Program-made: the position numbers and the translations under genes
Origin: Aestuariivivens sediminis
GTDB lineage: Bacteria; Bacteroidota; Bacteroidia; Flavobacteriales; Flavobacteriaceae
Length of the DNA: 64,000 nucleotides
Direction: 5' to 3'
Assembly (NCBI RefSeq): GCF_022662105.1
Contig: NZ_JAKMCP010000007.1
Coordinates: 1 to 64,000 of the forward strand
Notes under the pieces: model-generated
What the model was told of the DNA's origin: nothing
Seen by the model: only the letters and a program-made list of their open reading frames with translations
Database searches by the model: none
In this document: positions 1-64,000 of the stretch, piece by piece
How positions within the stretch are numbered: the stretch's first letter is position 1
Layout: every line of letters starts with the position of its first letter

Positions 1-30
1 CTTTGCTTCTTACTAAAAACGACTTTGTCG

Positions 31-234
31 CTTTTGCGGGTGCAAATATAAAACCCTTTTTATTCCCCCACAATACTTTTTTCACTTTTTTTGAAAAAAA
101 ATCCGCCAGACCCGAAAACCCAACAAACCCAATACCCGAGGCATCTACATCTTAACCAAAACGTATCCGTTTTTGCGGCTGCAAACATACAACCCTTTTA
201 CCGCTTCACAAGACTTTTTTAAACTTTTTTTTTA
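31..234. repeat. two degenerate direct repeats upstream of thrS
   Basis: Two related blocks of about 63 bases lie at roughly 31-93 and 170-233. Each begins with a TTTTGCGG(G/C)TGCAAA core, continues with an ACCCTTTT block and a CACAA-ACTTTTTT block, and ends in a T-run. No gene is apparent in bases 1-534. The blocks may be transcript ends, leader elements or repeats belonging to whatever lies to the left of the window. I do not know their function. Confidence 0.5.
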
Positions 235-479
235 GCCCAATCCTTAACAACCTAAAAGAGCGATATTTAGTGCAAAAAAAAAATCAAACAAGGCCTTGGC
301 CACAACAAATATTTATATCCCGGATGGCATCCGATCCTTAAAAGGACATCAAACCAAATACATGCATCACGGCACAAAGCCTGTACATGTACTCTCGGTA
401 TGAGAACGCGCAGACTACAAAAAAGGCTTTCACACTACATAAACAGAAACGGCCTAACTCAAATTATACACCAATATAT

Positions 480-511
480 ATTGTATGTGTTTGGTTATAC
501 TCTTATCTTTG
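480..511 (+). promoter_or_regulatory. probable thrS promoter, Bacteroidota type
   Basis: TATCTTTG at 504-511 matches the Bacteroidota -7 box TAnnTTTG. A TTG at 481-483 lies 20 bases upstream, close to the expected spacing of the -33 box. The thrS start is at 535, which leaves a short leader of about 20 bases. Confidence 0.55.
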
Positions 512-534
512 CAGCCAAATTTTAATTCATATTA

Positions 535-2469
535 ATGATACATATAACTTTACCCGATGGCAGTGTTAAAGCATTTGACCAAGGTGTAACACCAATGGAT
601 GTCGCAAAAAGCATTAGTGAAGGACTTGCCAGAAACGTCATTTCAGCCAAATTTAACGGTACTAAAGTTGAAACAGTGACCCCATTGACCACCGATGGCT
701 CCCTGGTACTGTATACCTGGAAGGATGATGAAGGTAAGGAGGCTTTTTGGCATTCTTCGGCGCATGTCTTGGCCCAGGCCCTCGAGGAATTATATCCCGG
801 TGCAAAACTCACCATTGGTCCTGCAATTGAAAATGGGTTTTATTACGACGTCGATTTTGGAGCGCATACCCTATCTGAGAAGGATTTTAAAACTATTGAG
901 GATAAAATGCTCGAGATTGCCAGAGGCAAGCACGATTTTAAAATGCGCTCCGTAGGAAAAGCAGAAGCTTTAGACCTGTATAAGGACAATGCCTTTAAAA
1001 CGGAACTTATAGAAAACCTTGAGGACGGTACCATTACATTTTGCGACCACTCGACCTTTACCGATTTGTGTCGTGGCGGACATATCCCCAATACGGGTAT
1101 CATCAAGGCGGTTAAGGTGTTAAGTGTTGCCGGGGCCTATTGGCGTGGGGATGAGAACAAACCCCAATTAACGCGTGTTTATGGCATTTCATTTCCCAAA
1201 CAAAAGGATCTGACCGAATATTTGGAACTTCTTGAAGAAGCCAAAAAAAGAGACCACAGAAAATTAGGAAAAGAGCTGGAACTGTTTACCTTCTCTCAAA
1301 AGGTGGGACAGGGATTGCCCTTATGGTTGCCCAAAGGGGCCGCCTTACGGGAGCGCCTGGAAAACTTTTTAAAAGCCGCTCAGAAAAAAGCGGGTTATGA
1401 CATGGTCGTTACCCCGCATATTGGTCAGAAAGAATTATATGTGACCTCCGGACATTTTGCTAAATATGGGGAAGACAGTTTTCAACCGATTCATACCCCA
1501 AAGGAGGATGAAGCCTTTCTATTAAAACCTATGAATTGCCCGCACCACTGTGAGATTTATAAAAACTCCCAATGGAGCTATAAGGATTTGCCCATACGCT
1601 ACGCCGAATTTGGAACGGTCTATCGCTACGAACAAAGTGGTGAGCTCCATGGCCTAACACGTGTTAGAGGGTTTACTCAAGACGATGCCCATTTGTTTTG
1701 TACGCCCGATCAATTGGATAAAGAATTCAAAGATGTCATCGATTTGGTGCTTTACGTATTTGGCGCACTGGGCTTCGACAACTTTACTGCACAGGTATCC
1801 GTGAGAGACCCCGAAAATCCCGACAAATATATTGGGGATGTCTCCAATTGGGAAAAAGCCGAACAAGCCATTATCAATGCGGCTTCCGATAAGGGACTGG
1901 ATTTTGTTATTGAAACCGGAGAGGCCGCGTTCTATGGTCCAAAGTTGGATTTTATGGTAAAAGATGCCCTGGGCCGACGTTGGCAATTGGGAACCATTCA
2001 AGTGGATTACAATTTACCGGAACGTTTTGATTTAACCTATAAAGGGAGTGATAACGACATGCACCGTCCCGTGATGATCCACCGTGCTCCTTTTGGTAGC
2101 ATGGAACGTTTTGTAGCCTTGTTATTAGAACATACCGGTGGTAATTTTCCAATTTGGCTGATGCCCGTACAGGTTAAAATCCTGTCGCTTAGCGAGAAAT
2201 ATGAAAAATACGCTGAAAAAGTTTTAAATTTGCTAGAAAATCACGAAATTCGCGCCCTCGTAGACCATAGAAATGAGACTATAGGAAAAAAAATTCGGGA
2301 AGCCGAAATGCAAAAGTATCCCTATATGCTCATCATTGGTGAGCAAGAAGAGAACCAGGGCAAAGTAACGGTGCGTAAACATGGCGGTGAAGATTTAGGG
2401 ATGATGGTCATCGAAGACTTTGCTGCAATAATAGAAGAAGAGATCCGTAAAACGCTAAAATCGTTTTAA
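535..2469 (+). CDS. thrS: threonyl-tRNA synthetase
   Basis: Cytoplasmic class II aminoacyl-tRNA synthetase that charges tRNA-Thr with threonine. The 644-residue length is normal for a full-length enzyme. The order is an N-terminal TGS domain (about 1-60), the editing/SAD domain with the HSSAH motif near residue 73 and the CRGGH motif further on, the class II core, and a C-terminal anticodon-binding domain. The three expected zinc ligands are visible: Cys near 335 in MNCPHH, His near 386 in QDDAH, and His near 516 in MIHRAPFGS. Motif 3 (GSMERF) follows. It is first in a translation cluster with infC, rpmI and rplT, as in many bacteria. The ATG at 535 is supported by the TGS domain starting immediately ([10 protein letters not shown]). 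There is no sign of damage. Confidence 0.98.
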
Positions 2470-2498
2470 AAGAACAGTTTAACTAAAATTTATAAGTC

Positions 2499-3044
2499 AT
2501 AGCAATTAGAAGAAGAAGACAACCCCAAAGGGTTTCGCAAGAGGATAAACACAGAATTAACGCTAAAATCAATTCGCCCAAAGTAAGAGTGGTGGGCGAA
2601 AATGTGGAAGTAGGCGTATACAGTATTAAAGAAGCACTGAGTATGGCCGATGACCAGGGCTTAGACCTTGTTGAAATTTCCCCAAAGGCAGATCCTCCTG
2701 TATGCAAAGTTATGGATTATAAAAAGTTTCTTTATGAGCAAAAGAAACGGGAGAAGGCCCTGAAAGCCAAAGCGAGTAAGGTGGTCGTTAAGGAAATTCG
2801 CTTTGGACCACAAACAGACGACCATGATTACGAATTTAAAAAGAAACATGCGGAGAAGTTCCTTAAAGAAGGCGCCAAACTAAAGGCCTTTGTGTTTTTT
2901 AAGGGACGCTCGATTATATTTAAGGAGCAAGGACAAATATTGTTGTTACGATTAGCTCAGGATTTAGAGGAGTTTGGTAAGGTGGAGCAAATGCCAAAAC
3001 TGGAAGGGAAGCGAATGACGATGTTTATAGCGCCAAAAAAATAA
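2499..3044 (+). CDS. infC: translation initiation factor IF-3 with a non-canonical start
   Basis: IF-3 binds the 30S subunit, prevents premature 50S joining and checks start-codon and initiator-tRNA pairing. The product fits the two-domain IF-3 fold: an N-domain with HRIN and a conserved GLDLVEISP stretch, a K-rich linker around [14 protein letters not shown], then a C-domain with KEIRFGP and a basic tail. The first ATG/GTG in frame is a GTG at 2589, but that start would remove about 30 conserved residues. The frame is open back to a stop at 2493-2495 and encodes (M)[11 protein letters not shown] from codon ATA at 2499; an ATT lies two codons later. No ATG, GTG or TTG occurs in this stretch. 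I therefore place the start at 2499 (ATA), with ATT at 2505 as the alternative. Rare start codons are an established feature of infC and serve autoregulation. The product would be 181 residues, the usual family length. Confidence 0.9.
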
Positions 3045-3065
3045 TGAATGAATAATGTTTAACGG

Positions 3066-3088
3066 ACTTAAACCGGAGTCGTTTAAGT
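3066..3088 (+). promoter_or_regulatory. hairpin in the infC-rpmI spacer
   Basis: ACTTAAAC (3066-3073) and GTTTAAGT (3081-3088) form a perfect 8-bp stem with a 7-base loop. A related palindrome, TTTAACCGGTTAAA, lies at 3342-3355 in the rpmI-rplT spacer. They could be processing sites or a ribosomal-protein leader. No known leader class was recognised. Confidence 0.35.
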
Positions 3089-3138
3089 TGGTTAACCGAA
3101 GATAATTAAGCGAATTAATTAAAAACTAGGAGAAAACA

Positions 3139-3336
3139 ATGCCTAAAATGAAAACAAAATCTAGTGCTAAAAAACGTTTTAAGTTAACCAGCACTGGTAA
3201 GATTAAAAGAAAGCACGCTTTTAAAAGTCACATCTTAACCAAGAAGTCTAAAAAGCGGAAGCTCGCGTTAACCCATACCACTACGGTGGATAAGGCCGAC
3301 GAAAATAACGTTAAACTCATGTTACGTTTGAAGTAA
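3139..3336 (+). CDS. rpmI: 50S ribosomal protein L35
   Basis: Small, very basic ribosomal protein of 65 residues, the normal L35 length. It begins [15 protein letters not shown] and contains the family-typical [23 protein letters not shown]-like run ending in a lysine-rich tail. It is part of the large ribosomal subunit. It lies 94 bases after infC and 125 bases before rplT, the standard infC-rpmI-rplT order. A purine-rich AGGAG lies about 8 bases before the ATG, a stronger Shine-Dalgarno-like sequence than most genes in this window have. Confidence 0.97.
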
Positions 3337-3461
3337 CACCGTTTAACCGGTTAAATTAATTTATAAACCCTGGAGTGTGGCCCAAAAGTGTTAACCGTTT
3401 GAAATCTCATAGGTAGACGGACAACAGAGGTAACCGCCCACTACAAAAACAATTAAAAATT

Positions 3462-3806
3462 ATGCCAAGATCAGTAAATTCTGTAGCAAAAAGAGCCAGA
3501 AGAAAAAAGGTTCTTAAACAAGCAAAAGGTTATTTTGGAAGACGTAAAAACGTTTGGACAGTAGCCAAAAATGCGGTGGATAAAGCGATGCAATATTCGT
3601 ACAGAGACCGCAGAAACAAAAAGAGAACGTTTCGTGCCTTATGGATTCAGCGTATTAACGCCGGGGCCAGAGAACACGGATTATCTTATTCGCAATTCAT
3701 GGGTAAATTGAAGGCCAATAATATCGAACTTAACCGTAAGGTTTTAGCCGATCTGGCCATGAATAACCCTGAGGCTTTTAAAGCCGTTATTGATAAAGTA
3801 AAATAA
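3462..3806 (+). CDS. rplT: 50S ribosomal protein L20
   Basis: L20 is an early-assembly 23S rRNA-binding protein and in several bacteria also a translational repressor of its own operon. The 114-residue product begins [16 protein letters not shown] and has the family landmarks [25 protein letters not shown] and a C-terminal half resembling [12 protein letters not shown]. Length and motifs are complete. The 125-base spacer from rpmI holds the palindrome at 3342-3355. It is last in the cluster and is followed by a clear terminator. Confidence 0.97.
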
Positions 3807-3847
3807 GGCGTTTCGCCTATTGTAAAACAATATATTCGCTTAATGTA

Positions 3848-3886
3848 AAATCCGATCGCCTTTTGGTTTGATCGGATTTTTTTTTA
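3848..3886 (+). terminator. rho-independent terminator after rplT
   Basis: AAATCCGATC (3848-3857) pairs perfectly with GATCGGATTT (3870-3879) around a 12-base loop, followed by a run of T residues. It closes the thrS-infC-rpmI-rplT transcript before the esterase gene at 3911. Confidence 0.85.
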
Positions 3887-3910
3887 TTTTAATTTTCCAA
3901 AACCCGGCCA

Positions 3911-4579
3911 ATGTCCTACCACAGCATAGTTTTACGCGTCTTTTTGGTATCCCTGCCCCTCTTCCTTTGGGCACAGGAAAACCCCATTAGTTTTTTGGCT
4001 CTCGGCGATAGCTATACCGCGGCCACAAGTGAGAAAACTGAAAACGGATGGCCCTATCAAATGGTCGACTATCTCTTAAAAAAGGACATCCCCATTTCGG
4101 AACCCATCATTATAGCAGGCCCCGGTTGGACCACCACAACGCTGATGGCAGAAGTGAAACGTGCTCCTTTAAAAAATACATACGGACTCATAGGTCTGAT
4201 GATTGGTGTAAACAACCAATTTCGTGGCTTATCCCCCGAGGCGTTTGAAACAGACCTCCTTGATTTACTGGACACGGCTTTAGGCCTGGCCAATGGCGAT
4301 TCAACCAAAGTCTTTGTCGTATCTATTCCCGATTGGGGGGTAACCCCATTTGCAAGATTCAGGGACAAAAACCGGATTACACAGGAGATCGCAGCATTCA
4401 ATCAGATCATCCAATCCCAGGCCGAAAAGAAGCATGTCTTGTTTATAGATGTCACCAAATCCTCAAGAAATATGCTGGTACAACCCGGTTTGATAGCCTC
4501 AGACAGCCTACATCCCTCAGCAAGAATGCATAAAATTTGGGGCAAAATAATTGGAAAAAAATTGTTAAAACAGCTATGA
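3911..4579 (+). CDS. SGNH/GDSL-family hydrolase
   Basis: Probable exported esterase or lipase-like hydrolase of 222 residues. A hydrophobic N-terminal segment ending near FLWAQ looks like a signal peptide. The nucleophile block GDSYTAA (GDS) follows at about residue 33, a GVNN block resembling SGNH block III lies mid-protein, and DSLHPS near the C-terminus supplies the Asp-x-x-His catalytic pair. Substrate cannot be inferred. It sits alone on the + strand, and its 3' end overlaps by about 6 bases with the convergent YjbQ-family gene. The start at 3911 is the first ATG ahead of the signal peptide. Confidence 0.85.
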   Translation: MSYHSIVLRVFLVSLPLFLWAQENPISFLALGDSYTAATSEKTENGWPYQMVDYLLKKDIPISEPIIIAGPGWTTTTLMAEVKRAPLKNTYGLIGLMIGVNNQFRGLSPEAFETDLLDLLDTALGLANGDSTKVFVVSIPDWGVTPFARFRDKNRITQEIAAFNQIIQSQAEKKHVLFIDVTKSSRNMLVQPGLIASDSLHPSARMHKIWGKIIGKKLLKQL

Positions 4580-4996
4580 TCCGAAAACGGAAATAACGAG
4601 TTTTCGACCGGAGGCATGGTCGCGATGCTCGCATAAATAAATGCCTTGCCAAATTCCTAAATTTAATTGACCCCCGGTCACCGGGATTTGTACGGAAGCC
4701 CCTAACAAAGCGGATTTAATATGGGCAGGCATATCGTCTTTTCCCTCATAGGTATGCTCGTAATAAGGTGCATTTTCAGGGACCATCACATTAAAATGCC
4801 GTTCAAAATCATGTCTCACGGTATCATCCGCATTTTCGTTGATAGACAAACTGGCTGAAGTATGCTTTATAAATACCTGCAATTGTCCCCTATGGATGAT
4901 TTTGATTTCCGGGATGGCCTGTAGCACGGTCTCCGTTATGAGATGAAAGCCTCTGGGATAGGGTTTTAATTGTAGTTCTGTTTGAAAAAAATGCAT
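4574..4996 (-). CDS. YjbQ / UPF0047 family protein
   Basis: A 140-residue protein of the UPF0047 (YjbQ) family, sometimes annotated as secondary thiamine-phosphate synthase because homologues show weak activity of that kind; the physiological role is not settled. Family landmarks are HTSASLSINENAD, the DDMPAHIKS stretch, and QGIYLCEHRD near the C-terminus, which carry the conserved His and Glu residues. Length is normal and no signal peptide is seen. It lies 4 bases downstream of the sulfatase gene on the same strand, so co-transcription is likely although a functional link is not obvious. Confidence 0.9.
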   Translation of the reverse strand: MHFFQTELQLKPYPRGFHLITETVLQAIPEIKIIHRGQLQVFIKHTSASLSINENADDTVRHDFERHFNVMVPENAPYYEHTYEGKDDMPAHIKSALLGASVQIPVTGGQLNLGIWQGIYLCEHRDHASGRKLVISVFGS

Positions 4997-5000
4997 GGGC

Positions 5001-6542
5001 CTATTCTATATGGGGAACCTGATACTGCTGCTGCAGGGTTCTAAGTTCCGCTTTCATGTGGTGGATTATCGTACTGTAAACGGTATCATTAACCGCATTG
5101 TGAAGCTCTTTGGGGTCCTTCTCAAGATCATAGAACTCCCAGGTAGGCGGGGTATCCTCGTTGGAAGCACCGTGTTTATGCAATCCCTTGCCATAAAAAT
5201 AGGCCAGTTTATACCTGTGGTTTCTTATACCATAATGTGCCGGTCTATCAGGGTGATGTAACCAGTACTGGTAGTACATGCTTTGTCTCCAATGGTCCGG
5301 AGTCTGCCCCATGAGATTGTCCCTAAAGCTTTCGCCCTGGATGTACTCCGGTTTTTCAATACCGGCGTAATCGGCCAGTAAGGCCGCAAAATCAATATTT
5401 AAAATAATATCATCGATGCGTTTTCCCCCCTTCAATTCTTTGGGATATCTAATGACAAAAGGCATTCTGAGCGATTCCTCATAGATCAGGCGCTTATCAA
5501 AAAACCCGTGTTCCCCTAAAAAATAACCTTGGTCTGCCGTATAGATCACAATGGTATTATCGGCGATACCGGCCGTTTGTAAATAATCGAGCAGTTTACC
5601 TATATTATCATCAATAGCCGCTCCGCATCGCATAAAATCCTTGACGAATTTTTGATAGATCTTCTTCCTCAAAGCCGTACTGTCCAGGCCTTCCCTTTCA
5701 AAAGGCAACCCCGGATAACCGGTCCAGAATGTATCGGGATGTAAATAGGCTTCCTGCCATCGGGCTTCCAAATTTTCCAGCTTCTGACCTAAAAAGGTAC
5801 GTCCCCCATTACCAAAACCGAAATCCAGTAAGGATTCAGGTTCCGGGATGTCGATATCCCGATATAAGTTCTTGTGACGATCGGGGTACTCAAAGGGTTC
5901 ATGAGTCGCCTTAAAGTTGCACATCATGAAAAAAGGTTTGGTCGTATCCCTCTGTTTTAGGTGTTCTATGGTTAAATCTGCAATGATATCGGTTGAGAAT
6001 CCTTTATATACCGTTCCCGAAGAGCCGTCGGAACCGTCCTTCCATTGGTCTTTGCTTTTAAAAATGGGATCCCAGTATCGGCCCTGACCCGGTAACACAT
6101 TAAAGTACGCAAAGCCCTCCGGCTGTTTCACCAAGTGCCATTTGCCTATTAATGCGGTTTGATAACCATGGTCCTGAAGCGTTTTGGCAATATTGGGATG
6201 CCCCTGGGGTAAGGGTTCACTTAGGGTATAAACCTGATTTAAATGACTGTATTGTCCGGTTAATATACTGGCTCTGCTTGGTGAACAGATGGAATTGGTA
6301 CAAAACGCATTGTTCAACACCACGCCCTCATTGGCCAGTCGTTTTAGATTATCCTGCTTGACGTAATCTTTTAAAATCCCACCATAAATCCCCCAGGCCT
6401 GAGAGGTGTGATCATCGGAAAGCACAAAAAGGATATTGGGTTTTTCAACGGATTCCGATTTTTGTTCGTTCTCTTTACAGCTAAAAAGCAGCGCCATAAC
6501 CGCCACACAAAGTAGTCTTGTCATCATTTTATTCATATGCAT
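5001..6542 (-). CDS. sulfatase lipoprotein (type I, formylglycine)
   Basis: Type I sulfatase of 513 residues, probably hydrolysing sulfate esters of a sulfated glycan. A lipoprotein signal with Cys at 22 suggests attachment to a membrane. The metal-binding DD occurs at about 43-44 (FVLSDDHTS). The formylglycine site CSPSRASILTG begins at Cys86, matching C-x-P-x-R, so activation by a formylglycine-generating enzyme is expected. TADQGYFLGEHG lies in the second half and carries further metal ligands. Length is complete. No SusC/D pair is next to it, so its polysaccharide target cannot be read from context. A TAAATTTAGC box about 20 bases ahead of the start resembles the Bacteroidota -7 element but is imperfect. 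Confidence 0.93.
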   Translation of the reverse strand: MHMNKMMTRLLCVAVMALLFSCKENEQKSESVEKPNILFVLSDDHTSQAWGIYGGILKDYVKQDNLKRLANEGVVLNNAFCTNSICSPSRASILTGQYSHLNQVYTLSEPLPQGHPNIAKTLQDHGYQTALIGKWHLVKQPEGFAYFNVLPGQGRYWDPIFKSKDQWKDGSDGSSGTVYKGFSTDIIADLTIEHLKQRDTTKPFFMMCNFKATHEPFEYPDRHKNLYRDIDIPEPESLLDFGFGNGGRTFLGQKLENLEARWQEAYLHPDTFWTGYPGLPFEREGLDSTALRKKIYQKFVKDFMRCGAAIDDNIGKLLDYLQTAGIADNTIVIYTADQGYFLGEHGFFDKRLIYEESLRMPFVIRYPKELKGGKRIDDIILNIDFAALLADYAGIEKPEYIQGESFRDNLMGQTPDHWRQSMYYQYWLHHPDRPAHYGIRNHRYKLAYFYGKGLHKHGASNEDTPPTWEFYDLEKDPKELHNAVNDTVYSTIIHHMKAELRTLQQQYQVPHIE

Positions 6543-6650
6543 ACAGTAATTTGCTAAATTTACAATTTTAGTTATAAATGATCATGCTTTTCTTTTTTAT
6601 TACGCAACCATTTTACATTTTTACATCTTATTAAAAACACAATATAAATC

Positions 6651-7085
6651 ATGAAAAGACCTGTTATCTATTTATTAATTCTGGCACTAAGTTTTACAAG
6701 TTGCTCCCTGAATACAGACACCAACGACAATCAACAATCTTACAAAAGTCTTTGGCATTTAAGAAATGTATCGGGCGGCGTTTCGGGGGTGAATGACGAT
6801 TTTGAACTGGAAACGATTATCTGGACCTTCAATGAAGTGGATGCCATACTCACCGTAGAAAATAATAATACGGATGACACCAAACAAGACGGGCTGGACA
6901 CCGGAACTTACAGTTATTCCGTTATCCAGGAAGGTTCCAGCACGTTTCTCTCCGTTGACGGCACCGAAATGGGCGAAGTGGTAGTCACTCAGAGTTCCAT
7001 GGTTATCGATGAAAATGAAACCTCGGGGGGTCCTGCAGCCGATGGGTTTATTTATACCTTTCAACGTGTATTGGTGGCAGAGTAG
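6651..7085 (+). CDS. small lipoprotein of unknown function
   Basis: A 144-residue protein with a lipoprotein signal (FTSC, Cys18). The mature part is short and acidic, with alternating hydrophobic strands (SLWHLRNVSGGVSG, then IIWTFNEVDAILTVEN), a pattern seen in small lipocalin-like lipoproteins of Bacteroidota. I do not recognise the family with certainty and no catalytic motif is visible. It is divergent from the sulfatase gene and convergent with the following - strand gene. Confidence 0.6.
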   Translation: MKRPVIYLLILALSFTSCSLNTDTNDNQQSYKSLWHLRNVSGGVSGVNDDFELETIIWTFNEVDAILTVENNNTDDTKQDGLDTGTYSYSVIQEGSSTFLSVDGTEMGEVVVTQSSMVIDENETSGGPAADGFIYTFQRVLVAE

Positions 7086-7091
7086 ACCGGT

Positions 7092-8381
7092 TTAGGTTTT
7101 TTGTTTTTTCTTTCGCGCTGCCGGGAATAGCACGTTGTTTAAAATGAGGCGGTACCCCGGCGAAGTGGGGTGGAGATCCAATTCCGTTTTAGAATCGCCC
7201 ACCCTATGCTGATAGTCCTCAGGGTCGTGGCCTCCGTAGAAGGTAAAAAATCCCTTTCCTCGAATACCATGTATGTATTTGGCCTCTCCATTGGCCTTAT
7301 TTTCGCCCATGACTAAAACATTGGGTTTTATTTCATCTCTGGTAAAGGACGTGGTCTGTCCCATGAACCCTTTTACCAGGGCCGTATGATTTTGACATAA
7401 CATGGTCGGGATGGGATCCCATTTTGCCGAAAATTCCATTAAAGAAAAATAATCGGTCGTTTTAGGAATCATGCGTTTTCTCGTCATATCGATGGAGGAG
7501 AACTCATAGATAAGGGGGTTCTTTTCCAGAATAAAATTGGTAAAGGCAAAGGCTTTTCGGTAATCTATTTTATTCTGGTAGGCAGGATCACTGCCATCGC
7601 CATCAAACATAGGCTCACAGATATCTACCCCTTCAGCCGCTAAGGCAATGTCGAAACTGTCTGTTGCACTGCACATCGCAAACATAAACCCTCCACCAAT
7701 AACATAGTCTCGAATTTTTTTGGCCACTGCCAATTTTTCTAAGGACACTTTGCTGTATCCCAACCGTTCTGCCAGGGCTTCGGCCACTTTTTTCTCTTCG
7801 ATATACCAGGAGTGTGCCCGATAGGCCCCGTAGAATTTACCATATTGCCCGGTGAAATCTTCATGGTGCAAATGCAACCAATCAAATAACAATAAGCCGT
7901 CATTCAGGACGTCTTCGTCATAGATGGTCTCATAGGGTATTTCAGCATAAGTTAAAACCATGGTAACGGCATCATCCCAAGGTTGATTTTCCGGCGGCGA
8001 ATACACCGCAATTTTAGGTGCTTTTTCCAAAACAACCGCTTCCATATTTTGACTCGGACTGTTTATTTCCTCTAAAATACTTTCGGCTTTTGTATTCGAT
8101 ACCAGCTCAAAACTAACCCCTCTAATCTGGCATTCCTTTTGGATGGCTTCGGTATCCGGCAATAAAAAGGACCCGCCCCTGTAATTGAGCAGCCATTTTA
8201 CCTTTAATTGTTTACTGAGCGTCCAGTACGTTATACCGTAGGCCTTTAAATGGTTCTTTTGACTGCTGGCATCCATGGGTATGAGCACATAGGAGGCAAA
8301 CGCTCTGAGAGAAATGATCGTTAACAGGAGAACCAAAACTATCTTTTTCAAAATGAGATCCATCTTTAGGAGATTTCTCAC
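7092..8381 (-). CDS. exported 'asparagine synthetase B'-like protein
   Basis: Protein of 429 residues with a signal peptide (hydrophobic residues about 10-28). It resembles a Bacteroidota family often labelled asparagine synthetase B, beside dnaB, on the strength of local similarity. The name is doubtful: neither a Cys2 glutaminase N-terminus nor the SGGxDS ATP-binding loop of true AsnB is visible. The sequence has an IPMDASSQKNHLKAYG start of the mature region, an IAVYSPPENQPWDDAV block, an LHHEDFTGQYGKF block and YYGGHDPEDY-like residues near the end. It may belong to the class I amidotransferase-like or DUF4159-type fold, but that is a guess. Substrate unknown. It lies about 100 bases downstream of dnaB on the same strand. 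Confidence 0.6.
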   Translation of the reverse strand: MRNLLKMDLILKKIVLVLLLTIISLRAFASYVLIPMDASSQKNHLKAYGITYWTLSKQLKVKWLLNYRGGSFLLPDTEAIQKECQIRGVSFELVSNTKAESILEEINSPSQNMEAVVLEKAPKIAVYSPPENQPWDDAVTMVLTYAEIPYETIYDEDVLNDGLLLFDWLHLHHEDFTGQYGKFYGAYRAHSWYIEEKKVAEALAERLGYSKVSLEKLAVAKKIRDYVIGGGFMFAMCSATDSFDIALAAEGVDICEPMFDGDGSDPAYQNKIDYRKAFAFTNFILEKNPLIYEFSSIDMTRKRMIPKTTDYFSLMEFSAKWDPIPTMLCQNHTALVKGFMGQTTSFTRDEIKPNVLVMGENKANGEAKYIHGIRGKGFFTFYGGHDPEDYQHRVGDSKTELDLHPTSPGYRLILNNVLFPAARKKKQKT

Positions 8382-8482
8382 CCCAGAGATTGGGGTCGAA
8401 ATGATATTACTAATTTTTGTTGAAGATACTTAAAAATTATTCCGGGTTAAACTATTTAAGAAAATATTAGACCTAAAAGGAT

Positions 8483-10021
8483 TTAGAAGGGGACTTCATC
8501 GTCCTCGTCATTAGAGGAACTGCCGAAGGCCTCATCGGGATTCGCTTTAAAGGAATCGGGCCTGAAGGTGTCATCATTGGCCGCAGCATTCATTTTACTG
8601 TGGAACTCGAACGGCGAATCGAAATTATCCAAATTATCAAACTTTCCTAGATGACCGATGAATTTCAATCGGATGCTATCCAGCCCTCCATTACGGTGTT
8701 TCGCTACAATGAACTCGGCCTGGCCTTCTGTAGGGGACCGTTCTTCATCGTCCCATTCGTCTATTTTATAATATTCCGGTCTATAGATAAAACTTACAAT
8801 ATCGGCATCTTGTTCAATGGCTCCGGATTCCCTTAAATCGGATAGCAAGGGACGCTTACTTCCCCCCCGCGTTTCTACCGCACGAGATAACTGCGATAAG
8901 GCTATTACCGGCACATCCAACTCTTTAGCCAATGCTTTCAGGTTCCTTGAAATCATTGAAATTTCCTGTTCTCTATTCCCGGAATTATTACCTCCTGTCG
9001 TCATTAATTGAAGATAGTCAATCATGATCAGTTTAATGCCATACTGGGAGGACAGTCGTCTGGCCTTGGCACGTAAATCAAAAATAGATAATGAGGGGGT
9101 ATCGTCGATATAAAGCGGTGCTTTTTCAAGGCCCTTGACTTTAACATTGAGCTGCTCCCATTCATGTTTTTCCAATTTACCGGTTCTTAATTTTTCCGAA
9201 GATAAACCGGTTTCACTGGAAATCAGACGCGTAATTAACTGTACGGAGGCCATCTCCAGGGAGAAAAAGGCCACCGGAATATTTAGGTCTACCGCAATGT
9301 TTCTCGCCATAGACAAGGTGAGTGCCGTTTTACCCATACCGGGACGTGCGGCTACAATAATTAAATCCGATGGTTGCCATCCCGAGGTTAATTTATCCAA
9401 TTTGGTAAAGCCCGTTGGAATACCACTCAGACCTTCCTTGTTGGAGATATCCTCAATCTTTTTCTTGGCCTGAATGACCAAATCCAGAGCCGTTTCACTG
9501 GACTTCTTAATATTCCCCTGGGTCACTTCATAAAGCTTCGCCTCGGCTTTATCCAACAGATCGAAAACATCTTTAGTTTCGTCGTAGGCATCTTCAATAA
9601 TTTCACTTGATATTTTAATTAAGCTCCGTTGGATGAATTTTTGTAAAATGATTCTGGCATGGAACTCAATATGGGCAGAAGAAGAGACTTTTTGGGTCAA
9701 AGAAATCAGATAAAAGTCACCCCCGCACAATTCCAATTTCGAATTTTTCTTTAATTGGCTCGAAACGGTTAATAAATCGATGGGTTCGCTATTTTCGAAC
9801 AATTGGAAAATGGCTTCAAAAATATGTTGGTGGGCTTCCTTGTAAAACGCATCGGGACTTAGAATATCTATAACCTCATCGACACCTTTCTTATCAATCA
9901 TCATGGCTCCCAACACAACTTCCTCTAAATCAAGTGCTTGTGGAGGTAATTTCCCTTTTTCTAAATTGATAAGCGTGCTCTTATCAACTTTAAAGCCTTG
10001 CATTGGGTTGGGTTGTTTCAT
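8483..10021 (-). CDS. dnaB: replicative DNA helicase DnaB
   Basis: Hexameric 5'-3' helicase of the replication fork, 512 residues, no intein. An N-terminal DnaB domain (about 30-130) precedes a linker and the RecA-like helicase domain with Walker A ARPGMGKTA near residue 225, FFSLEM, the Walker B segment IMIDYLQLM, and the arginine-containing SQLSRAVETRG and DLRESGAIEQDAD motifs. The C-terminal tail is acidic (DEDDEVPF), common in this phylum and likely a protein-contact peptide. The start at 10021 gives a normal N-terminus. The upstream 167 bases hold an inverted repeat and a DnaA-box-like site, described separately. Confidence 0.97.
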   Translation of the reverse strand: MKQPNPMQGFKVDKSTLINLEKGKLPPQALDLEEVVLGAMMIDKKGVDEVIDILSPDAFYKEAHQHIFEAIFQLFENSEPIDLLTVSSQLKKNSKLELCGGDFYLISLTQKVSSSAHIEFHARIILQKFIQRSLIKISSEIIEDAYDETKDVFDLLDKAEAKLYEVTQGNIKKSSETALDLVIQAKKKIEDISNKEGLSGIPTGFTKLDKLTSGWQPSDLIIVAARPGMGKTALTLSMARNIAVDLNIPVAFFSLEMASVQLITRLISSETGLSSEKLRTGKLEKHEWEQLNVKVKGLEKAPLYIDDTPSLSIFDLRAKARRLSSQYGIKLIMIDYLQLMTTGGNNSGNREQEISMISRNLKALAKELDVPVIALSQLSRAVETRGGSKRPLLSDLRESGAIEQDADIVSFIYRPEYYKIDEWDDEERSPTEGQAEFIVAKHRNGGLDSIRLKFIGHLGKFDNLDNFDSPFEFHSKMNAAANDDTFRPDSFKANPDEAFGSSSNDEDDEVPF

Positions 10022-10072
10022 AACTACGAAAGTAACTAAAAAGACGGTTTATTAGCCGAATTGCGATTTTCT

Positions 10073-10129
10073 GTTGTTAACCGGTAATTAACAATTGAAC
10101 TGTTAACAACTTAAAAATATTGTGAATAA
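10073..10129. promoter_or_regulatory. inverted repeat and DnaA-box-like site upstream of dnaB
   Basis: GTTGTTAAC (10073-10081) and GTTAACAAC (10102-10110) form a perfect 9-bp inverted repeat with a 20-base spacer. TTATTCACA, which fits TTATnCACA, lies on the - strand at 10121-10129. This could be an operator for dnaB. There is no box cluster of the kind expected at an origin. Confidence 0.35.
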
Positions 10130-10137
10130 GCATAAAA

Positions 10138-10166
10138 AAATCTGAAATAAAACCTTCAGATTTTTA
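10138..10166 (-). terminator. rho-independent terminator after accA
   Basis: AAATCTGAA (10138-10146) and TTCAGATTT (10154-10162) form a 9-bp stem with a 7-base loop. On the - strand the stem is followed by a T-run, just past the accA stop at 10189. It separates accA from dnaB. Confidence 0.75.
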
Positions 10167-10188
10167 TTAAAGTATGATTTTAAAAGGA

Positions 10189-11142
10189 TTACCCTTTAAA
10201 GACCCCCATGTTGGAATATTTTTCCATGCGCTGGGACACCAAATCTTTTGGTGATAAGTTTTTAAACTCGTCGTAAGATTTTACGATGGCATGGCTAACT
10301 AATTTAAAGGTCTTTTCCCGATCTCTATGGGCGCCTCCCAATGGTTCTTTAATAATATCATCCACCAATTTCAATTTCTTCATATCGGCGGCCGTTAGTT
10401 TCAGTGCTTCAGCGGCCCGTTCCTTATACTCCCAGCTGCGCCACAGAATGGAGGAACAGGATTCGGGAGATATTACGGAATACCAGGTATTTTCCAACAT
10501 CAACACTTTATCACCGACACCAATCCCGAGTGCCCCTCCCGAGGCGCCTTCTCCAATAATCACCGTGATGATGGGTACCTTTAGGCGGGTCATTTCCAGA
10601 ATATTTCTGGCGATCGCCTCCCCCTGTCCGCGCTCCTCGGCTTCCAGTCCCGGATAAGCCCCGGGGGTATCCAGGATGGTCACCACGGGAATCCCGAATT
10701 TCTCGGCCGATTTCATTAAGCGCAAGGCCTTGCGATACCCTTCCGGATTGGCCATACCAAAATTCCGATATTGCCTCGTTTTGGTATTATACCCCTTTTG
10801 CTGACCGATGAACATAAAACTTTGATCGCCAATTTTTCCCAATCCGCCAATCATGGCCTTATCGTCCCTAAAATTTCGATCCCCATGCAACTCTAAAAAG
10901 GTACTCCCGCAAATGGCTCTGATATAATCCATGGTATAGGGGCGATCCGGGTGACGCGACAGCTGAACGCGCTGCCATGGTGTTAATTTTTTATAGATCT
11001 CCTTTCGCGCTTCTCGTAACTTTTTTTCAATCTGCTTGCAGGTTTCAGTCACATCCACTTCACTCTCTTCCCCAATTATCTTGCACTTCTGCAATTGTTC
11101 CTCAAGGTCCTTTATGGGAAGTTCAAACTCTAAATATTCCAT
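10189..11142 (-). CDS. accA: acetyl-CoA carboxylase carboxyltransferase subunit alpha
   Basis: Alpha subunit of the carboxyltransferase that, with AccD, transfers the carboxyl group from biotin to acetyl-CoA to make malonyl-CoA, the first step in fatty acid synthesis. 317 residues, normal length. It begins with the family N-terminus [16 protein letters not shown] and has [21 protein letters not shown], the [16 protein letters not shown] stretch, the oxyanion-type [12 protein letters not shown] loop, and [11 protein letters not shown]. The start at 11142 is supported by this N-terminus. It has its own promoter-like box (11168-11175) and terminator, so it probably forms a single-gene transcript. 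Confidence 0.97.
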
Positions 11143-11167
11143 GAAATCTTTAGTTTTAGTTAGCCTA

Positions 11168-11175
11168 CAAATATA
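11168..11175 (-). promoter_or_regulatory. probable -7 box for accA
   Basis: On the - strand TATATTTG matches the TAnnTTTG box and lies about 26 bases before the accA ATG. A clear TTG -33 box is not seen at the ideal distance. Confidence 0.45.
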
Positions 11176-11195
11176 AAAACTTTAATCGTCTTAAC

Positions 11196-12095
11196 TCATG
11201 AAGTCCGTTTTCTTTTTAGGGCTTTGGTATTTTTTATAATCCCGTTCAAAAGCACCGTCGCTATAATAATGGTGGCCCCATAATAAAACGAATTGCTCAT
11301 CTGTTCCTTCTGAGGGAATAACATTACGGCCATTATTATGCCGTAAAGCGGTTCTAAATTATAGGTTAAAACCACCGTATAAGGGCTAATGAGTTTCATG
11401 ACATGCACCGCGGCAATAAAGGCATAGGCCGTACATACGGACGCCAATATAAACAGATACCCGAAATCGGACAGGCGCAATGAAAAGAAGCTCAGTGAAA
11501 AGCCGCCTTTAAAAATGAGAATAAAAAGGGTAATGAACAAGACACCACTAACAAACTCGTAAAACGAAATAACGGTAGCCGTATGCTGCTTTAAGAACGT
11601 GCCGTTCAAAACGGCGAATAAGGAGGATAGGAACGCCGAAATAATCCCTAAAATAATGCCGGTAAGATAGCGCATCTCACTTTGGGTAACAATATAGACC
11701 CCAATAACGACCACCAGACCGAATACGATTTCATACCAGATCACCTTCCGCCTGTAAATGACAGGTTCGATAAAGGACGCAAAAAAGGCCCCGGTGGAAA
11801 ACATGGCCAACGCTATGGACACATTTGCCGCATCTATGGCTCCAAAAAAGGTAATCCAGTGCAGGGCAATAATTATTCCGGCAACCGTATATCGCAAGAT
11901 GGCCTTTGGCGGAATTCTTAACCGTATGCCGGCCACTTTTACATAGGCCAAAATCAAAATGGAAGCCATGGCCATCCGAAACCAAACCAATGGGACGGCC
12001 GAAATTGAAATAACTTCTCCCAAAATAGCTGTAAAACCGGCAACAAACACCAAGAAATGGAGGTGCAGATAGTTTTTGAGTTTAGCGTTTGGCAT
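11196..12095 (-). CDS. DMT-superfamily (EamA) transporter
   Basis: Inner-membrane protein of 299 residues with about ten hydrophobic segments arranged as two five-helix halves, the usual EamA/RhaT-like architecture of drug/metabolite transporters. Characteristic features are the FRMAMASIL stretch after the second helix, a basic loop after the fifth helix (YRRKVIWYE), and the LEPLYGIIMAVMLF motif near the end of the second half. Substrate cannot be predicted; the family includes metabolite exporters. The start overlaps the end of the LptG-like gene by 14 bases, which suggests translational coupling in one operon with it. Confidence 0.88.
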   Translation of the reverse strand: MPNAKLKNYLHLHFLVFVAGFTAILGEVISISAVPLVWFRMAMASILILAYVKVAGIRLRIPPKAILRYTVAGIIIALHWITFFGAIDAANVSIALAMFSTGAFFASFIEPVIYRRKVIWYEIVFGLVVVIGVYIVTQSEMRYLTGIILGIISAFLSSLFAVLNGTFLKQHTATVISFYEFVSGVLFITLFILIFKGGFSLSFFSLRLSDFGYLFILASVCTAYAFIAAVHVMKLISPYTVVLTYNLEPLYGIIMAVMLFPQKEQMSNSFYYGATIIIATVLLNGIIKNTKALKRKRTS

Positions 12096-13158
12096 TTTTA
12101 AGAAGATAAACGGCTAAAATACCGAAAATGACATTAGGAAACCATACGGCAATGACCGGAGGAAAATCAGATTGTTCAGCCATGACGCCGAAGATCTTGT
12201 CGAAAAATACGAATACCATGGCAATACAAATCCCAACCGCCAGATTGACCCCCATACCCCCGCGTCGCTTTATGGAGGACACCGCCACCGCTATTATGGT
12301 CAGAATGAATACGGATACCGGCAAGCTCCATTTTCGATATTTTACCAGCTTATATCTCCCGATATTGGAAGACCCCCTGAGCTCTTCCTTTTTAATAAAT
12401 TCATTCAGCTCCGGATAACTTAAGGTCTCCGCGATATAAATTACAGGGGTTAAATCGTCCACATCAAAGGAAAACAGGGTATCCTTTCGCTTCACCTCTT
12501 CTATAACATCTTCAACTTCACCGATCTTCCGCTTTACATAATTGGTGAGCAGGTAGGTGGAGTCTTTTTCAACATAGGTAATGGTACTTGCGTTGATTTT
12601 GTAAATCAGTTTATTATTTTCAAAGTGCTCGAAAGTAAAGTCATAACCCCGTTTGTTCTTAACATCAAATCGACTTACATAAATGATATCGTTATCGTTT
12701 ATCTGTCGGTACACATTGGTGTTTTCAACAGCACTCCTCCCCTTTTTTAAATACTTGTAGCTAAAATCATTAAAGCCCTCACTGGCCTTTGGTGCAAGGT
12801 ACAGCCCCAAAACAATGGCCAATAGGGCCACAAAAAAGGCACCGATCAAATAGGGCCTTAAAAATCGTGTAAAGGACACGCCGGAGCTTAAAAAGGCAAT
12901 GACCTCCGTATTGTTTGCCAATTTCGAGGTAAACCAGATGACCGACAAAAACAAAAACAGCGGAAATAACAGGTGAGCGAAATAAATGGTAAAGTCCAAA
13001 AAGTAAAGCATGACTTCACCAAATGGCACTTCATTTTCTAAGATCCGGCCAATCTTTTCGGCGAGATGCACCGTTATTCCAATAGGAATAAACAACAGGA
13101 GCATCATAAAAAATGTGAACAGATATCGCTTTAATATGTACCAATCCAGTATCTTCAT
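12082..13158 (-). CDS. LptF/LptG-family permease (YjgP/YjgQ)
   Basis: Inner-membrane subunit of the lipopolysaccharide export ABC system, which lifts LPS from the inner membrane into the Lpt bridge. 358 residues: an N-terminal helix pair after MKILDWYILKRYLFTF, further helices around 50-120, a periplasmic beta-rich domain (about 130-265), and a C-terminal group of helices with the RKWSLPVSVFILTIIA segment. The Bacteroidota members are close to LptG; which of the two Lpt permeases it is cannot be decided here. It lies downstream of tgt on the same strand, an arrangement I associate with this group. Neighbour overlap with the DMT gene suggests an operon. Confidence 0.9.
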   Translation of the reverse strand: MKILDWYILKRYLFTFFMMLLLFIPIGITVHLAEKIGRILENEVPFGEVMLYFLDFTIYFAHLLFPLFLFLSVIWFTSKLANNTEVIAFLSSGVSFTRFLRPYLIGAFFVALLAIVLGLYLAPKASEGFNDFSYKYLKKGRSAVENTNVYRQINDNDIIYVSRFDVKNKRGYDFTFEHFENNKLIYKINASTITYVEKDSTYLLTNYVKRKIGEVEDVIEEVKRKDTLFSFDVDDLTPVIYIAETLSYPELNEFIKKEELRGSSNIGRYKLVKYRKWSLPVSVFILTIIAVAVSSIKRRGGMGVNLAVGICIAMVFVFFDKIFGVMAEQSDFPPVIAVWFPNVIFGILAVYLLKNAKR

Positions 13159-13252
13159 TGTTGTTGACGCTCATGGAGCGCAGCACTATTGGAATTAAAT
13201 TTTAACACTTACCCCGTGATAAACGCATGGTTTACCGTATCCATTCATGGCT

Positions 13253-14383
13253 CTACAAACGCTTATCCATTTGTGTTACCATACTATTTTTCCAGGACCT
13301 GAAATCTCCTGCTAATATATGTTTTCTGGCTTCTCTAACCAACCATAAATAAAACCCTAAATTGTGAATGGTCGCAATTTGTTTGCCTAACAACTCATTA
13401 ACCGAAAACAAGTGCTTTAAATATGCTTTGGTGTAATCGGTATCCACAAAAGTGATGCCCATCTCATCAATGGGAGAAAAATCGTCCACCCATTTTTTGT
13501 TCTTGATGTTTATCGTCCCATGGGCCGTAAACAGCATCCCGTTTCTGGCATTTCGGGTTGGCATCACACAGTCGAACATATCAATGCCCAGAGCGATGTT
13601 CTCCAAAATATTTATCGGGGTACCCACACCCATGAGGTAACGGGGTTTATCCTCTGGTAAAATATGACATACCACATCGGTCATGGCATACATGTCTTCT
13701 GCGGGTTCGCCTACCGACAATCCTCCAATGGCATTCCCAAACGCTCCCGCATTTGCGATATATTCTGCCGATTGCTCGCGTAAATCCTTATAGGTACTCC
13801 CTTGCACAATAGGAAAAAAGGCCTGGTCGTAGCCGTACTTTACCGGAACCTTTTTTAATTGATCGATACACCTGTCCAGCCAACGGTGTGTCATGTGCAT
13901 GGAACGCCTGGCATACTGATAATCGCAAGGATAGGGTGTGCATTCATCAAAGGCCATAATAATATCGGCTCCTATGCTACGCTGAATGTCCATCACATTT
14001 TCCGGGGTAAAAACGTGATAACTCCCATCAATATGGGATTTGAACTTAACCCCTTCCTCTTTTATTTTTCGGTTGGCAGATAAGGAATAGACCTGATAGC
14101 CTCCCGAATCCGTCAGGATATTTCTGTCCCAATTCATGAATTGGTGCAGTCCACCGGCCTTTTCCAAAATTGGGGTTTGGGGTCTTAAATACAAATGATA
14201 GGTGTTCCCTAAGATAATATCGGGATTAATGTCATTCTTAAGTTCTCTCTGATGCACGCCTTTTACCGATGCCACAGTTCCTACCGGCATAAAAATGGGG
14301 GTTTCAATACTCCCGTGATCGGTGGTTATCGTACCTGCCCTCGCCTTGCTTTCTGGATCGGTCTTAAGTAATTCGAATTTCAT
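13253..14383 (-). CDS. tgt: queuine tRNA-ribosyltransferase, lacking the usual zinc cysteines
   Basis: Tgt exchanges guanine-34 for the queuosine precursor in tRNAs with GUN anticodons. 376 residues, normal length, TIM-barrel fold. The DSGGYQVYSL segment with the general acid Asp, MAFDECTPYPCDY, GLSVGEP and the nucleophile region FDCVMPTRNARNG are all present. The zinc site is unusual: where the family has C-x-C-x-x-C followed by His, this protein reads DEMGITFVDTDY, so none of the three cysteines is present, while the IHNL histidine remains. The rest of the C-terminal domain (YTKAYLKHLF, FYLWLVREARKHI) is conserved. It is therefore probably functional with a metal-free C-terminal subdomain. 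First gene of the tgt-lptG-DMT run. Confidence 0.95.
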   Translation of the reverse strand: MKFELLKTDPESKARAGTITTDHGSIETPIFMPVGTVASVKGVHQRELKNDINPDIILGNTYHLYLRPQTPILEKAGGLHQFMNWDRNILTDSGGYQVYSLSANRKIKEEGVKFKSHIDGSYHVFTPENVMDIQRSIGADIIMAFDECTPYPCDYQYARRSMHMTHRWLDRCIDQLKKVPVKYGYDQAFFPIVQGSTYKDLREQSAEYIANAGAFGNAIGGLSVGEPAEDMYAMTDVVCHILPEDKPRYLMGVGTPINILENIALGIDMFDCVMPTRNARNGMLFTAHGTINIKNKKWVDDFSPIDEMGITFVDTDYTKAYLKHLFSVNELLGKQIATIHNLGFYLWLVREARKHILAGDFRSWKNSMVTQMDKRL

Positions 14384-14714
14384 ATGTTTAATTCTCCCGG
14401 GGCAACAAACCTACATATTTTATCCCAAAAAATATAAACATATTCGCTCTAGTTCAGCCTTTGGGTAAAATCGGCTGAAGGTTCACCCCTTTGGAACCCC
14501 TTCGTTAGAACCCATGTGGCGAAAACAGCTTGATGTCCCTACCTTAAGTATATCCCATATACCAAAATTTATGGGGGCTCTACATGCTTTTGGTGCTCAT
14601 GGCAAGGTGCTCAGCGCCTGAAGAGGCCCTCAATTAAAAACCAAAAAAGGAAAATAAAACCGCTTTGGCAGCGTTTTTGATTAATGACAAACCTAAATCT
14701 TAAAACTTTGTATT
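14384..14714. other. intergenic stretch with no recognised gene
   Basis: About 330 bases between the divergent tgt and beta-barrel genes. Both promoters should lie here. A TTG at 14677 followed 21 bases later by TAAAACTTTG (14701-14710) is only a weak promoter candidate for the + strand gene. No stable terminator, RNA gene or coding remnant was recognised. Confidence 0.4.
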
Positions 14715-15302
14715 ATGAACAGATTATTTTTGATTCCCGTACTAGCCATGCTCATGGTTACCGGTGTACACGCACAAACGGCCACCGGTTTCGGATTAAA
14801 AGGAGGCTTAAACTACAATGCCAATGGCAAGTATTTTGAATCCATAAGCAACAATGCCAAAAACCCGGATAGAAATATTGGCTATCACCTGGGCATTTTC
14901 GGTAAAATCGGGAATCAGGTGTATTTTAAACCCGAGCTGATTTACACCAGTACGAAAAGTGACTATGATAACGATACCTTTAAAATGGAAAAATTGGATG
15001 CGCCGCTTCTGGTGGGTATCAAGGTACTTGGCCCTATAAGTGTCTTTGGAGGCCCAGCGTTTCAATATATCCTGGATACCGAATACGACGGCATTTCCAT
15101 TAACGACATTGAAAATGATTTTACACTGGGTTTAAATTTCGGAATTGGACTCAATTTCAAACGCCTGGGTATCGACCTGCGCTACGAAAGGGGTTTTAGC
15201 GACAATGAGGCCCAATTTTTTATAGACGAACTATCCACCAATCCGGACCGCCTGGATACCCGCCCCGACCAGCTTATTTTAAGTTTGTCCTTTATCCTTT
15301 AA
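14715..15302 (+). CDS. outer-membrane beta-barrel protein
   Basis: Protein of 195 residues with a clear signal peptide (cleavage near VHAQ, residue 21). The mature part alternates hydrophobic and polar residues and ends in a phenylalanine-containing strand (LILSLSFIL), typical of small eight-stranded barrels of the porin-family or PorT-like group common in Bacteroidota. Strand signatures include GFGLKGGLNYN, QVYFKPELIYTS and LGLNFGIGLNFKRLGIDLRYERGF. Function is not predictable; such proteins may be structural or act as small adhesins or transporters. It stands alone between divergent and convergent neighbours. Confidence 0.8.
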   Translation: MNRLFLIPVLAMLMVTGVHAQTATGFGLKGGLNYNANGKYFESISNNAKNPDRNIGYHLGIFGKIGNQVYFKPELIYTSTKSDYDNDTFKMEKLDAPLLVGIKVLGPISVFGGPAFQYILDTEYDGISINDIENDFTLGLNFGIGLNFKRLGIDLRYERGFSDNEAQFFIDELSTNPDRLDTRPDQLILSLSFIL

Positions 15303-15365
15303 ACGGAAACCCGTTTCATTTTAGAATCAGGGGATCTCAATAGGAAACCTTTTGAGATCCCTGTT

Positions 15366-17102
15366 TTAATGCCCGGTTGCCTTCCCGGCCCCACTGGGAA
15401 TTCTAATTTTTTCCACCATATTTTGTACCCGTTTTGGGGGTTTCGGAGTCAAGGTCATAATGCTAATGGACACGATAAAATTAAGCAGCATGGCCACCGT
15501 ACCGAACCCTTCCGGGGAAATGCCAAACCACCATTCGCTTTGGTCCGGTAAGGTCTCATCAAACCACCCTAATTTGTATTTGATCATATACAACAACATG
15601 GAAACGATACCGGCCACCATACCGGCAATGGCCCCTTCCTTATTCATACGTTTATAGAAAATCCCCAAAATGATGGCCGGAAAAAATGAGGCCGCGGCCA
15701 GGCCAAAGGCCAAAGCCACTACGGCTGCCACAAATCCCGGGGGGTTGATGCCAAAGTAACCCGCAACACATACCGCACCCACAGCCGAAAGGCGAGCGGC
15801 TATCAATTCCCCTTTTTCGGATATTTTAGGGTTGATTATCTTTTTAACCAAATCATGGGATACCGATGCCGAGATGACCAGCAACAATCCTGCAGCCGTA
15901 GATAAGGCTGCCGCCAATCCTCCTGCAGCGACCAAGGCGATAACCCAATTGGGTAACTTTGCAATTTCCGGATTGGCCAATACCATGATGTCCCGGTCCA
16001 CCACCAATTCATTGGCAGTGTCATCGGCCAGGTATTGGATATGGCCGTCATTATTCTTATCGTTAAAGGTGATCAAACCGGTGGTTTCCCATTTTTTAAA
16101 CCAATCCGGAACGCCGGCGTAGGGTTTATCGGAAACCGTTTCGATCATATTGGTTCTTGCAAAAACAGCCACTGCCGGTGCTGTGGTATAGAGAATCACG
16201 ATCAATAAAAGGGCGATACCCGCCGATTTACGGGCGTCCTTGACCCGTTTCACCGTAAAAAACCTCACAATCACATGCGGCAGGCCTGCCGTGCCGACCA
16301 TTAAGGCCAGGGTAATGGCAAACACATCGATCATGGATTTGGAACCCTCGGTATAGGCGTTAAAACCAAGCTCCGTACTTAAACCATCCAGCTTATCCAA
16401 AAGATAGGTGCCCGAACCATCGGCCAGCTCACTACCAAAACCCAATTGGGGAACGGGGTTTCCGGTCATTTGTATGGAAATGAAAATGGCAGGGACCATG
16501 AAGGCAAAAATGAGGACACAATATTGGGCTACCTGGGTATAGGTAATGCCTTTCATCCCTCCTAAAACGGCATAGAACAACACGATAAACATCCCAATAA
16601 TAACCCCGGTGTTGATATCCACCTCGAGAAATCGGGAGAATACGATACCTACCCCTCGCATCTGCCCTGCCACATAGGTGAAGGATACCAGCAGGGCACA
16701 AAATATGGCCACAAGTCGTGCCGTTTTAGAGTAATACCGATCCCCAATAAAATCGGGAACCGTAAATTTTCCAAACTTTCGTAAATAGGGTGCCAACAAC
16801 AAGGCCAGCAACACATAGCCTCCGGTCCACCCCATGAGATAAACGGCCCCGTCGTAACCGGCAAAAGAAATGATCCCGGCCATGGAAATAAAGGAGGCCG
16901 CACTCATCCAATCGGCAGCCGTAGCCATCCCATTGGCCAGTGGGGACACACCGCCACCGTCAACGTAAAAATCTTTGGTGGAATTGGCACGAGACCATAT
17001 GGCAATACCGATATAGAGCGTAAAGGTCAATCCAACGAGGATATAGGTCCACTCCTGAACCCCGATTCCTTCCAAAACAATCATACTACTCATCATATCC
17101 AT
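15366..17102 (-). CDS. sodium:solute symporter, large subunit
   Basis: SSS-family transporter of 578 residues with about 13 membrane segments, related to acetate permease ActP and the VC_2705-type symporters that work with a DUF4212 small subunit. Visible are the ANSTKDFYVDGGGVSPLANGMA start, AADWMSAASFISMAG in the second helix, a long periplasmic insertion rich in Asp and Asn (about 320-380), and the ALSTAAGLLLVIS segment for sodium binding. Acetate or another small carboxylate is a reasonable substrate, but that is inference. The start overlaps the small-subunit gene by 17 bases, which indicates translational coupling. Confidence 0.9.
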   Translation of the reverse strand: MDMMSSMIVLEGIGVQEWTYILVGLTFTLYIGIAIWSRANSTKDFYVDGGGVSPLANGMATAADWMSAASFISMAGIISFAGYDGAVYLMGWTGGYVLLALLLAPYLRKFGKFTVPDFIGDRYYSKTARLVAIFCALLVSFTYVAGQMRGVGIVFSRFLEVDINTGVIIGMFIVLFYAVLGGMKGITYTQVAQYCVLIFAFMVPAIFISIQMTGNPVPQLGFGSELADGSGTYLLDKLDGLSTELGFNAYTEGSKSMIDVFAITLALMVGTAGLPHVIVRFFTVKRVKDARKSAGIALLLIVILYTTAPAVAVFARTNMIETVSDKPYAGVPDWFKKWETTGLITFNDKNNDGHIQYLADDTANELVVDRDIMVLANPEIAKLPNWVIALVAAGGLAAALSTAAGLLLVISASVSHDLVKKIINPKISEKGELIAARLSAVGAVCVAGYFGINPPGFVAAVVALAFGLAAASFFPAIILGIFYKRMNKEGAIAGMVAGIVSMLLYMIKYKLGWFDETLPDQSEWWFGISPEGFGTVAMLLNFIVSISIMTLTPKPPKRVQNMVEKIRIPSGAGKATGH

Positions 17103-17349
17103 ATTTTTTATCCAGGGTATTCATGAGCCGAACATATACAAAGATGAGGATGACAAAGACGTACATGGCCCCCTGCTGTGCGAACCAAAAGCCCAGTTTA
17201 AAACCTGCGATCTTAAATTGATTGAGTTCGTCCTTAAACAATATGCCCGCACCGAAGGACACCAGGAACCAAATGGCCAATAACAGCAGCACATATTTAA
17301 TGTTTTCACGCCAATAGGCACTGGCTTTGATCTTTTCGTTTTTATCCAT
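17086..17349 (-). CDS. DUF4212 symporter small subunit
   Basis: A 87-residue membrane protein with two helices, about 20-45 and 52-75, a basic N-terminus and an acidic tail. The IKYVLLLLAIWFLVSF segment and the GFWFAQQGAMYVFVILI segment match the DUF4212 family, the small partner of SSS symporters. It probably stabilises or regulates the large subunit encoded by the overlapping gene that follows it in the same transcript. Confidence 0.92.
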   Translation of the reverse strand: MDKNEKIKASAYWRENIKYVLLLLAIWFLVSFGAGILFKDELNQFKIAGFKLGFWFAQQGAMYVFVILIFVYVRLMNTLDKKYGYDE

Positions 17350-17500
17350 GTTCTAATCGTTTAGTTTATCGGTTTGTGACAGTATTACGGTATTTAAAAT
17401 CCGGGATTTGTCCTTCCTACAACGCCGTTTTTTTCTTGCTACAGGTATCAAATATAATTTTTTGTTGGTAATTCTATTGATTTTATAGGAATTTGTTCCA

Positions 17501-18868
17501 TCATGTGTTGGCATTCATGCGCCGAAAATACGCCTTGATTTCTTTGGTCACCCGGGGCGCCATAATCAATGTGGCCGTCATGGTTGGAATGGCCATCAAG
17601 GCAAAAAACCCATCGATCAGGTTAATCATCATGGACAAGGTCGTGGTTGCCCCTAAGACGATACTCACAATGTAAATGTAATTGTAGTAATGCTTATGGC
17701 GATCCCCAAAGAGAAATGACATGCACTTGGTCCCGTAGTAGGCATAGGAGAACAAGGATGACAAACTAAAAACGGCAATGCATACTAACAGCACGTAGGT
17801 CCCAAAATCGGGCATGGCATCGGCAAATGCCGAAGCCGTTAGACTCACCCCGTTGGCATCGGTAGTTTCCCAGACACCGGTTACCAAAATAGCCAGTGCG
17901 GTAAGGGTACACACCACCAGGGTATCTATGGCCGGGCCCAACATGGCTACCAGGCCTTCCCGTATGGGCTCATTGGTTTTGGCTGCCCCATGGGCCATGG
18001 GCGCCGTACCTATACCGGCTTCATTGGAAAAGGTCCCACGGCGAATGCCCAACAGGATGATGCCACCCAGGGATCCGCCTAAAAAACAATCCGCCTTAAA
18101 GAGACTGCCATCGAAGGCATCCTCAAAAATTAAGGCCATATAATAGGGGATCACGTCCATGTTCTTCACTAATATCACAAGTACGGAAACAAAATACAAC
18201 ACTACCATGGCCGGTACCAGTTTGGAAGCCGTTCGGCTAATGCGTTTCAGGCCACCCAGAATGACCACCCCTGTTAGGACCACCAGTACCAATCCAATAA
18301 TGATATTGGTTTTAAATCCTACCGCAATACCCCGGGGTTCCAATAAAATATCATTGATGGCCTGGGTCATTTGGTTGACGTTAAATATGGGCAGGGCCCC
18401 CACCAGTCCGCAAACACTAAACAGGACTGCAAGCGGTTTCCACGCTTTTCCCAAACCTTCTACGATGAAATACATGGGTCCGCCCTGCAATACGCCGGCC
18501 CCGTCCTTTCCGCGATACATGATGGCCAGTGCCGATGTAAAAAATTTAGTGGACATCCCTATAATGGCACTGATCCACATCCAAAAAATGGCCCCCGGTC
18601 CCCCAATAGAAATCGCAACGGCCACCCCCGCGATGTTGCCCATACCCACGGTAGCCGACAAAGCCGTGGTTAAGGCTTGAAAATGACTGATTTGTCCGGA
18701 ATCATTGGGATTGTCGTATTTTCCTCGTAATACCTGTAGGGCGTGACCCAAATAACGAAAGGGTAAAAACCGTGACAGGAGCAACAGATATAAGCCACCA
18801 CCCACTAAAAGTATCAGTAAGGGTAAGCCCCAAACAAACGATGAAAAATCCCTGAGGAATTGCTCCAT
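17501..18868 (-). CDS. alanine/glycine:cation symporter (AGCS family)
   Basis: Inner-membrane symporter of 455 residues that most likely takes up alanine or glycine with sodium. Family markers are the N-terminal VWGLPLLILLVGGG segment, QALTTALSATVGMGNIAGVA (the AGCS signature, slightly split), GPGAIFWMWISAIIGMSTKF, and the FSNEAGIGTAPMAHGAA motif. About eleven helices are visible. Length is normal. It is a separate transcript from the DUF4212/SSS pair, 151 bases upstream. Its upstream box AATATTTG is a near match to the -7 element. Confidence 0.93.
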   Translation of the reverse strand: MEQFLRDFSSFVWGLPLLILLVGGGLYLLLLSRFLPFRYLGHALQVLRGKYDNPNDSGQISHFQALTTALSATVGMGNIAGVAVAISIGGPGAIFWMWISAIIGMSTKFFTSALAIMYRGKDGAGVLQGGPMYFIVEGLGKAWKPLAVLFSVCGLVGALPIFNVNQMTQAINDILLEPRGIAVGFKTNIIIGLVLVVLTGVVILGGLKRISRTASKLVPAMVVLYFVSVLVILVKNMDVIPYYMALIFEDAFDGSLFKADCFLGGSLGGIILLGIRRGTFSNEAGIGTAPMAHGAAKTNEPIREGLVAMLGPAIDTLVVCTLTALAILVTGVWETTDANGVSLTASAFADAMPDFGTYVLLVCIAVFSLSSLFSYAYYGTKCMSFLFGDRHKHYYNYIYIVSIVLGATTTLSMMINLIDGFFALMAIPTMTATLIMAPRVTKEIKAYFRRMNANT

Positions 18869-18968
18869 AAATCGACTATGATCTGCAAATATTTTATAAA
18901 TATATCATTTTAGCCCAGTAAATTTTAAAATAATTCGAAGTATCTTTAGCCTGACCAAAACCATTATT

Positions 18969-20087
18969 TTGCAAACCATCAGGTTGTATTTTATAGATAC
19001 GGTAAGAGCATTTGCTATTTTGATGATGCTCCAGGGTCATTTTATCGACACCTTAATCCATCCGGGTTTCAGGGACCCTTCAAATGCCCTTTATAGGGTT
19101 TGGTTATATTTTAGGGGCATCACCGCACCGACCTTTTTTACCATATCGGGATTGGTATTTATGTATCTGTTATTGAGAGCCTACGCCAAGGGAGACGATG
19201 CCCCCAGAATCCGTAAAGGCCTCTCCCGGGGGATATTGCTGATTGGTATCGGGTATAGTTTACGCATTAATGTGTTCAACTGGTTAACGGGACATTTCAA
19301 CACTAATTTTTTGGCCGTTGATGTATTGCAATGTATCGGCCTGTCCCTTATCCTTTTGGTGGGCCTCCACCTCATCCTGAAACGGCACAGCTATGTCCTA
19401 TCCACTGTTTTGGCTATTTTCGGTACGGCCTGCTTTGTAACGGAACCCTTATATCGGCATTTAGCCGTCCCCGCCCTCCCCCTGTTCCTTGAAAATTATC
19501 TGAGCAAAGCCCATGGTTCGGTATTTACCATTTTACCCTGGCTGGGTTATACGGCCTACGGGGCCTGGTTGGCAACGGTGTTCTTCAGGCATGTCCACAG
19601 GCCAAAGTTCAAGTTGTTGACCATACTCACCTTTTTGGGTGTGGGCCTTTTGCTGATCCACTGTTCCTCGTGGTTTCTCATACAACTGTACCACGCCACC
19701 GATGTGGAGCTCCTAAAAGCTTCGGCCAACTATAATTACCTCTTTACCCGTTTTGGCAATGTTTTGGTACTGTTTGCACTGTTCTACACCTTTGAGCGGT
19801 TTTTGAAGCAGTCCCTGATCACTAAAATCGGACAGAAGACCTTATCCATTTACGTCATTCATTTCATCCTTATTTATGGCAGCTATACCGGTTACGGTTT
19901 AAAACGTTATTTTAGTCAATCCTTAACGCCTGCAGAAGCGATTATAGGGGCCCTTGGTTTTATCGTTCTGGTATGCCTTATCGCCTTCCATTATGCAAAG
20001 ACCAATGCGTTCCTTTACGGATTTTTTGGAAGGTTGTTTGGAAAACTAAGGAAATTGTTCCAACTTATACGCCCCTCTGTCAAATGA
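18969..20087 (+). CDS. DUF1624 / HGSNAT-catalytic-like membrane protein
   Basis: Polytopic membrane protein of 372 residues with about ten helices. The N-terminal RLYFIDTVRAFAILMMLQGH block and RGITAPTFFTISGLVF match the DUF1624 / heparan-alpha-glucosaminide N-acetyltransferase catalytic family, related to OpgC-type acyltransferases; the conserved His in QGH is the likely catalytic residue. It may acylate an envelope glycan, but the substrate is unknown. The start is TTG at 18969; no ATG occurs in frame before the conserved block, so TTG or an upstream rare codon is needed. A TATCTTTA box near 18938 could be part of its promoter. Confidence 0.8.
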   Translation: MQTIRLYFIDTVRAFAILMMLQGHFIDTLIHPGFRDPSNALYRVWLYFRGITAPTFFTISGLVFMYLLLRAYAKGDDAPRIRKGLSRGILLIGIGYSLRINVFNWLTGHFNTNFLAVDVLQCIGLSLILLVGLHLILKRHSYVLSTVLAIFGTACFVTEPLYRHLAVPALPLFLENYLSKAHGSVFTILPWLGYTAYGAWLATVFFRHVHRPKFKLLTILTFLGVGLLLIHCSSWFLIQLYHATDVELLKASANYNYLFTRFGNVLVLFALFYTFERFLKQSLITKIGQKTLSIYVIHFILIYGSYTGYGLKRYFSQSLTPAEAIIGALGFIVLVCLIAFHYAKTNAFLYGFFGRLFGKLRKLFQLIRPSVK

Positions 20088-20117
20088 TCGATACCCCACA
20101 ACAAAGCGCAACCGCAT

Positions 20118-20495
20118 ATGGCCTATGACGAATTTTTAGCCGATAGGATACGACGGCAACTCAAAGAGAAACACATTATTTTTACGGAATTAAAAATGAT
20201 GGGAGGCCTTTGTTTTAAAGTGGACCACAAAATGCTATGCGGACTGCTCACGGCCAAAAACACCGGCGACAGTCTCCTTATGGCCCGAATTGGGGAAGCC
20301 GCCTATGAAGCCGCATTGCGTAAACCTGAATGTCTGCCCATGGATTTTACCGGTCGCCCCATGCGCGGCTATATTTATGTGACCCCTGCAGGATTGGATA
20401 CCGACACCGATTTAGACTATTGGCTGGATCTGTGCCTGGCCTTTAACCCCATGGCCAAAGCCAGTAAAAAGAAACCGAAAACACAAACATCATGA
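20118..20495 (+). CDS. TfoX N-terminal domain protein
   Basis: Small cytoplasmic protein of 125 residues containing the TfoX N-terminal domain. Landmarks are the MAYDEFLADRIRRQL start, EKHIIFTELKMMGGLCF, and DFTGRPMRGYIYV. In Gammaproteobacteria TfoX controls competence genes. Stand-alone N-domain proteins in Bacteroidota have no established role, so a competence function should not be assumed. Its stop overlaps the start of the GH18 gene (ATGA), which implies co-translation, although a functional connection is unclear. Confidence 0.88.
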   Translation: MAYDEFLADRIRRQLKEKHIIFTELKMMGGLCFKVDHKMLCGLLTAKNTGDSLLMARIGEAAYEAALRKPECLPMDFTGRPMRGYIYVTPAGLDTDTDLDYWLDLCLAFNPMAKASKKKPKTQTS

Positions 20496-21622
20496 TACCG
20501 TTAAGAACACGCCTTGTATTTATTTGTATTGCGGGAGCCCTTCTGGGGTCCTGCCAATCCGAGCCCCCTAAGAGCCCTTTTGCGATCATGGCCTATTATG
20601 TCCCGTCCCGGGACTATACCCCTGAGGACATCCCCTTTGAAAAATTAACCCATATCCTGTTTTCCTTTACCGAGGTGATCGATAACAAAATGCAGTTTAA
20701 ACATGAGCGCTATGATGAGGAATTGAAAAAACTGGTGGCCTATAAAAAGACCCATCCCCATCTTAAGGTGATGATCGCCTGTGGTGGCTGGGGTGGCAGT
20801 GGTGGTTTTTCCGATATGGCCAACGATCCGGAATTACGACAAGGCTTTGTACAAAGTACGGTGGCCTTTATAAACCAATACGACCTGGATGGCGTGGATA
20901 TAGACTGGGAATATCCCGGCCTGGAAGGTGCCGGTAATGTGCATCGGCCTGCCGACAAAGAAAATTTTACGGCCCTAATGAAGGAACTTCGTGAGGCCAT
21001 GGACACTCTGGACCGACCCATGACCTTAACCTTTGCCTCAGCAGGATGGGAGCGCTATTATGAGCATGTCGAAACTCCAGAGGTCATGAAATACGCCGAT
21101 TACATGAATATCATGACCTACGATTTCGCAACGGGGGGGTCGCCGATTACCAGCCACCACACCAATTTAAGTCCGTATCATTCCGATCATCCCGACCTGA
21201 AACAACGCTCGGCCAAAGCCATTGTCGCCTATTGCGAGAGCCTTGGTGTAAAACCGGAGCAGCTGGTTATCGGGGCCGCCTTTTACGGTCGCGGTTGGCA
21301 AGGGGTACCCCCGGAAAACCACGGATTGTTCCAGCCCAATACCGGAGTATGGCAAGGCTGGGCCAATTTTCGCGGTCTCCAGGCCAACCAGGAAAATAAA
21401 AACGGATTTGTAAAGTACTGGGATAGTACGGCCCAGGCCCCCTTTCTGTACCATGCCCGGGACAGTATCTTTATTTCATACGACGACACGACCTCAGTAC
21501 GTTTAAAAACGGCCTATGCCAGGTCCGGGAAACTGGGCGGGATCATGTTCTGGCAACTGACTTCAGACAGCAAGACGGAGGGTTTGCTGGATGCCATTTA
21601 CGAGGAGGCCCAGGCACCATAG
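20492..21622 (+). CDS. GH18 family chitinase-like lipoprotein
   Basis: Glycoside hydrolase family 18 protein of 376 residues anchored as a lipoprotein (LLGSC, Cys21). The catalytic motif DxxDxDxE is intact as DGVDIDWE, with the acid at Glu140. The barrel start AYYVPSRDYTPEDI, the KVMIACGGWGG strand, the MNIMTYDF strand and the GIMFWQLTSD end are typical. It would cleave chitin or another beta-1,4-GlcNAc substrate by substrate-assisted catalysis; endo-N-acetylglucosaminidase activity is a minor alternative. No carbohydrate-binding module is seen. It is translationally coupled to the TfoX-N gene, a curious pairing. Confidence 0.93.
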   Translation: MIPLRTRLVFICIAGALLGSCQSEPPKSPFAIMAYYVPSRDYTPEDIPFEKLTHILFSFTEVIDNKMQFKHERYDEELKKLVAYKKTHPHLKVMIACGGWGGSGGFSDMANDPELRQGFVQSTVAFINQYDLDGVDIDWEYPGLEGAGNVHRPADKENFTALMKELREAMDTLDRPMTLTFASAGWERYYEHVETPEVMKYADYMNIMTYDFATGGSPITSHHTNLSPYHSDHPDLKQRSAKAIVAYCESLGVKPEQLVIGAAFYGRGWQGVPPENHGLFQPNTGVWQGWANFRGLQANQENKNGFVKYWDSTAQAPFLYHARDSIFISYDDTTSVRLKTAYARSGKLGGIMFWQLTSDSKTEGLLDAIYEEAQAP

Positions 21623-22083
21623 GATGCAGCCTAAACCCAAACGCCCTTAACATGAGGGTCGGTTTCGGCCTGAGGCCCGTTTCCTCATGACCGGCCCCGG
21701 GACCCCAACATGACAGCCATGCTCCTGCCATAAAATTCGAAAAAATCGTTCGGAACACCAGTGTTTACAGGGCCTAAGAAGGATGCTTAGAGAATTAATT
21801 TCTTTGCTTAGAAAAATATTTTTTTTGCCTAGAAGTTTTCCATTTTCTGCTTAGAAAAATAAATTTTCCAAGCAGAAAATTTGAATTCTTTCGCAGGGAT
21901 TTTTTAAGGCCATGGACAGGGCCGAAAACAGGAGTTTCAAACTGTTCTTTGGTGACTCCCGGAGTCTAAAAAGTGGATGCATCCTGTGAATTATTCATCT
22001 TTTTTAATTACCTTTTGGAACCCATTGCATTGGTGATACCGATGTCTACCCTCTCAGGCTTAGCCTCTTTAAAGCTGTAGACT
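21623..22083. other. intergenic stretch with hairpin and short degenerate repeats
   Basis: About 460 bases without a recognisable gene. TTTTCTGCTTAGAAAA (21843-21858) and TTTTCCAAGCAGAAAA (21864-21879) form a 16-bp stem with one mismatch and a 5-base loop. Three loose repeats of GC(T/C)TAGAA precede or overlap it at about 21806, 21828 and 21849. The hairpin may end the TfoX-GH18 transcript, but there is no long T-run directly after it. The region is a drop in GC between two GC-rich genes. Confidence 0.5.
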
Positions 22084-22650
22084 ATGAATCCTCACCAACC
22101 CTGGTCCAGAAGACGCTTTAGCAAGGCTGTTGTTTTTGCCCAATGCCTGTTGGCTTCGGGCACCCTGACCCTCCCCCTGGCCTGCACCACCACCAAAAAA
22201 TCCAAATCCGATCCCCCCCTGGATGCGGCCCAACAAGAGACCTTGTCATGGGCCATGGATGAACTTATTCCCGCCAGTCATGACATGCCCTCGGCATCCC
22301 AGGTGGGCGGCGTCGCCTATATCATGACCCTTATAGAGGAACTGCCGGAGCTGGCGCCCCTGTTTGAGGGGCTTATTGCCCGGATCGATGAGGCCTCCCG
22401 CTATCAGTTTTCCAAAATGGGTTCCCCCGAACGGGTTACCGTTTTAAAGGCTCTGGAGGAGCAACACCCCGATGTATTCAAGGTTCTTAAGGACTTTACC
22501 TATGAAAGCTATTACACCAATGAAAGCGTATTTCCCTTAATTGGTTACGAACCCCATCCCACGGGATCCACCGGCCCTAAAATGGAGCCTTTCGATGACG
22601 CCCTGTTGGATCGTGTGAAGCAATCCGCACCCTTCTATACCAAAATCTGA
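22084..22650 (+). CDS. gluconate 2-dehydrogenase subunit 3 family protein
   Basis: Small subunit of a periplasmic GMC-type dehydrogenase, 188 residues. The N-terminus has a twin-arginine motif (RRRF at about 9-12) followed by a hydrophobic stretch and a lipobox-like LPLAC, so export through Tat with possible lipidation is likely. The body begins QETLSWAMDELIPASHDMPSASQVGG, typical of the gluconate_2-dh3 family, and ends with VFPLIGYEPHPTGSTGP-type residues. It probably delivers the cofactor-loaded large subunit through the Tat system. The large subunit starts 4 bases after this stop. Both genes have noticeably high GC. Confidence 0.88.
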   Translation: MNPHQPWSRRRFSKAVVFAQCLLASGTLTLPLACTTTKKSKSDPPLDAAQQETLSWAMDELIPASHDMPSASQVGGVAYIMTLIEELPELAPLFEGLIARIDEASRYQFSKMGSPERVTVLKALEEQHPDVFKVLKDFTYESYYTNESVFPLIGYEPHPTGSTGPKMEPFDDALLDRVKQSAPFYTKI

Positions 22651-22654
22651 AGTC

Positions 22655-24247
22655 ATGAAGCAAGATCCCGTTGATGTACTGGTGATAGGTGCCGGGGCGG
22701 CCGGAGCGGCCCTGTCGTGGCGATTAACCGAAAAGGGAGCCAAGGTGGTTTGTTTGGAGCAGGGCGGCTGGGTAGACCCCGCCACCTTTCCCTCTCTAAA
22801 TTCCAATTACGAAACCCAGCTTATGAGGGATGGGGACTTCAGTTTGAGTCCGAATATGCGCAAGCGGCCGGAGGACTATCCTGTAACGAGTCATGGCGAG
22901 CATCCGCCCTTTATCATGATGTTTAATGCCGTTGGGGGCTCCACCATCCATTGGCAGGGCATTTTCCCCAGGTTCCATCCCTCCGATTTTAAAGTCAGAA
23001 CCCTGGATGGGGTTGCCGACGACTGGCCCCTGACCTACCGGGAATTGGAGCCCTATTATAACCTGAACGACATGATGATCGGCGTTTCAGGACTTTCCGG
23101 GGATCCGGCCAATCCCCCCAGACCGCCACGGCCCACTCCGCCGCTGCCCATCGGTAAGATGGGTCACACCCTGGTAAAGGGTTTTGAGAAGCTCAACTGG
23201 CACTGGTGGGTGAGCGACCAGGGTATTATCTCCAAAGCCTATAAGAACCGGAACCCCTGCATGCTCCATGGAAAATGCATGTTTGGCTGTCCCATGGGCG
23301 CCAAGGTAACGACCGACCGCACCTACTGGCCCCTGGCCATAGACCGGGGTGCCGTGATCAGGACCTGGTCCAGGGTCAAGGAGATTACAGTAGACCGAAA
23401 TGGTCGGGCCAGGGGCGCTATCTATTTTGATAAGGCGGGACAGATCCATGAGATCCGGGCCAAGGTGGTGGTGGTATGTTGTAACGGCATTGGAAGCCCA
23501 CGCCTCTTATTGAATTCCAGGTCGTCCTTATTTCCGGACGGGCTGGGCAATACCCAGGGCCTGGTGGGCACCCATTTTATGGTGCACCCCAACCTGTTCG
23601 TCCATGGTATCTTTGAAGAGGCTATGGATGGGCATATTGGCCCCATGGGCAGTCCGCTGTACAGTCAGCAGTTTTATGAAACCGACGAGCGGCGCGGCTT
23701 TAAACGGGGGTATATGCTCTACGGGGAGCGGACCTTCGGGCCCTTGAGTCAGACCTCCAACATCCCCTGGGGGGCCCAGCACCATAAGGCTTTTCGCGAA
23801 CAATTTCCGCATCAGGTGGGACTCACCGTGTTGGTAGACGATCTGCCCGAGCCCGGCAATACGGTGGCACTGGATGATACGGTTGTGGATTCCAATGGCA
23901 TTGCCGCGGCCAAAGTGACCTATGCGCTCTCCGAAAATTCGAAGAACATGCTGGCACATGCCGCGAAAAAGGCCACGGAATTACTGGAGGCTGCGGGCGC
24001 GATATCCGTCCATGTCCCGCCCCCTTCGAATATGGCCCATTTAATGGGCACGGTCCGGATGGGCACCACAGAACGCCATTCGGTGGTGAACAGGGACCAC
24101 CAGGTGCACAGTGTGCCCAATCTGTTTGTGGTGGATGGCAGTTCGTTCACGACGGGGGCGGGAGTCAATCCCACCTCTACAATCATGGCTTTGGCCTTAC
24201 GGGCAGCCGATAGGATCTGGGACCGCCGAATGGCATGGCATGGATAG
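22655..24247 (+). CDS. GMC-family oxidoreductase (FAD subunit)
   Basis: FAD-dependent dehydrogenase of 530 residues that oxidises a sugar, polyol or alcohol. GAGAAG at about 12-17 begins the Rossmann FAD site, and GGSTIHW supplies the second flavin contact. HGKCMFGCPMGAK is a cysteine-rich segment found in gluconate-dehydrogenase-like members. The GMC C-terminal domain has the MGTVRMG region and GVNPTSTIMALALRAADRI with the conserved Asn. It pairs with the Tat-exported small subunit upstream; the FAD subunit itself has no signal peptide, as expected for a hitch-hiking partner. Part of its 3' third (around 24031-24200) and two other blocks recur in a fragment at about 42525-42793, so this gene has been duplicated and partly lost elsewhere. 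Substrate unknown. Confidence 0.93.
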   Translation: MKQDPVDVLVIGAGAAGAALSWRLTEKGAKVVCLEQGGWVDPATFPSLNSNYETQLMRDGDFSLSPNMRKRPEDYPVTSHGEHPPFIMMFNAVGGSTIHWQGIFPRFHPSDFKVRTLDGVADDWPLTYRELEPYYNLNDMMIGVSGLSGDPANPPRPPRPTPPLPIGKMGHTLVKGFEKLNWHWWVSDQGIISKAYKNRNPCMLHGKCMFGCPMGAKVTTDRTYWPLAIDRGAVIRTWSRVKEITVDRNGRARGAIYFDKAGQIHEIRAKVVVVCCNGIGSPRLLLNSRSSLFPDGLGNTQGLVGTHFMVHPNLFVHGIFEEAMDGHIGPMGSPLYSQQFYETDERRGFKRGYMLYGERTFGPLSQTSNIPWGAQHHKAFREQFPHQVGLTVLVDDLPEPGNTVALDDTVVDSNGIAAAKVTYALSENSKNMLAHAAKKATELLEAAGAISVHVPPPSNMAHLMGTVRMGTTERHSVVNRDHQVHSVPNLFVVDGSSFTTGAGVNPTSTIMALALRAADRIWDRRMAWHG

Positions 24248-24288
24248 GGACCGTCAGGCGCCTTTACCACAGGGATGAGCCTATACGG

Positions 24289-24307
24289 CACCGGGGGAAT
24301 CCCGGTG
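24289..24307 (+). terminator. possible terminator of the GMC pair
   Basis: CACCGGG (24289-24295) and CCCGGTG (24301-24307) form a 7-bp GC-rich stem with a 5-base loop. A T-run follows only about 18 bases later, so this is a weak classical terminator. The sequence becomes A+T-rich directly after it (near 24320), which marks the left edge of the AT-rich island. Confidence 0.45.
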
Positions 24308-24374
24308 TTGCAGCATACCATTATTTTTTTCTTACAACAAAAAGTAGTCTTTATTAGCAAGGAAGTGTTATATT

Positions 24375-26219
24375 TCATAAGTCTTTGTACCCATCGCCAT
24401 TGGGTGTAAAGTATTTTGGATAGTCAAAAACATGAACCTCCTTTACCATTATTCCACATCCAATTTTATCCTTGATATAAATGTTATAGCTTCCAGAATT
24501 TAAGTTTTTGAAGATTGCACTATTCTGATAATTGACACCATCCAAGGAATATTCATAATTCCCTACTCCATTAACCCTTACCTCTATAGAATTATTGAAT
24601 ATCGTCCAATCCATCTTGCTTATATTTACGTTATCAGGGCGTCCGGACATGATAACTTTAATATTTTTAGAAGCGGAACACTCCCCATCAAAAACGGTTA
24701 GTGAGTAGACACCGGGAGTATTCACCATAATCTCAGGTGCAGTTTCGCCAGTGGACCATAAATAAGAATCATGTAAACTGTTTACATAAATTTTCTCCTC
24801 TTCACCCGCACATATGGTCCAAGTATTCGCCATATCAATAACAGGATTTTCAAAAACTTCTAAGGAATAGGATAAAAAATAGGTGTTATATCCGGATTGT
24901 ATTTTCACTTTTATTTCAAATGTCCCTGTGGTAACAAATTGATGTTCCGGTTCCAATTCCCCAGAGGTGGTACCATCCCCAAAATCCCAATGCACCTCAT
25001 CCAGGGGTAAATCTGTACTTATACCAAAAACACTCATTTCTCCTAAACAAACATTTTCACATTCAATAGAGCCTATAAATGAAGATTGCACAAAAGGCGG
25101 AAGCCCATAGACTGCAAGCCCCTCATTGAGATCCGTTCCCTTATTTACATAATTACAACCTAAGCCCAAGACATTGGGTTTCTCAATATAGTCTAAAAAA
25201 GAGGTTAACCCATTGGATATATATATCCTTCCATCTATTGCCAATTGAATACCCGATAAAAGTTCTTGCCCTTCATACAACAGTAAAACAGAATCGATTA
25301 TAGCCGTTTTTTTAAAATTGTGTAAATCCATTTGGTAAAGTAAACTAGAAAAGTCAATCAAATCCAAATCTGTCACGTACAGCAAATTACCATCAGGTGA
25401 AAATTCAATTCCATAAGCGCCATTACGAGGGCCTTTTCTAAAAATTTCATCCAACAAAATCGGATTTGACACCATTCCCGTTCTCGTATCAAAATCAAAT
25501 ACTTCGACGGTACTATTGATATGCCATTTAGCTAAAGCCAGTTTTTTACCATTTGGAGCTATTTTAAGATATCCAATACTATTTTTAACTTCACCTCCAT
25601 GAAAACTGCCAACTTTTGAAACAACGGGGACTTGAACTACTCCGGAGTCGTTAACCTCGAAAACCAGAAAGTCATCACCATTCCAAGTATGTGATGCTAC
25701 CCAAAAATCGCTTCCATTGGCATGCCTAACTGCTGAAATTTTTTCAGTAGAAGGCCCCATTAGAAAAATATTTTTCAACAAAGTTATGTCTCCTAATCCA
25801 TTATTCAGTTCCATATTAACCTCCGTATATCTTAAGCCGGCTGATTGAGCTGCATTTGCCACAGTGAATATATAGTATATACTTTTTGAGTCCGGCTTAG
25901 GAACTATTATGGCTGACTGCGTACTTGATATATTACCCAAAAGGCCTTTCCCGTTAGGCATAACGCAATGGTTTCTATCCCAAACTGTAACGCCATCAGT
26001 ATAAAAGAGAAGTTCTCCTTTGTTATTGGATATCGTGGCACACCCCTCGTTTGTCCTTAATTTCCCATCAGAAAGTGGGTTCACTTCTGTTTCACTGAAA
26101 CTTAATCCGGCATGGTATCCAAAATACCAATTGGCGGATTCCATTTGACCCCAAGAACTATTTGATAAAAACACAAGACATGTAACCAGCAGATGTGATA
26201 TTTTTTTTGTGTTTTTCAT
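24375..26219 (-). CDS. PKD-domain T9SS protein with truncated C-terminal sorting domain
   Basis: Secreted protein of 614 residues with a signal peptide. The N-terminal 350 residues form a beta-propeller-like region (NWYFGYHAGLSF, LLFYTDGVTVWDRN, HCVMPNGKGLLGN), followed by a PKD domain (VHWDFGDGTTSG at about 405) and Ig-like strands. The C-terminus ends PKYFTPNGDGYKDL then stop. TPNGDGYND is normally the beginning, not the end, of the roughly 80-residue type B T9SS sorting domain, so about 70 residues needed for export through T9SS are missing. No continuation was found in the other frames downstream. The gene ends about 50 bases from the island edge, so truncation probably came from the rearrangement that formed the edge. 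Function of the intact form unknown. Confidence 0.75.
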   Translation of the reverse strand: MKNTKKISHLLVTCLVFLSNSSWGQMESANWYFGYHAGLSFSETEVNPLSDGKLRTNEGCATISNNKGELLFYTDGVTVWDRNHCVMPNGKGLLGNISSTQSAIIVPKPDSKSIYYIFTVANAAQSAGLRYTEVNMELNNGLGDITLLKNIFLMGPSTEKISAVRHANGSDFWVASHTWNGDDFLVFEVNDSGVVQVPVVSKVGSFHGGEVKNSIGYLKIAPNGKKLALAKWHINSTVEVFDFDTRTGMVSNPILLDEIFRKGPRNGAYGIEFSPDGNLLYVTDLDLIDFSSLLYQMDLHNFKKTAIIDSVLLLYEGQELLSGIQLAIDGRIYISNGLTSFLDYIEKPNVLGLGCNYVNKGTDLNEGLAVYGLPPFVQSSFIGSIECENVCLGEMSVFGISTDLPLDEVHWDFGDGTTSGELEPEHQFVTTGTFEIKVKIQSGYNTYFLSYSLEVFENPVIDMANTWTICAGEEEKIYVNSLHDSYLWSTGETAPEIMVNTPGVYSLTVFDGECSASKNIKVIMSGRPDNVNISKMDWTIFNNSIEVRVNGVGNYEYSLDGVNYQNSAIFKNLNSGSYNIYIKDKIGCGIMVKEVHVFDYPKYFTPNGDGYKDL

Positions 26220-26389
26220 TACAATAAGTGCTTTTTATGCATTACCTGCTTTAAAATAGGCGCATTACGAATAGTTTCTTTACTCAAATCGAAAAAGTCA
26301 AGCGTAAACAGTTTAAAGGCTGTGTAGCCCCCAATGAGATTCCAACATTTCCATTCTCTATTCCGTAATTCGTCATTTCTGATGACTTT
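26219..26389 (-). pseudogene. unrecognised coding remnant of about 55 codons
   Basis: On the - strand the frame ending at 26219 (TAATG overlap with the next gene's ATG) is open for about 55 codons and reads like protein: LRNREWKCWNLIGGYTAF, then DFFDLSKETIRNAPILKQ. No ATG or GTG with a convincing start is present in the conserved-looking part and a stop lies just upstream. I do not recognise the family. It may be the 3' end of a lost gene between the PUL and the PKD protein, or chance. Confidence 0.3.
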
Positions 26390-26487
26390 TTAATTTTCAT
26401 AATGTGGTCTTGCATCTAAGAAAAAGAAAATATCCAAGACTAAAATAATTGTGACATAGTTCACCATACTCTTACCATTTAGCACGT

Positions 26488-28908
26488 CTATTCTATCGTT
26501 ACATTTTTATGCACTATCGGTAAATATGGCGTTGAAACATTCAATTCGATTTCTCCTTTATCTTTAGTTGCTCTTAGGTAAATTGTTGCCCTTCCATCCA
26601 AAAGTCTATGCTTATTGTCTGTATAGTTCTCTGCCACATTGCCTGATGCATTTTCAATGCCTAAAAGTTCTCCGTCTTCTCTAACAATGCAGGTAATTTC
26701 ATTATCCGCTTTTTTGGCTAAATTCCCGTTGGCATCTATGGCTCTGACTTCAATAATAGCAACATCGTTTTTAGATTTTAACCTGGCCTGTTTTATTTCT
26801 AATTCTAAATATTCAGGTCGATATGTAGTTTGTATTGTCTTTGAAACCATTTCAACATCATCCCTATAACCTACTGCCTTCAATTCTCCTTTTATGAAAG
26901 GGACATCCCAATACACTATGCCCGTTTCATCATCATACTCCCGGTTTTTCCCTATTTGCTCTCCATTTAAATACAAAGACACCTTCTCTGTATTGGTATA
27001 ACACACCACCCTTATGAGATCACCATCTTTATAGTCCCAAACATCTGGTGCATCAATTGCTAATCCATTGTTGGTACTTACGGGGTAGGTTCCAATATAA
27101 ACCATTGGATTTTCAGCCCATAAGGATTGTCTAAAATAGCCTATGGGCTTTATATTGCCAGCAAAATCTAACAATCCTGATTCAAACCCTCTGGACGGCC
27201 AGGCATGTGCTTCTCCCAGATAATCAATGCCTGTCCAGATAAATTGTCCGAAAATAAAATCTTTATCTCTTACAGTTTTCCAGGCATGAAAGTCGTGACG
27301 TGTTTCACTTCCATAGAGTATACGGTTGGGGTATTTTGCATGGTCTTCCTCATATCTACTCTCTGTATAATTGTACCCTACAATATCCAATGCTCCGGGA
27401 TATGCTGTTTCGTTAGACATTAGGACTCCTGCCAAAGCCGCAGTTACAGGTCTGCTGGTATCTATCGATTTTACAATAGGCACTAATTCTTTGGCAATAT
27501 CGCCTAATCGATCGGCATGAGGGTGATCTTTCAAATAGCCTTTTACAAAATGCTGACTAATAGCCCCAGTTGCTAATACCGGATGACTATAAGGATCATT
27601 AGGATAATCTACTTCATTCCCTATACTCCACATAATAATTGACGGATGATTTCTATCACGTTTTACCATGGTTTCTAAATCATGTTTCCCCCATTCTCTG
27701 AAATCTTTTGCGGCGCCTTGAAATTGGGGTACGCCATGATTCCAACCCGTTATCCATTTTTTTTTTGGATATTCCCATTCATCAAAGGCCTCGTCCATTA
27801 CCAACATTCCTAGTTCATCGCATAAATCATACAAATCTGTTGCCTGTGGGTTGTGGCTCGTACGAATTCCATTAGTCCCTAATTCCTTTAATTTTAGAAT
27901 CCGTTCTCTCCAAACCTCCTTTGGGACGGCAGCCCCTAATACCCCTGCATCATGGTGTAAACATACCCCCTTGATTTTCATCCGGTTCCCATTAAGTGCA
28001 AATCCTTTATCTGCATCAAAGTCAATAGAACGAATTCCCACATTGGTTAATGACGTATCCATGATTTTGCTTTCTTGATAGAGTGTTGTTCTCAATTGGT
28101 ATAAATAGGGATTATTTATACGCCATAGTTCAGGATTGGTTATTTTAAGAATTTGATTTGAACTAACTTTTTTTTCTGAAGTAATTTTTACTTTTTGAGC
28201 AGATGTAGCAACTACTTTACCTGTAGCGTCAACAAGTTCTTGCTTCACTTTAAAAGCACCAGAACCTAAAGTACTGGTTAATTGACTTGTTACTTTTATT
28301 TCTGCTTTATTCTCCTTTATTTCAGTGGTATAATTAACGCCCCAGAGATCAAAATGTGTTGGTGCTGCAGTAACCAAATGTACATCTCTATAAATTCCAG
28401 AACCCGTGTACCATCTGGAGTCTGCATCTTCTTCATGATCCACTCTTACCGCTACCACATTGATTCCTCCATAATTTACATACTCACTTATCTCATATAT
28501 AAATGACCCATAACCACTTGGTCTTTTCCCTAACCATTTACCATTGATATAAACTTCACTATTTCTATAGACCCCTTCAAAATACAAATACAATCGCTTT
28601 CCATCCTTGTCCTCCGGGATATCTAAATTCGTACGATACCACGCTATTCCCCCGGGCAAGTAACCTGTACAACTGGCTTTATCGGGACTTGCAGGAAAGG
28701 TTACTGACCAATCATGAGGCACATGAACTTTTTCCCACGTGCTATGATCCAGTGTCTGTCTTCCTCCTAAATGAACATCACCATAATGAAAATACCAGTC
28801 GTTTAGAGTTTGTGATTTTCCAAAGCCTTGCCCAAAAACAGGATTGCCAATAGTTAATAGAAGGATTATATATAACCGAGTTACTATTTTAAGGGTTAAT
28901 TCAAACAT
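26488..28908 (-). CDS. GH2 beta-galactosidase
   Basis: Exported glycoside hydrolase family 2 enzyme of 806 residues with a signal peptide. The order is a sugar-binding domain (about 30-200), an immunoglobulin-like domain (to about 300), the TIM barrel with FALNGNRMKIKGVCLHHD and GTNGIRTSHNPQ, and a C-terminal DUF4982-like region. The acid/base is Glu432 in SIGNEVDY and the nucleophile is Glu535 in LYGSETRHDF. Beta-galactosidase is the most likely activity and would remove terminal galactose from oligosaccharides produced by the neighbouring GH53 enzyme. It is 78 bases downstream of GH53 on the same strand and belongs to the PUL. Confidence 0.93.
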   Translation of the reverse strand: MFELTLKIVTRLYIILLLTIGNPVFGQGFGKSQTLNDWYFHYGDVHLGGRQTLDHSTWEKVHVPHDWSVTFPASPDKASCTGYLPGGIAWYRTNLDIPEDKDGKRLYLYFEGVYRNSEVYINGKWLGKRPSGYGSFIYEISEYVNYGGINVVAVRVDHEEDADSRWYTGSGIYRDVHLVTAAPTHFDLWGVNYTTEIKENKAEIKVTSQLTSTLGSGAFKVKQELVDATGKVVATSAQKVKITSEKKVSSNQILKITNPELWRINNPYLYQLRTTLYQESKIMDTSLTNVGIRSIDFDADKGFALNGNRMKIKGVCLHHDAGVLGAAVPKEVWRERILKLKELGTNGIRTSHNPQATDLYDLCDELGMLVMDEAFDEWEYPKKKWITGWNHGVPQFQGAAKDFREWGKHDLETMVKRDRNHPSIIMWSIGNEVDYPNDPYSHPVLATGAISQHFVKGYLKDHPHADRLGDIAKELVPIVKSIDTSRPVTAALAGVLMSNETAYPGALDIVGYNYTESRYEEDHAKYPNRILYGSETRHDFHAWKTVRDKDFIFGQFIWTGIDYLGEAHAWPSRGFESGLLDFAGNIKPIGYFRQSLWAENPMVYIGTYPVSTNNGLAIDAPDVWDYKDGDLIRVVCYTNTEKVSLYLNGEQIGKNREYDDETGIVYWDVPFIKGELKAVGYRDDVEMVSKTIQTTYRPEYLELEIKQARLKSKNDVAIIEVRAIDANGNLAKKADNEITCIVREDGELLGIENASGNVAENYTDNKHRLLDGRATIYLRATKDKGEIELNVSTPYLPIVHKNVTIE

Positions 28909-28986
28909 TTATTTATAGAATTTATGTTATTGTGTTTATTTGGAGAGCACAATCTTAAATTTGATTGTGAATCAAAAAAAGTCTCA

Positions 28987-30087
28987 TTATTGAAAGATTT
29001 CCAGTATTGGTAATTGAACATTATCATAGTTTAACACTGCCTGGTTTTCCCAATGCGTTCCATTATAGGTATCTGGTTTTGGCCGCATATATGCACCAGT
29101 TACCCCTCCCCAAATTCCAATTCCTAATCCTTTTGGGTTATCTTCGACTATTTCGTTTATCTTTTCGACGAAATCTCTTTGCCCAACAGGTGTAGCAGGA
29201 TAAGAAGAAACCAAAAAACGATCTGTTCCTTCTAAAGACGCAAAAGGGTATATGGTTTCCGCTACTACAATTTCCTTGTTCAAGTCACTTGACAACAGGT
29301 TAAAATTAAATTGAAAATGTTCTAATTTATTCCCGTGCCAATACGGGTAGTATGACAATGCAATGATGTCATAATCTATATCGTTTAAATCTCTGAAAAA
29401 ATCTATAGCTCCAATGTGCCCCGCGTAATGGAGCATTATTTTTGCTTCTGGGGAAGTACTTCTTACAGCCTGAACGCCCTCCTGTATCAAGTTTTTAAAA
29501 GCGGTTAAATCACTACTATGACCTTCTGGCCATAAAAAACCATTATTCACTTCATTTCCTATTTGTACATAATCTGGTTCAATCTGTGAGATAACCTTAG
29601 AGGTGTATTGAAAAACACTATCTTTTAATACCTCTAAACTGAGATTGTCCCAGGCTTTTGGTTTTTCTTGCATTTCTGGATCTGCCCAGGTATCGGAATA
29701 ATGAATGTCCAACCAGACTTTAATGCCCTTTGCTTTAATTTCATTTGCAAAGGACTTAACCTCAGCTAAGCTTGAATGCTCATTATCGGGAGTATGCCAA
29801 AGTCTTAATCTAATGGTATTAAAGCCTGAATTTGATAAAATATCCAAAAAATCCAGTTTCATACCGGATGTATCAAATGTTTCAATGTTAAGTGCTCTTA
29901 ATTCAGGAACAAAAGAAGCATCTATGGCCTTAATCATGAATCTGTCAGGAGTTGGATCTTCTATATTTGGTAAACCGGTATCTTCGCTATTACTACAGGC
30001 TACAAAAGCACATATAACTGTTATTATTAGAACAATTGTTGTTTTCGCCTTTAATTGTTTTGGAGTTTTCATGTTTATTATATTCAT
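28987..30087 (-). CDS. GH53 endo-beta-1,4-galactanase
   Basis: Glycoside hydrolase family 53 enzyme of 366 residues. All characterised GH53 members cleave beta-1,4-galactan, the side chain of type I arabinogalactan and pectin. A lipobox (FVACS, Cys near 32 if the first ATG is used, or near 26 from the next Met) anchors it on a membrane. Landmarks are FNTIRLRLWHTP, VWLDIHYSDTWADPE, the acid/base Glu179 in QIGNEVNNG and the nucleophile Glu277 in VVAETIYPF, and GIGIWGGVTGAY near the end. Its presence defines the likely substrate of the PUL. It lies between two GH2 genes on the same strand. Confidence 0.95.
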   Translation of the reverse strand: MNIINMKTPKQLKAKTTIVLIITVICAFVACSNSEDTGLPNIEDPTPDRFMIKAIDASFVPELRALNIETFDTSGMKLDFLDILSNSGFNTIRLRLWHTPDNEHSSLAEVKSFANEIKAKGIKVWLDIHYSDTWADPEMQEKPKAWDNLSLEVLKDSVFQYTSKVISQIEPDYVQIGNEVNNGFLWPEGHSSDLTAFKNLIQEGVQAVRSTSPEAKIMLHYAGHIGAIDFFRDLNDIDYDIIALSYYPYWHGNKLEHFQFNFNLLSSDLNKEIVVAETIYPFASLEGTDRFLVSSYPATPVGQRDFVEKINEIVEDNPKGLGIGIWGGVTGAYMRPKPDTYNGTHWENQAVLNYDNVQLPILEIFQ

Positions 30088-30186
30088 TTAATTTTACAAA
30101 TTCATCACTATCATAAAACTTGAATCACAAGTTTTATTTTAATGCTCTTCCTATTCTAATTCTAAATTAGTTACACGCTATTTCTT

Positions 30187-32565
30187 TTAATTGATTTTTT
30201 CATCTTTTACCCAATAACTCAATGAATCACTTAATAATAAATTTGACTTTTTCACAAAAGAAGATGCAGAGATTTTGAGTTGACTGGAATGTTTATTTGT
30301 CTTTAATAAAATGGAAGCAATACCAGCTTTACAGAATACCGGATTTTCTCCTATTAGTTCTGCATCTCCACTTTCTATATGAAACGCGACATCTCCATTG
30401 TAATCAGTAACTAATGTTTCTTTTTCATCCACTATACTGGCGTAAACAAAAACCATATCGTTTGTTTCTAATGTCCTTTCATTTAAATCCACAGACAAAA
30501 ACATTCTATGTTCCTTTTCCGGGGTTTGTACTTCATGCACAGCGACTATCTCGCTATCCAAATAGGCTTTTGCTACTATCTTACCGGCAATAAACTTTTC
30601 TAATTGAAAGGTAAAAGGCGGGTGCCTCAGGTTGTCCGAAATCAAATTTTTATCAGGTTTTCTACGTCCTAAACTTGTGCCATTTAAAAACAACTCTACC
30701 TCATCGCAATTACTAAAAATCCGTATGTTAAGTGGGCTATCTTTCTTCCATTGATTGGCTATATGAACCATTGGTTGGCCATATGAAGCATCTGGATCTC
30801 TTTGACTTTGGAAAAAGTAATAGGCCGGCTTTGGCAATCTAAAAATATCCATGATTCCAGAGGCCTCTAAATCATTTGAATATCCTCTATTATAGTCAAA
30901 CATCACCCAATACCCATCGGCAAAAGCCGGGGTGCTTAAATTATCATTATGGGCCTCCTGCACATTTGTTGCCTGCTGTAACAAACGTGTTTCACTCACT
31001 GTTCGTAATTGCCTACTTGACCTATCCGCTTGCAGCACGTTGTCCCAACTGTCTTGATTGAGTCCTGCATTCATGGCATAATATTCCCAATCCCCATATT
31101 CTGATACGTTGTACGGTTTTTTTAATTCTGAATCGTAATGTTCTAAACGATGTTGTCTGGCCTGCAAATAAATGTCGTAACCATAAGGTTGCCATCCGGC
31201 GGTAAAACATTGATCTCCCGGGTACTCCTGATGCGCTATAGTATGCAAGGAATCCATAAATGTCTCGGACATCCAAGATTCGTTTAGCGATACTTCCCAT
31301 GCCAAAACCGATGCATGGTTCCTATCCCTTCTAACCAAATCCCTGGCTGTTTGGAACACGTGCTCCTGAAACCTTTTGTCTTCGCTAAAATACTGCCAGC
31401 CCAAAATGGCATCGATAGTTACTATCCCAAGTTCATCGCAAGCGTCCATAAAAGACGGGGCGTGTGGATAATGTGACAATCGCACATAGTCGAATCCTGC
31501 TTCCTTGATTTTTTTTGCATCCCTATAATTTGCATTATCCGAGAGTGCGTATCCAATATGAGGATATTCCTGGTGTTTGTTAACGCCTCTTAAAAAGGTC
31601 TTTTTACCATTCAAGTAAAAATCTTGCCCAACAAACTTTATCGTCTTGATACCAATCCTTGTAATTTCTTGATCGACCACCATGTCATCAAGTAAAATCT
31701 CTGTTTTTAATTGGTAAAGATGAGGTGAGTCCGGGGACCATAACTCTGGATTTTCAACATTTATTCCAAGTACAACCTTTTTATTTTTATTTGATTTTAA
31801 AACCTGCTCCTTGCTTTTAACAATAGCAATTATACTATCCTTTTTCAGTACTGTATTTTGTACTCGAAACGATACGCTTTTTTCGTACTTGTTTTTAACG
31901 TGGGTTTGAACATTTATTTTAGCCAGATTATCCGACACGAAAGGATATGTAACAAAAATACCACCGCTTGCCGTTTTATTTTCTAAAATGGGATCGGTTA
32001 TATGTAAACCATCTTTAACTATTAACCAGACATTTCTATGGATGCCTCCGTATGTATTAAAGTCTAACACCTTTAGGGGTTTAGGTCCGGTAATGGGGTT
32101 ATCCCTATTATCTAAACGTACCTCTACTGTATTTGACCCGTTGAAAATAGCTTGTTCAGTAAAATCTACAACAAAAGGTAAATACCCTCCATGATGTTCC
32201 ACCAGTTTAACGCCATTTACCCATACCTCTGCAATATTCATGGCACCTTCAAACTTCAACAGTAATTGCTTCCCTTTATGGTATTTTGACAACTTAAAAT
32301 TCTTTCTGTACCAGCAAATGCCTTGCCATTGGTTATTAACGACTTCCGGTTCTATTCTAGGGGTGTGAGGCAATTCTACCTCCTTCCATTTCTCAATGGC
32401 AACAAGTTTTCTAGAAAGTGTATTTATGGAATCCCAATCATTTTCCACTCTAAACGACCAACCATCGTTGAACTTCTTCTTATTTATAAAGGGACTATTC
32501 CCTTCACTACATCCGAAAAAAAAGCCCAAAAAAATAGCCAAAATTATATTTCTAAAAATTTTCAT
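30187..32565 (-). CDS. GH2 family glycoside hydrolase lipoprotein
   Basis: Second GH2 enzyme of the PUL, 793 residues from the start chosen here. An ATG at 32631 is also in frame, but the 22 residues it adds are lysine-rich and precede a good lipoprotein signal (MKIFRNIILAIFLGFFFGC), so 32565 is preferred. Domains follow the GH2 order: sugar-binding, Ig-like, TIM barrel with FYLNGKKTFLRGVNKHQEYP, and a long C-terminal beta-rich part. The acid/base is Glu429 in SLNESW and the nucleophile is Glu489 in NVSEYGDW. It is more divergent than the other GH2; beta-galactosidase is likely, but a different exo-activity on a galactan decoration is possible. Confidence 0.88.
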   Translation of the reverse strand: MKIFRNIILAIFLGFFFGCSEGNSPFINKKKFNDGWSFRVENDWDSINTLSRKLVAIEKWKEVELPHTPRIEPEVVNNQWQGICWYRKNFKLSKYHKGKQLLLKFEGAMNIAEVWVNGVKLVEHHGGYLPFVVDFTEQAIFNGSNTVEVRLDNRDNPITGPKPLKVLDFNTYGGIHRNVWLIVKDGLHITDPILENKTASGGIFVTYPFVSDNLAKINVQTHVKNKYEKSVSFRVQNTVLKKDSIIAIVKSKEQVLKSNKNKKVVLGINVENPELWSPDSPHLYQLKTEILLDDMVVDQEITRIGIKTIKFVGQDFYLNGKKTFLRGVNKHQEYPHIGYALSDNANYRDAKKIKEAGFDYVRLSHYPHAPSFMDACDELGIVTIDAILGWQYFSEDKRFQEHVFQTARDLVRRDRNHASVLAWEVSLNESWMSETFMDSLHTIAHQEYPGDQCFTAGWQPYGYDIYLQARQHRLEHYDSELKKPYNVSEYGDWEYYAMNAGLNQDSWDNVLQADRSSRQLRTVSETRLLQQATNVQEAHNDNLSTPAFADGYWVMFDYNRGYSNDLEASGIMDIFRLPKPAYYFFQSQRDPDASYGQPMVHIANQWKKDSPLNIRIFSNCDEVELFLNGTSLGRRKPDKNLISDNLRHPPFTFQLEKFIAGKIVAKAYLDSEIVAVHEVQTPEKEHRMFLSVDLNERTLETNDMVFVYASIVDEKETLVTDYNGDVAFHIESGDAELIGENPVFCKAGIASILLKTNKHSSQLKISASSFVKKSNLLLSDSLSYWVKDEKIN

Positions 32566-32847
32566 TTCTATTTTTTTGATTTTTTTAGATAGTGTATTAA
32601 TTACGATTCTTCCTATCTTATTTTTAATCATTTGAAAATTTGGGACTTAACTTGGAAGAATTCTCTGTTCTTTTACACTTTATCTATGCCCATTTATAAC
32701 GTTTTTTATCCTTTAGCCAGGAGAAAATAATCGTTCACCAAACACACTTTTAAAATTAAAATAGAGAGGAAGTAACTCCTCCCTATTTCGTCTTCACAAA
32801 AAAAAGCAAACCAAATCCCTACTTAATTAAGTGCGAAGTATCATTAT

Positions 32848-34017
32848 TTATTCCAGAGTAATTACTTTATCGCTTGCGTTAATGGTAAGTACATAGCTTC
32901 CGGAAACACCTGTAAATACAATATTAGAATCTCCGCCGCCATCACTTTCAAACCGGTTGTCAATCGAATACCCTAAATCGATAAAATAGTCATAATTGTA
33001 AACCGAAGTCCAATCTCCAGCATTTATAGCCGAAGTATCAAAAAATCTGAAACTGTCATTGGACAAATCAAGCGTAGTTTGCCACAGGTCTGGAGATATC
33101 TCTGGTAGTTCTGTAGCGTCATTAAAGTTTAAATTCCAACCCCCGGGAGTCGCCCCACCAATAGCCCAAAAAGACTCCGAAGCTGTAAGAATAATTTCCT
33201 TCGTGTTGGTATCCAAAGTTAATACGTATATCCCGTCTGTTCCTGTAAACACAAAATTATCGGTGTCTTGACTGCCAATAAATTTACTATCTATGGCATA
33301 ACCCTGGTCTACATAATATTGATAACTGTTATTTGTGTCCCAACTATCAAACACAGCAAAAAAACGGAAGGATTTTCCATTGTCCACCCCATTAATAAAA
33401 TAAGCTTTAACGGTATGAATGCCGGCTTCACAAGTGGTTTCTAAGGGAGAAGACCATCCCCAGCCGACATTTTGAAGTGTATCACCAACCAACCATAATG
33501 GATCACATGAATCATCCGCTTCAGATACTTCTATTAAAGTAATAATTGTACTCTTTATCTCAGAAAAAATCTCATCTGAACCTGCCCCACCGTTACCTAT
33601 AGAAGCCTTTACTCTTAGATATACCGTACCCCTATTATTCGGATTCCCATCAATATCTGTTGTTAACGGATCACTATCCAAGCCTAAATCACCCGCTAAT
33701 CTCAAGAAATCCTTTACTAGGATAACGTAATTGTTAGCGCTTGTTGTTCCTACCAAAATAAATGAGTTAAACGAAGGGTCTGAGGACATCTGAACCTGAT
33801 AATTAATATTAGTCCCTAAGGTCGTTTCATTCCAGATTATTCGATCGGCAATATTATTTTCTGTTTCCTTAGAAAGTAAATATTCCTCTGAAAGATTGGT
33901 TTGTATTTCAATGGTTTCGGAACTCAAATCAGCAATAAAAATTGGGATTTTCTCATCGCAGGAATAAAACATGATTGCAGCCAGTAGAAATACCATTAAA
34001 TTAGATGTTTTTTTCAT
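32848..34017 (-). CDS. SusE/SusF-like surface glycan-binding lipoprotein
   Basis: Surface lipoprotein of 389 residues (FYSC, Cys20). An N-terminal SusE-type immunoglobulin-like domain (INYQVQMSSDPSF, TVYLRVKAS) is followed by two related beta-sandwich modules. Each holds SFRFF, then a YYVDQGYAID or YFIDLGYSID segment, then VFTG and YVLT with a final ILT/ITLE strand, so they are duplicated. SusE/F proteins bind glycan at the cell surface and help deliver it to SusC/SusD. Its place between the T9SS protein and the GH2 gene fits. The glycan specificity would differ from starch here and is inferred to be galactan. Confidence 0.88.
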   Translation of the reverse strand: MKKTSNLMVFLLAAIMFYSCDEKIPIFIADLSSETIEIQTNLSEEYLLSKETENNIADRIIWNETTLGTNINYQVQMSSDPSFNSFILVGTTSANNYVILVKDFLRLAGDLGLDSDPLTTDIDGNPNNRGTVYLRVKASIGNGGAGSDEIFSEIKSTIITLIEVSEADDSCDPLWLVGDTLQNVGWGWSSPLETTCEAGIHTVKAYFINGVDNGKSFRFFAVFDSWDTNNSYQYYVDQGYAIDSKFIGSQDTDNFVFTGTDGIYVLTLDTNTKEIILTASESFWAIGGATPGGWNLNFNDATELPEISPDLWQTTLDLSNDSFRFFDTSAINAGDWTSVYNYDYFIDLGYSIDNRFESDGGGDSNIVFTGVSGSYVLTINASDKVITLE

Positions 34018-34116
34018 TTGTTAATTTTTTTTATTGACACTTTGGGCCGGAACTTATGGTAAAAAAGCCCTATCCCTTAGTCCAAATTGGTAATATGGGT
34101 TATTAAAATTTATCTT

Positions 34117-35187
34117 TTATTCTTTTACAAATTTGATGTGTTTATATCCATAATCAGTGCCTAAAGACAATATATACATCCCTCTTTTCAACATTGAAAC
34201 ATCCACGGAGTTTAAATCGTTCTCAATTGATTTATACACTGATTTTCCAAGAATATTTGTAATTTGATAGGACTTTACCTGGTTCTCTTTTAAATTAGAA
34301 ATATTCAATCTGCTTTGTACGGGATTAGGGTAGATTGATATTCTATTATAGATGACTTGATCATCGACACCTAAACTTGGAGCAACTATTTCAAAGTTGT
34401 CATACGATCCTCCGTACCAGTCCCACCAACCCGTTGGGTCTTCGGTCCACAACCCCGGTTTTCTTAACTCCACGGTAATTCTATAAAACTCATCTCCCGG
34501 TAAATCCGCTGATAAAGTGGTTAATACCGGAATACTTAAAACAAGTGTCCCTGAATCAGACGTCCCGGCCGGTGCATTTAAGGTGGTTCGGGCAACATCT
34601 GAAACCGGTTGCCATCCTACTGCAGGATCTCTTCGTTCTATCGCACAATGAAACTCCATATCAAACACTTCATTATTCATATAAGAATAATCTACAGATA
34701 CATCACCACCAACTTCTTGTTTAACCACATAATTAGTCATTGATACCAGGGGAACTGCTATCTCAAAATTGTCATACGCTCCTGCGTACCAATCCCACCA
34801 ACCCGTTGGGTCTTCGGTCCACAACCCTGGTTTTCTTAACTCCACAGTAATTCTGTAAAACTCATCTCCCGGTAAATCTGCCGATAAAGTGGTTAATTCC
34901 GGAATACTTAAAACCAGTGTACCCGAATCGGAGGTCCCGGCCGGTACGTTTAGAGTGGTTCGTGCAACATCTGAAACCGGTTGCCAGCCCACTGCCGGGT
35001 CTCTTCGTTCTATCGCACAATGAAACTCCATTTCAAACGATTCACTATTTGTGTAAGAGTAATCTACCGACACATCTAAACCTGGTCCTTGTGATGTGAT
35101 ATAATTGGTCATTGACACACTATTTTGTGCATTTAACTTAAAAATTAAGCACGTACAAACCGCTAAAAAAAGTATTGCCTTTTTCAT
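34117..35187 (-). CDS. T9SS-secreted protein with two tandem repeats
   Basis: Secreted protein of 356 residues: signal peptide to about 20, then two nearly identical modules (about residues 24-143 and 148-267) and a type A T9SS sorting domain beginning ISIYPNPVQSRLNIS (about 281-356). Each module starts VSMTNY, carries MEFHCAIERRDPAVGWQP and a TSDSGTLVLSIP strand, and ends with a WTEDPTGWWDWY aromatic cluster. No catalytic family was recognised. The all-beta look, the tryptophan-rich end and the location between SusD and SusE in a PUL suggest a new or unlisted carbohydrate-binding module; this is inference. The modules are also very similar at the DNA level, so duplication was recent or maintained by conversion. 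Confidence 0.8.
   Translation of the reverse strand: MKKAILFLAVCTCLIFKLNAQNSVSMTNYITSQGPGLDVSVDYSYTNSESFEMEFHCAIERRDPAVGWQPVSDVARTTLNVPAGTSDSGTLVLSIPELTTLSADLPGDEFYRITVELRKPGLWTEDPTGWWDWYAGAYDNFEIAVPLVSMTNYVVKQEVGGDVSVDYSYMNNEVFDMEFHCAIERRDPAVGWQPVSDVARTTLNAPAGTSDSGTLVLSIPVLTTLSADLPGDEFYRITVELRKPGLWTEDPTGWWDWYGGSYDNFEIVAPSLGVDDQVIYNRISIYPNPVQSRLNISNLKENQVKSYQITNILGKSVYKSIENDLNSVDVSMLKRGMYILSLGTDYGYKHIKFVKE
34380..35115 (-). repeat. intragenic tandem duplication (two units of about 372 bp)
   Basis: The two modules of the T9SS protein correspond to DNA units of about 372 bases in tandem. Long stretches are identical or nearly so, for example around 34430-34700 against 34800-35070. The duplication is in frame. 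Confidence 0.9.
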
Positions 35188-35348
35188 AATTTACATTTAG
35201 TTTTAGTTAATATTTTTGTTTTTGAATTGTTTCAGCATGTTAACTCAATATTAAATCGTTTAGAAGCTATATGGATTTTAATTCTACATTGATTATAATT
35301 AAGAGCACCGTTGTCCTTAGGTTTAAGATGGGTTCTTTTGCCGTTTTA

Positions 35349-36902
35349 CTAATAACCGGGATTTTGCTTTAAATTAGGATTTGTAAGTAGGTCTGATATT
35401 GGAATAGGGAATAAATTATACTTACTGTCCACAGAAGTTCCAGATTTCACACCACCTTTCCATTCCCATAAATAGTCGGCTGTGGTAAATCGGTTATAAC
35501 GAATTAAATCCGTTCTTCTATGCCCTTCCCAAAGTAATTCTCTTGCGCGTTCGTCAAGTATGAAATCCAATGTCAAATCCGACAAAGAAATATTGCCTAA
35601 AGTGCTATCCGGATTATCGCCATACGCTCGTCCTCTAATTCTATTAATGTATGACAAAGCTATTGCAATATCTCCTCCAGTACCCCCTCTTAGAACAGCC
35701 TCGGCATAAATAAAATAGATTTCTGCCAATCGAAAAACAGGAAAATCAACGTCACTGGCACTATTGTTCGTGTTCTTTTGTAGAATTGGAACCCCATTTC
35801 TATCTACATTTCTAAACTTATAAATAGAGTATCCATGTCTTGGATTTAACAAGGACTCAATTTCCAAGGTTTGATTATCGGTCCAGAATACAGCTCTTTT
35901 ATCAATGCTTGGATCATAAGAGGGAAACAACGCCGGGATTTCGGATCTCACGCGCAAACCTTCCCAACTTGCCGTCAAGCCTGTTATCGAAGGTGGCACA
36001 CCTGCCGGTCCAAGAATATTGACATTTGTACTGCGCCATGGATTGCCAAATTCATTGTCATAATTAAACGTAAAAATAAATTCATTGGTGTTAAGATGGT
36101 TGTCTCCTAACATTAACCATGCATGCTTCTGTTCTAATGCATAACCCGCATCGATTACTTTTTTACTATAGCTAATTGCTTCGGTAAAATGCGCCTCCCC
36201 CGAATAGATTTCGGCATTTAAATATAATCGCGCTAATAAAGACCAAACCGCTGCTCTATCTGCCCTGCCATATTCATTAGATCTGGCTTCGACCATGTTC
36301 AATTCGATGTCTTGTAATTCTGATTCAATAAACTCGAATAAATCCCCTTGTTTAATCTGACTTGGCGTATCTCCATTGGCTAAAGTAACTTCGGTCGCAA
36401 AGGTTGGATTCCCGAATAAATCAAGTAACATCCAATAAGCATAGGCCCTGACAAAACGCACTTCACTAAGATAAATTTCAACTTCTGCTTTATCAGCCTC
36501 AGAAAAACCACGTTTTTGTAATACATCTGGACTAGCCTCTAAAATAAAATTGTTGCATAAACTCACTAGATATAGTATTTCCCTATATCGTTCTGCCGAC
36601 ATGTTATGATCCGAAGACCAAATCAATTGGGTTGTCTGCTGTCCACCATCCCATTTACTTGCCATTTCGTCGGTTCCCGATTCCTGTAATGTCCAATAAT
36701 ATCTATATACACCACTACCGTCAAATCCGGACAAATTCTGATAAACAGTTGAAAGTCCTTGTTTATATGCTTCTACTGATACAAAAAGTTCATCTCCTTG
36801 AATTTCGTTTGTTGGAAACAAGTCTAAATCATTTGCACATGACGATAAACCTAATAATACCACCAAACAAATGCTCAATAATTTTATACTTAATATTTTC
36901 AT
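35349..36902 (-). CDS. SusD-like (RagB/SusD) nutrient-binding lipoprotein
   Basis: Lipoprotein of 517 residues (LSSC, Cys22) that caps the SusC channel and binds glycan. The N-terminal TPR-like region shows YRYYWTLQESGTDE, FNFILEAS-like helices and AEVRFVRAYAYWMLLDLFG, a hallmark of the family. The C-terminal part has FRLAEIYFIYAEAVLRGG, YINRIRGRAYG and ILDERARELLWEGHRRTDLIRYNRF, all typical SusD motifs, and ends LTNPNLKQNPGY. It lies 35 bases after SusC, the standard pair arrangement, and should act with it on the same glycan. Confidence 0.97.
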   Translation of the reverse strand: MKILSIKLLSICLVVLLGLSSCANDLDLFPTNEIQGDELFVSVEAYKQGLSTVYQNLSGFDGSGVYRYYWTLQESGTDEMASKWDGGQQTTQLIWSSDHNMSAERYREILYLVSLCNNFILEASPDVLQKRGFSEADKAEVEIYLSEVRFVRAYAYWMLLDLFGNPTFATEVTLANGDTPSQIKQGDLFEFIESELQDIELNMVEARSNEYGRADRAAVWSLLARLYLNAEIYSGEAHFTEAISYSKKVIDAGYALEQKHAWLMLGDNHLNTNEFIFTFNYDNEFGNPWRSTNVNILGPAGVPPSITGLTASWEGLRVRSEIPALFPSYDPSIDKRAVFWTDNQTLEIESLLNPRHGYSIYKFRNVDRNGVPILQKNTNNSASDVDFPVFRLAEIYFIYAEAVLRGGTGGDIAIALSYINRIRGRAYGDNPDSTLGNISLSDLTLDFILDERARELLWEGHRRTDLIRYNRFTTADYLWEWKGGVKSGTSVDSKYNLFPIPISDLLTNPNLKQNPGY

Positions 36903-36937
36903 TTTTGTTTTTTTAGTTCTACAACGCTCTTACTACA

Positions 36938-39900
36938 CTACAAATTCAGATTTAAAGAGATTGAATAGGTTCTTGGAGCGCCATATAGACCTCCTAACCC
37001 TGCTCCCCAATTCCATGGAGCTTCTGGGTCACCACCTGTATAATTTGTAATAACAAATACATTTTGAACCGAGGCTGAAACCACTAAGTTGGAATTTCTT
37101 TTTTTGGAGTTAATGATATTTCCAAAATCATAGCTCAAATTGATATTATCCATCTTTAAAAAGGATGCATTCTGCAAGTAAAAGTCACTAAAATCCTGAT
37201 TGATTGAGTTATCTTTAATGAAGCCTGTTTGAAAATAAGTCGTACTGAAATTGTAAGGTATAATTTCAAAATAGAGCTCTCTCAAATTATCCTTGGGTTG
37301 AAAATATATATATTGCCCCAAATTTGAATGAAAAGCCATGCTCAAGGTTAACTTTTTGTAATTAATGCTTGAACTAAACCCTATAATATGTTCAGGAGCC
37401 GAACTTTTCGTTCGATAACGATCTTCTTCATTTATAAGGCCATCCTTATTGAGGTCAACCATTTGGTTTTCAATAGGATTTCCGTTAACATCATAAACCT
37501 GATGGTAAAGAAAAAATGTGTTTCTTGGGTATCCAACCGTATTAACAATACGGCTACTGCTAAGTAAGCCTACCTCACTATCATCGCCCTCTCCCAATCG
37601 CGTGATTTTATTTTCATTATAACTATAATTGGCTGAAAGGTTCCAGTTTAAATCTTCATTTCGAACGATACTGCCGTTGAGCTTAATTTCTAAACCTGTA
37701 TTTTCCAAACTTCCAATATTCTTTACAATGGAATTGGCGAAATTAGTTCCTGAGGGTAAGGCCACATCGTTCAGCAAATCTTTGGTATCCCTTTTATACA
37801 CTTCAAAACTCCCGGTAAGTCTGTCCCTATACAACCCCCAATCCAATCCAATATTAGTTGTTTCAGATTGTTCCCATTTTCTGTTTCTATCTACAGCCTG
37901 AGGATAAAAGCCCTGTATCAAACTATTCCCTATAGGATATGTATAACTTGCAGCTCCAAATTGATAAACCGGGATGTATTCATATTCGCCAATGCCATCT
38001 TGCTGTCCCGTTATTCCATATCCCGCTCTTAGTTTTAAGGTTGATATAGTTCGGGAGTCTTTTAAGACATTTTCCTCATTTATTTTCCATGCTGCCGATA
38101 CCGAGGGAAACACACCCCATCTATTCGCTCTGGAGAACCGTGAAGACCCATCCGTTCTAATTGAACCTGTGAGGACATACTTATTATCTAAGGTATAAAT
38201 CAGTCGCCCAAAATAGGAAATCAAAGTGCTCTCAATATTGTCAAAATTAAAATTAGGAACAGAGCCGGGGTTTTCTACACCATCTTCATCGTAAACAGGG
38301 TAGTTATAATTCTTCGTTTTAAAACTATTATAAGAATACCCCGCTAAAACCTCTATTTTACTAAGGATAGCCTTTAATTCATTTATATAATTTATCGTAA
38401 ATTCCCCAAATAAATTATTCACTTCTTGAGAAGGGTCTCCTCCAGATATTTCACCATTAGCAACATTGTATAAAAAATTTGTTGCCGGAATAAACCTTCT
38501 TGATTTTTTTCTTGCAATATCATAACCTGTATTCAATTTAAAAGACAGGTCCTCAAAAAAAGGAAGCTTATATTCCAATTGCATATTACCAATACTTCTG
38601 AGACTGGTTGCCCGTGAATCAATTTGATACAGTTGTGAAACAGGGTTATGATGTGACCCCAAAATCCACGGGTTTGATGCAAATTGTTCGTATTGCCAAT
38701 ATCCGCCATAATAAGAGTCGCTATCATAAACCGGTTGAGTAGGATCAAAAGTCACAGCTCTATAAATCACATCTTCATTTGCTATTCGCTCTTTTTGACT
38801 CATCCCCTTTATATTTACATTGACTTTTAAATGCTGATCAAAAAAACTAGGACTTAAATTTAAATTCAAAGTGCTTCTTTTAAAATTCCCTGTCTTAAGC
38901 GTCCCATCCTGATCCAAATATCCAAGTGACAAACGGTATGGCAATCCTCTAATACCTCCACTAACACTAATGGTATTATCAGTTGTTAAGGCATCCTGGT
39001 AGATCTCATCCTGCCAATCTGTATTTTCATTTCCTAAATTGAAATCCTCAATTGGAATTCCTGATATTATAGAAGCTTCTTCGGCAACAGCTCTATATTG
39101 ATTTCCAGTTAAAACATCCTGCTTAAAAATATTTGTTGATATCGAGGTTCCAGAAGAAAAGGATACCTTGAATTCACCTTCACCCCCTTTTTTAGTAGTA
39201 ATAATAATTACCCCATTTGACCCTCTTGAACCATAAATAGCCGCTGCCGATGCATCTTTTAAGACGCTAAATGATAAAATATCTTCAGGATTTAAAGCAC
39301 TTAAAATCCCTGGCCCGTCAGAAGCGCCTACCGGAACTCCATCAATAACAAATAGCGGATTGTTGGAAGCACTTAAAGAGGCTCCCCCTCTTAAAAGGAA
39401 GGAACTTCCTGCCCCAGGTCTCCCACTTATTGGCGTAATTTGCACACCTGCAACCTTATTGGCAATCAACTGCTCTGCATTGGTTACGAAACCCTTTTGA
39501 AAATCTTTTGAGTCAATCTTTACAACAGAACCCGTGAGGTCTTTCACCTTTGTAGTTCCATACCCAATTAACACCACCTCATCAAGTTTGGAAGTATCCT
39601 CCTTCAAAGTGAGATTCAATGTTCGTGATTCAGTAATACCTATTTCTTGGGTTACAAAGCCCAAATAGGATATGACTAAACGTGTATTTTCATTTTTAAG
39701 CTCCAAACTAAACCTACCATCGAAATCGGTTTGAGTACCATTGATTGTCCCCTTTTCAATTATATTAGCTCCCGCCAAAGGCTGTCCGTTGGAATCCGTA
39801 ATGACACCCGAAACCTGGATGCCCTGCTGTTTGACAACATCCAACGATTCTTCTTTTACCCAAATAGTGTTATCGGCTTCAAGCGTTACAATAAGATTTC

Positions 39901-40213
39901 CTTTAGACAAACTTTTTTTCAACAAATCATTTGCGGATATGTAACCCTTCTTCAACTCGACTTTAGGATAATCTTTAAATATTCTATCTTGATAAATGAA
40001 TTTATAATCCGTTTGCTCTTTTATTAAACCGAATACCTCTTCGACTGTCAAGGTCTTATCTTCATCTATCTTTATCTTAATGTTTTGAGACAGGACATTG
40101 CTTGGCACAAAGCTTAAAGCCGCAAAACAAAATAAATAAATGAAGGTTTTCATAATAATAATTAGTAATTTCTTTCTAAAACAGGAAAGAGCCTCTTTTA
40201 GTTTAATTTCCAT
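36938..40213 (-). CDS. SusC-family TonB-dependent transporter with STN domain
   Basis: Outer-membrane TonB-dependent transporter of 1091 residues that imports oligosaccharide through SusCD. A signal peptide follows a short basic extension (a second Met at residue 21 is an alternative start). Next are an STN domain (about 45-125, LTVEEVFGLIKEQTDYKFIYQ), a carboxypeptidase-D-like/CNA repeat (VSGVITDSNGQPLAGANI), the plug with the SusC signature region GYGTTKVKDLTGSV and DASAAAIYGSRGSNGVIII, and the barrel ending in a terminal strand (YSISLNLNL). The STN domain is normally used to signal to a FecR anti-sigma factor; the FecR and ECF sigma genes lie directly upstream. It is the largest gene of the PUL. 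Confidence 0.97.
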   Translation of the reverse strand: MEIKLKEALSCFRKKLLIIIMKTFIYLFCFAALSFVPSNVLSQNIKIKIDEDKTLTVEEVFGLIKEQTDYKFIYQDRIFKDYPKVELKKGYISANDLLKKSLSKGNLIVTLEADNTIWVKEESLDVVKQQGIQVSGVITDSNGQPLAGANIIEKGTINGTQTDFDGRFSLELKNENTRLVISYLGFVTQEIGITESRTLNLTLKEDTSKLDEVVLIGYGTTKVKDLTGSVVKIDSKDFQKGFVTNAEQLIANKVAGVQITPISGRPGAGSSFLLRGGASLSASNNPLFVIDGVPVGASDGPGILSALNPEDILSFSVLKDASAAAIYGSRGSNGVIIITTKKGGEGEFKVSFSSGTSISTNIFKQDVLTGNQYRAVAEEASIISGIPIEDFNLGNENTDWQDEIYQDALTTDNTISVSGGIRGLPYRLSLGYLDQDGTLKTGNFKRSTLNLNLSPSFFDQHLKVNVNIKGMSQKERIANEDVIYRAVTFDPTQPVYDSDSYYGGYWQYEQFASNPWILGSHHNPVSQLYQIDSRATSLRSIGNMQLEYKLPFFEDLSFKLNTGYDIARKKSRRFIPATNFLYNVANGEISGGDPSQEVNNLFGEFTINYINELKAILSKIEVLAGYSYNSFKTKNYNYPVYDEDGVENPGSVPNFNFDNIESTLISYFGRLIYTLDNKYVLTGSIRTDGSSRFSRANRWGVFPSVSAAWKINEENVLKDSRTISTLKLRAGYGITGQQDGIGEYEYIPVYQFGAASYTYPIGNSLIQGFYPQAVDRNRKWEQSETTNIGLDWGLYRDRLTGSFEVYKRDTKDLLNDVALPSGTNFANSIVKNIGSLENTGLEIKLNGSIVRNEDLNWNLSANYSYNENKITRLGEGDDSEVGLLSSSRIVNTVGYPRNTFFLYHQVYDVNGNPIENQMVDLNKDGLINEEDRYRTKSSAPEHIIGFSSSINYKKLTLSMAFHSNLGQYIYFQPKDNLRELYFEIIPYNFSTTYFQTGFIKDNSINQDFSDFYLQNASFLKMDNINLSYDFGNIINSKKRNSNLVVSASVQNVFVITNYTGGDPEAPWNWGAGLGGLYGAPRTYSISLNLNL

Positions 40214-40317
40214 AAATTTGCATGGTTATTAGTTAGTTAAACATTTAATTAATTAGTAATCTATAATGGGGGATGAAGTCGTAAGATTTCCAAGGTCTGA
40301 ACTTTATTCCCCTATTC

Positions 40318-41463
40318 TTAGTTTAGTGTTATGGTTTGGTCATTTACTTCATAGTTTTTAATTATACTTAAGGCTTTTATGGTAGATAGAATTTTATCGA
40401 TATTTTGATGTTTTCCCAATACCCCGGTAAACGTAATATCTTCAAGTGCTTTATTCTCAAAGACCACATCTACATCATACCATCTGGAAAGCACTTTCAT
40501 AATATCTTGTAAGGGCTTGCTTTGAAAGCTGAAAATGCCGTCTTTCCATGAAATGTTGTCATAAACGCTAACCTTGGTTAATGTCATCGCGTTACTATCC
40601 AGATCCAGATTTGTTTGCTGATTCGGCGATAATACGTGTTTCATATTAGATGCGCTCACAGCTACTTTTCCTTCAACCAAGGTGGTGTATACATTTTTTT
40701 CATCCTGATACGCTTTGATATTAAATTCAGTACCCAACACCTCAACTTCTTGAGCCTTATGAAGCACCTTAAATTTCGATCCCTTATGCAGTGTGCTTGG
40801 AGAAACATCAAAGTAGGCTTCTCCATATACCAATTCTACTGTACGGATTTCTCCATCATTAAATGCTACCGGGTATTTTAATTGCGACTCTGAATTTAAC
40901 CAAACCTTGGTGCCATCTGAAAGCACAACATAAAATTGCCCACCTCTTGGGATGGTTAGATAGTTGTATTCGATTTCCTTTGTTATAGTATTTATACGTT
41001 TACGCCAATAAACAATTTGCTCTCCATTACTACTGGCATTGGACGTCTGGAAAGAAGCTCCTTTTTCCAATGGCACTTGAGAACCATCCTCTAGGGTTAA
41101 GGTGGCTTTATTGGTGCCAGGTACTATTTTTGTATTTACAATTACAGGAGATTCCGTTTGCTGATCAAGACTTCCTTTGTGATTTAAAACAACTGTGAGC
41201 ACAACAAACAGCAAAACCGATGCGGCAGCAATGTATCTAAATAGTTTTCTTACAGGCTTATTTCGGTCTTCAATTATTTTTCTAACCTTTAATAGTGCAG
41301 CCTCTTCATTAATTTTATACGATGCTAAATTAATGGCATAATTCTCCTTTACCATCTTTTTGAACTTCCTTTGGTTCTTGGAATCTTTAAGCCATTCCGT
41401 TAATTTTTCGGTTTGTGCATCGGTTAAGGTGTCAACCAAGTATTTTATAATTATTTTCTGCAT
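40318..41463 (-). CDS. FecR-family anti-sigma factor
   Basis: Single-pass inner-membrane anti-sigma factor of 381 residues. The cytoplasmic N-terminal part (about 1-70) carries the sigma-binding region, a membrane segment lies near 74-92 (RYIAAASVLLFVVLTVVL), and the periplasmic FecR domain has TLEDGSQV, LTIPRGGQFYVVLSDGTKVWLNSESQLKYP and GEAYFDV. A DUF4974 domain (SWKDGIFSFQSKPLQDIMKVLSRWYDVDV) ends it. It should receive the signal from the STN domain of SusC when substrate is bound and then release the ECF sigma factor. It is upstream of and in line with SusC and divergent from the sigma gene. Confidence 0.96.
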   Translation of the reverse strand: MQKIIIKYLVDTLTDAQTEKLTEWLKDSKNQRKFKKMVKENYAINLASYKINEEAALLKVRKIIEDRNKPVRKLFRYIAAASVLLFVVLTVVLNHKGSLDQQTESPVIVNTKIVPGTNKATLTLEDGSQVPLEKGASFQTSNASSNGEQIVYWRKRINTITKEIEYNYLTIPRGGQFYVVLSDGTKVWLNSESQLKYPVAFNDGEIRTVELVYGEAYFDVSPSTLHKGSKFKVLHKAQEVEVLGTEFNIKAYQDEKNVYTTLVEGKVAVSASNMKHVLSPNQQTNLDLDSNAMTLTKVSVYDNISWKDGIFSFQSKPLQDIMKVLSRWYDVDVVFENKALEDITFTGVLGKHQNIDKILSTIKALSIIKNYEVNDQTITLN

Positions 41464-41546
41464 TTAATTAAATCGTTCTCCATTTATTAGTATATCGTCA
41501 TGAGTTTTCAAAAACCCTTAGTTAAAATCAAAAAAAATTAAGAAAT

Positions 41547-41554
41547 TATATTTG
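41547..41554 (+). promoter_or_regulatory. possible -7 box for the sigma factor gene
   Basis: TATATTTG matches the TAnnTTTG box and lies 45 bases before the ATG at 41599. No TTG -33 box at the usual spacing was seen. Confidence 0.4.
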
Positions 41555-41598
41555 TATATTTCGGCGTTAAAAATCACTTAGGGATTAATTGATAATAC

Positions 41599-42165
41599 AT
41601 GGAAGATTGGGCTTTATTTGATAAGATTAAAAATGATGACCAACGTGCGTTTGATGAATTATTTAAAAAATATTATCATCCCCTTGTTGTTTATATTGTA
41701 TCTCATACCAACGATGTTCAAATCGCAGAGGACATTGTCCAAAATATTTTCGTTTCATTTTGGAGTGACAGGCACCAAATAAAAATTGCTAAAACGGTTA
41801 AAGGTTATTTATATTGGGTCTCCTACACCGCCTTTTTAGACCATTACAGAAAGATCAAAAGAAGAAGGACCTTGCTTAATGATTTTAAGGAAAAAGCCTT
41901 AAGAGAAGCCATTGAGGAAGATCCAGAAATTATTGATGTTCGCATAAAAAAATTAAAACAGTTAATAGAGGCCTTACCGCCTATGCCAAAAAAGGTACTG
42001 GAGCTAAATAAACTTCGTGGATTAAATTATGCTGAGATAGCTGAAACGCTGAAAATATCAAAAAAAACAGTTGAATCCCATATGCGCACGGCATTCAAGA
42101 AAATAAGAAAGGGGTTTGACAATGCTTATCTTATTTTAAATTTAATACGTAAAGTTTTTAGGTAA
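41599..42165 (+). CDS. ECF sigma-70 factor of the PUL
   Basis: Extracytoplasmic-function sigma factor of 188 residues. Region 2 is visible at about 15-90 (DQRAFDELFKKYYHPLV, AEDIVQNIFVSFW) and region 4 at about 120-175 (ALPPMPKKVLELNKLRGLNYAEIAETLKISKKTVESHM), the helix-turn-helix that reads the -35 element. With FecR and the STN-type SusC it forms a trans-envelope switch that should turn on the SusCD operon when substrate is present. It is divergent from the FecR-SusC transcript. Confidence 0.96.
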   Translation: MEDWALFDKIKNDDQRAFDELFKKYYHPLVVYIVSHTNDVQIAEDIVQNIFVSFWSDRHQIKIAKTVKGYLYWVSYTAFLDHYRKIKRRRTLLNDFKEKALREAIEEDPEIIDVRIKKLKQLIEALPPMPKKVLELNKLRGLNYAEIAETLKISKKTVESHMRTAFKKIRKGFDNAYLILNLIRKVFR

Positions 42166-42524
42166 AATGACATTTCTATTGGTTGTCTAATTGGCCATAT
42201 TACTTCCTGATAAGTTCTAACGCTTCTCCAAGTAAAAGGAAACTTTAATTAATTATTACAACAAAGATTCATTCCAATGATAAAAATACATATTAAATTT
42301 ACCATTTGTAGATTTTGAAAATTTTGTCGACAAATACCCATTCGTTCGAGTTTTTCATTAGGGAATGTACCGAAAATAAGGATTTTGATTGATCCACAAA
42401 GCCTCAATGCAATACTTTAAAGCCATCAGATATCAAAAAAACCACCTGCCTGAAATTTGCTTTAAGCTGTTCCATTTTCTCTTCCGGCCGTTCATATCTG
42501 ATTTGGGGAACTGTGGTTTCTTCT
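42166..42524. other. intergenic stretch with no recognised gene
   Basis: About 360 bases after the sigma gene with no supported gene. Codons read in the frame that runs into the GMC fragment are open from 42389 but do not match the GMC family before about 42525. No terminator was recognised. Confidence 0.4.
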
Positions 42525-42793
42525 ATCCAATCCCCCAGGCCTCCACGACCCACCTTGTCGCTGCCAAAGAGACCTATGCGCTCTCAGAAAATTCGAAAAA
42601 CATGCCGGCACATCCCACCAATATGGCCCATTTAATGGGCACGGTCCGGATGGGCACCACAGAACGCCATTCGGTGGTGAACAGGGACCACCAGGTGCAC
42701 AGTGTGCCCAATCTGTTTGTGGTGGACGGCAGTTCGTTCACGACGGGAGCCGGGGTCAATCCCACCTCTACGATCATGGCTTTGGCCTTGCTC
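42525..42793 (+). pseudogene. internally deleted fragment of the GMC oxidoreductase gene
   Basis: Three blocks of the intact GMC gene at 22655-24247 are fused here in the same orientation. Block 1 (about 42525-42560) matches about 23109-23150 at most positions. Block 2 (about 42554-42616) matches about 23901-23965. Block 3 (42622-42791) matches 24031-24200 with about six mismatches over 170 bases by my count. About 750 bases between blocks 1 and 2 and about 55 bases between blocks 2 and 3 are absent. After 42791 the homology ends abruptly in the dispersed repeat. The stretch is visibly higher in GC than its surroundings. It cannot encode a working enzyme because the FAD domain is missing. The frame happens to stay open from 42389 to 42889. 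Confidence 0.88.
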
Positions 42794-42830
42794 AAAACAA
42801 AAAAGGAAAACTTCGCATGGGATTGCTACT
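42793..42830 (+). repeat. partial copy of the dispersed repeat, joined to the GMC fragment
   Basis: AAAACAAAAAAGGAAAACTT followed by CGCATGGGAT matches the inner part of the repeat at 44707-44870. It begins exactly where the GMC homology stops. Confidence 0.6.
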
Positions 42831-43032
42831 CACATCAAATTTATGGCCTTTTCCCAAATTATAATGAAGTCATTTTAAAGAAGAACTAGCTCCTATAAAT
42901 TGCCTGAATGTAGTCCAACAGTTATTAACTATTTTATAAATTACATTGTTCGTAAATTTTTAAGGTTTTTTTTACATATATCATAATTTTATCTACTTTA
43001 GGTTGCGTATTAACCAATTAAAATCTTTATTT

Positions 43033-43455
43033 ATGTTTTCAAAAACGAATTTAGTTTCAACATTAGTAGGAGCCGTGTGGTCCTACATTGGAGGTTACTT
43101 GCTTTGGATAAAGCTTGGATCATCATTCTTTGCAGGACATGAAGGCACTGCAACCGGAGTCTGGAAGGAGACCCCTGATCTCATGCATAATATTATCGCC
43201 GGTGTTATAGTGGCATTTGCTTTTTCTACAATTTATTCTAAATTATCTAATAATGGGCATACCATCGCTCATGGAGCAACTTATGGATTATTAGTTGGTC
43301 TCTTTATTGGATTTGGAGAAAGATGGTATGATTTGGCTTTTGCTAACATAATGGATATGTCAGGCACAATCATTAATGGCATATTGAATCTCATATTTTA
43401 CGGCATTTTAGGTATTTTAACCAGTATGGTTTATAATAAGGTGAAAAGTGCCTAA
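43033..43455 (+). CDS. small integral membrane protein, unknown function
   Basis: Membrane protein of 140 residues from the ATG chosen here (an in-frame start 30 bases earlier would add ten polar residues with no support). About four hydrophobic segments are visible: near 5-25 (LVSTLVGAVWSYIGGYLLW), 45-65 (NIIAGVIVAFAFSTIYS), 80-100 (YGLLVGLFIGFGER) and 115-138. The pattern is like small DUF1761/DUF1440-type proteins, but I cannot name the family. It stands alone between the GMC fragment and the integrase remnant, on AT-rich DNA. Confidence 0.6.
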   Translation: MFSKTNLVSTLVGAVWSYIGGYLLWIKLGSSFFAGHEGTATGVWKETPDLMHNIIAGVIVAFAFSTIYSKLSNNGHTIAHGATYGLLVGLFIGFGERWYDLAFANIMDMSGTIINGILNLIFYGILGILTSMVYNKVKSA

Positions 43456-43692
43456 AATCAAGTTATAAAAACTTAAAAACCTGGCTAAGTTTGTTCTTAA
43501 TCAGGTTTTTATGTGTTTATGTGTTTATGCGTTCAGGATCTGGTTCTGGTGATTCTACAAATTGTTTCTTAGCGTTCCAGTTTTTAGGGTTCATTAAAAG
43601 TCCTGTTGAACATTCTTTTCTTTTCTTGGCAAATGTTTGTCTGCACCTTATATGCCAATTACTTTTTGAATTGGTTTTTTGCTTTATCAAGC
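43447..43692 (-). pseudogene. remnant of a tyrosine recombinase (phage integrase) N-terminus
   Basis: On the - strand a frame reads RQTFAKKRKECSTGLLMNPK, then NWNAKKQFVESPEPDPERIN, then a stop and, still in frame, NLIKNKLSQVFKFL. This matches the Arm-DNA-binding domain of Bacteroidota tyrosine recombinases, in which a basic strand is followed by STG, NPKxWN-KKQ and an INTxL-LIK-KL helix. The catalytic domain is absent and stop codons interrupt the frame, so it is a dead fragment. An unrelated 72-codon frame on the other strand is a shadow. It is evidence of a past mobile element at this location. Confidence 0.75.
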
Positions 43693-43729
43693 ATATCGGT
43701 AATATATAATTTCATGATTTTTAATTAAA

Positions 43730-43977
43730 TGATGCATTATGGTGCCCCTTTGAAGAAAATGGTACCCCAAGGGTACACTAAAATATGGTATAAACTAGAG
43801 TCCTTCCTCTAATTTAAAAACGTATTAGAATAGAATTGTTTTTTGTTAACCTTCTTTTATTTTCTGATTATCGAATATTTGATATGTCTTTTTTGTATCT
43901 TTATAAATCTCACTAATTCAGCTCCTTATACACAACTACAAATGTCCTGCCCATACTTATAAGTTTAAATTGCTTCT
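43730..43977. other. intergenic stretch with no recognised gene
   Basis: AT-rich DNA between the integrase remnant and the outer-membrane protein gene. Two short related words, ATGGTGCCCCTTTG and ATGGTACCCCAAGG, occur at about 43739 and 43762. Nothing else stands out. Confidence 0.35.
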
Positions 43978-44028
43978 ATGAGATTAGCTAATTTACCTGA
44001 TCTTTTAGTTGATAAAATCTTTAAAAAA

Positions 44029-44682
44029 ATGGCAAGGATCTTTAAATACTTATTACCATTTATGTTCATTATTTGCAACAATTACAATAACTATGGACAA
44101 GAAACAGACACATTTAAAAAGAGGAAACAAAATGTCAATTGGAAGAAAATTTATATTGGTTTGGATTTAGGAGGCGGTTGGTTAAAGGCATCTCCTGAAA
44201 GCATTAAAAATGAGCATTCTTCTTCTTTCATTGTCGGGTTTTGTGCAGGTTATATCCCTCTAGAATGGCTCCATGTGGGCTTGCTTTTTAATGTGACAGA
44301 TGGCATATACAAAGAATATGAAAATGACAGCGCCTTTCAATTTGATAACCCTTATGAAAGTACTGCTATTACAAATTGGTTTGCACAGATTCAGTTTTTC
44401 CCCTTTAAAAAATTTAACTTTTTAATTAATTTGGAAGGTGGCATTATAGATTATTACCACAGTCCAAAGAGTGATTATATATTTAATAGTTCTGGCTTAG
44501 GTTATAAATTAGGTTTAGGTTATGAATTTAAGGTTTATAAAGAGCTTAAACTTTCAATAGTTATGAAATATGGTGCTGGTAAATTTAATAAAGATTATTA
44601 TGACCCTGTAAATGACATTTATTCAAATAAGCCTAGTTACACGATCTTTGACATTCCGTTGCGTATCCTTTATTATTTTTAA
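44029..44682 (+). CDS. outer-membrane beta-barrel-like protein
   Basis: Protein of 217 residues from the ATG at 44029, which puts the signal peptide (MARIFKYLLPFMFIICNN) at the N-terminus; an earlier ATG at 43978 would place 17 extra residues before it. The mature part shows barrel-like strands (YIGLDLGGGWLKA, SSFIVGFCAGYIPLEW, FNFLINLEGGIIDYY, YKLGLGYEFKVYKELKLSIVMKYG) and ends in an aromatic strand (IPLRILYYF), typical of outer-membrane proteins. No specific family was recognised. Alone on AT-rich DNA, just before a dispersed repeat. Confidence 0.65.
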   Translation: MARIFKYLLPFMFIICNNYNNYGQETDTFKKRKQNVNWKKIYIGLDLGGGWLKASPESIKNEHSSSFIVGFCAGYIPLEWLHVGLLFNVTDGIYKEYENDSAFQFDNPYESTAITNWFAQIQFFPFKKFNFLINLEGGIIDYYHSPKSDYIFNSSGLGYKLGLGYEFKVYKELKLSIVMKYGAGKFNKDYYDPVNDIYSNKPSYTIFDIPLRILYYF

Positions 44683-44706
44683 AAAAAATATTTTATACCA
44701 TTATGT

Positions 44707-44870
44707 CCTAAAACAAAAAAGCCGGTCTGCCGACAGGCAAATACCCCGATGTTCTCATAAATAAAAAAGGAAAGCTTCGCATGGGATAGCCTGATTTCTT
44801 AGGGGTTCACTACATTAACCCGTTTTGGGATAACCCACACCTTATTTTAGTGGCAATCAGGACAGGACTT
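44707..44870 (+). repeat. dispersed repeat, copy A (about 165 bp)
   Basis: Begins CCTAAAACAAAAAAGCCGGT, continues CTGCCGACAGGC, an AAAAAAGGAAAGCTTCGCAT core, TTCACTAC-TTA, and ends near CAGGACAGGACTT. It aligns along its whole length with copy B at 56407-56570. Partial or degenerate relatives lie at 42793, 52572 and 59886. No open frame with a start is present. The element is described in the findings. Confidence 0.8.
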
Positions 44871-44921
44871 GAATAGATAATTAGTCTTTTCGTACTTTTA
44901 GGAAATCTTATTTAGAATTGT

Positions 44922-45623
44922 ATGACCAAAATAATTGACTTAAGCCAAGAAATATATGGGGGTATGCCAGTGTATAAAGGACTTCCCGAAGTAAAAATGA
45001 CAATTCATAATACACACGAGGAGTGGGACGGTGTTAAAGATTCTGGTACAGTTACACCAGCTGTTTATAAATTGGAATTGGGAGAGCATACAGGTACACA
45101 TGTAGATGCGCTTAACCACATGGCGAAAGAGTTTAAGGAAAATTCAATAGACACTATGCCGCTTTCAATGTTTTATACTGAAGGCATTTGCCTGGACTTT
45201 TCACGCAAGAACTTGAAAGAATTGATTACATCTCTAGAAATAGAAGAAGCTTGCAGACAACAAAAGGTTGAAATCAATACGGGAGATACTGTATTGATTT
45301 ATACAGATCATTATCGTAAGACCTATAATACCCTTGACTGGCCTAATGGTCCGGGTATAACTTCGGAAGCTGCCGCATGGCTTGGAAGAAAAAGGATATC
45401 TGCCTTTGGCGTAGAAACTATGTCTCCCGGAGTATCAGGTATTTCAAATAAGGAAGTTCATAGAATTTGTGGTAGAATGGGTTTTACACACTATGAAAAT
45501 ATGATCAATCTTCATCTTTTAATTGGTCGTGGACGTTTCAGGTTTATTGGACTGCCTTTAAAAATAAGAGGAGGAACAGGCTCTCCAGTAAGAGCTATTG
45601 CAGTATTTGAAAATGAATTTTAA
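44922..45623 (+). CDS. cyclase / kynurenine formamidase-like family protein
   Basis: Metal-dependent hydrolase of the cyclase family (Pfam cyclase), 233 residues, which includes arylformamidases and isatin hydrolases. The signature HTGTHVDALNH (His56, His60, Asp62, His66) is intact and matches HxGTHxDxxxH. FGVETMSPGVSG and the later LIGRGRFRFIGLPLKIRGGTGSPVRAIA block complete the fold. No signal peptide, so cytoplasmic. No kynurenine-pathway gene lies nearby, so the substrate is open. It is a single gene with about 250 bases upstream that are largely repeat. Confidence 0.9.
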   Translation: MTKIIDLSQEIYGGMPVYKGLPEVKMTIHNTHEEWDGVKDSGTVTPAVYKLELGEHTGTHVDALNHMAKEFKENSIDTMPLSMFYTEGICLDFSRKNLKELITSLEIEEACRQQKVEINTGDTVLIYTDHYRKTYNTLDWPNGPGITSEAAAWLGRKRISAFGVETMSPGVSGISNKEVHRICGRMGFTHYENMINLHLLIGRGRFRFIGLPLKIRGGTGSPVRAIAVFENEF

Positions 45624-45639
45624 ATACAATCCTAAAGCC

Positions 45640-46130
45640 CAAGTATGTTGTTGCCAACTTGAAACCATTAAAACATTTTTTCCAGAGTATCAAATTTTTG
45701 TCCTTTAATACCTCTTTAGCCTGTTTAAAATGTCGATTTTCGTGACGTATAATGATTTCAAAGACGGTTTCCAATTTATAGACAATATGCCTATGGACTG
45801 GTGAGAAAATGACAAAATCACTTGTGATCAAATCTCAAGAGTTGTCATCAATTTCTTTAATTCATTTTGATGATTTTTAAAATCAATTATAATATCCTAA
45901 AATACTCCTGTTTTGTTTGGTTCCCAAATTTTAAATGTTCGTGACTTTTTCTTTCTATTCGGGTTAATTGATTTTAATATAACCTTTCCAAAAAAGTTTA
46001 CCAACATTCCTATTTTTGCTGAATATGGTTTTCTATACCTCCCTTTTTTTGCCTGTTCGATTATCATAAAATAAGATTTATTGGTATTCATTAAATGATC
46101 GATATTTTGTGCTATACTCCCGTTTTTAGC
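45640..46130 (-). pseudogene. broken DinB-family gene
   Basis: On the - strand two adjacent frames read as the parts of one DinB-superfamily protein. The first holds KNGSIAQNIDHL and MNTNKSYFMIIEQAKKGRYR, then PYSAKIGML and KKKSRTFKIWEPN (about 46130-45897). A further stretch reads DFKNHQNELKKLMTTLEI, and after a frame change near 45835 the second part reads SDFVIFSPVHRHIVYKLETV and RHENRHFKQAKEVL (the C-terminal His motif). A stop near 45895 and the frameshift break the gene. The N-terminal part upstream of 46130 was not recognised. Confidence 0.75.
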
Positions 46131-46236
46131 ATTAAGTTTCCCATTTAGTTATTGAATACTTAAGTGCCCAAACGCTTTTGAAACCCATAGGCTGTTTAAT
46201 CGATTTCGGCATCTCATAAACTAGATGAGAACTTCT

Positions 46237-47196
46237 TTATTTTATAATCCTTAAAAATTTTTCATACGACATGTTTCTCCCAGTTATTACTGTTGCCACA
46301 TTTTTAAATTTGTTAAATATTTCAGGATATTTTCTTATCCCTGCCAATCCAACAATGCCTGAAGGTTCTACAAAATGTTTGTGGTTTTTTATTGTCCATT
46401 TTATATTATCAATAATATCAGCTTCAGATACAATTAAAAAATCCTCTACAAATTCGTTGATATAATTCCAGGTAATTGAATCTTCTTCTACTTCTGCTCC
46501 AATTCCTTCAGCTATTGAAGGCTTTATTTTAAAGTTTGAGGGATAGACTTTAGATCTAAACCAGTTTGCCAAAAATGGAGCATTTTCTTGCTGAACACCA
46601 TATAGTTTTATATTAGGATTGATACTCTTCATTACTATGCCCAATCCTGCCAAATAACCACCTCCTCCTACACCACAAACCAAACAGTCCACATTAGGCA
46701 ATTGCTCCAAAAGTTCCAACCCAATGGTTCCACCTCCCTCAATCATTTCAACATCATTGTAAGCTGAAACATAACAAAATCCCTTTTCTTTTTCCAATCG
46801 CTTCGCTTCCAATCTTGCTTCAGTTACCGATTCAAATAATTGAATGGATGCATTATTGGTTCTAATGTCCTTCAATCTATCCTTATCCGCATCTTTAGGC
46901 ATTAAAATATGAACTTTTGAATTCAATTTTTTGGCCGCATAGGATAGTCCCACACCATGTCCACCAGCAGTTGGAGCTACAAATTCTGTTTTGGGGTTTA
47001 TTTCTTGCTGCTTAAGAATTTTATTAAAAGCTCCTCTTGGTTTAAAGCTTCCTGACACCTGTAAATTTTCTAGTTTAAGATATACGTTCGTGTTGATTTC
47101 CTTAGAAAGGTCAATGGAGTATTCCAAAGGGGTTTCAAAAACATGAGGTGAAATCCGTTTTTGCGCGCTTAAAATGTCTTGAATTGTAATTTTCAT
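46237..47196 (-). CDS. threonine dehydratase-like PLP enzyme (fold type II)
   Basis: Pyridoxal-phosphate enzyme of 319 residues in the threonine/serine dehydratase and serine racemase group. The cofactor lysine is Lys52 in SGSFKPRGA, the phosphate loop is GVGGGGYLAGLG, and APTAGGHGVGLSYAAKK carries the substrate-binding region. It lacks the C-terminal ACT-type regulatory domain of biosynthetic IlvA, so a catabolic dehydratase or a racemase-like role is more likely. Cytoplasmic. The ATG at 47196 lies about 60 bases past the attC-like site on the same strand, so it may be read from the cassette upstream. Confidence 0.85.
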   Translation of the reverse strand: MKITIQDILSAQKRISPHVFETPLEYSIDLSKEINTNVYLKLENLQVSGSFKPRGAFNKILKQQEINPKTEFVAPTAGGHGVGLSYAAKKLNSKVHILMPKDADKDRLKDIRTNNASIQLFESVTEARLEAKRLEKEKGFCYVSAYNDVEMIEGGGTIGLELLEQLPNVDCLVCGVGGGGYLAGLGIVMKSINPNIKLYGVQQENAPFLANWFRSKVYPSNFKIKPSIAEGIGAEVEEDSITWNYINEFVEDFLIVSEADIIDNIKWTIKNHKHFVEPSGIVGLAGIRKYPEIFNKFKNVATVITGRNMSYEKFLRIIK

Positions 47197-47256
47197 TATT
47201 TGGTTGAATGATTTAAATATAATGTTATAAACTTATAATGCCTTGTAAAAAATTTT

Positions 47257-47386
47257 GTTTAACGGTCTCGTGTAAACGCAGTAGCGGATTTTGAAGCCGA
47301 ACTTTCGGTTTATTACTGGTGTTAAATTTGCGAAATAACTTTCGATTAAACCCTTTAGCCGCTATTGCGTTTATACATTGTTAACC
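47257..47386 (-). other. integron attC-like site next to the GNAT gene
   Basis: On the - strand the site begins GGTTAAC and ends GTTAAAC, the latter matching the core GTTRRRY. Between them TGTATAAACGCAATAGCGG (left arm, + strand 47359-47377) and CCGCTACTGCGTTTACA (right arm, + strand 47271-47287) pair with a few mismatches, and an inner part contains further small hairpins (about 47298-47356). The total is about 130 bases. The GNAT stop codon lies inside the first few bases, as in true gene cassettes. No integron integrase was seen in the window. Confidence 0.55.
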
Positions 47387-47916
47387 ACAGTATTTTGTAT
47401 TTTTTTTTTCAATGCAGAAAACTCAAAATTTTCTTTTCCAATTTGAAAGTAATGATTTCCAATTTTTTCAAATCCGCTTTTTTTGTAAAAGCTTATTGCT
47501 CGTTCGTTACTGTTTAGCACAGAAAGCCAAATTTCTGTAAATTCAAGTTCTTTGGCTTTTTTTAAGAGTAGATTTTGTAATTCAAATCCAATTTTCTTTG
47601 ACAAAAAATCTTTCAAAACGTATATTTTTTGAAGTTGGCAAGTGTTTTCCGTGTCAATAAATTCTGATTTGGAATTCAACTTGAGTTTTGCGTAACCAAC
47701 AGGTAGTCGGTTTGCAAAAGCTATACAAAAAACATTATTTGATTTCTCAATTCCGTTTTCAATTTTTTCAACCGAAAATGTTGAATTGTAATAATTCAAT
47801 AAATCTTGCTCATCTCTAAAAAAATGTCCGAAAGTTTCGGTAAATGTAATTCTTCCAAGTAGTGCTATAAATTGAGCATCTTTTTTAGTTGCTAATCTTA
47901 TTTCTATATCGTTCAT
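47371..47916 (-). CDS. GNAT-family N-acetyltransferase in a cassette-like setting
   Basis: GCN5-related N-acetyltransferase of 181 residues. The order is a DIEIRLATKKDAQFIALLG start, VGYAKLKLN (beta-4), the acetyl-CoA loop near LQKIYVLKDFLSKKIGFELQNLLLKKAKE (a divergent Q/RxxG/A), EIWLSVLNSNERAISFYKKSGF (the N-x-x-A-x-x-FYxxxGF signature) and a C-terminal strand. Substrate unknown; small molecules or proteins are both possible. The gene ends inside an attC-like site and a short related half-site with GTTAGCC lies about 27 bases upstream (47929-47949), so it is bounded like an integron gene cassette. Confidence 0.88.
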   Translation of the reverse strand: MNDIEIRLATKKDAQFIALLGRITFTETFGHFFRDEQDLLNYYNSTFSVEKIENGIEKSNNVFCIAFANRLPVGYAKLKLNSKSEFIDTENTCQLQKIYVLKDFLSKKIGFELQNLLLKKAKELEFTEIWLSVLNSNERAISFYKKSGFEKIGNHYFQIGKENFEFSALKKKIQNTVVNNV

Positions 47917-47928
47917 TTTGTACTGCGT

Positions 47929-47949
47929 TCTGTTTATATTGTGGCTAAC
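47929..47949 (-). other. half-site resembling the attC end upstream of the GNAT gene
   Basis: On the - strand GTTAGCCACAATATAAACAG resembles the edge of the attC-like site at 47257-47386 (GTTAAC, ATGTATAAACGC). It would mark the upstream boundary of a cassette of about 690 bases. Confidence 0.45.
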
Positions 47950-48124
47950 CTGTAATTTAACCCAATCCTTAAATTGGCCATAAGGTTGGCGCGTGATACT
48001 TAATTTAAATTATTTTCAATTCTTATACTTTATTCATTTCTACATCATTATGAATCATAATTGACAAATATACCACGACAAGATTTCTAGCTGTTATTGT
48101 TTACCCCATGGCGACTTTCTTGTT

Positions 48125-48904
48125 TTAGTTTTGATTTATAAATTCGTTTATTAACATTTGATATTCAGGGCGTTTACGTAAATCACCGTGCCCTCCATTT
48201 TGTAATACAATTCTTTTTTTCTTTGAACTCCTTAAGTTACCAAAAATTCGTTGAGAGTGATCTGGTGAAATTACATTATCCTTGTCACCGTGAATTAATA
48301 ATGTAGGAATGTTTATTTGTTTAGCTTTTTCAGCGGTATTAAGTTCGTAATTTGGAGCTTTATTGCCTACCCAACCTATTTCTGGTATTGACGAAAAGGC
48401 GCTTTCCAATATTAGCGCTTTTGCTTCTTTTGTTGAAGCCAAATAACCTGCCATCGCGGTTCCCATTGAATAGCCATACAAAATTATATTTTGTGGTTTG
48501 TATCCCAATAGTATTCCATAGTCATAAATTTTATCAGCATCGTCATACATTTGCGACTGCCCACTCAGTTTACCGTTAGATTTTCCAAAACTCCTATAAT
48601 CTGTAACTAGAACATTGTAACCCCAGTTTAAAACCATACTATGGTTATCTAGAAAGTTTTGAAGGTTTTTAGCATTACCTTGAAAATATATCATGAGGAG
48701 CTTGTTTTCTTCTTTCTCATAGAGGAAACCATTGAGAAAAATGCCCTTTTCTACTTCAATATTTATTTCTTTTGTGCCAAGTGAGAGTTTGAATTCATAT
48801 GTTGACGTCAATTTTACAGGTTCAAATATCAGTTTAGTTTGTTTAGAAATGGTCATACAGGATTGTAAAATAAAAGTTGATAAAATGATTAATTTACTGT
48901 GCAT
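48125..48904 (-). CDS. alpha/beta hydrolase
   Basis: Alpha/beta-fold hydrolase of 259 residues from the ATG at 48904. The longer start at 48946 adds 14 polar residues before a lipoprotein-like signal (LQSC), so the later start is preferred. The catalytic Ser lies in GYSMG, the Asp in HGDKDNVIS, and the His in NGGHGD near the end, so the triad is complete. LMIYFQGNAKNLQNFL and VTDYRSFGKSNGKLSG are typical of the serine aminopeptidase S33 / BAAT-like group. Substrate unknown. It is on the same strand as GNAT and separated by about 210 bases without a recognised attC site. Confidence 0.85.
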   Translation of the reverse strand: MHSKLIILSTFILQSCMTISKQTKLIFEPVKLTSTYEFKLSLGTKEINIEVEKGIFLNGFLYEKEENKLLMIYFQGNAKNLQNFLDNHSMVLNWGYNVLVTDYRSFGKSNGKLSGQSQMYDDADKIYDYGILLGYKPQNIILYGYSMGTAMAGYLASTKEAKALILESAFSSIPEIGWVGNKAPNYELNTAEKAKQINIPTLLIHGDKDNVISPDHSQRIFGNLRSSKKKRIVLQNGGHGDLRKRPEYQMLINEFINQN

Positions 48905-49053
48905 CATTGGTCTTTGATTTTTGAAGTTGCGCCCCGCCTCTTTCATATTTCATGTAAAAACACAACGTTTTCATTATTACTACTTATTAATTGATTAGAT
49001 AAAAAAGCCTACAACAATAGTCATAAGCTTTTTGTTTCATTACTCAAATGGGT

Positions 49054-49638
49054 TTACCATACAACTACTTCGCCTGTTATTAAAGGAATAATTGAAGTGT
49101 AAATTATGGCATCTTCATCCGTTAAAAGATTGCAATCTACATCTCCAGGCAAAATAGAGAAGCTCATATAATCCTCTTGGTTACCAGGCCCATGATCAGC
49201 TGCAAAAGTCGTAGCACGTTGGCCGGTTACATCTTGACCCAAAATGGTTCCATTTGTTATTATTCCGGAAACTATGGCATATGTAATTCCATTAGGGCCG
49301 TAACCAAAATTTGCACAATCAATATCGACGTGAATGCCTTCTCCACCATCAGCAAAGGAGTCTTGCCATTGCCCGGTTACAAAACCATCTGCATACAAAT
49401 TGGCAACTAATGAGAAATTTGCATCACATCCATTTGGTTGTCCAATAAAAGTACACACATCATTGGATCCTAAATTTACATGATGTAGAACCTTACCATG
49501 CCCTTTACCAGCCACTAAATTGCTCGTAAAAAGATCTGCCTCATGTGTTCCTAATTCTTCTGTATTACATGAGTTTAAACAGAACATTGTTAAAGTGAAT
49601 AAAACCACTGTGTTTTTAATTCTAAAATTTGTTTTCAT
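49054..49638 (-). CDS. lipoprotein of unknown function
   Basis: Exported protein of 194 residues with a lipoprotein signal (LNSC, Cys24). The mature part is acidic, glycine- and asparagine-rich with hydrophobic strands (HHVNLGSNDVCTFIG, FSLVANLYADGFVTGQW, IYTSIIPLITGEVVVW). Four cysteines could make disulfides. No family was recognised. It is a single gene on the - strand with about 265 bases upstream that contain no other feature. Confidence 0.55.
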   Translation of the reverse strand: MKTNFRIKNTVVLFTLTMFCLNSCNTEELGTHEADLFTSNLVAGKGHGKVLHHVNLGSNDVCTFIGQPNGCDANFSLVANLYADGFVTGQWQDSFADGGEGIHVDIDCANFGYGPNGITYAIVSGIITNGTILGQDVTGQRATTFAADHGPGNQEDYMSFSILPGDVDCNLLTDEDAIIYTSIIPLITGEVVVW

Positions 49639-49903
49639 TTTTATTAATTTTTGGTTTATATCTTAATATCTAATTTTTACTAAATGGCTCTATATCGCCT
49701 GCTTTGTAAAATAACGATCCGTAATGAATTTCCTAAATATTTATATTTGGCAATATTATTATTCACAGTATTTCTACTTCCTTTTAATAATTCATAATTT
49801 TTATACATTTTTTCTAATTTTTAATTGTCGCTTGTATTTATGTTCACCCATTTTATTTTACTAAAATGTTACAGGCAGGGAACATGTCCCTGCCCCAAGT
49901 CAA

Positions 49904-50470
49904 TTACTTCAATAGTACCTCCATTGGCACGGCTTTAGAAACCATGGAATGTACTGGAGAAAATTGTCTGCCAACATCTAACAATCTTTGTTTTTGTCGG
50001 TCTGAAAGTTTTTTCTCTCCTTCAATATCGAATGTAATCCTGATAACCTTATAGCCGGGGTCCACATTCAGGTCTAAAGCCAGGAATCCATGTAAGTCCA
50101 GATCGCCTTCGTAGGTAGAAGCCACTCTTTTTAATTGAATGCCTTTTGCTGCGGCATGATAAACCAAGGTGGTTGTGATACAGGCCGCCAAGGCATGCAA
50201 TAAGGTTTCTGTAGGATTCGGGCCATTATTGGTCCCTAGCAATACATCAGGTTCATCTGCCTCCAATACCAAATTGACATCTCTGGAAGTATCTTCCTGG
50301 CAAGCGCCGTAAAAGCCTTTAATTGATGATACATTGTTAGCTCCATCAACCCATTTGTTGGATGCTCTGAATTTAAAATCTGCAATCGCTGGATTCTCTC
50401 CAATTGCTTTAATTGTGGCGTGTAACCTATTAAGGTCTACTCCATTTGTTGTTTTTTGTAATGTTTCCAT
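49904..50470 (-). CDS. OsmC/Ohr-family protein
   Basis: OsmC-like protein of 188 residues. Family members reduce organic hydroperoxides through two cysteines. Here one conserved cysteine is clear in LHALAACITTTL, and a second lies earlier in GACQEDTSRD, where the OsmC subgroup often has a different residue, so catalytic activity cannot be assumed. The fold markers LLGTNNGPNPTETLLHALA and ITFDIEGEKKLSDRQKQRLL match. Cytoplasmic. It is divergent from the sigma-54 activator gene with a 171-base spacer, which suggests regulation by it. Confidence 0.88.
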   Translation of the reverse strand: METLQKTTNGVDLNRLHATIKAIGENPAIADFKFRASNKWVDGANNVSSIKGFYGACQEDTSRDVNLVLEADEPDVLLGTNNGPNPTETLLHALAACITTTLVYHAAAKGIQLKRVASTYEGDLDLHGFLALDLNVDPGYKVIRITFDIEGEKKLSDRQKQRLLDVGRQFSPVHSMVSKAVPMEVLLK

Positions 50471-50641
50471 TGTTATAAGAATTTATTGTTAATCATGCTT
50501 TGTGATAAGCACATTAAATGCCAATATCATAACAATCTGTTTTTCAATGTTTTACAAAATAAGAGCAAAAATATTATTGTCGAAATTTCGTCATAATTAA
50601 ATTTTTGGGTACCTTAATTTGGTCAATTCTTATCGTGTGTC

Positions 50642-52549
50642 ATGGAAGAACGTAAAAGAGTACCAGCCCTAATTGCATTAAAACAAATAATTGAAACAAC
50701 TTCAGAATTTACAGGGAAAGCGTTTTTTAGAGCACTCGTAAAACATTTGTCGGAAATTTTGGATGTTCATGGCGTTTGGGTTACAGAATATCTGGAAGAA
50801 CACTATAAATTAAAAGCTTTAGCCTTTTGGTTAAATGGGGATTATGTTGAGAAATACGAATATTCTATTACAGATACACCTTGTCAGGATGTCATAGAAA
50901 ATCAAGACCTGTGTCATATTCCGGATAAAGTCGTTGATCTTTATCCTAAAGATACTGACCTAAAACCATTTGGAGCGGTTAGTTATATGGGCATTTCATT
51001 AAAGGATATCGATGGTAAAATACTTGGTCATCTGGCTTTATTAGACAATAAGCCCATGCCTGAAATTCCTGAAGTATACGCTATATTCAAGATATTTGCT
51101 TCGAGAGCAGGAGCGGAATTAAGACGTGAAATTATACAAAGAAAAGTTATTGAAAGCGAATCCAAATTAAACCGATTGGTCAATGGTACAAATGATGCAA
51201 TACTTGAATTTAATTCCGAATTTAAAATCACACAGTCCAATCAAGCTGCAAATCAAATATTTGAAGTTGCAAACAAAACATTCATTGGAACGGATATCAA
51301 GACTGTTTTTGATTATGCCTCATTAACACAGTTAAATTCAGCGCTTTTAAAATACAATGCTGCAAATAATACTAAGAGCACATTACATTTAGAAGAACCT
51401 CTGGTTTGTATTAATTGTAAAGGAGAATCTTTTCCGGCTAAAATCAATATCTCATCCTATCACTTTGAAAAGCATTTATATTATGCCCTGTATATAAGAA
51501 ACATAAAAGATGAAGTTTCGAACAAATTAAAAATAAAGGAACTGAATGTTGAAACGATTATGTTAAAAGAAAAGATGAATGCACAACAATTCAACTATAT
51601 AATCGGTAAAAGCGAGCCTATCAAAAAATGTCTTGATCTGGTTATTCAGGTGGCACCAACAGATGCCAATGTATTGATACTGGGTGAAACAGGAACGGGA
51701 AAAGAATTATTCGCAAAAGCGATACATGAATCAAGTGGAAGGAAATCTAAACCCATGATAACTCTTAATTGTGCTGCTCTTCCCTCTGAATTAATTGAAA
51801 GTGAACTGTTTGGCCATGTTAAAGGCGCATTTACAGGTGCTTTAACATCAAGGGAAGGACGGTTTTCTTTAGCAGATCATGGTACCATTTTCCTGGATGA
51901 GATAGCCGAACTGCCTCTGCCCTTGCAAGCAAAACTATTAAGGGTAATCCAGGAAGGAACTTTTGAGCCGGTGGGTAGCTCTGAAACTAAAAAAGTGGAC
52001 GTGAGAATCATTGCTGCTACACACCGAAACCTGGAAAAACGAATAGAAGAAGGTAAATTTAGAGAAGATCTGTTCTATAGATTAAATGTTTTTCCAATCA
52101 ATATACCTCCTTTGAGACAAAGAGGAAATGACATAATTCTTATTGCTAAAGCATTTTTTGAAAAGATTACAAAAAATAAAGCGCTTTATGTAATGCCTCC
52201 TACAACAAAAAATTTGAATAAATTGACTACCTATAATTGGCCTGGAAATGTCAGGGAGCTACAAAATGTGATTGAGCGCGGCATAATTACGTCCTCTGAT
52301 GGAAATTTTAATTTGGATTCTATTTTACCAATGCCTGGTAAACCCATTCCTGACGAAGCAGAAAACTCCCGTATTCTTACCAGTGATCAACTTTTAAAGC
52401 TTGAAAAGGACAATATCATTAAAGCATTAAATATTACTAATTGGAAAATATCCGGTGAGGGTGGTGCTGCAGAGTTACTCAACCTTCCAAGAACAACACT
52501 GACGTCTAAAATCAAAAAATTTAGAATTAAGCCTGTCGCCATAGGCTAA
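50642..52549 (+). CDS. sigma-54-dependent activator with GAF and PAS domains
   Basis: Enhancer-binding protein of 635 residues. The order is an N-terminal GAF-like sensor (about 10-165; LVKHLSEILDVHGVWVTEYL), a PAS-like domain (about 175-300; RLVNGTNDAILEFNSEF), the AAA+ domain with Walker A GETGTGKE, the sigma-54 contact loop GAFTGA, and GTIFLDEIAELPL (Walker B), and a Fis-type HTH (GGAAELLNLPRTTLTSKIKKF) at the end. It needs RpoN to open promoters. No receiver domain is seen, so it is probably tuned by ligand or redox binding to GAF/PAS. The likely target is the divergent OsmC gene; a sigma-54 promoter (TGGCAC-N5-TTGC) was looked for in the spacer and not found. Confidence 0.93.
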   Translation: MEERKRVPALIALKQIIETTSEFTGKAFFRALVKHLSEILDVHGVWVTEYLEEHYKLKALAFWLNGDYVEKYEYSITDTPCQDVIENQDLCHIPDKVVDLYPKDTDLKPFGAVSYMGISLKDIDGKILGHLALLDNKPMPEIPEVYAIFKIFASRAGAELRREIIQRKVIESESKLNRLVNGTNDAILEFNSEFKITQSNQAANQIFEVANKTFIGTDIKTVFDYASLTQLNSALLKYNAANNTKSTLHLEEPLVCINCKGESFPAKINISSYHFEKHLYYALYIRNIKDEVSNKLKIKELNVETIMLKEKMNAQQFNYIIGKSEPIKKCLDLVIQVAPTDANVLILGETGTGKELFAKAIHESSGRKSKPMITLNCAALPSELIESELFGHVKGAFTGALTSREGRFSLADHGTIFLDEIAELPLPLQAKLLRVIQEGTFEPVGSSETKKVDVRIIAATHRNLEKRIEEGKFREDLFYRLNVFPINIPPLRQRGNDIILIAKAFFEKITKNKALYVMPPTTKNLNKLTTYNWPGNVRELQNVIERGIITSSDGNFNLDSILPMPGKPIPDEAENSRILTSDQLLKLEKDNIIKALNITNWKISGEGGAAELLNLPRTTLTSKIKKFRIKPVAIG

Positions 52550-52571
52550 TGCTTTTTTGTCCTTACCTCGG

Positions 52572-52685
52572 TTCTAAACAAAAAAACCCCTCCCCAATAA
52601 GGAAAAGTTTCTCCGTCTGTTACTAAACTACGTCGTCACCTTTCCAGGACCGATACTACTTTTTAATAGCGGTCTGGACGGGACT
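52572..52685 (+). repeat. dispersed repeat, degenerate copy C
   Basis: TTCTAAACAAAAAAACC, then AAGGAAAAGTTTCTCCG, then TACTAAACTACG and GGTCTGGACGGGACT align in order with copies A and B, with gaps. The similarity is weaker than between A and B. The stretch 52550-52858 otherwise contains no recognised gene. Confidence 0.45.
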
Positions 52686-52858
52686 AAAAAAGACTTTAAA
52701 ACACCCTCATTATCAATGTATTAAGCTCAAAAACCTATAGCTATCTGCTTTGTTTCTTTTCTAAAGCTAACTTTAAAATCAAATCATTGAACTTTTAAGC
52801 AAAACTTAAAATTGTTTTCTAGTCTTTCTTTGCTTCAAATAATTAAAACTTTAAAATC

Positions 52859-53272
52859 ATGAAAAAAATATGTTTAAGCTTCGCTTTTGGATTATTAATC
52901 TTTAGTGTTTCTGCGCAGGATGTAAATCGTAAAATAATTATAGATGTAACTAGCACAAATTTCAAGGTGTACCAATCTGTTTTACTAACGCTTAGAATTA
53001 TGACGGATAGCCATCCTAATACACAGTTTGATGTGATAGCTTATGGAGAAGCCGTCCCTATGATGATGAAAAATCAATCTGTAGTTTCAGATGAAATATC
53101 TAAATATATAGAAAACAAAAACATAAGTTTCACAGCTTGTGAAGTAAGTATGTCTCTATTTAACATTAAAAGAGAACAACTTCTGGATGGCGTAAAAACT
53201 GTAAATAATGCTATCGATGAAATTGTAAAAAAACAAGGAGAAGGTTGGGGTTATATAAAATCAGGAAATTAA
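52859..53272 (+). CDS. DsrE-family-like exported protein
   Basis: Small protein of 137 residues with a signal peptide (cleavage near VSAQ, residue 20) and a DsrE/DsrF-like core. Signs are KIIIDVTSTNFKVYQSVLLT (first strand and helix), TQFDVIAYGEAVPMMMKN and ISFTACEVSMS with a cysteine at the position used in sulfur transfer by relatives. In Bacteroidota such exported homologues are common and their role is unknown; a sulfur relay is possible but not established. Followed at about 120 bases by an AraC gene on the same strand. Confidence 0.75.
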   Translation: MKKICLSFAFGLLIFSVSAQDVNRKIIIDVTSTNFKVYQSVLLTLRIMTDSHPNTQFDVIAYGEAVPMMMKNQSVVSDEISKYIENKNISFTACEVSMSLFNIKREQLLDGVKTVNNAIDEIVKKQGEGWGYIKSGN

Positions 53273-53396
53273 AGTGTTGATTTAGGGTAGTTGTTGTAAT
53301 CTCAATATTGAATTTATATTTTATGATTAAATTTGTTAGACCGGCTATTATTTAAGATTAGGTTTTGTGACAACCCTACATCTGTTTTTAAATTTT

Positions 53397-54263
53397 ATGG
53401 ATAACTTATTTGAAAACATAAAGGACAGTTTAGTATTTAACAAATTTTCACTGGATGAATTAGTTTGTGTTGAATATACATGTGGCGTTGTTGATGAAGA
53501 GGTAGGTATTTATACACAATCTGATTATTTGATCTATGTTCTAAGTGGTAAAAAGACTTGGCGTACCATTGAGAATGAATGGTTAATGGAAGCGGGACAA
53601 ACCTTATTTGTCAAAAAAGGAGCTGCCATTGTCAAGCAATTCTTTGATGATGATTTTTGCATGTTTGGGTTTTTCTTGCCAGATGACATTATAAGGGAAG
53701 CTCTAAAAGATGTAATTCATAATATCCCAGTCAACAATCAAATTAATATACATCAATTTACCGCAACAAAACTCCTCCCAAAAGATTACATTAATGATTT
53801 TATTAAATCTATGTATCCCTATTTCAAGGATAAAAAAGAACCTCCTGAGGCTATTCTCAGGTTGAAATTAAAAGAGTTGCTCATTAACATTTTATACAAT
53901 TGTGAAAATGACTTATTAATTTCTTACTTACAATCTGTTACCGTAAATCCAGTTCCCTCTCTCACGCATATAATGGAGACCAATTTTTCATATAACTTAA
54001 AGCTAGAGGAATATGCAAAATTATGCCATAGGAGTTTATCAACATTTAAGAGAGATTTTTTTAACCATTATAATACTACCCCAGGTAAATGGCTTCTGAA
54101 TAAGAGACTTGAATATGCAGCTAGTTTGATTTTAAAAAAATCCTTAAATATAACTCAAATAACCTTTGAAAGCGGCTTTGAAGACGTATCTCACTTTAGT
54201 AGGGTTTTTAAATCAAAGTATGGTGTGACTCCGAGCTCCTTCTCAAAAAGAATCACCTCGTAG
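53397..54263 (+). CDS. AraC-family transcriptional regulator
   Basis: Regulator of 288 residues. The ATG at 53397 is preferred over a GTG at 53367, which adds ten hydrophobic residues ahead of a normal start. The N-terminal half is cupin-like (LIYVLSGKKTWRTIENEW, GQTLFVKKGAAIVKQF), a putative effector domain. The C-terminal half has the two AraC helix-turn-helix motifs: LKLEEYAKLCHRSLSTFKRDF and LNITQITFESGFEDVSHFSR, then SKYGVTPSSF. It may regulate the DsrE gene or the acyl-CoA dehydrogenase gene that follows on the same strand. Confidence 0.92.
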   Translation: MDNLFENIKDSLVFNKFSLDELVCVEYTCGVVDEEVGIYTQSDYLIYVLSGKKTWRTIENEWLMEAGQTLFVKKGAAIVKQFFDDDFCMFGFFLPDDIIREALKDVIHNIPVNNQINIHQFTATKLLPKDYINDFIKSMYPYFKDKKEPPEAILRLKLKELLINILYNCENDLLISYLQSVTVNPVPSLTHIMETNFSYNLKLEEYAKLCHRSLSTFKRDFFNHYNTTPGKWLLNKRLEYAASLILKKSLNITQITFESGFEDVSHFSRVFKSKYGVTPSSFSKRITS

Positions 54264-54361
54264 GATATTGACCTTCTCAAGCTATTTTTTAAACTTTTAA
54301 GCAAAGTTTAACCCTATGTAATCTGCGAAATTTGTAATACTAATTTAAATAATATAGTATT

Positions 54362-55477
54362 ATGGAAGCAACCTTAAAATCAACAAATTGGATAATAAAA
54401 ACACATAGTATTGGCAAAGACTTTGCACATAGAGCCTTTGAATATGATCTTAATGGCTCCTTTGTGAAAGACAACTATCTACAGCTAAAAGAATTAAAAT
54501 TCTTCTCTGCTGCCATTCCTAAAGAGCTCGGTGGTGGAGGCGTATCACATAAAGAAATGTGTGATATTATTAGAGTTATTGCCCATTATTGTAGCTCAAC
54601 AGCTTTAGCTTTCTCAATGCATCAACACTTAATATCTGCAACTGTATGGAAATACAAAAATGAAGGCATAGGAGTGGATATGTTACGTAATGTGGCTAAT
54701 AATGAATTAGCACTTATAAGTACTGGAGCTAGAGACTGGCTTGGATCTAATGGTGAACTTAAGAAAAGAAATGGCGGGTATTTATTTTCTGGCACTAAAC
54801 ATTTTGCCAGTCAATCTGCTGGTGGCGACTTGGTTGTGACTAGTGGAACATACCTTAATAACAATAATTGGGAAGTTCTACATTTTGCAGTTCCAATGAC
54901 AACAAATGGTGTTTCAATTTTAGATAATTGGGATGTTATGGGTATGAGGGGAACAGGTTCTAATTCTATTTTATTTGAAAATGTTTTTATACCTGACTCT
55001 GCAATATCCCTATCAAGACCAAAAAATGAATTTCATCCAGTATGGAATGTTGTGCTTACTGTAGCATTACCTTTAATAATGTCTGCATATGTAGGTATCG
55101 CAGAAAAGGCTAAAGAAATAGCTATACAAAAAGGCAAGAAATATCACAGAAACCAAAAGCATATAACTACTCTTATAGGTAGGTTGAATAATGTCTTGCT
55201 AAGTGCTCAAACGGAATGGAAAGCGATGTGTGCAATTACTAATGAATTGGATTTTATTCCTTCTGAAGACCTAACTGTAGATGTACTATCTCACAAAACT
55301 AATGTCGGTGAAAATGCAAAGAAAACTGTAGAATATGCCATGGAAGCTATTGGAGGACAAAGTTTCTACAGGTCTAACGTACTTGAACGTTTATTTAGAG
55401 ATATACAGGCATCTCCTTTTCATCCTTTACCGAAATGGGAACAATTCGCCTTTACAGGAGAACGATTATTAAAATGA
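54362..55477 (+). CDS. acyl-CoA dehydrogenase family protein
   Basis: FAD-dependent enzyme of 371 residues in the acyl-CoA dehydrogenase superfamily. The N-terminal helical domain contains KEMCDIIRVIAHYCSSTALAF, the beta domain has LISTGARDWLGSNGEL and YLFSGTKHFASQSAGGDLVV, GMRGTGSNSILFENVFIP follows, and the C-terminal helical domain has VEYAMEAIGGQSFYRSNVLERLFRDIQASPFHP. The glutamate base of true acyl-CoA dehydrogenases is not obvious, and the last motif resembles the monooxygenase-like (DszC/HsaA) branch, so an oxygenase-type function is possible. It lies about 100 bases after the AraC gene on the same strand. Confidence 0.85.
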   Translation: MEATLKSTNWIIKTHSIGKDFAHRAFEYDLNGSFVKDNYLQLKELKFFSAAIPKELGGGGVSHKEMCDIIRVIAHYCSSTALAFSMHQHLISATVWKYKNEGIGVDMLRNVANNELALISTGARDWLGSNGELKKRNGGYLFSGTKHFASQSAGGDLVVTSGTYLNNNNWEVLHFAVPMTTNGVSILDNWDVMGMRGTGSNSILFENVFIPDSAISLSRPKNEFHPVWNVVLTVALPLIMSAYVGIAEKAKEIAIQKGKKYHRNQKHITTLIGRLNNVLLSAQTEWKAMCAITNELDFIPSEDLTVDVLSHKTNVGENAKKTVEYAMEAIGGQSFYRSNVLERLFRDIQASPFHPLPKWEQFAFTGERLLK

Positions 55478-55707
55478 TGCGTTCTTCTCTCGTATTTTAA
55501 GATTGTCATTTTAATGAAACATAAAGTAAGTTCTAGCAAAAAGCACAAGAGCCTCTAAGGAGAAACATTAAATAGCTTTCTTAATTCTGAATTATTATCT
55601 CATTTAACATATTGAGATAGAAGCTATTCATACAAATTTTATTCAATTTAGTTTAAATCTAGTATTAACATATTTATAAAATATCATAATAATCAAAAAA
55701 AAGAATC

Positions 55708-55977
55708 ATGGATTTTGATAACATATATATTGATGAACTTATTGACATAAGAGAGGAAGCGAGACAAACAAAAAACTATAAGCTATCCGACAAAATAAGA
55801 GACTTTTTAGACACCAAACACATTTTTGTATTTGATACCAAACAAGGACAAACGGTTTATCATCAAGGAAAAGGTACCAGAGTGGATTTAATTAAAAGGC
55901 TTAAAAAAGAGAAGCTTGCTCAAAAATTATTTGATGCCTGGCTATATTCAATTAATAAAAGTATTGAAAATTTTTAA
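55708..55977 (+). CDS. stand-alone homologue of the CysRS C-terminal tail
   Basis: Protein of 89 residues whose first half (IDELIDIREEARQTKNYKLSDKIRDFL) resembles the end of cysteinyl-tRNA synthetase, where a similar ERNxARKxKNFxxADxIRDxL helix pair is found. The KMSKS core and catalytic domain are absent, so it cannot charge tRNA. Similar small proteins occur in other bacteria without established roles. The second half is a basic helix. It probably forms a two-gene unit with the following gene, since the start of that gene lies 2 bases past this stop. Confidence 0.65.
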   Translation: MDFDNIYIDELIDIREEARQTKNYKLSDKIRDFLDTKHIFVFDTKQGQTVYHQGKGTRVDLIKRLKKEKLAQKLFDAWLYSINKSIENF

Positions 55978-55978
55978 A

Positions 55979-56323
55979 ATGGAATTTATGAAACAAGATT
56001 ATAAAAAGAATCAATTAAAAGCCTACGTTTTAACCTATTGTGCGAATGCCAACTTTGTGATATCAAATGATGAAGTTGAATTTATTAAAAGTAAAACTTG
56101 TATTTCCAATTTAAATGAGGTCCAATGCGAAATTAGAAAAAATAACGATTATCAAAATATACAAAGAATAATAAAACTAGCCTACACATGTAGTTATAAT
56201 ATAGAAGACAAAAAGATCCTTTTCAAAGAGATTAATGAACTCGTTAAAATAGGTAAGGATTATTATCAGTTAAAACTCAACACCCTAAGAGGATTAAAAC
56301 ATATTTTATTTGACTCAAATTAA
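55979..56323 (+). CDS. small protein, weakly TerB-like
   Basis: Helical protein of 114 residues from the ATG at 55979; an upstream in-frame ATG at 55916 would overlap the previous gene and add 21 unrelated residues. The opening AYVLTYCANANFVISNDEVE resembles the helix-loop-helix of TerB-family proteins (tellurite-resistance-like, often metal binding), and the remaining helices (NIEDKKILFKEINELVKIG) fit the same pattern. The similarity is weak and no Ter gene cluster is present. It directly follows the CysRS-tail gene. Confidence 0.5.
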   Translation: MEFMKQDYKKNQLKAYVLTYCANANFVISNDEVEFIKSKTCISNLNEVQCEIRKNNDYQNIQRIIKLAYTCSYNIEDKKILFKEINELVKIGKDYYQLKLNTLRGLKHILFDSN

Positions 56324-56406
56324 ATAATGGTGTTTGGTATAAAAACACAAAAAAGTCCACAGAAGAACTTGTGTTATGTACCCCTTTTCAATAGCGTTAG
56401 AATACC

Positions 56407-56570
56407 CCTAAAACAAAAAAACCGGTCTGCCGACAGGCAGGCATCTCAATTTTCTTATTAAGAAAAAAGGAAAGCTCCGCATTGAAATTCCCATTTTAAT
56501 GGGCTTTCACTACGTTATCCCTATTTGGTATAAACAAGACCACATCTTAGTTGCCGTCCGGACGGGACTC
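56407..56570 (+). repeat. dispersed repeat, copy B (about 165 bp)
   Basis: Aligns along its whole length with copy A at 44707-44870. It begins CCTAAAACAAAAAAACCGGT, continues CTGCCGACAGGCAGG, an AAAAAAGGAAAGCTCCGCAT core, CTTTCACTACGTTAT, and ends GTCCGGACGGGACT. The ending contains GTCC-GGAC, a short palindrome. Located between the TerB-like gene and the transporter. Confidence 0.8.
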
Positions 56571-56623
56571 AAACGAATATAACATTCAAACAGTATGGAA
56601 TTGCGATTGCTATCTGATAATGA

Positions 56624-58840
56624 TTATTTAATAAATTTTGGCTTTAAGGTATTGACGAAAAGAATATTACCTATATTCTCATATCCCTCAAATACTTTAT
56701 GCTCTTCAGATTTAACATGGCCTTCATGGAAACCAATTAGGGTAAGGTCTGCATCTTCAGAATATTTATTAATTAAATGATTTTTACTTTTATTTTCCTC
56801 CAAAGGAATAACATTAATGTTATTCGGAGATATAGGTAATCTTCCTGAAGAACACAACTGAATCAAGTTCTCCTGTTCTTTCGCAATATTTTCCTCACGA
56901 AAAGCGGCAAAAATCTTTATTTGACCATGTTTCCAATCAGCATGGCCCAAAATAATATATGATAGTAAGATCATTAAATTCGCATTTTCATAGTCTTCTT
57001 TTTTGATCCAAATATGAATTTCTTTTCTAAAGCCAAAGCCTTTATCGGAGCTTGCAAGAATGCACACGTCATGACCAGCTGTTTTTATTAGGTTGTAATT
57101 GTCAAGTACATCTGACAACCATGCTGTTTCACCTTTCTTAAATTCGAAAAGAACCATATTATTGGGCTGTCCTGAAATTCCCGGTAATTGAATAATAAAA
57201 GCAATAGCTGAAGTTGTTGATGGGGAAACCAATGTTTCTACAAATACATTCGATTTGTTAATGGCCACATAATGTATGAGTCTTTCAAGTTTTTCATCTG
57301 CAGAAATTTTTGTGGTACTTGAAAGATAGGCATGTTCTAAATGGACATACATACCAAAACCATAGCTATGCGAAATCCATTTCATTAATTCTAATGTATC
57401 AAAACGCTCAAAACTATCATAAGCTAAGCAAACCACTGAAGGTCTCCAGTCTTCTTCGGCACTTGCTTTTTCTGATTTTTGAAGAAATACCTGCAACCTT
57501 CTGCTCAATTGTTGGATGACTCCTTGAAAAATATTGGCCATTCCTTTATGGTTATCACTTTGTGAAGAAATATATACATAAAGCAATACCATTAAGAACA
57601 CAGCAGTAAGTGCGTAAGGTGTATTTATCTTAAACATTAAATAGACACACATAATCGCTCCCAAAAAGGAAAGGTACCACTTGGACTTAAACGATGGCCT
57701 ATATGAAGGATCAGCTGCAAAATGCTGAAAAAAAGAAATAAGACAAAGTGAACCATAGGTTACCATAAAAAACATTGTTATTATTTCCGCAACGGCATTC
57801 ACATCTCCCATCAAAACAAACAATAATGCTATAATACTGGTAACAATGGTGGCATTTCTTGGTTCATTACTGTTTTTTGTTCCTTTTGCGACCCAAAAAT
57901 TCAAGAATTTATTCGGAAATACCTTATCTCCTCCAATGGCCTGTAAGGTTCTCGGCGCTACCATAAATGAACCTAAAGCTGAAGAGATGGTTGCCGCGGC
58001 CAATCCTATTGGAATTATGGGCCCCCAGATTGCAATTTCCGCCATGATCAACTGATTTTCAATTAAATCAGCCGAGGATGCCGAGGATGCCAACTTGTAT
58101 GCAATAAAGAAATAAATGATCATCCCCACAATTGTGGCTGTCAATGTCCCAAGTGGTATAGACCTTTTAGGATCTTTTAAATCACCCGAAAGGCCTACAC
58201 CTGCGGTCATGCCAGTAAAAGCAGGAAAGATGATTGCAAAAACATAAAAAAATCCTTTTTCCGGGCTAACATTTTTAAACAATGTTGAAGGATCAAAAGT
58301 TTCTGAATATCCTGTAGTACCACAAAAAAACAGGATTAAAGAAATACCCAAAAGCGTTACTACCATATATAGTGCCTTTACCCCTAAATTAGCGCCTTTT
58401 TTTACCATTAACCATATCAACAATAGTAATGCAGGAACGCTAAACAACCTATTATCATAAATGATATATCCCCATTCCGTTTCCACCCATGGCTTAATGG
58501 CTTCGAATGCCTCACCAAATGCGATAATATAAAATGCCACACTAATGGCTTGAGAGAAATATAGGGCAATGCCAATTGCCGAACCGATATTGATACCAAA
58601 AGACCTGGAAATAATAAAATACTCACCTCCACCTTCCACTTTTTGGTTCGTAGCGATTTCGGCTAAGGCCATGGCTGTTGGTATAGTAACCATATGACCA
58701 ATCAATATAATTAAGACAGCTCCTAAAAATCCTACAGAACCAACTGCAAAACCAAATCTTAGGAACATTATCGCCCCTAAAATTGTTGATATTGCAGTAA
58801 AAAAAACGGGTGAAGTACCGAATTTGTTCTTTTTAATCAT
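56624..58840 (-). CDS. APC-superfamily cation-chloride/amino-acid transporter (SLC12-like)
   Basis: Membrane transporter of 738 residues with about 12 helices in the first 440 and a cytoplasmic C-terminal domain of about 270. The GTSPVFFTAISTILGAIMFLRFGFA start, GGEYFIISRSFG and FAIIFPAFTGMTAGVGLSGDLKDPKRSIPLGT match the amino-acid-permease superfamily group of Na-K-Cl cotransporter-like proteins. The long C-terminal part, with its Rossmann-like strands (PSVVCLAYDSF, HDVCILASSDKGFG), is also typical of that branch. Ion specificity is not decidable. It stands alone on the - strand just inside the right edge of the AT-rich island. Confidence 0.87.
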   Translation of the reverse strand: MIKKNKFGTSPVFFTAISTILGAIMFLRFGFAVGSVGFLGAVLIILIGHMVTIPTAMALAEIATNQKVEGGGEYFIISRSFGINIGSAIGIALYFSQAISVAFYIIAFGEAFEAIKPWVETEWGYIIYDNRLFSVPALLLLIWLMVKKGANLGVKALYMVVTLLGISLILFFCGTTGYSETFDPSTLFKNVSPEKGFFYVFAIIFPAFTGMTAGVGLSGDLKDPKRSIPLGTLTATIVGMIIYFFIAYKLASSASSADLIENQLIMAEIAIWGPIIPIGLAAATISSALGSFMVAPRTLQAIGGDKVFPNKFLNFWVAKGTKNSNEPRNATIVTSIIALLFVLMGDVNAVAEIITMFFMVTYGSLCLISFFQHFAADPSYRPSFKSKWYLSFLGAIMCVYLMFKINTPYALTAVFLMVLLYVYISSQSDNHKGMANIFQGVIQQLSRRLQVFLQKSEKASAEEDWRPSVVCLAYDSFERFDTLELMKWISHSYGFGMYVHLEHAYLSSTTKISADEKLERLIHYVAINKSNVFVETLVSPSTTSAIAFIIQLPGISGQPNNMVLFEFKKGETAWLSDVLDNYNLIKTAGHDVCILASSDKGFGFRKEIHIWIKKEDYENANLMILLSYIILGHADWKHGQIKIFAAFREENIAKEQENLIQLCSSGRLPISPNNINVIPLEENKSKNHLINKYSEDADLTLIGFHEGHVKSEEHKVFEGYENIGNILFVNTLKPKFIK

Positions 58841-59046
58841 CCTTAATTTACACTAATGAATTAATGCTTATTAAATATAAGTAAAAACACCTAAACAAAA
58901 AGAGGGATTTACACTCTATTACTTTGTTTTGTTTGGCTTTTAAATGAATTTTAAACCCACCAATACCTCCTTTATATTCATTTTCCTTATCTTTCATTAT
59001 TCATTCATCCAACGCATGCTAAACTGCTTAAGTTTATCGAAACACC

Positions 59047-59063
59047 ATGTTGCCCTACAACAT
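59047..59063. other. short palindrome at the right edge of the island
   Basis: ATGTTG (59047-59052) and CAACAT (59058-59063) flank a 5-base loop. The sequence changes from AT-rich to moderate GC at about this point. Confidence 0.3.
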
Positions 59064-59124
59064 CAAAGGTCGGGCAGCCCCTTGGTTGCGATAGCCGCTC
59101 ACAGCATACCTATCCCACTTCATT

Positions 59125-59877
59125 ATGATTACCTTTTTTAGAAAACTCCGCCAGCAATTACTTTCAGACGGAAAAACCGGAACCTATGTTAAATATGCCA
59201 TCGGGGAAATTATTCTCGTGGTTATCGGGATTTTGATTGCATTAGCCATAAATAATTGGAATGAGAACAGGAAAGCGGCTATTACTGAAATAAAGGTGCT
59301 CAAAGAAATCTCTGAAAACCTGGGTGTAGACCTTTTATCCCTTCAAAATGATATTAGATTGAACGAAGAAGGCATTAAAACTGTGCAGGACATTGAAGGA
59401 ATCCTGGATTCAAACGGCACATTGACGGACGCCTTAACCCGCAGTTTTGGGAGTATTACCTTCAATCCCACCTATACCCTTAATACCAGTGGCTATAAAA
59501 ATCTTTCCAATATCGGGTTTCAAATTATCGTTGAGGATTCCATTAGAAAGGCGATTACCTATCTTTATGAGACTCAATATTCGTTTTTAAAAGAACGTGA
59601 GGAAACGGCAGAAAAAGTGACCTATGTCTACTTAACCCCTCAGTTCCAGGAATACTTCGGGCAGATCAAATTTGAAATGAGGAAAAACCAATTACCCGCA
59701 AAATTGTACTACCCGAAGAATTTTGAAGATCTAAAAAACAACGGCGACTTTCACAGACTTCTGGATTATGCCAAAGAAATCAAATATGGCAATCTTTATG
59801 ACCTGAATGTGGTCTTAAAGGACATCAGACGTATCAAAACCATCATTGACAGGTACCTGGAAGACCAATCCCATTGA
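59125..59877 (+). CDS. DUF6090 family membrane-anchored protein
   Basis: Protein of 250 residues with an N-terminal membrane segment. The MITFFRKLRQQLLSDGKTGTYVKYA start and IGEIILVVIGILIALAINNWNE helix are the signature of DUF6090, a family abundant in Flavobacteriia, anchored by one helix with a mostly helical exterior domain. Function unknown. The rest (about 50-250) is helical with TLNTSGYKNLSNIGFQII. It lies at the right boundary of the AT-rich island and is of normal host composition. Confidence 0.93.
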   Translation: MITFFRKLRQQLLSDGKTGTYVKYAIGEIILVVIGILIALAINNWNENRKAAITEIKVLKEISENLGVDLLSLQNDIRLNEEGIKTVQDIEGILDSNGTLTDALTRSFGSITFNPTYTLNTSGYKNLSNIGFQIIVEDSIRKAITYLYETQYSFLKEREETAEKVTYVYLTPQFQEYFGQIKFEMRKNQLPAKLYYPKNFEDLKNNGDFHRLLDYAKEIKYGNLYDLNVVLKDIRRIKTIIDRYLEDQSH

Positions 59878-59885
59878 AGGCAAAG

Positions 59886-60010
59886 TCCTATAACGGGGAC
59901 CTTGAAAACACGAAGATCTCATAATTAAGAAAACCGAAAGCCCCACACTACAGGACGGTCATTGGCTTATACCAGGTCACTGCACTGGTGTCGGCCGATG
60001 CGATCCTGCT
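59886..60010 (+). repeat. dispersed repeat, highly degenerate relative
   Basis: GATCTCATAATTAAGAAAAC followed by CGAAAGCCCCACA resembles the core of copies A and B, and the flanks match only loosely. Listed with low confidence. Confidence 0.3.
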
Positions 60011-60088
60011 CACTAAACCGAAAAAATACAATCTTTAAACATGGTACCAATGCTTATACAAGACCATTGCAGTTAATAATATAAAACT

Positions 60089-60682
60089 ATGAGAATCATG
60101 ATGAGACAACCATTCAGAACGAGACCCCTTAGTATTGCATTACTAGTTGTTCTTACTGCATATGCCTGTCATAACAGCCCTCAAAATGCAAACCGATTAC
60201 CCAATGTCCTTATCATCTACACCGATGATCAGGGAACCATCGACGCCAATTGTTATGGTGCTAAGGACCTGTATACCCCTAATATTGATATGCTGGCGGA
60301 AACCGGAGTACGGTTTACGCAATTTTATGCTGCCGCATCCGTTTGTTCGCCTTCCAGAGCTGCATTGCTAACAGGCAAAACGCCTTTAGCTGCAGGATTG
60401 CCGGGGGATGTGGCCGATGTGATCGAAGATGAAATCAGTCAAAACGACTTATACCTGGGGCGCTATTTAGAAATATTGTCCAAACATATTTGCTATAATG
60501 ACTTGGTGAAAGTGTTTGCCTTTCCACGGGCACGCTTCCATGATATTACCCTGGAGCGCCTCCCCGACAATGCCATTATGACCAGTGATTATGCCGCACT
60601 TCTGAACAATAAGGAGTTCCTGAATATCCTCAATAGAAGGGCCGTATTATGTATGATCACCAACCAGGAGACCAAAACATGA
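60089..60682 (+). pseudogene. truncated sulfatase lipoprotein gene
   Basis: N-terminal about 110 residues of a type I sulfatase with a lipoprotein-like signal (AYAC, Cys27). TDDQGTIDANCYG carries the metal-binding DD and CSPSRAALLTG has the formylglycine cysteine (Cys86). After LAAGLPGDVADV the sequence no longer resembles a sulfatase: residues 111-197 (LYLGRYLEILSKH, ARFHDITLERLPDNAIMTSD) have no recognised match and the second half of the enzyme is missing. The frame stays open to 60682. A further coding-like piece, IDKAMNIIHMIAHELNP, follows a stop. A working sulfatase of about 500 residues is not possible. Confidence 0.8.
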
Positions 60683-60896
60683 ATCGATAAGGCCATGAAT
60701 ATCATTCACATGATAGCCCATGAATTGAACCCATAAATCACGCTAGTCCATCACCGGTAAAAGCCATGGCGATGTACCAATCCCCATTAGCCCAAAAAAC
60801 CTTAACTTTAAATCCGCCTGAGTCTCAGGACCCTTAAAGCATAAAACGCTGTCTATGGCGGAATGTATAACTCACTAAAGCCTCATTTAAGACTTT

Positions 60897-61838
60897 ATGC
60901 GATATAGACCCTACCTAAAAGACACCATCGCCATTTCCGAAATTGGCCTTGGCGCATGGCAACTGGGACAGCACTCCGGTTGGACAAACATGTCGGAAAC
61001 TGAGGCCCTAAGACTGGTTCACCAATCCATTGATTTTGGCCTCAATTTTTTTGACACTGCTCCAAACTATGGTCATGGTACGAGCGAGGAACGCCTGGGT
61101 AAGGCCCTTAAAGGCATGGACAGGAGCCGTATGGTCATAAACACTAAATTCGGCCATACCGTTACGGGGGCTTTAAACTTTAGCCCCGATTATATCAGAA
61201 CTTCTCTGGAAGGCAGCTTAAAACGACTTCAGGTGGATTATGTCGATTCCTTAATGATTCACAATCCGCCTTCCTCCTATTTCGACGGCCATAAAAATGA
61301 CCATTACGAGATCCTGGAAACCTTAATGGATGAAGGTAAAATAAAGGCCTACGGGGCGTCTTTGGATACCTGTGAGGACATGAAGCTCTTAATGGAAACC
61401 ACCAATTCCAAAGTCATTGAGGCCTTCTTTAATATCTTTCACCAGGATACCCGCGGCGGCTTTGACATGGCAAAAGATAAGGCCGTGGCTATCATTGTGA
61501 AAATTCCACTGGATTCCGGCTGGTTAACGGGCAAATACACTGCTGAAAGCCGGTTTGATGACATTCGCAGTCGTTGGACCAAAGCCGATATTACAACGCG
61601 AGCGGCCCTGGTGGATCGATTGAGGGCCATTGTTGGACCAGAAAAAAACCTGGCCCAATTCGCCATAGCCTTTTGTTTAGCCTATGAGGCGGTGTCCACC
61701 GTGATTCCCGGCAATACCAATTTGGAACAGCTCAGCGCTAATGTCCGAAGTGCCGATCTTGCCATCGCTCAAGATCTGATCGCAAAGCTTGAACAGCTCT
61801 ATCATTCTGAAATCAAAGCTCTGAACCTCCCCTGGTAA
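60897..61838 (+). CDS. aldo/keto reductase
   Basis: NADPH-type aldo/keto reductase of 313 residues with a TIM-barrel fold. Tetrad members are visible: Asp and Tyr in FDTAPNYGHG, Lys in INTKFGH and His in SLMIHNPP. The N-terminal YRPYLKDTIAISEIGLGAWQLG strand-loop and the C-terminal IPGNTNLEQLSAN motif for the cofactor are typical of the AKR family group that includes L-glyceraldehyde-type and plant-like dehydrogenases. Substrate unknown. About 210 bases upstream hold no recognised gene, and codon use matches the core genome. Confidence 0.9.
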   Translation: MRYRPYLKDTIAISEIGLGAWQLGQHSGWTNMSETEALRLVHQSIDFGLNFFDTAPNYGHGTSEERLGKALKGMDRSRMVINTKFGHTVTGALNFSPDYIRTSLEGSLKRLQVDYVDSLMIHNPPSSYFDGHKNDHYEILETLMDEGKIKAYGASLDTCEDMKLLMETTNSKVIEAFFNIFHQDTRGGFDMAKDKAVAIIVKIPLDSGWLTGKYTAESRFDDIRSRWTKADITTRAALVDRLRAIVGPEKNLAQFAIAFCLAYEAVSTVIPGNTNLEQLSANVRSADLAIAQDLIAKLEQLYHSEIKALNLPW

Positions 61839-62227
61839 TCCCTACATCTAAGATTTAACCACGCCAGAGAACCTTGATAATTCATGGCACTGCAACCAAT
61901 CCAAACTAAAATAGACTATCTTTTAGGCCTTACGATTCCGACCTGCGACTCCAAAGTTGGTCATACCTAGAACCCATGACCTGTTGGATTGCCAGAGCCC
62001 TACCGGGATCTGCACCCCGAGGGTCCTGAAAAGTAAATGGCAGGAATCCTATCCTATTTTGGATGTATTGATAACCCGGTGGCCAATATATCACTGGACA
62101 AGGTGTATTATTTGGGGGTTTTCCTTAAATTTAGGACTGAAGAATTGGGGAATCCTGAAAGCGACTGAGATTGAAAACCCGATTGGCCGGAGCACGAATC
62201 CTTTAAAACCATTTAAATATCGAAACC
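61839..62227. other. intergenic stretch with no recognised gene
   Basis: About 390 bases between the aldo/keto reductase and the DUF4440 lipoprotein. A 115-codon frame at 61957-62301 overlaps the next gene in another frame and has no protein-like features, so it was left out. No repeat or terminator was recognised. Confidence 0.4.
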
Positions 62228-62710
62228 ATGAAAACAACTCAATTGACCAATGCTATTTTTCTAACGGTTTTAATTGCCGGCCTGTTCCTCTCCAGTTGTA
62301 ACGGAAAAGACACTGAAAAGGGCATGGCATCGAATCCGGCAGACCTCTCCGTTTTGGAAAAGGAAATTGCACAGCGTTTGCGTGAATTTGAAAACCATCT
62401 GCGGAATGGCGATTCCATAGCGTTGGGCAATATGTATCTTGCTGATGCGGTGATCATGCCCTCTTTGACTGGAAAAGACGCTATTGTAAAGAATTTTGGG
62501 AGCATGATCCGGGATAGTATCACGGGTTCGAGCTTCAACACCATAGGACTGTGGGGGGATGACCAATTACTTGTAGAGGAAGGGACCGGAGTATGGTCTC
62601 ATGAAAACGGACAAGTGGTGGGAAAAGGCACCTATCTGGTGGTTTGGAAAAAAGAAAATGGAAACTGGATGATTTTACGGGATAGCTGGTTTCCCGAAAG
62701 AAAGCAATAA
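62228..62710 (+). CDS. DUF4440 / SnoaL-like lipoprotein
   Basis: Small lipoprotein of 160 residues (LSSC, Cys24) with an NTF2-like DUF4440 domain. The helix LEKEIAQRLREFENHLRNGDSIALGNMYLADAVIMPSL and GKDAIVKNFGSMI match the family, and the strand VWKKENGNWMILRDSWFPE closes the fold. Such proteins have a cone-shaped pocket and unknown ligands. A related gene lies at 63485-63994 with the same fold, so they are paralogues (GNWMILRDSWF against GQWLLCRDIFN). Confidence 0.9.
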   Translation: MKTTQLTNAIFLTVLIAGLFLSSCNGKDTEKGMASNPADLSVLEKEIAQRLREFENHLRNGDSIALGNMYLADAVIMPSLTGKDAIVKNFGSMIRDSITGSSFNTIGLWGDDQLLVEEGTGVWSHENGQVVGKGTYLVVWKKENGNWMILRDSWFPERKQ

Positions 62711-63056
62711 GAACCAGGGAATAAATAGGGCAAGTACCCCTACGACCATGCCGTAGGCCTTGTGTTCTCGAAACCCAATAACCGCAATGGGTGAAAGCGG
62801 CTGTAATTCACCACAAGCATTTTTACCGCGAACCGGGCCCTTTATGGCATTCAAACCGAAATACGCCTTTATGCATATCACTTTCTATGATAATCCCCTC
62901 CAATACGTCTATAAATTTAGTATCTTTCCTACTTGTAACCACTACGGTAAAACATGTGGTTTTGCACCCGCTCTAGCATGTCCTTCACTTGAGATTTACA
63001 CTATCGGAGTCGCCGAAAACCGTTCAGAGTAGGCATTTATTTAAACCACCAACCCT
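62711..63056. other. intergenic stretch holding the first copy of a 33-base repeat
   Basis: About 345 bases with no supported gene. A membrane-protein-like frame on the - strand (62675-62881, AYGMVVGVLALFIPWFLLLS) overlaps the end of the upstream gene and is short. TATCTTTCC at about 62920 loosely resembles a -7 box. The repeat unit at 63004-63036 lies just before the next start. Confidence 0.4.
63004..63036 (+). repeat. 33-base direct repeat upstream of the EthD gene
   Basis: TCGGAGTCGCCGAAAACCG followed by TTCAGAGTAGGCAT; three mismatches against the copy at 63435-63467. It lies 20 bases before the ATG at 63057, about the same distance as the second copy from its gene (17 bases). A shared regulatory element or a small duplication is likely. 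Confidence 0.7.
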
Positions 63057-63380
63057 ATGAAAAAAGGAACTATTAAAGTCAGCGTTTTGTATCCCGGTAA
63101 GGCCGGAAGCACCTTCGACATGGATTACTATTGCCATCAGCATGTTCCCATGGTCGGGGGACTTCTAGGGGATGCCCTCCTCGGGGCTACCATCGAAAAA
63201 GGCCTGTCAGGAGGCGCTCCGGACAGCGCTGCCCCTTATGTCGCCATGGGAAATATCTATTTTGAATCTATCGAGAGCTTTCAGAATTCCTTTGGTGCCC
63301 ATGCCGATAAGATCATGGGAGACCTTCCTAATTTTACCAATATTGAACCTGTGGTACAAATTAGTGAAGTCCTGGTTTGA
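63057..63380 (+). CDS. EthD domain protein
   Basis: Protein of 107 residues with the EthD dimeric alpha-beta barrel fold. The start MKKGTIKVSVLYPGKAGSTF, DMDYYCHQHVPMVGGLLG (conserved Tyr/His region) and FESIESFQNSFGAHADKIMGDLPNFTNIEPVVQIS are family typical. EthD-like proteins are found beside oxidative degradation genes (ethyl tert-butyl ether and others) but also widely elsewhere. Cytoplasmic. Lies between two DUF4440 lipoprotein genes and shares an upstream 33-base repeat with the second of them. Confidence 0.88.
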   Translation: MKKGTIKVSVLYPGKAGSTFDMDYYCHQHVPMVGGLLGDALLGATIEKGLSGGAPDSAAPYVAMGNIYFESIESFQNSFGAHADKIMGDLPNFTNIEPVVQISEVLV

Positions 63381-63434
63381 GGTGTCCCGGCAAACCCACA
63401 GAATACCGCTTAATCCATTTTTGTTAGGGTACCT

Positions 63435-63467
63435 TCGGAGCCGCCGAAAACCGTAAAGAGTAGGCAT
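63435..63467 (+). repeat. 33-base direct repeat upstream of the second DUF4440 gene
   Basis: TCGGAGCCGCCGAAAACCG followed by TAAAGAGTAGGCAT, three mismatches against 63004-63036. It lies 17 bases before the ATG at 63485. Confidence 0.7.
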
Positions 63468-63484
63468 AACTAAAACCCATAACA

Positions 63485-63994
63485 ATGAAAAAACATATCG
63501 AACTGATACGCTATGTCGCGATACTTTTATGCTGCATGGCGGTCATGACCGGTTGTAAAAATCAAACCGAACAATCCGAAGAGCCCGCTGCCGAACCGGC
63601 ATTCGATCTTGCCACGGCCAAAACCGAGATCATAGCGGCCAATGACGTTTTCGAGCAGCGCTTTATGGCCAAGGACTCTGCGGGAGTGGCCAATTTATAC
63701 ACCACCGATGGGAAGTTCATGATGACGGGCAGTCCATCTATTGTTGGACGGGAAGCCATTACCTCTGTGATGTCCGGTTTTATCAATTCCGGGGTAAACG
63801 GACTGGAGCTCACCACCATCGAGGTTTGGGGAACAGAAGATCTGGTAACGGAAGAAGGGGAATATACCTTATCGGCCGACGACACTCCAATAGACCATGG
63901 CAAGTATTTAGTCCTTTGGAAACGGGTGGATGGCCAGTGGCTCCTGTGCAGGGATATTTTTAACTCCAATATGCCACAGGAACAGACCGAATAG
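63485..63994 (+). CDS. DUF4440 / SnoaL-like lipoprotein, paralogue
   Basis: Lipoprotein of 169 residues (MTGC, Cys24) with an NTF2-like DUF4440 domain. AANDVFEQRFMAKDSAGVANLYTTDGKFMM, GREAITSVMSGF, the TIEVWGTEDLVTEEGEYTL strands and LWKRVDGQWLLCRDIFN show the family. It is similar throughout to the gene at 62228-62710, which points to a duplication. Expected at the outer or inner membrane, ligand unknown. The stop lies 6 bases from the window end, so the gene is complete. Confidence 0.9.
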   Translation: MKKHIELIRYVAILLCCMAVMTGCKNQTEQSEEPAAEPAFDLATAKTEIIAANDVFEQRFMAKDSAGVANLYTTDGKFMMTGSPSIVGREAITSVMSGFINSGVNGLELTTIEVWGTEDLVTEEGEYTLSADDTPIDHGKYLVLWKRVDGQWLLCRDIFNSNMPQEQTE

Positions 63995-64000
63995 CATCCC

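Follow-up and report, generated by a model that had tools for sequence, protein, structure and literature searches.

In the window analysed here, which covers positions 1–64,000 of contig C11 (139,119 bases) in the 3.93-Mb genome of Aestuariivivens sediminis, the 38.8 kb from 24242 to 63004 are best explained, at a probability of roughly 0.75, as a patchwork island directly 3′ of a GMC oxidoreductase gene, with a GMC fragment inside it that would be an eroded second copy of this gene at the seam between separately acquired blocks. The island is made up of a polysaccharide-use cluster (PUL), the seam, modules like those of a tRNA-Asp hotspot and a right patch, and it is missing where the same neighbours meet in Aestuariivivens sediminicola MTV5-3 (G003). 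The locus is ordinary genome patchwork with an unusually readable seam. The empty site in G003, the truncation of the border gene and the gene scar at the seam together form what appears to be a record of how a marine Flavobacteriaceae strain gained a polysaccharide-use cluster that has no intact mobile element next to it.

Extent of the island and its empty site

We compared the genome (G000) with three other Aestuariivivens genomes (G001, G002 and G003). Contig C11 was largely collinear with contig C21 of G003 (NZ_JAKMCM010000009.1, 50,624 bases) in two stretches, one running from near the window start to 24241 and the other from 63005 to 92446, with homology stopping at position 25409 of C21 and restarting at 25435. 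The two homology ends thus lie 25 bases apart in G003, and because they nearly adjoin there, approximately 24242–63004 is extra in A. sediminis, with the GMC fragment inside it. The first-pass annotation had suggested looking in relatives for an empty site with one GMC gene and no PUL, and G003 provides it, having a single GMC gene with neither the fragment nor the PUL; this single empty site polarises the event. A direct junction of the GMC gene with the right flank was seen in this one genome only. In G002, the left flank was kept up to a GH18 gene, nothing on that contig matched the DNA right of the GH18 gene, and no close GMC orthologue was found, while no close orthologue of either the GMC or the GH18 gene was found in G001.

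The GC content was 0.37 in the PUL segment and 0.33 at 42790–58840, as compared with 0.45 in the left flank and 0.42 at 63001–92446; the right patch, at 0.43, resembled the flanks. The first-pass annotation had regarded the PUL alone as the island, with the GMC pieces as its borders, and this view did not survive the comparison, in which the extra DNA measures 38.8 kb and has the fragment at a seam in its interior. Its description of an AT-rich stretch between GC-rich GMC pieces held for the contrast itself (0.57 in the fragment vs 0.37 in the PUL) but not for the limits, as the AT-rich stretch continues past the second GMC piece to about 59 kb. Taken together, an extra segment lies between neighbours that are adjacent in one relative, and its composition is unlike that of the flanks, the right patch excepted, as in a genomic island.

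Both features by which an att-flanked integrative element would be recognized, an intact integrase and end repeats, were missing. No PF00589 match was found anywhere on contig C11, which carries an N-terminal relic only, and the island ends shared no matching direct repeats, the only match between 24242–24420 and 62700–63060 being a chance one of 8 bases. The Pfam matches of the scanned ORFs likewise included no transposase, the window contained no tRNA gene, and Rfam gave no match in the window or in one repeat region.

The GMC fragment and the seam

The intact GMC gene (22655–24247, plus strand; Pfam GMC_oxred_N/C) encodes a protein with 85% amino acid identity to the G003 orthologue; the homology to G003 stops short of the last two codons and the stop codon of the gene. 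Close orthologues were present in 8 of 397 family genomes, own genome included (G345 and the Eudoraea record L032, whose matches are identical, were counted as one genome), so that the GMC gene is patchy in the family and not a core gene.

The end of this gene had been reported to recur in the same orientation with about six mismatches in 170 bases. This was borne out, with exact limits of 24029–24198 and 42620–42789 on the same strand, 165 of 170 bases identical (97%), five mismatches, a longest exact run of 107 bases and an E value of 1e−76 in a search of the own genome. The two shorter GMC blocks that had been noticed just upstream of the second copy were also found: 23901–23974 matched 42555–42628 at 63 of 74 bases (85%), with block ends that overrun the joints, and 23109–23148 weakly matched 42527–42565 at 32 of 40 bases with one gap, a score equalled by 1 of 200 block-wise shuffles. 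The GMC fragment accordingly spans 42527–42789 on the plus strand, with a GC content of 0.57 in AT-rich surroundings of 0.33–0.37. If all three blocks are real, it would lack the first ~450 and the last 49 bases of the gene, and the blocks would be separated by losses of ~0.76 kb and 63 bases.

Outside its own genome, the 170-base block reached 79% identity to the G003 orthologue and 68–74% to the orthologues of six other genomes (BLAST). Within the own genome, no other DNA match to the GMC gene was found, and the remaining GMC genes were distant (30–39% amino acid identity). We therefore ruled out that the fragment is a conserved domain of another GMC gene, an outcome that the first-pass annotation had named as fatal to its reading: the fragment is 97% identical to the own intact gene, and no orthologue in the seven other genomes exceeds 79%. 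By this measure, the fragment derives from the GMC gene in the window or a close allele of it, and the 97% vs 68–79% identities indicate that it is younger than the split from G003. The intact-gene block and the fragment block were equidistant from G003 (79.4% each). Gene conversion could mimic the young age implied by 97% vs 79%.

We further compared the two copies codon by codon, leaving the G021 orthologue to BLAST. All five differences in the main block were synonymous third-position changes (P = 0.002 if changes of these kinds fall at random, tested post hoc). Over the two main blocks there were eight synonymous differences, one of them at the joint edge, at which G003 agreed with the fragment in four, with the intact gene in two and with neither in two. 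The 74-base block carried two clear amino acid changes, V to E and L to P, and a third at the joint, as would be seen in a decaying copy. Because the main-block differences are all synonymous, the simplest reading suggests that the copies separated as working alleles and that the fragment decayed later. The five main-block differences all fell within the last 63 of the 170 bases, as do 0.6% of random placements (tested post hoc), and this clustering could be a conversion tract.

The seam in which the fragment sits extends from 42166 to 42826. Following the ECF sigma gene of the PUL, it comprises a 45-codon remnant of another gene (42407–42541, minus strand), then the GMC fragment and then a truncated repeat. 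The remnant showed 52–66% amino acid identity over 29–35 residues to frames in G002 and G075 and had no Pfam match. The truncated repeat (42790–42826, plus strand) abuts the GMC fragment and is a copy, by profile match and with 89% identity to 44754–44790, of a ~165-base tRNA-Asp-linked repeat that recurs in the block to its right.

The blocks on either side of the seam

The left block (24242–42165) is largely occupied by the PUL (26488–42165), in which domain matches identified, in order, GH2, GH53, GH2, SusE, a T9SS type-A protein, SusD, SusC and FecR, all on the minus strand, followed by an ECF sigma gene on the plus strand; the gene for the T9SS type-A protein has an internal 0.36 kb repeat. 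A SusC/SusD pair is thus combined with glycoside hydrolases and a regulator, and the galactan-type PUL that had been proposed between the GMC pieces was present with SusC, SusD, SusE, GH53, two GH2 genes, FecR and ECF sigma. We take beta-1,4-galactan to be the substrate assigned to PULs of Bacteroidota with GH53, GH2 and SusC/D. The cluster resembles these PULs in gene content, and galactan use is predicted from GH53 and GH2; it differs from them in that its outermost gene is truncated at the sorting domain.

A DNA search did not find the PUL in the three other genus genomes, which held SusC/FecR-type stretches and short pieces only. GH53 occurred in 59 of 299 sampled family genomes, own genome included, with the best other sequence at 47% amino acid identity. 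The PUL was also absent from the 17–25 kb downstream of the GMC gene in all seven other genomes (of 397) with a close orthologue, and a co-transfer of GMC gene and PUL from a known donor layout was left unsupported by this count of 0 of 7. The G021 genome has a different SusC/SusD pair downstream of its GMC gene, with a SusC of about 30% identity.

At the left border lies a T9SS-type gene with a PKD domain (24375–26219, minus strand), which the first-pass annotation had described as truncated. We confirmed the truncation: a relative in the own genome (51% amino acid identity) extends beyond it by about 70 residues and includes a T9SS type-B sorting domain (CHU_C, TIGR04131), and a profile search found no match to this domain in 24375–26219. 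The left island joint is not a clean site-specific joint.

In the right block (42790–58840), DNA matches identified modules with genus counterparts in a tRNA-Asp hotspot region. This region is a hypervariable stretch between conserved neighbours, at 642.6–675.5 kb of contig C5 in G000 and at 539–574 kb of contig C10 in G003, with its shared pieces scrambled. A tRNA-Asp gene terminates it in G000, G003 and G001, and a scan of two G002 stretches called no such gene. Counting matches of at least 250 bases, counterparts were found for 42920–43527 in G001, G002 and G003, for 52787–55472 in G001 and G002, and for 56616–58811 in G003, and each relative holds its parts within one region. The same comparisons found no hotspot counterpart for the genes at 44.9–50.5 kb. 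Within the hotspot region of G003, five further pieces matched 648–668 kb of G000 contig C5, and other pieces matched elsewhere.

The right block also contains co-oriented repeats that carry the tRNA-Asp 3′ end. On the plus strand, a ~165-base copy at 44707–44871 has a decayed tRNA-Asp end, a partial copy at 52596–52686 has the exact 3′ end at 52669–52685, and a ~165-base copy at 56407–56571 has it with two mismatches at 56553–56569. We counted 26 copies of this repeat in the searched stretches, with a single orientation per stretch. Among 11 copies compared, the tRNA-Asp 3′ end GCGGTCTGGACGGGACT was exact in six, three of them at the tRNA gene itself, while one copy had two mismatches in it and four lacked it or had it decayed. 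Three of the 26 copies lie at another place in G003 (C10:1145–1149 kb), where the surrounding 20 kb held tRNA-Met and tRNA-Arg but no tRNA-Asp, and these speak against a tie to tRNA-Asp alone. We also considered the repeats as parts of an integron, being co-oriented and often placed after genes, and dropped this idea on finding that the repeat at the array edge continues into tRNA-Asp.

The N-terminal part of an arm-type tyrosine recombinase persists as a relic at 43520–43651 on the minus strand (Pfam Arm-DNA-bind_5, E = 2.7e−4, 21.8 bits, just under the 22.6 cut-off), and DNA similar to it adjoins recombinase genes on contigs C6 and C8. Overall, much of the right block is most likely tRNA-Asp hotspot material that was relocated to the GMC site. 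The counterparts of 52.8–58.8 kb precede that of 42.9 kb in the relatives, an order reversed in the window; a circular intermediate would fit this reversal, though the order in hotspot regions is scrambled anyway.

The right patch (58841–63004) completes the island with a DUF6090 gene, an N-terminal piece of a sulfatase, an aldo/keto reductase gene and a DUF4440 gene. The last two have relatives in G003 at 73% and 64% amino acid identity, respectively, on two other contigs.

Formation of the island

According to the reading that we favour, DNA would have been brought in beside the GMC gene at least twice, and the second GMC copy would have been made as one block arrived there, either by a homologous crossover in the GMC gene with DNA carrying a sister-strain allele or by duplication during integration. 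This copy would then have shed its 5′ part, two inner stretches and the last 49 bases, leaving 263 bases, and the left PUL border would have been made, or later worn, by illegitimate joining, with loss of the outermost gene's sorting domain. The GMC fragment is a scar, not a working part. A mis-join of the contig at the 107-base exact repeat seems unlikely, the repeat being short.

The first-pass annotation had offered either a loop-out of the PUL or a duplication when the island was inserted. The duplication proved the better half of this reading, with an empty site in G003 and a fragment that comes from the GMC gene or a close allele, but not with the PUL as the whole island. For the loop-out, the GMC pieces would be an active recombination pair, and crossover over the 107 bases would remove an 18.6 kb PUL segment in part of the population, resulting in loss of galactan use or bet-hedging. 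Recombination over these identical bases is possible in principle, as the pieces are co-oriented and 107 bases exceed the minimum usually quoted for RecA-dependent exchange, and the clustering of the differences in the last 63 of 170 bases resembles a conversion tract. The reading frame of the fragment also belongs to an ORF that stays open to 42889, which would keep a fused GMC gene open; in this ORF frame, however, exchange would replace the last ~16 GMC residues by about 33 unrelated ones. Moreover, the fragment borders a second acquired block and looks eroded rather than maintained, and we consider an active pair unlikely.

It is similarly doubtful that the window keeps an old arrangement from which G003 lost the 38.8 kb. 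The direct junction is indeed seen in one genome only, and the right block and right patch include genus-native parts, but these parts sit elsewhere in the relatives and the PUL did not turn up in the three other genus genomes. The fragment is, by identity (97% vs 79%), younger than the G003 split, although conversion could mimic this. Alternatively, the C-terminal stretch of the GMC gene might serve as a stand-in attachment site for tRNA-Asp-specific elements, with the fragment as a displaced gene end; a GMC stretch resembling the tRNA-Asp 3′ end would then have seeded a second hotspot, in which tRNA-Asp array modules and then the PUL gathered. The tRNA-Asp end CGGTCTGGACGGG has four matches in the window at ≤2 mismatches, two in tRNA-Asp repeats and two in the GMC copies, against 0.40 expected in a post hoc count, and the arm-type recombinase relic lies nearby. 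Yet the joint is about 135 bases past this motif, the fragment also has GMC blocks upstream of it, the motif is not kept in the G003 gene and the motif comparison itself was made post hoc. We regard a stand-in site, and the seeding of a second hotspot by it, as very improbable.

The patchwork island with an eroded GMC copy at its seam can be set beside known systems. Among the literature matches listed, none was by title a report on Aestuariivivens islands. Genomic hotspots that lack mobile elements and show recombination at the genes flanking them have been described (2017, PMC5635113), and the present locus shares with them variable DNA between conserved neighbours, the lack of an intact integrase on the contig and a flanking gene that carries a putative mark of exchange. 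Unlike in those hotspots, this mark consists of a partial second copy that lies within the variable stretch, and the GMC gene is patchy (8 of 397) rather than core. If sister genomes fix the order of events, the locus would become a small worked example of accessory loci entering via a neighbouring gene. With tRNA-gene integration hotspots that grow by tandem accretion, the locus shares repeats that are co-oriented and in several cases end with the tRNA-Asp 3′ end, and a hypervariable stretch that ends at tRNA-Asp in G000, G003 and G001. It differs from them in that the modules in the window adjoin a GMC gene and no tRNA gene, and tRNA-Asp hotspot material is found here at a second, non-tRNA site.

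Hypervariable stretches at tRNA-Asp and the ~165-base repeat

Hypervariable stretches with tRNA-Asp(GTC) at the end were found in A. sediminis itself (G000:C5:642600-675500), in A. sediminicola (G003:C10:539000-574000) and in another genome of the genus (G001:C5:1138700-1183200), and the order of genes within them was scrambled from species to species. The ~165-base repeats in these stretches were co-oriented, and the tRNA-Asp 3' end terminated several of them. Because three further copies lay near tRNA-Met/tRNA-Arg and two arm-type recombinase matches in A. sediminicola (G003:C10:1130575-1150574), the repeat is not restricted to tRNA-Asp loci.

Distribution of the GMC oxidoreductase gene

The GMC gene (22655-24247) was patchily distributed in the Flavobacteriaceae: of 397 genomes searched, 8, that of A. 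sediminis included, carried a close orthologue, and the genes downstream of these orthologues differed among the genomes examined.

Genes of the PUL and the right patch

Within the PUL, the gene for the T9SS type-A protein carried an internal tandem duplication (34386-34746 and 34758-35118; 361 bases, 86%). Another PUL in the same genome (G000:C5:938001-958000) encoded SusC, SusD, SusE and one GH2, which showed 37-67% amino-acid identity to their counterparts in the window.

In the right patch, the sulfatase gene at 60089-60682 is apparently broken, as only an N-terminal piece of 197 aa was present and the Pfam model was matched over its first quarter only. Positions 59016-59264 corresponded to the start region of a DUF6090 gene, and similar DNA (70-78% identity) occurred at many sites in the same genome and in relatives.
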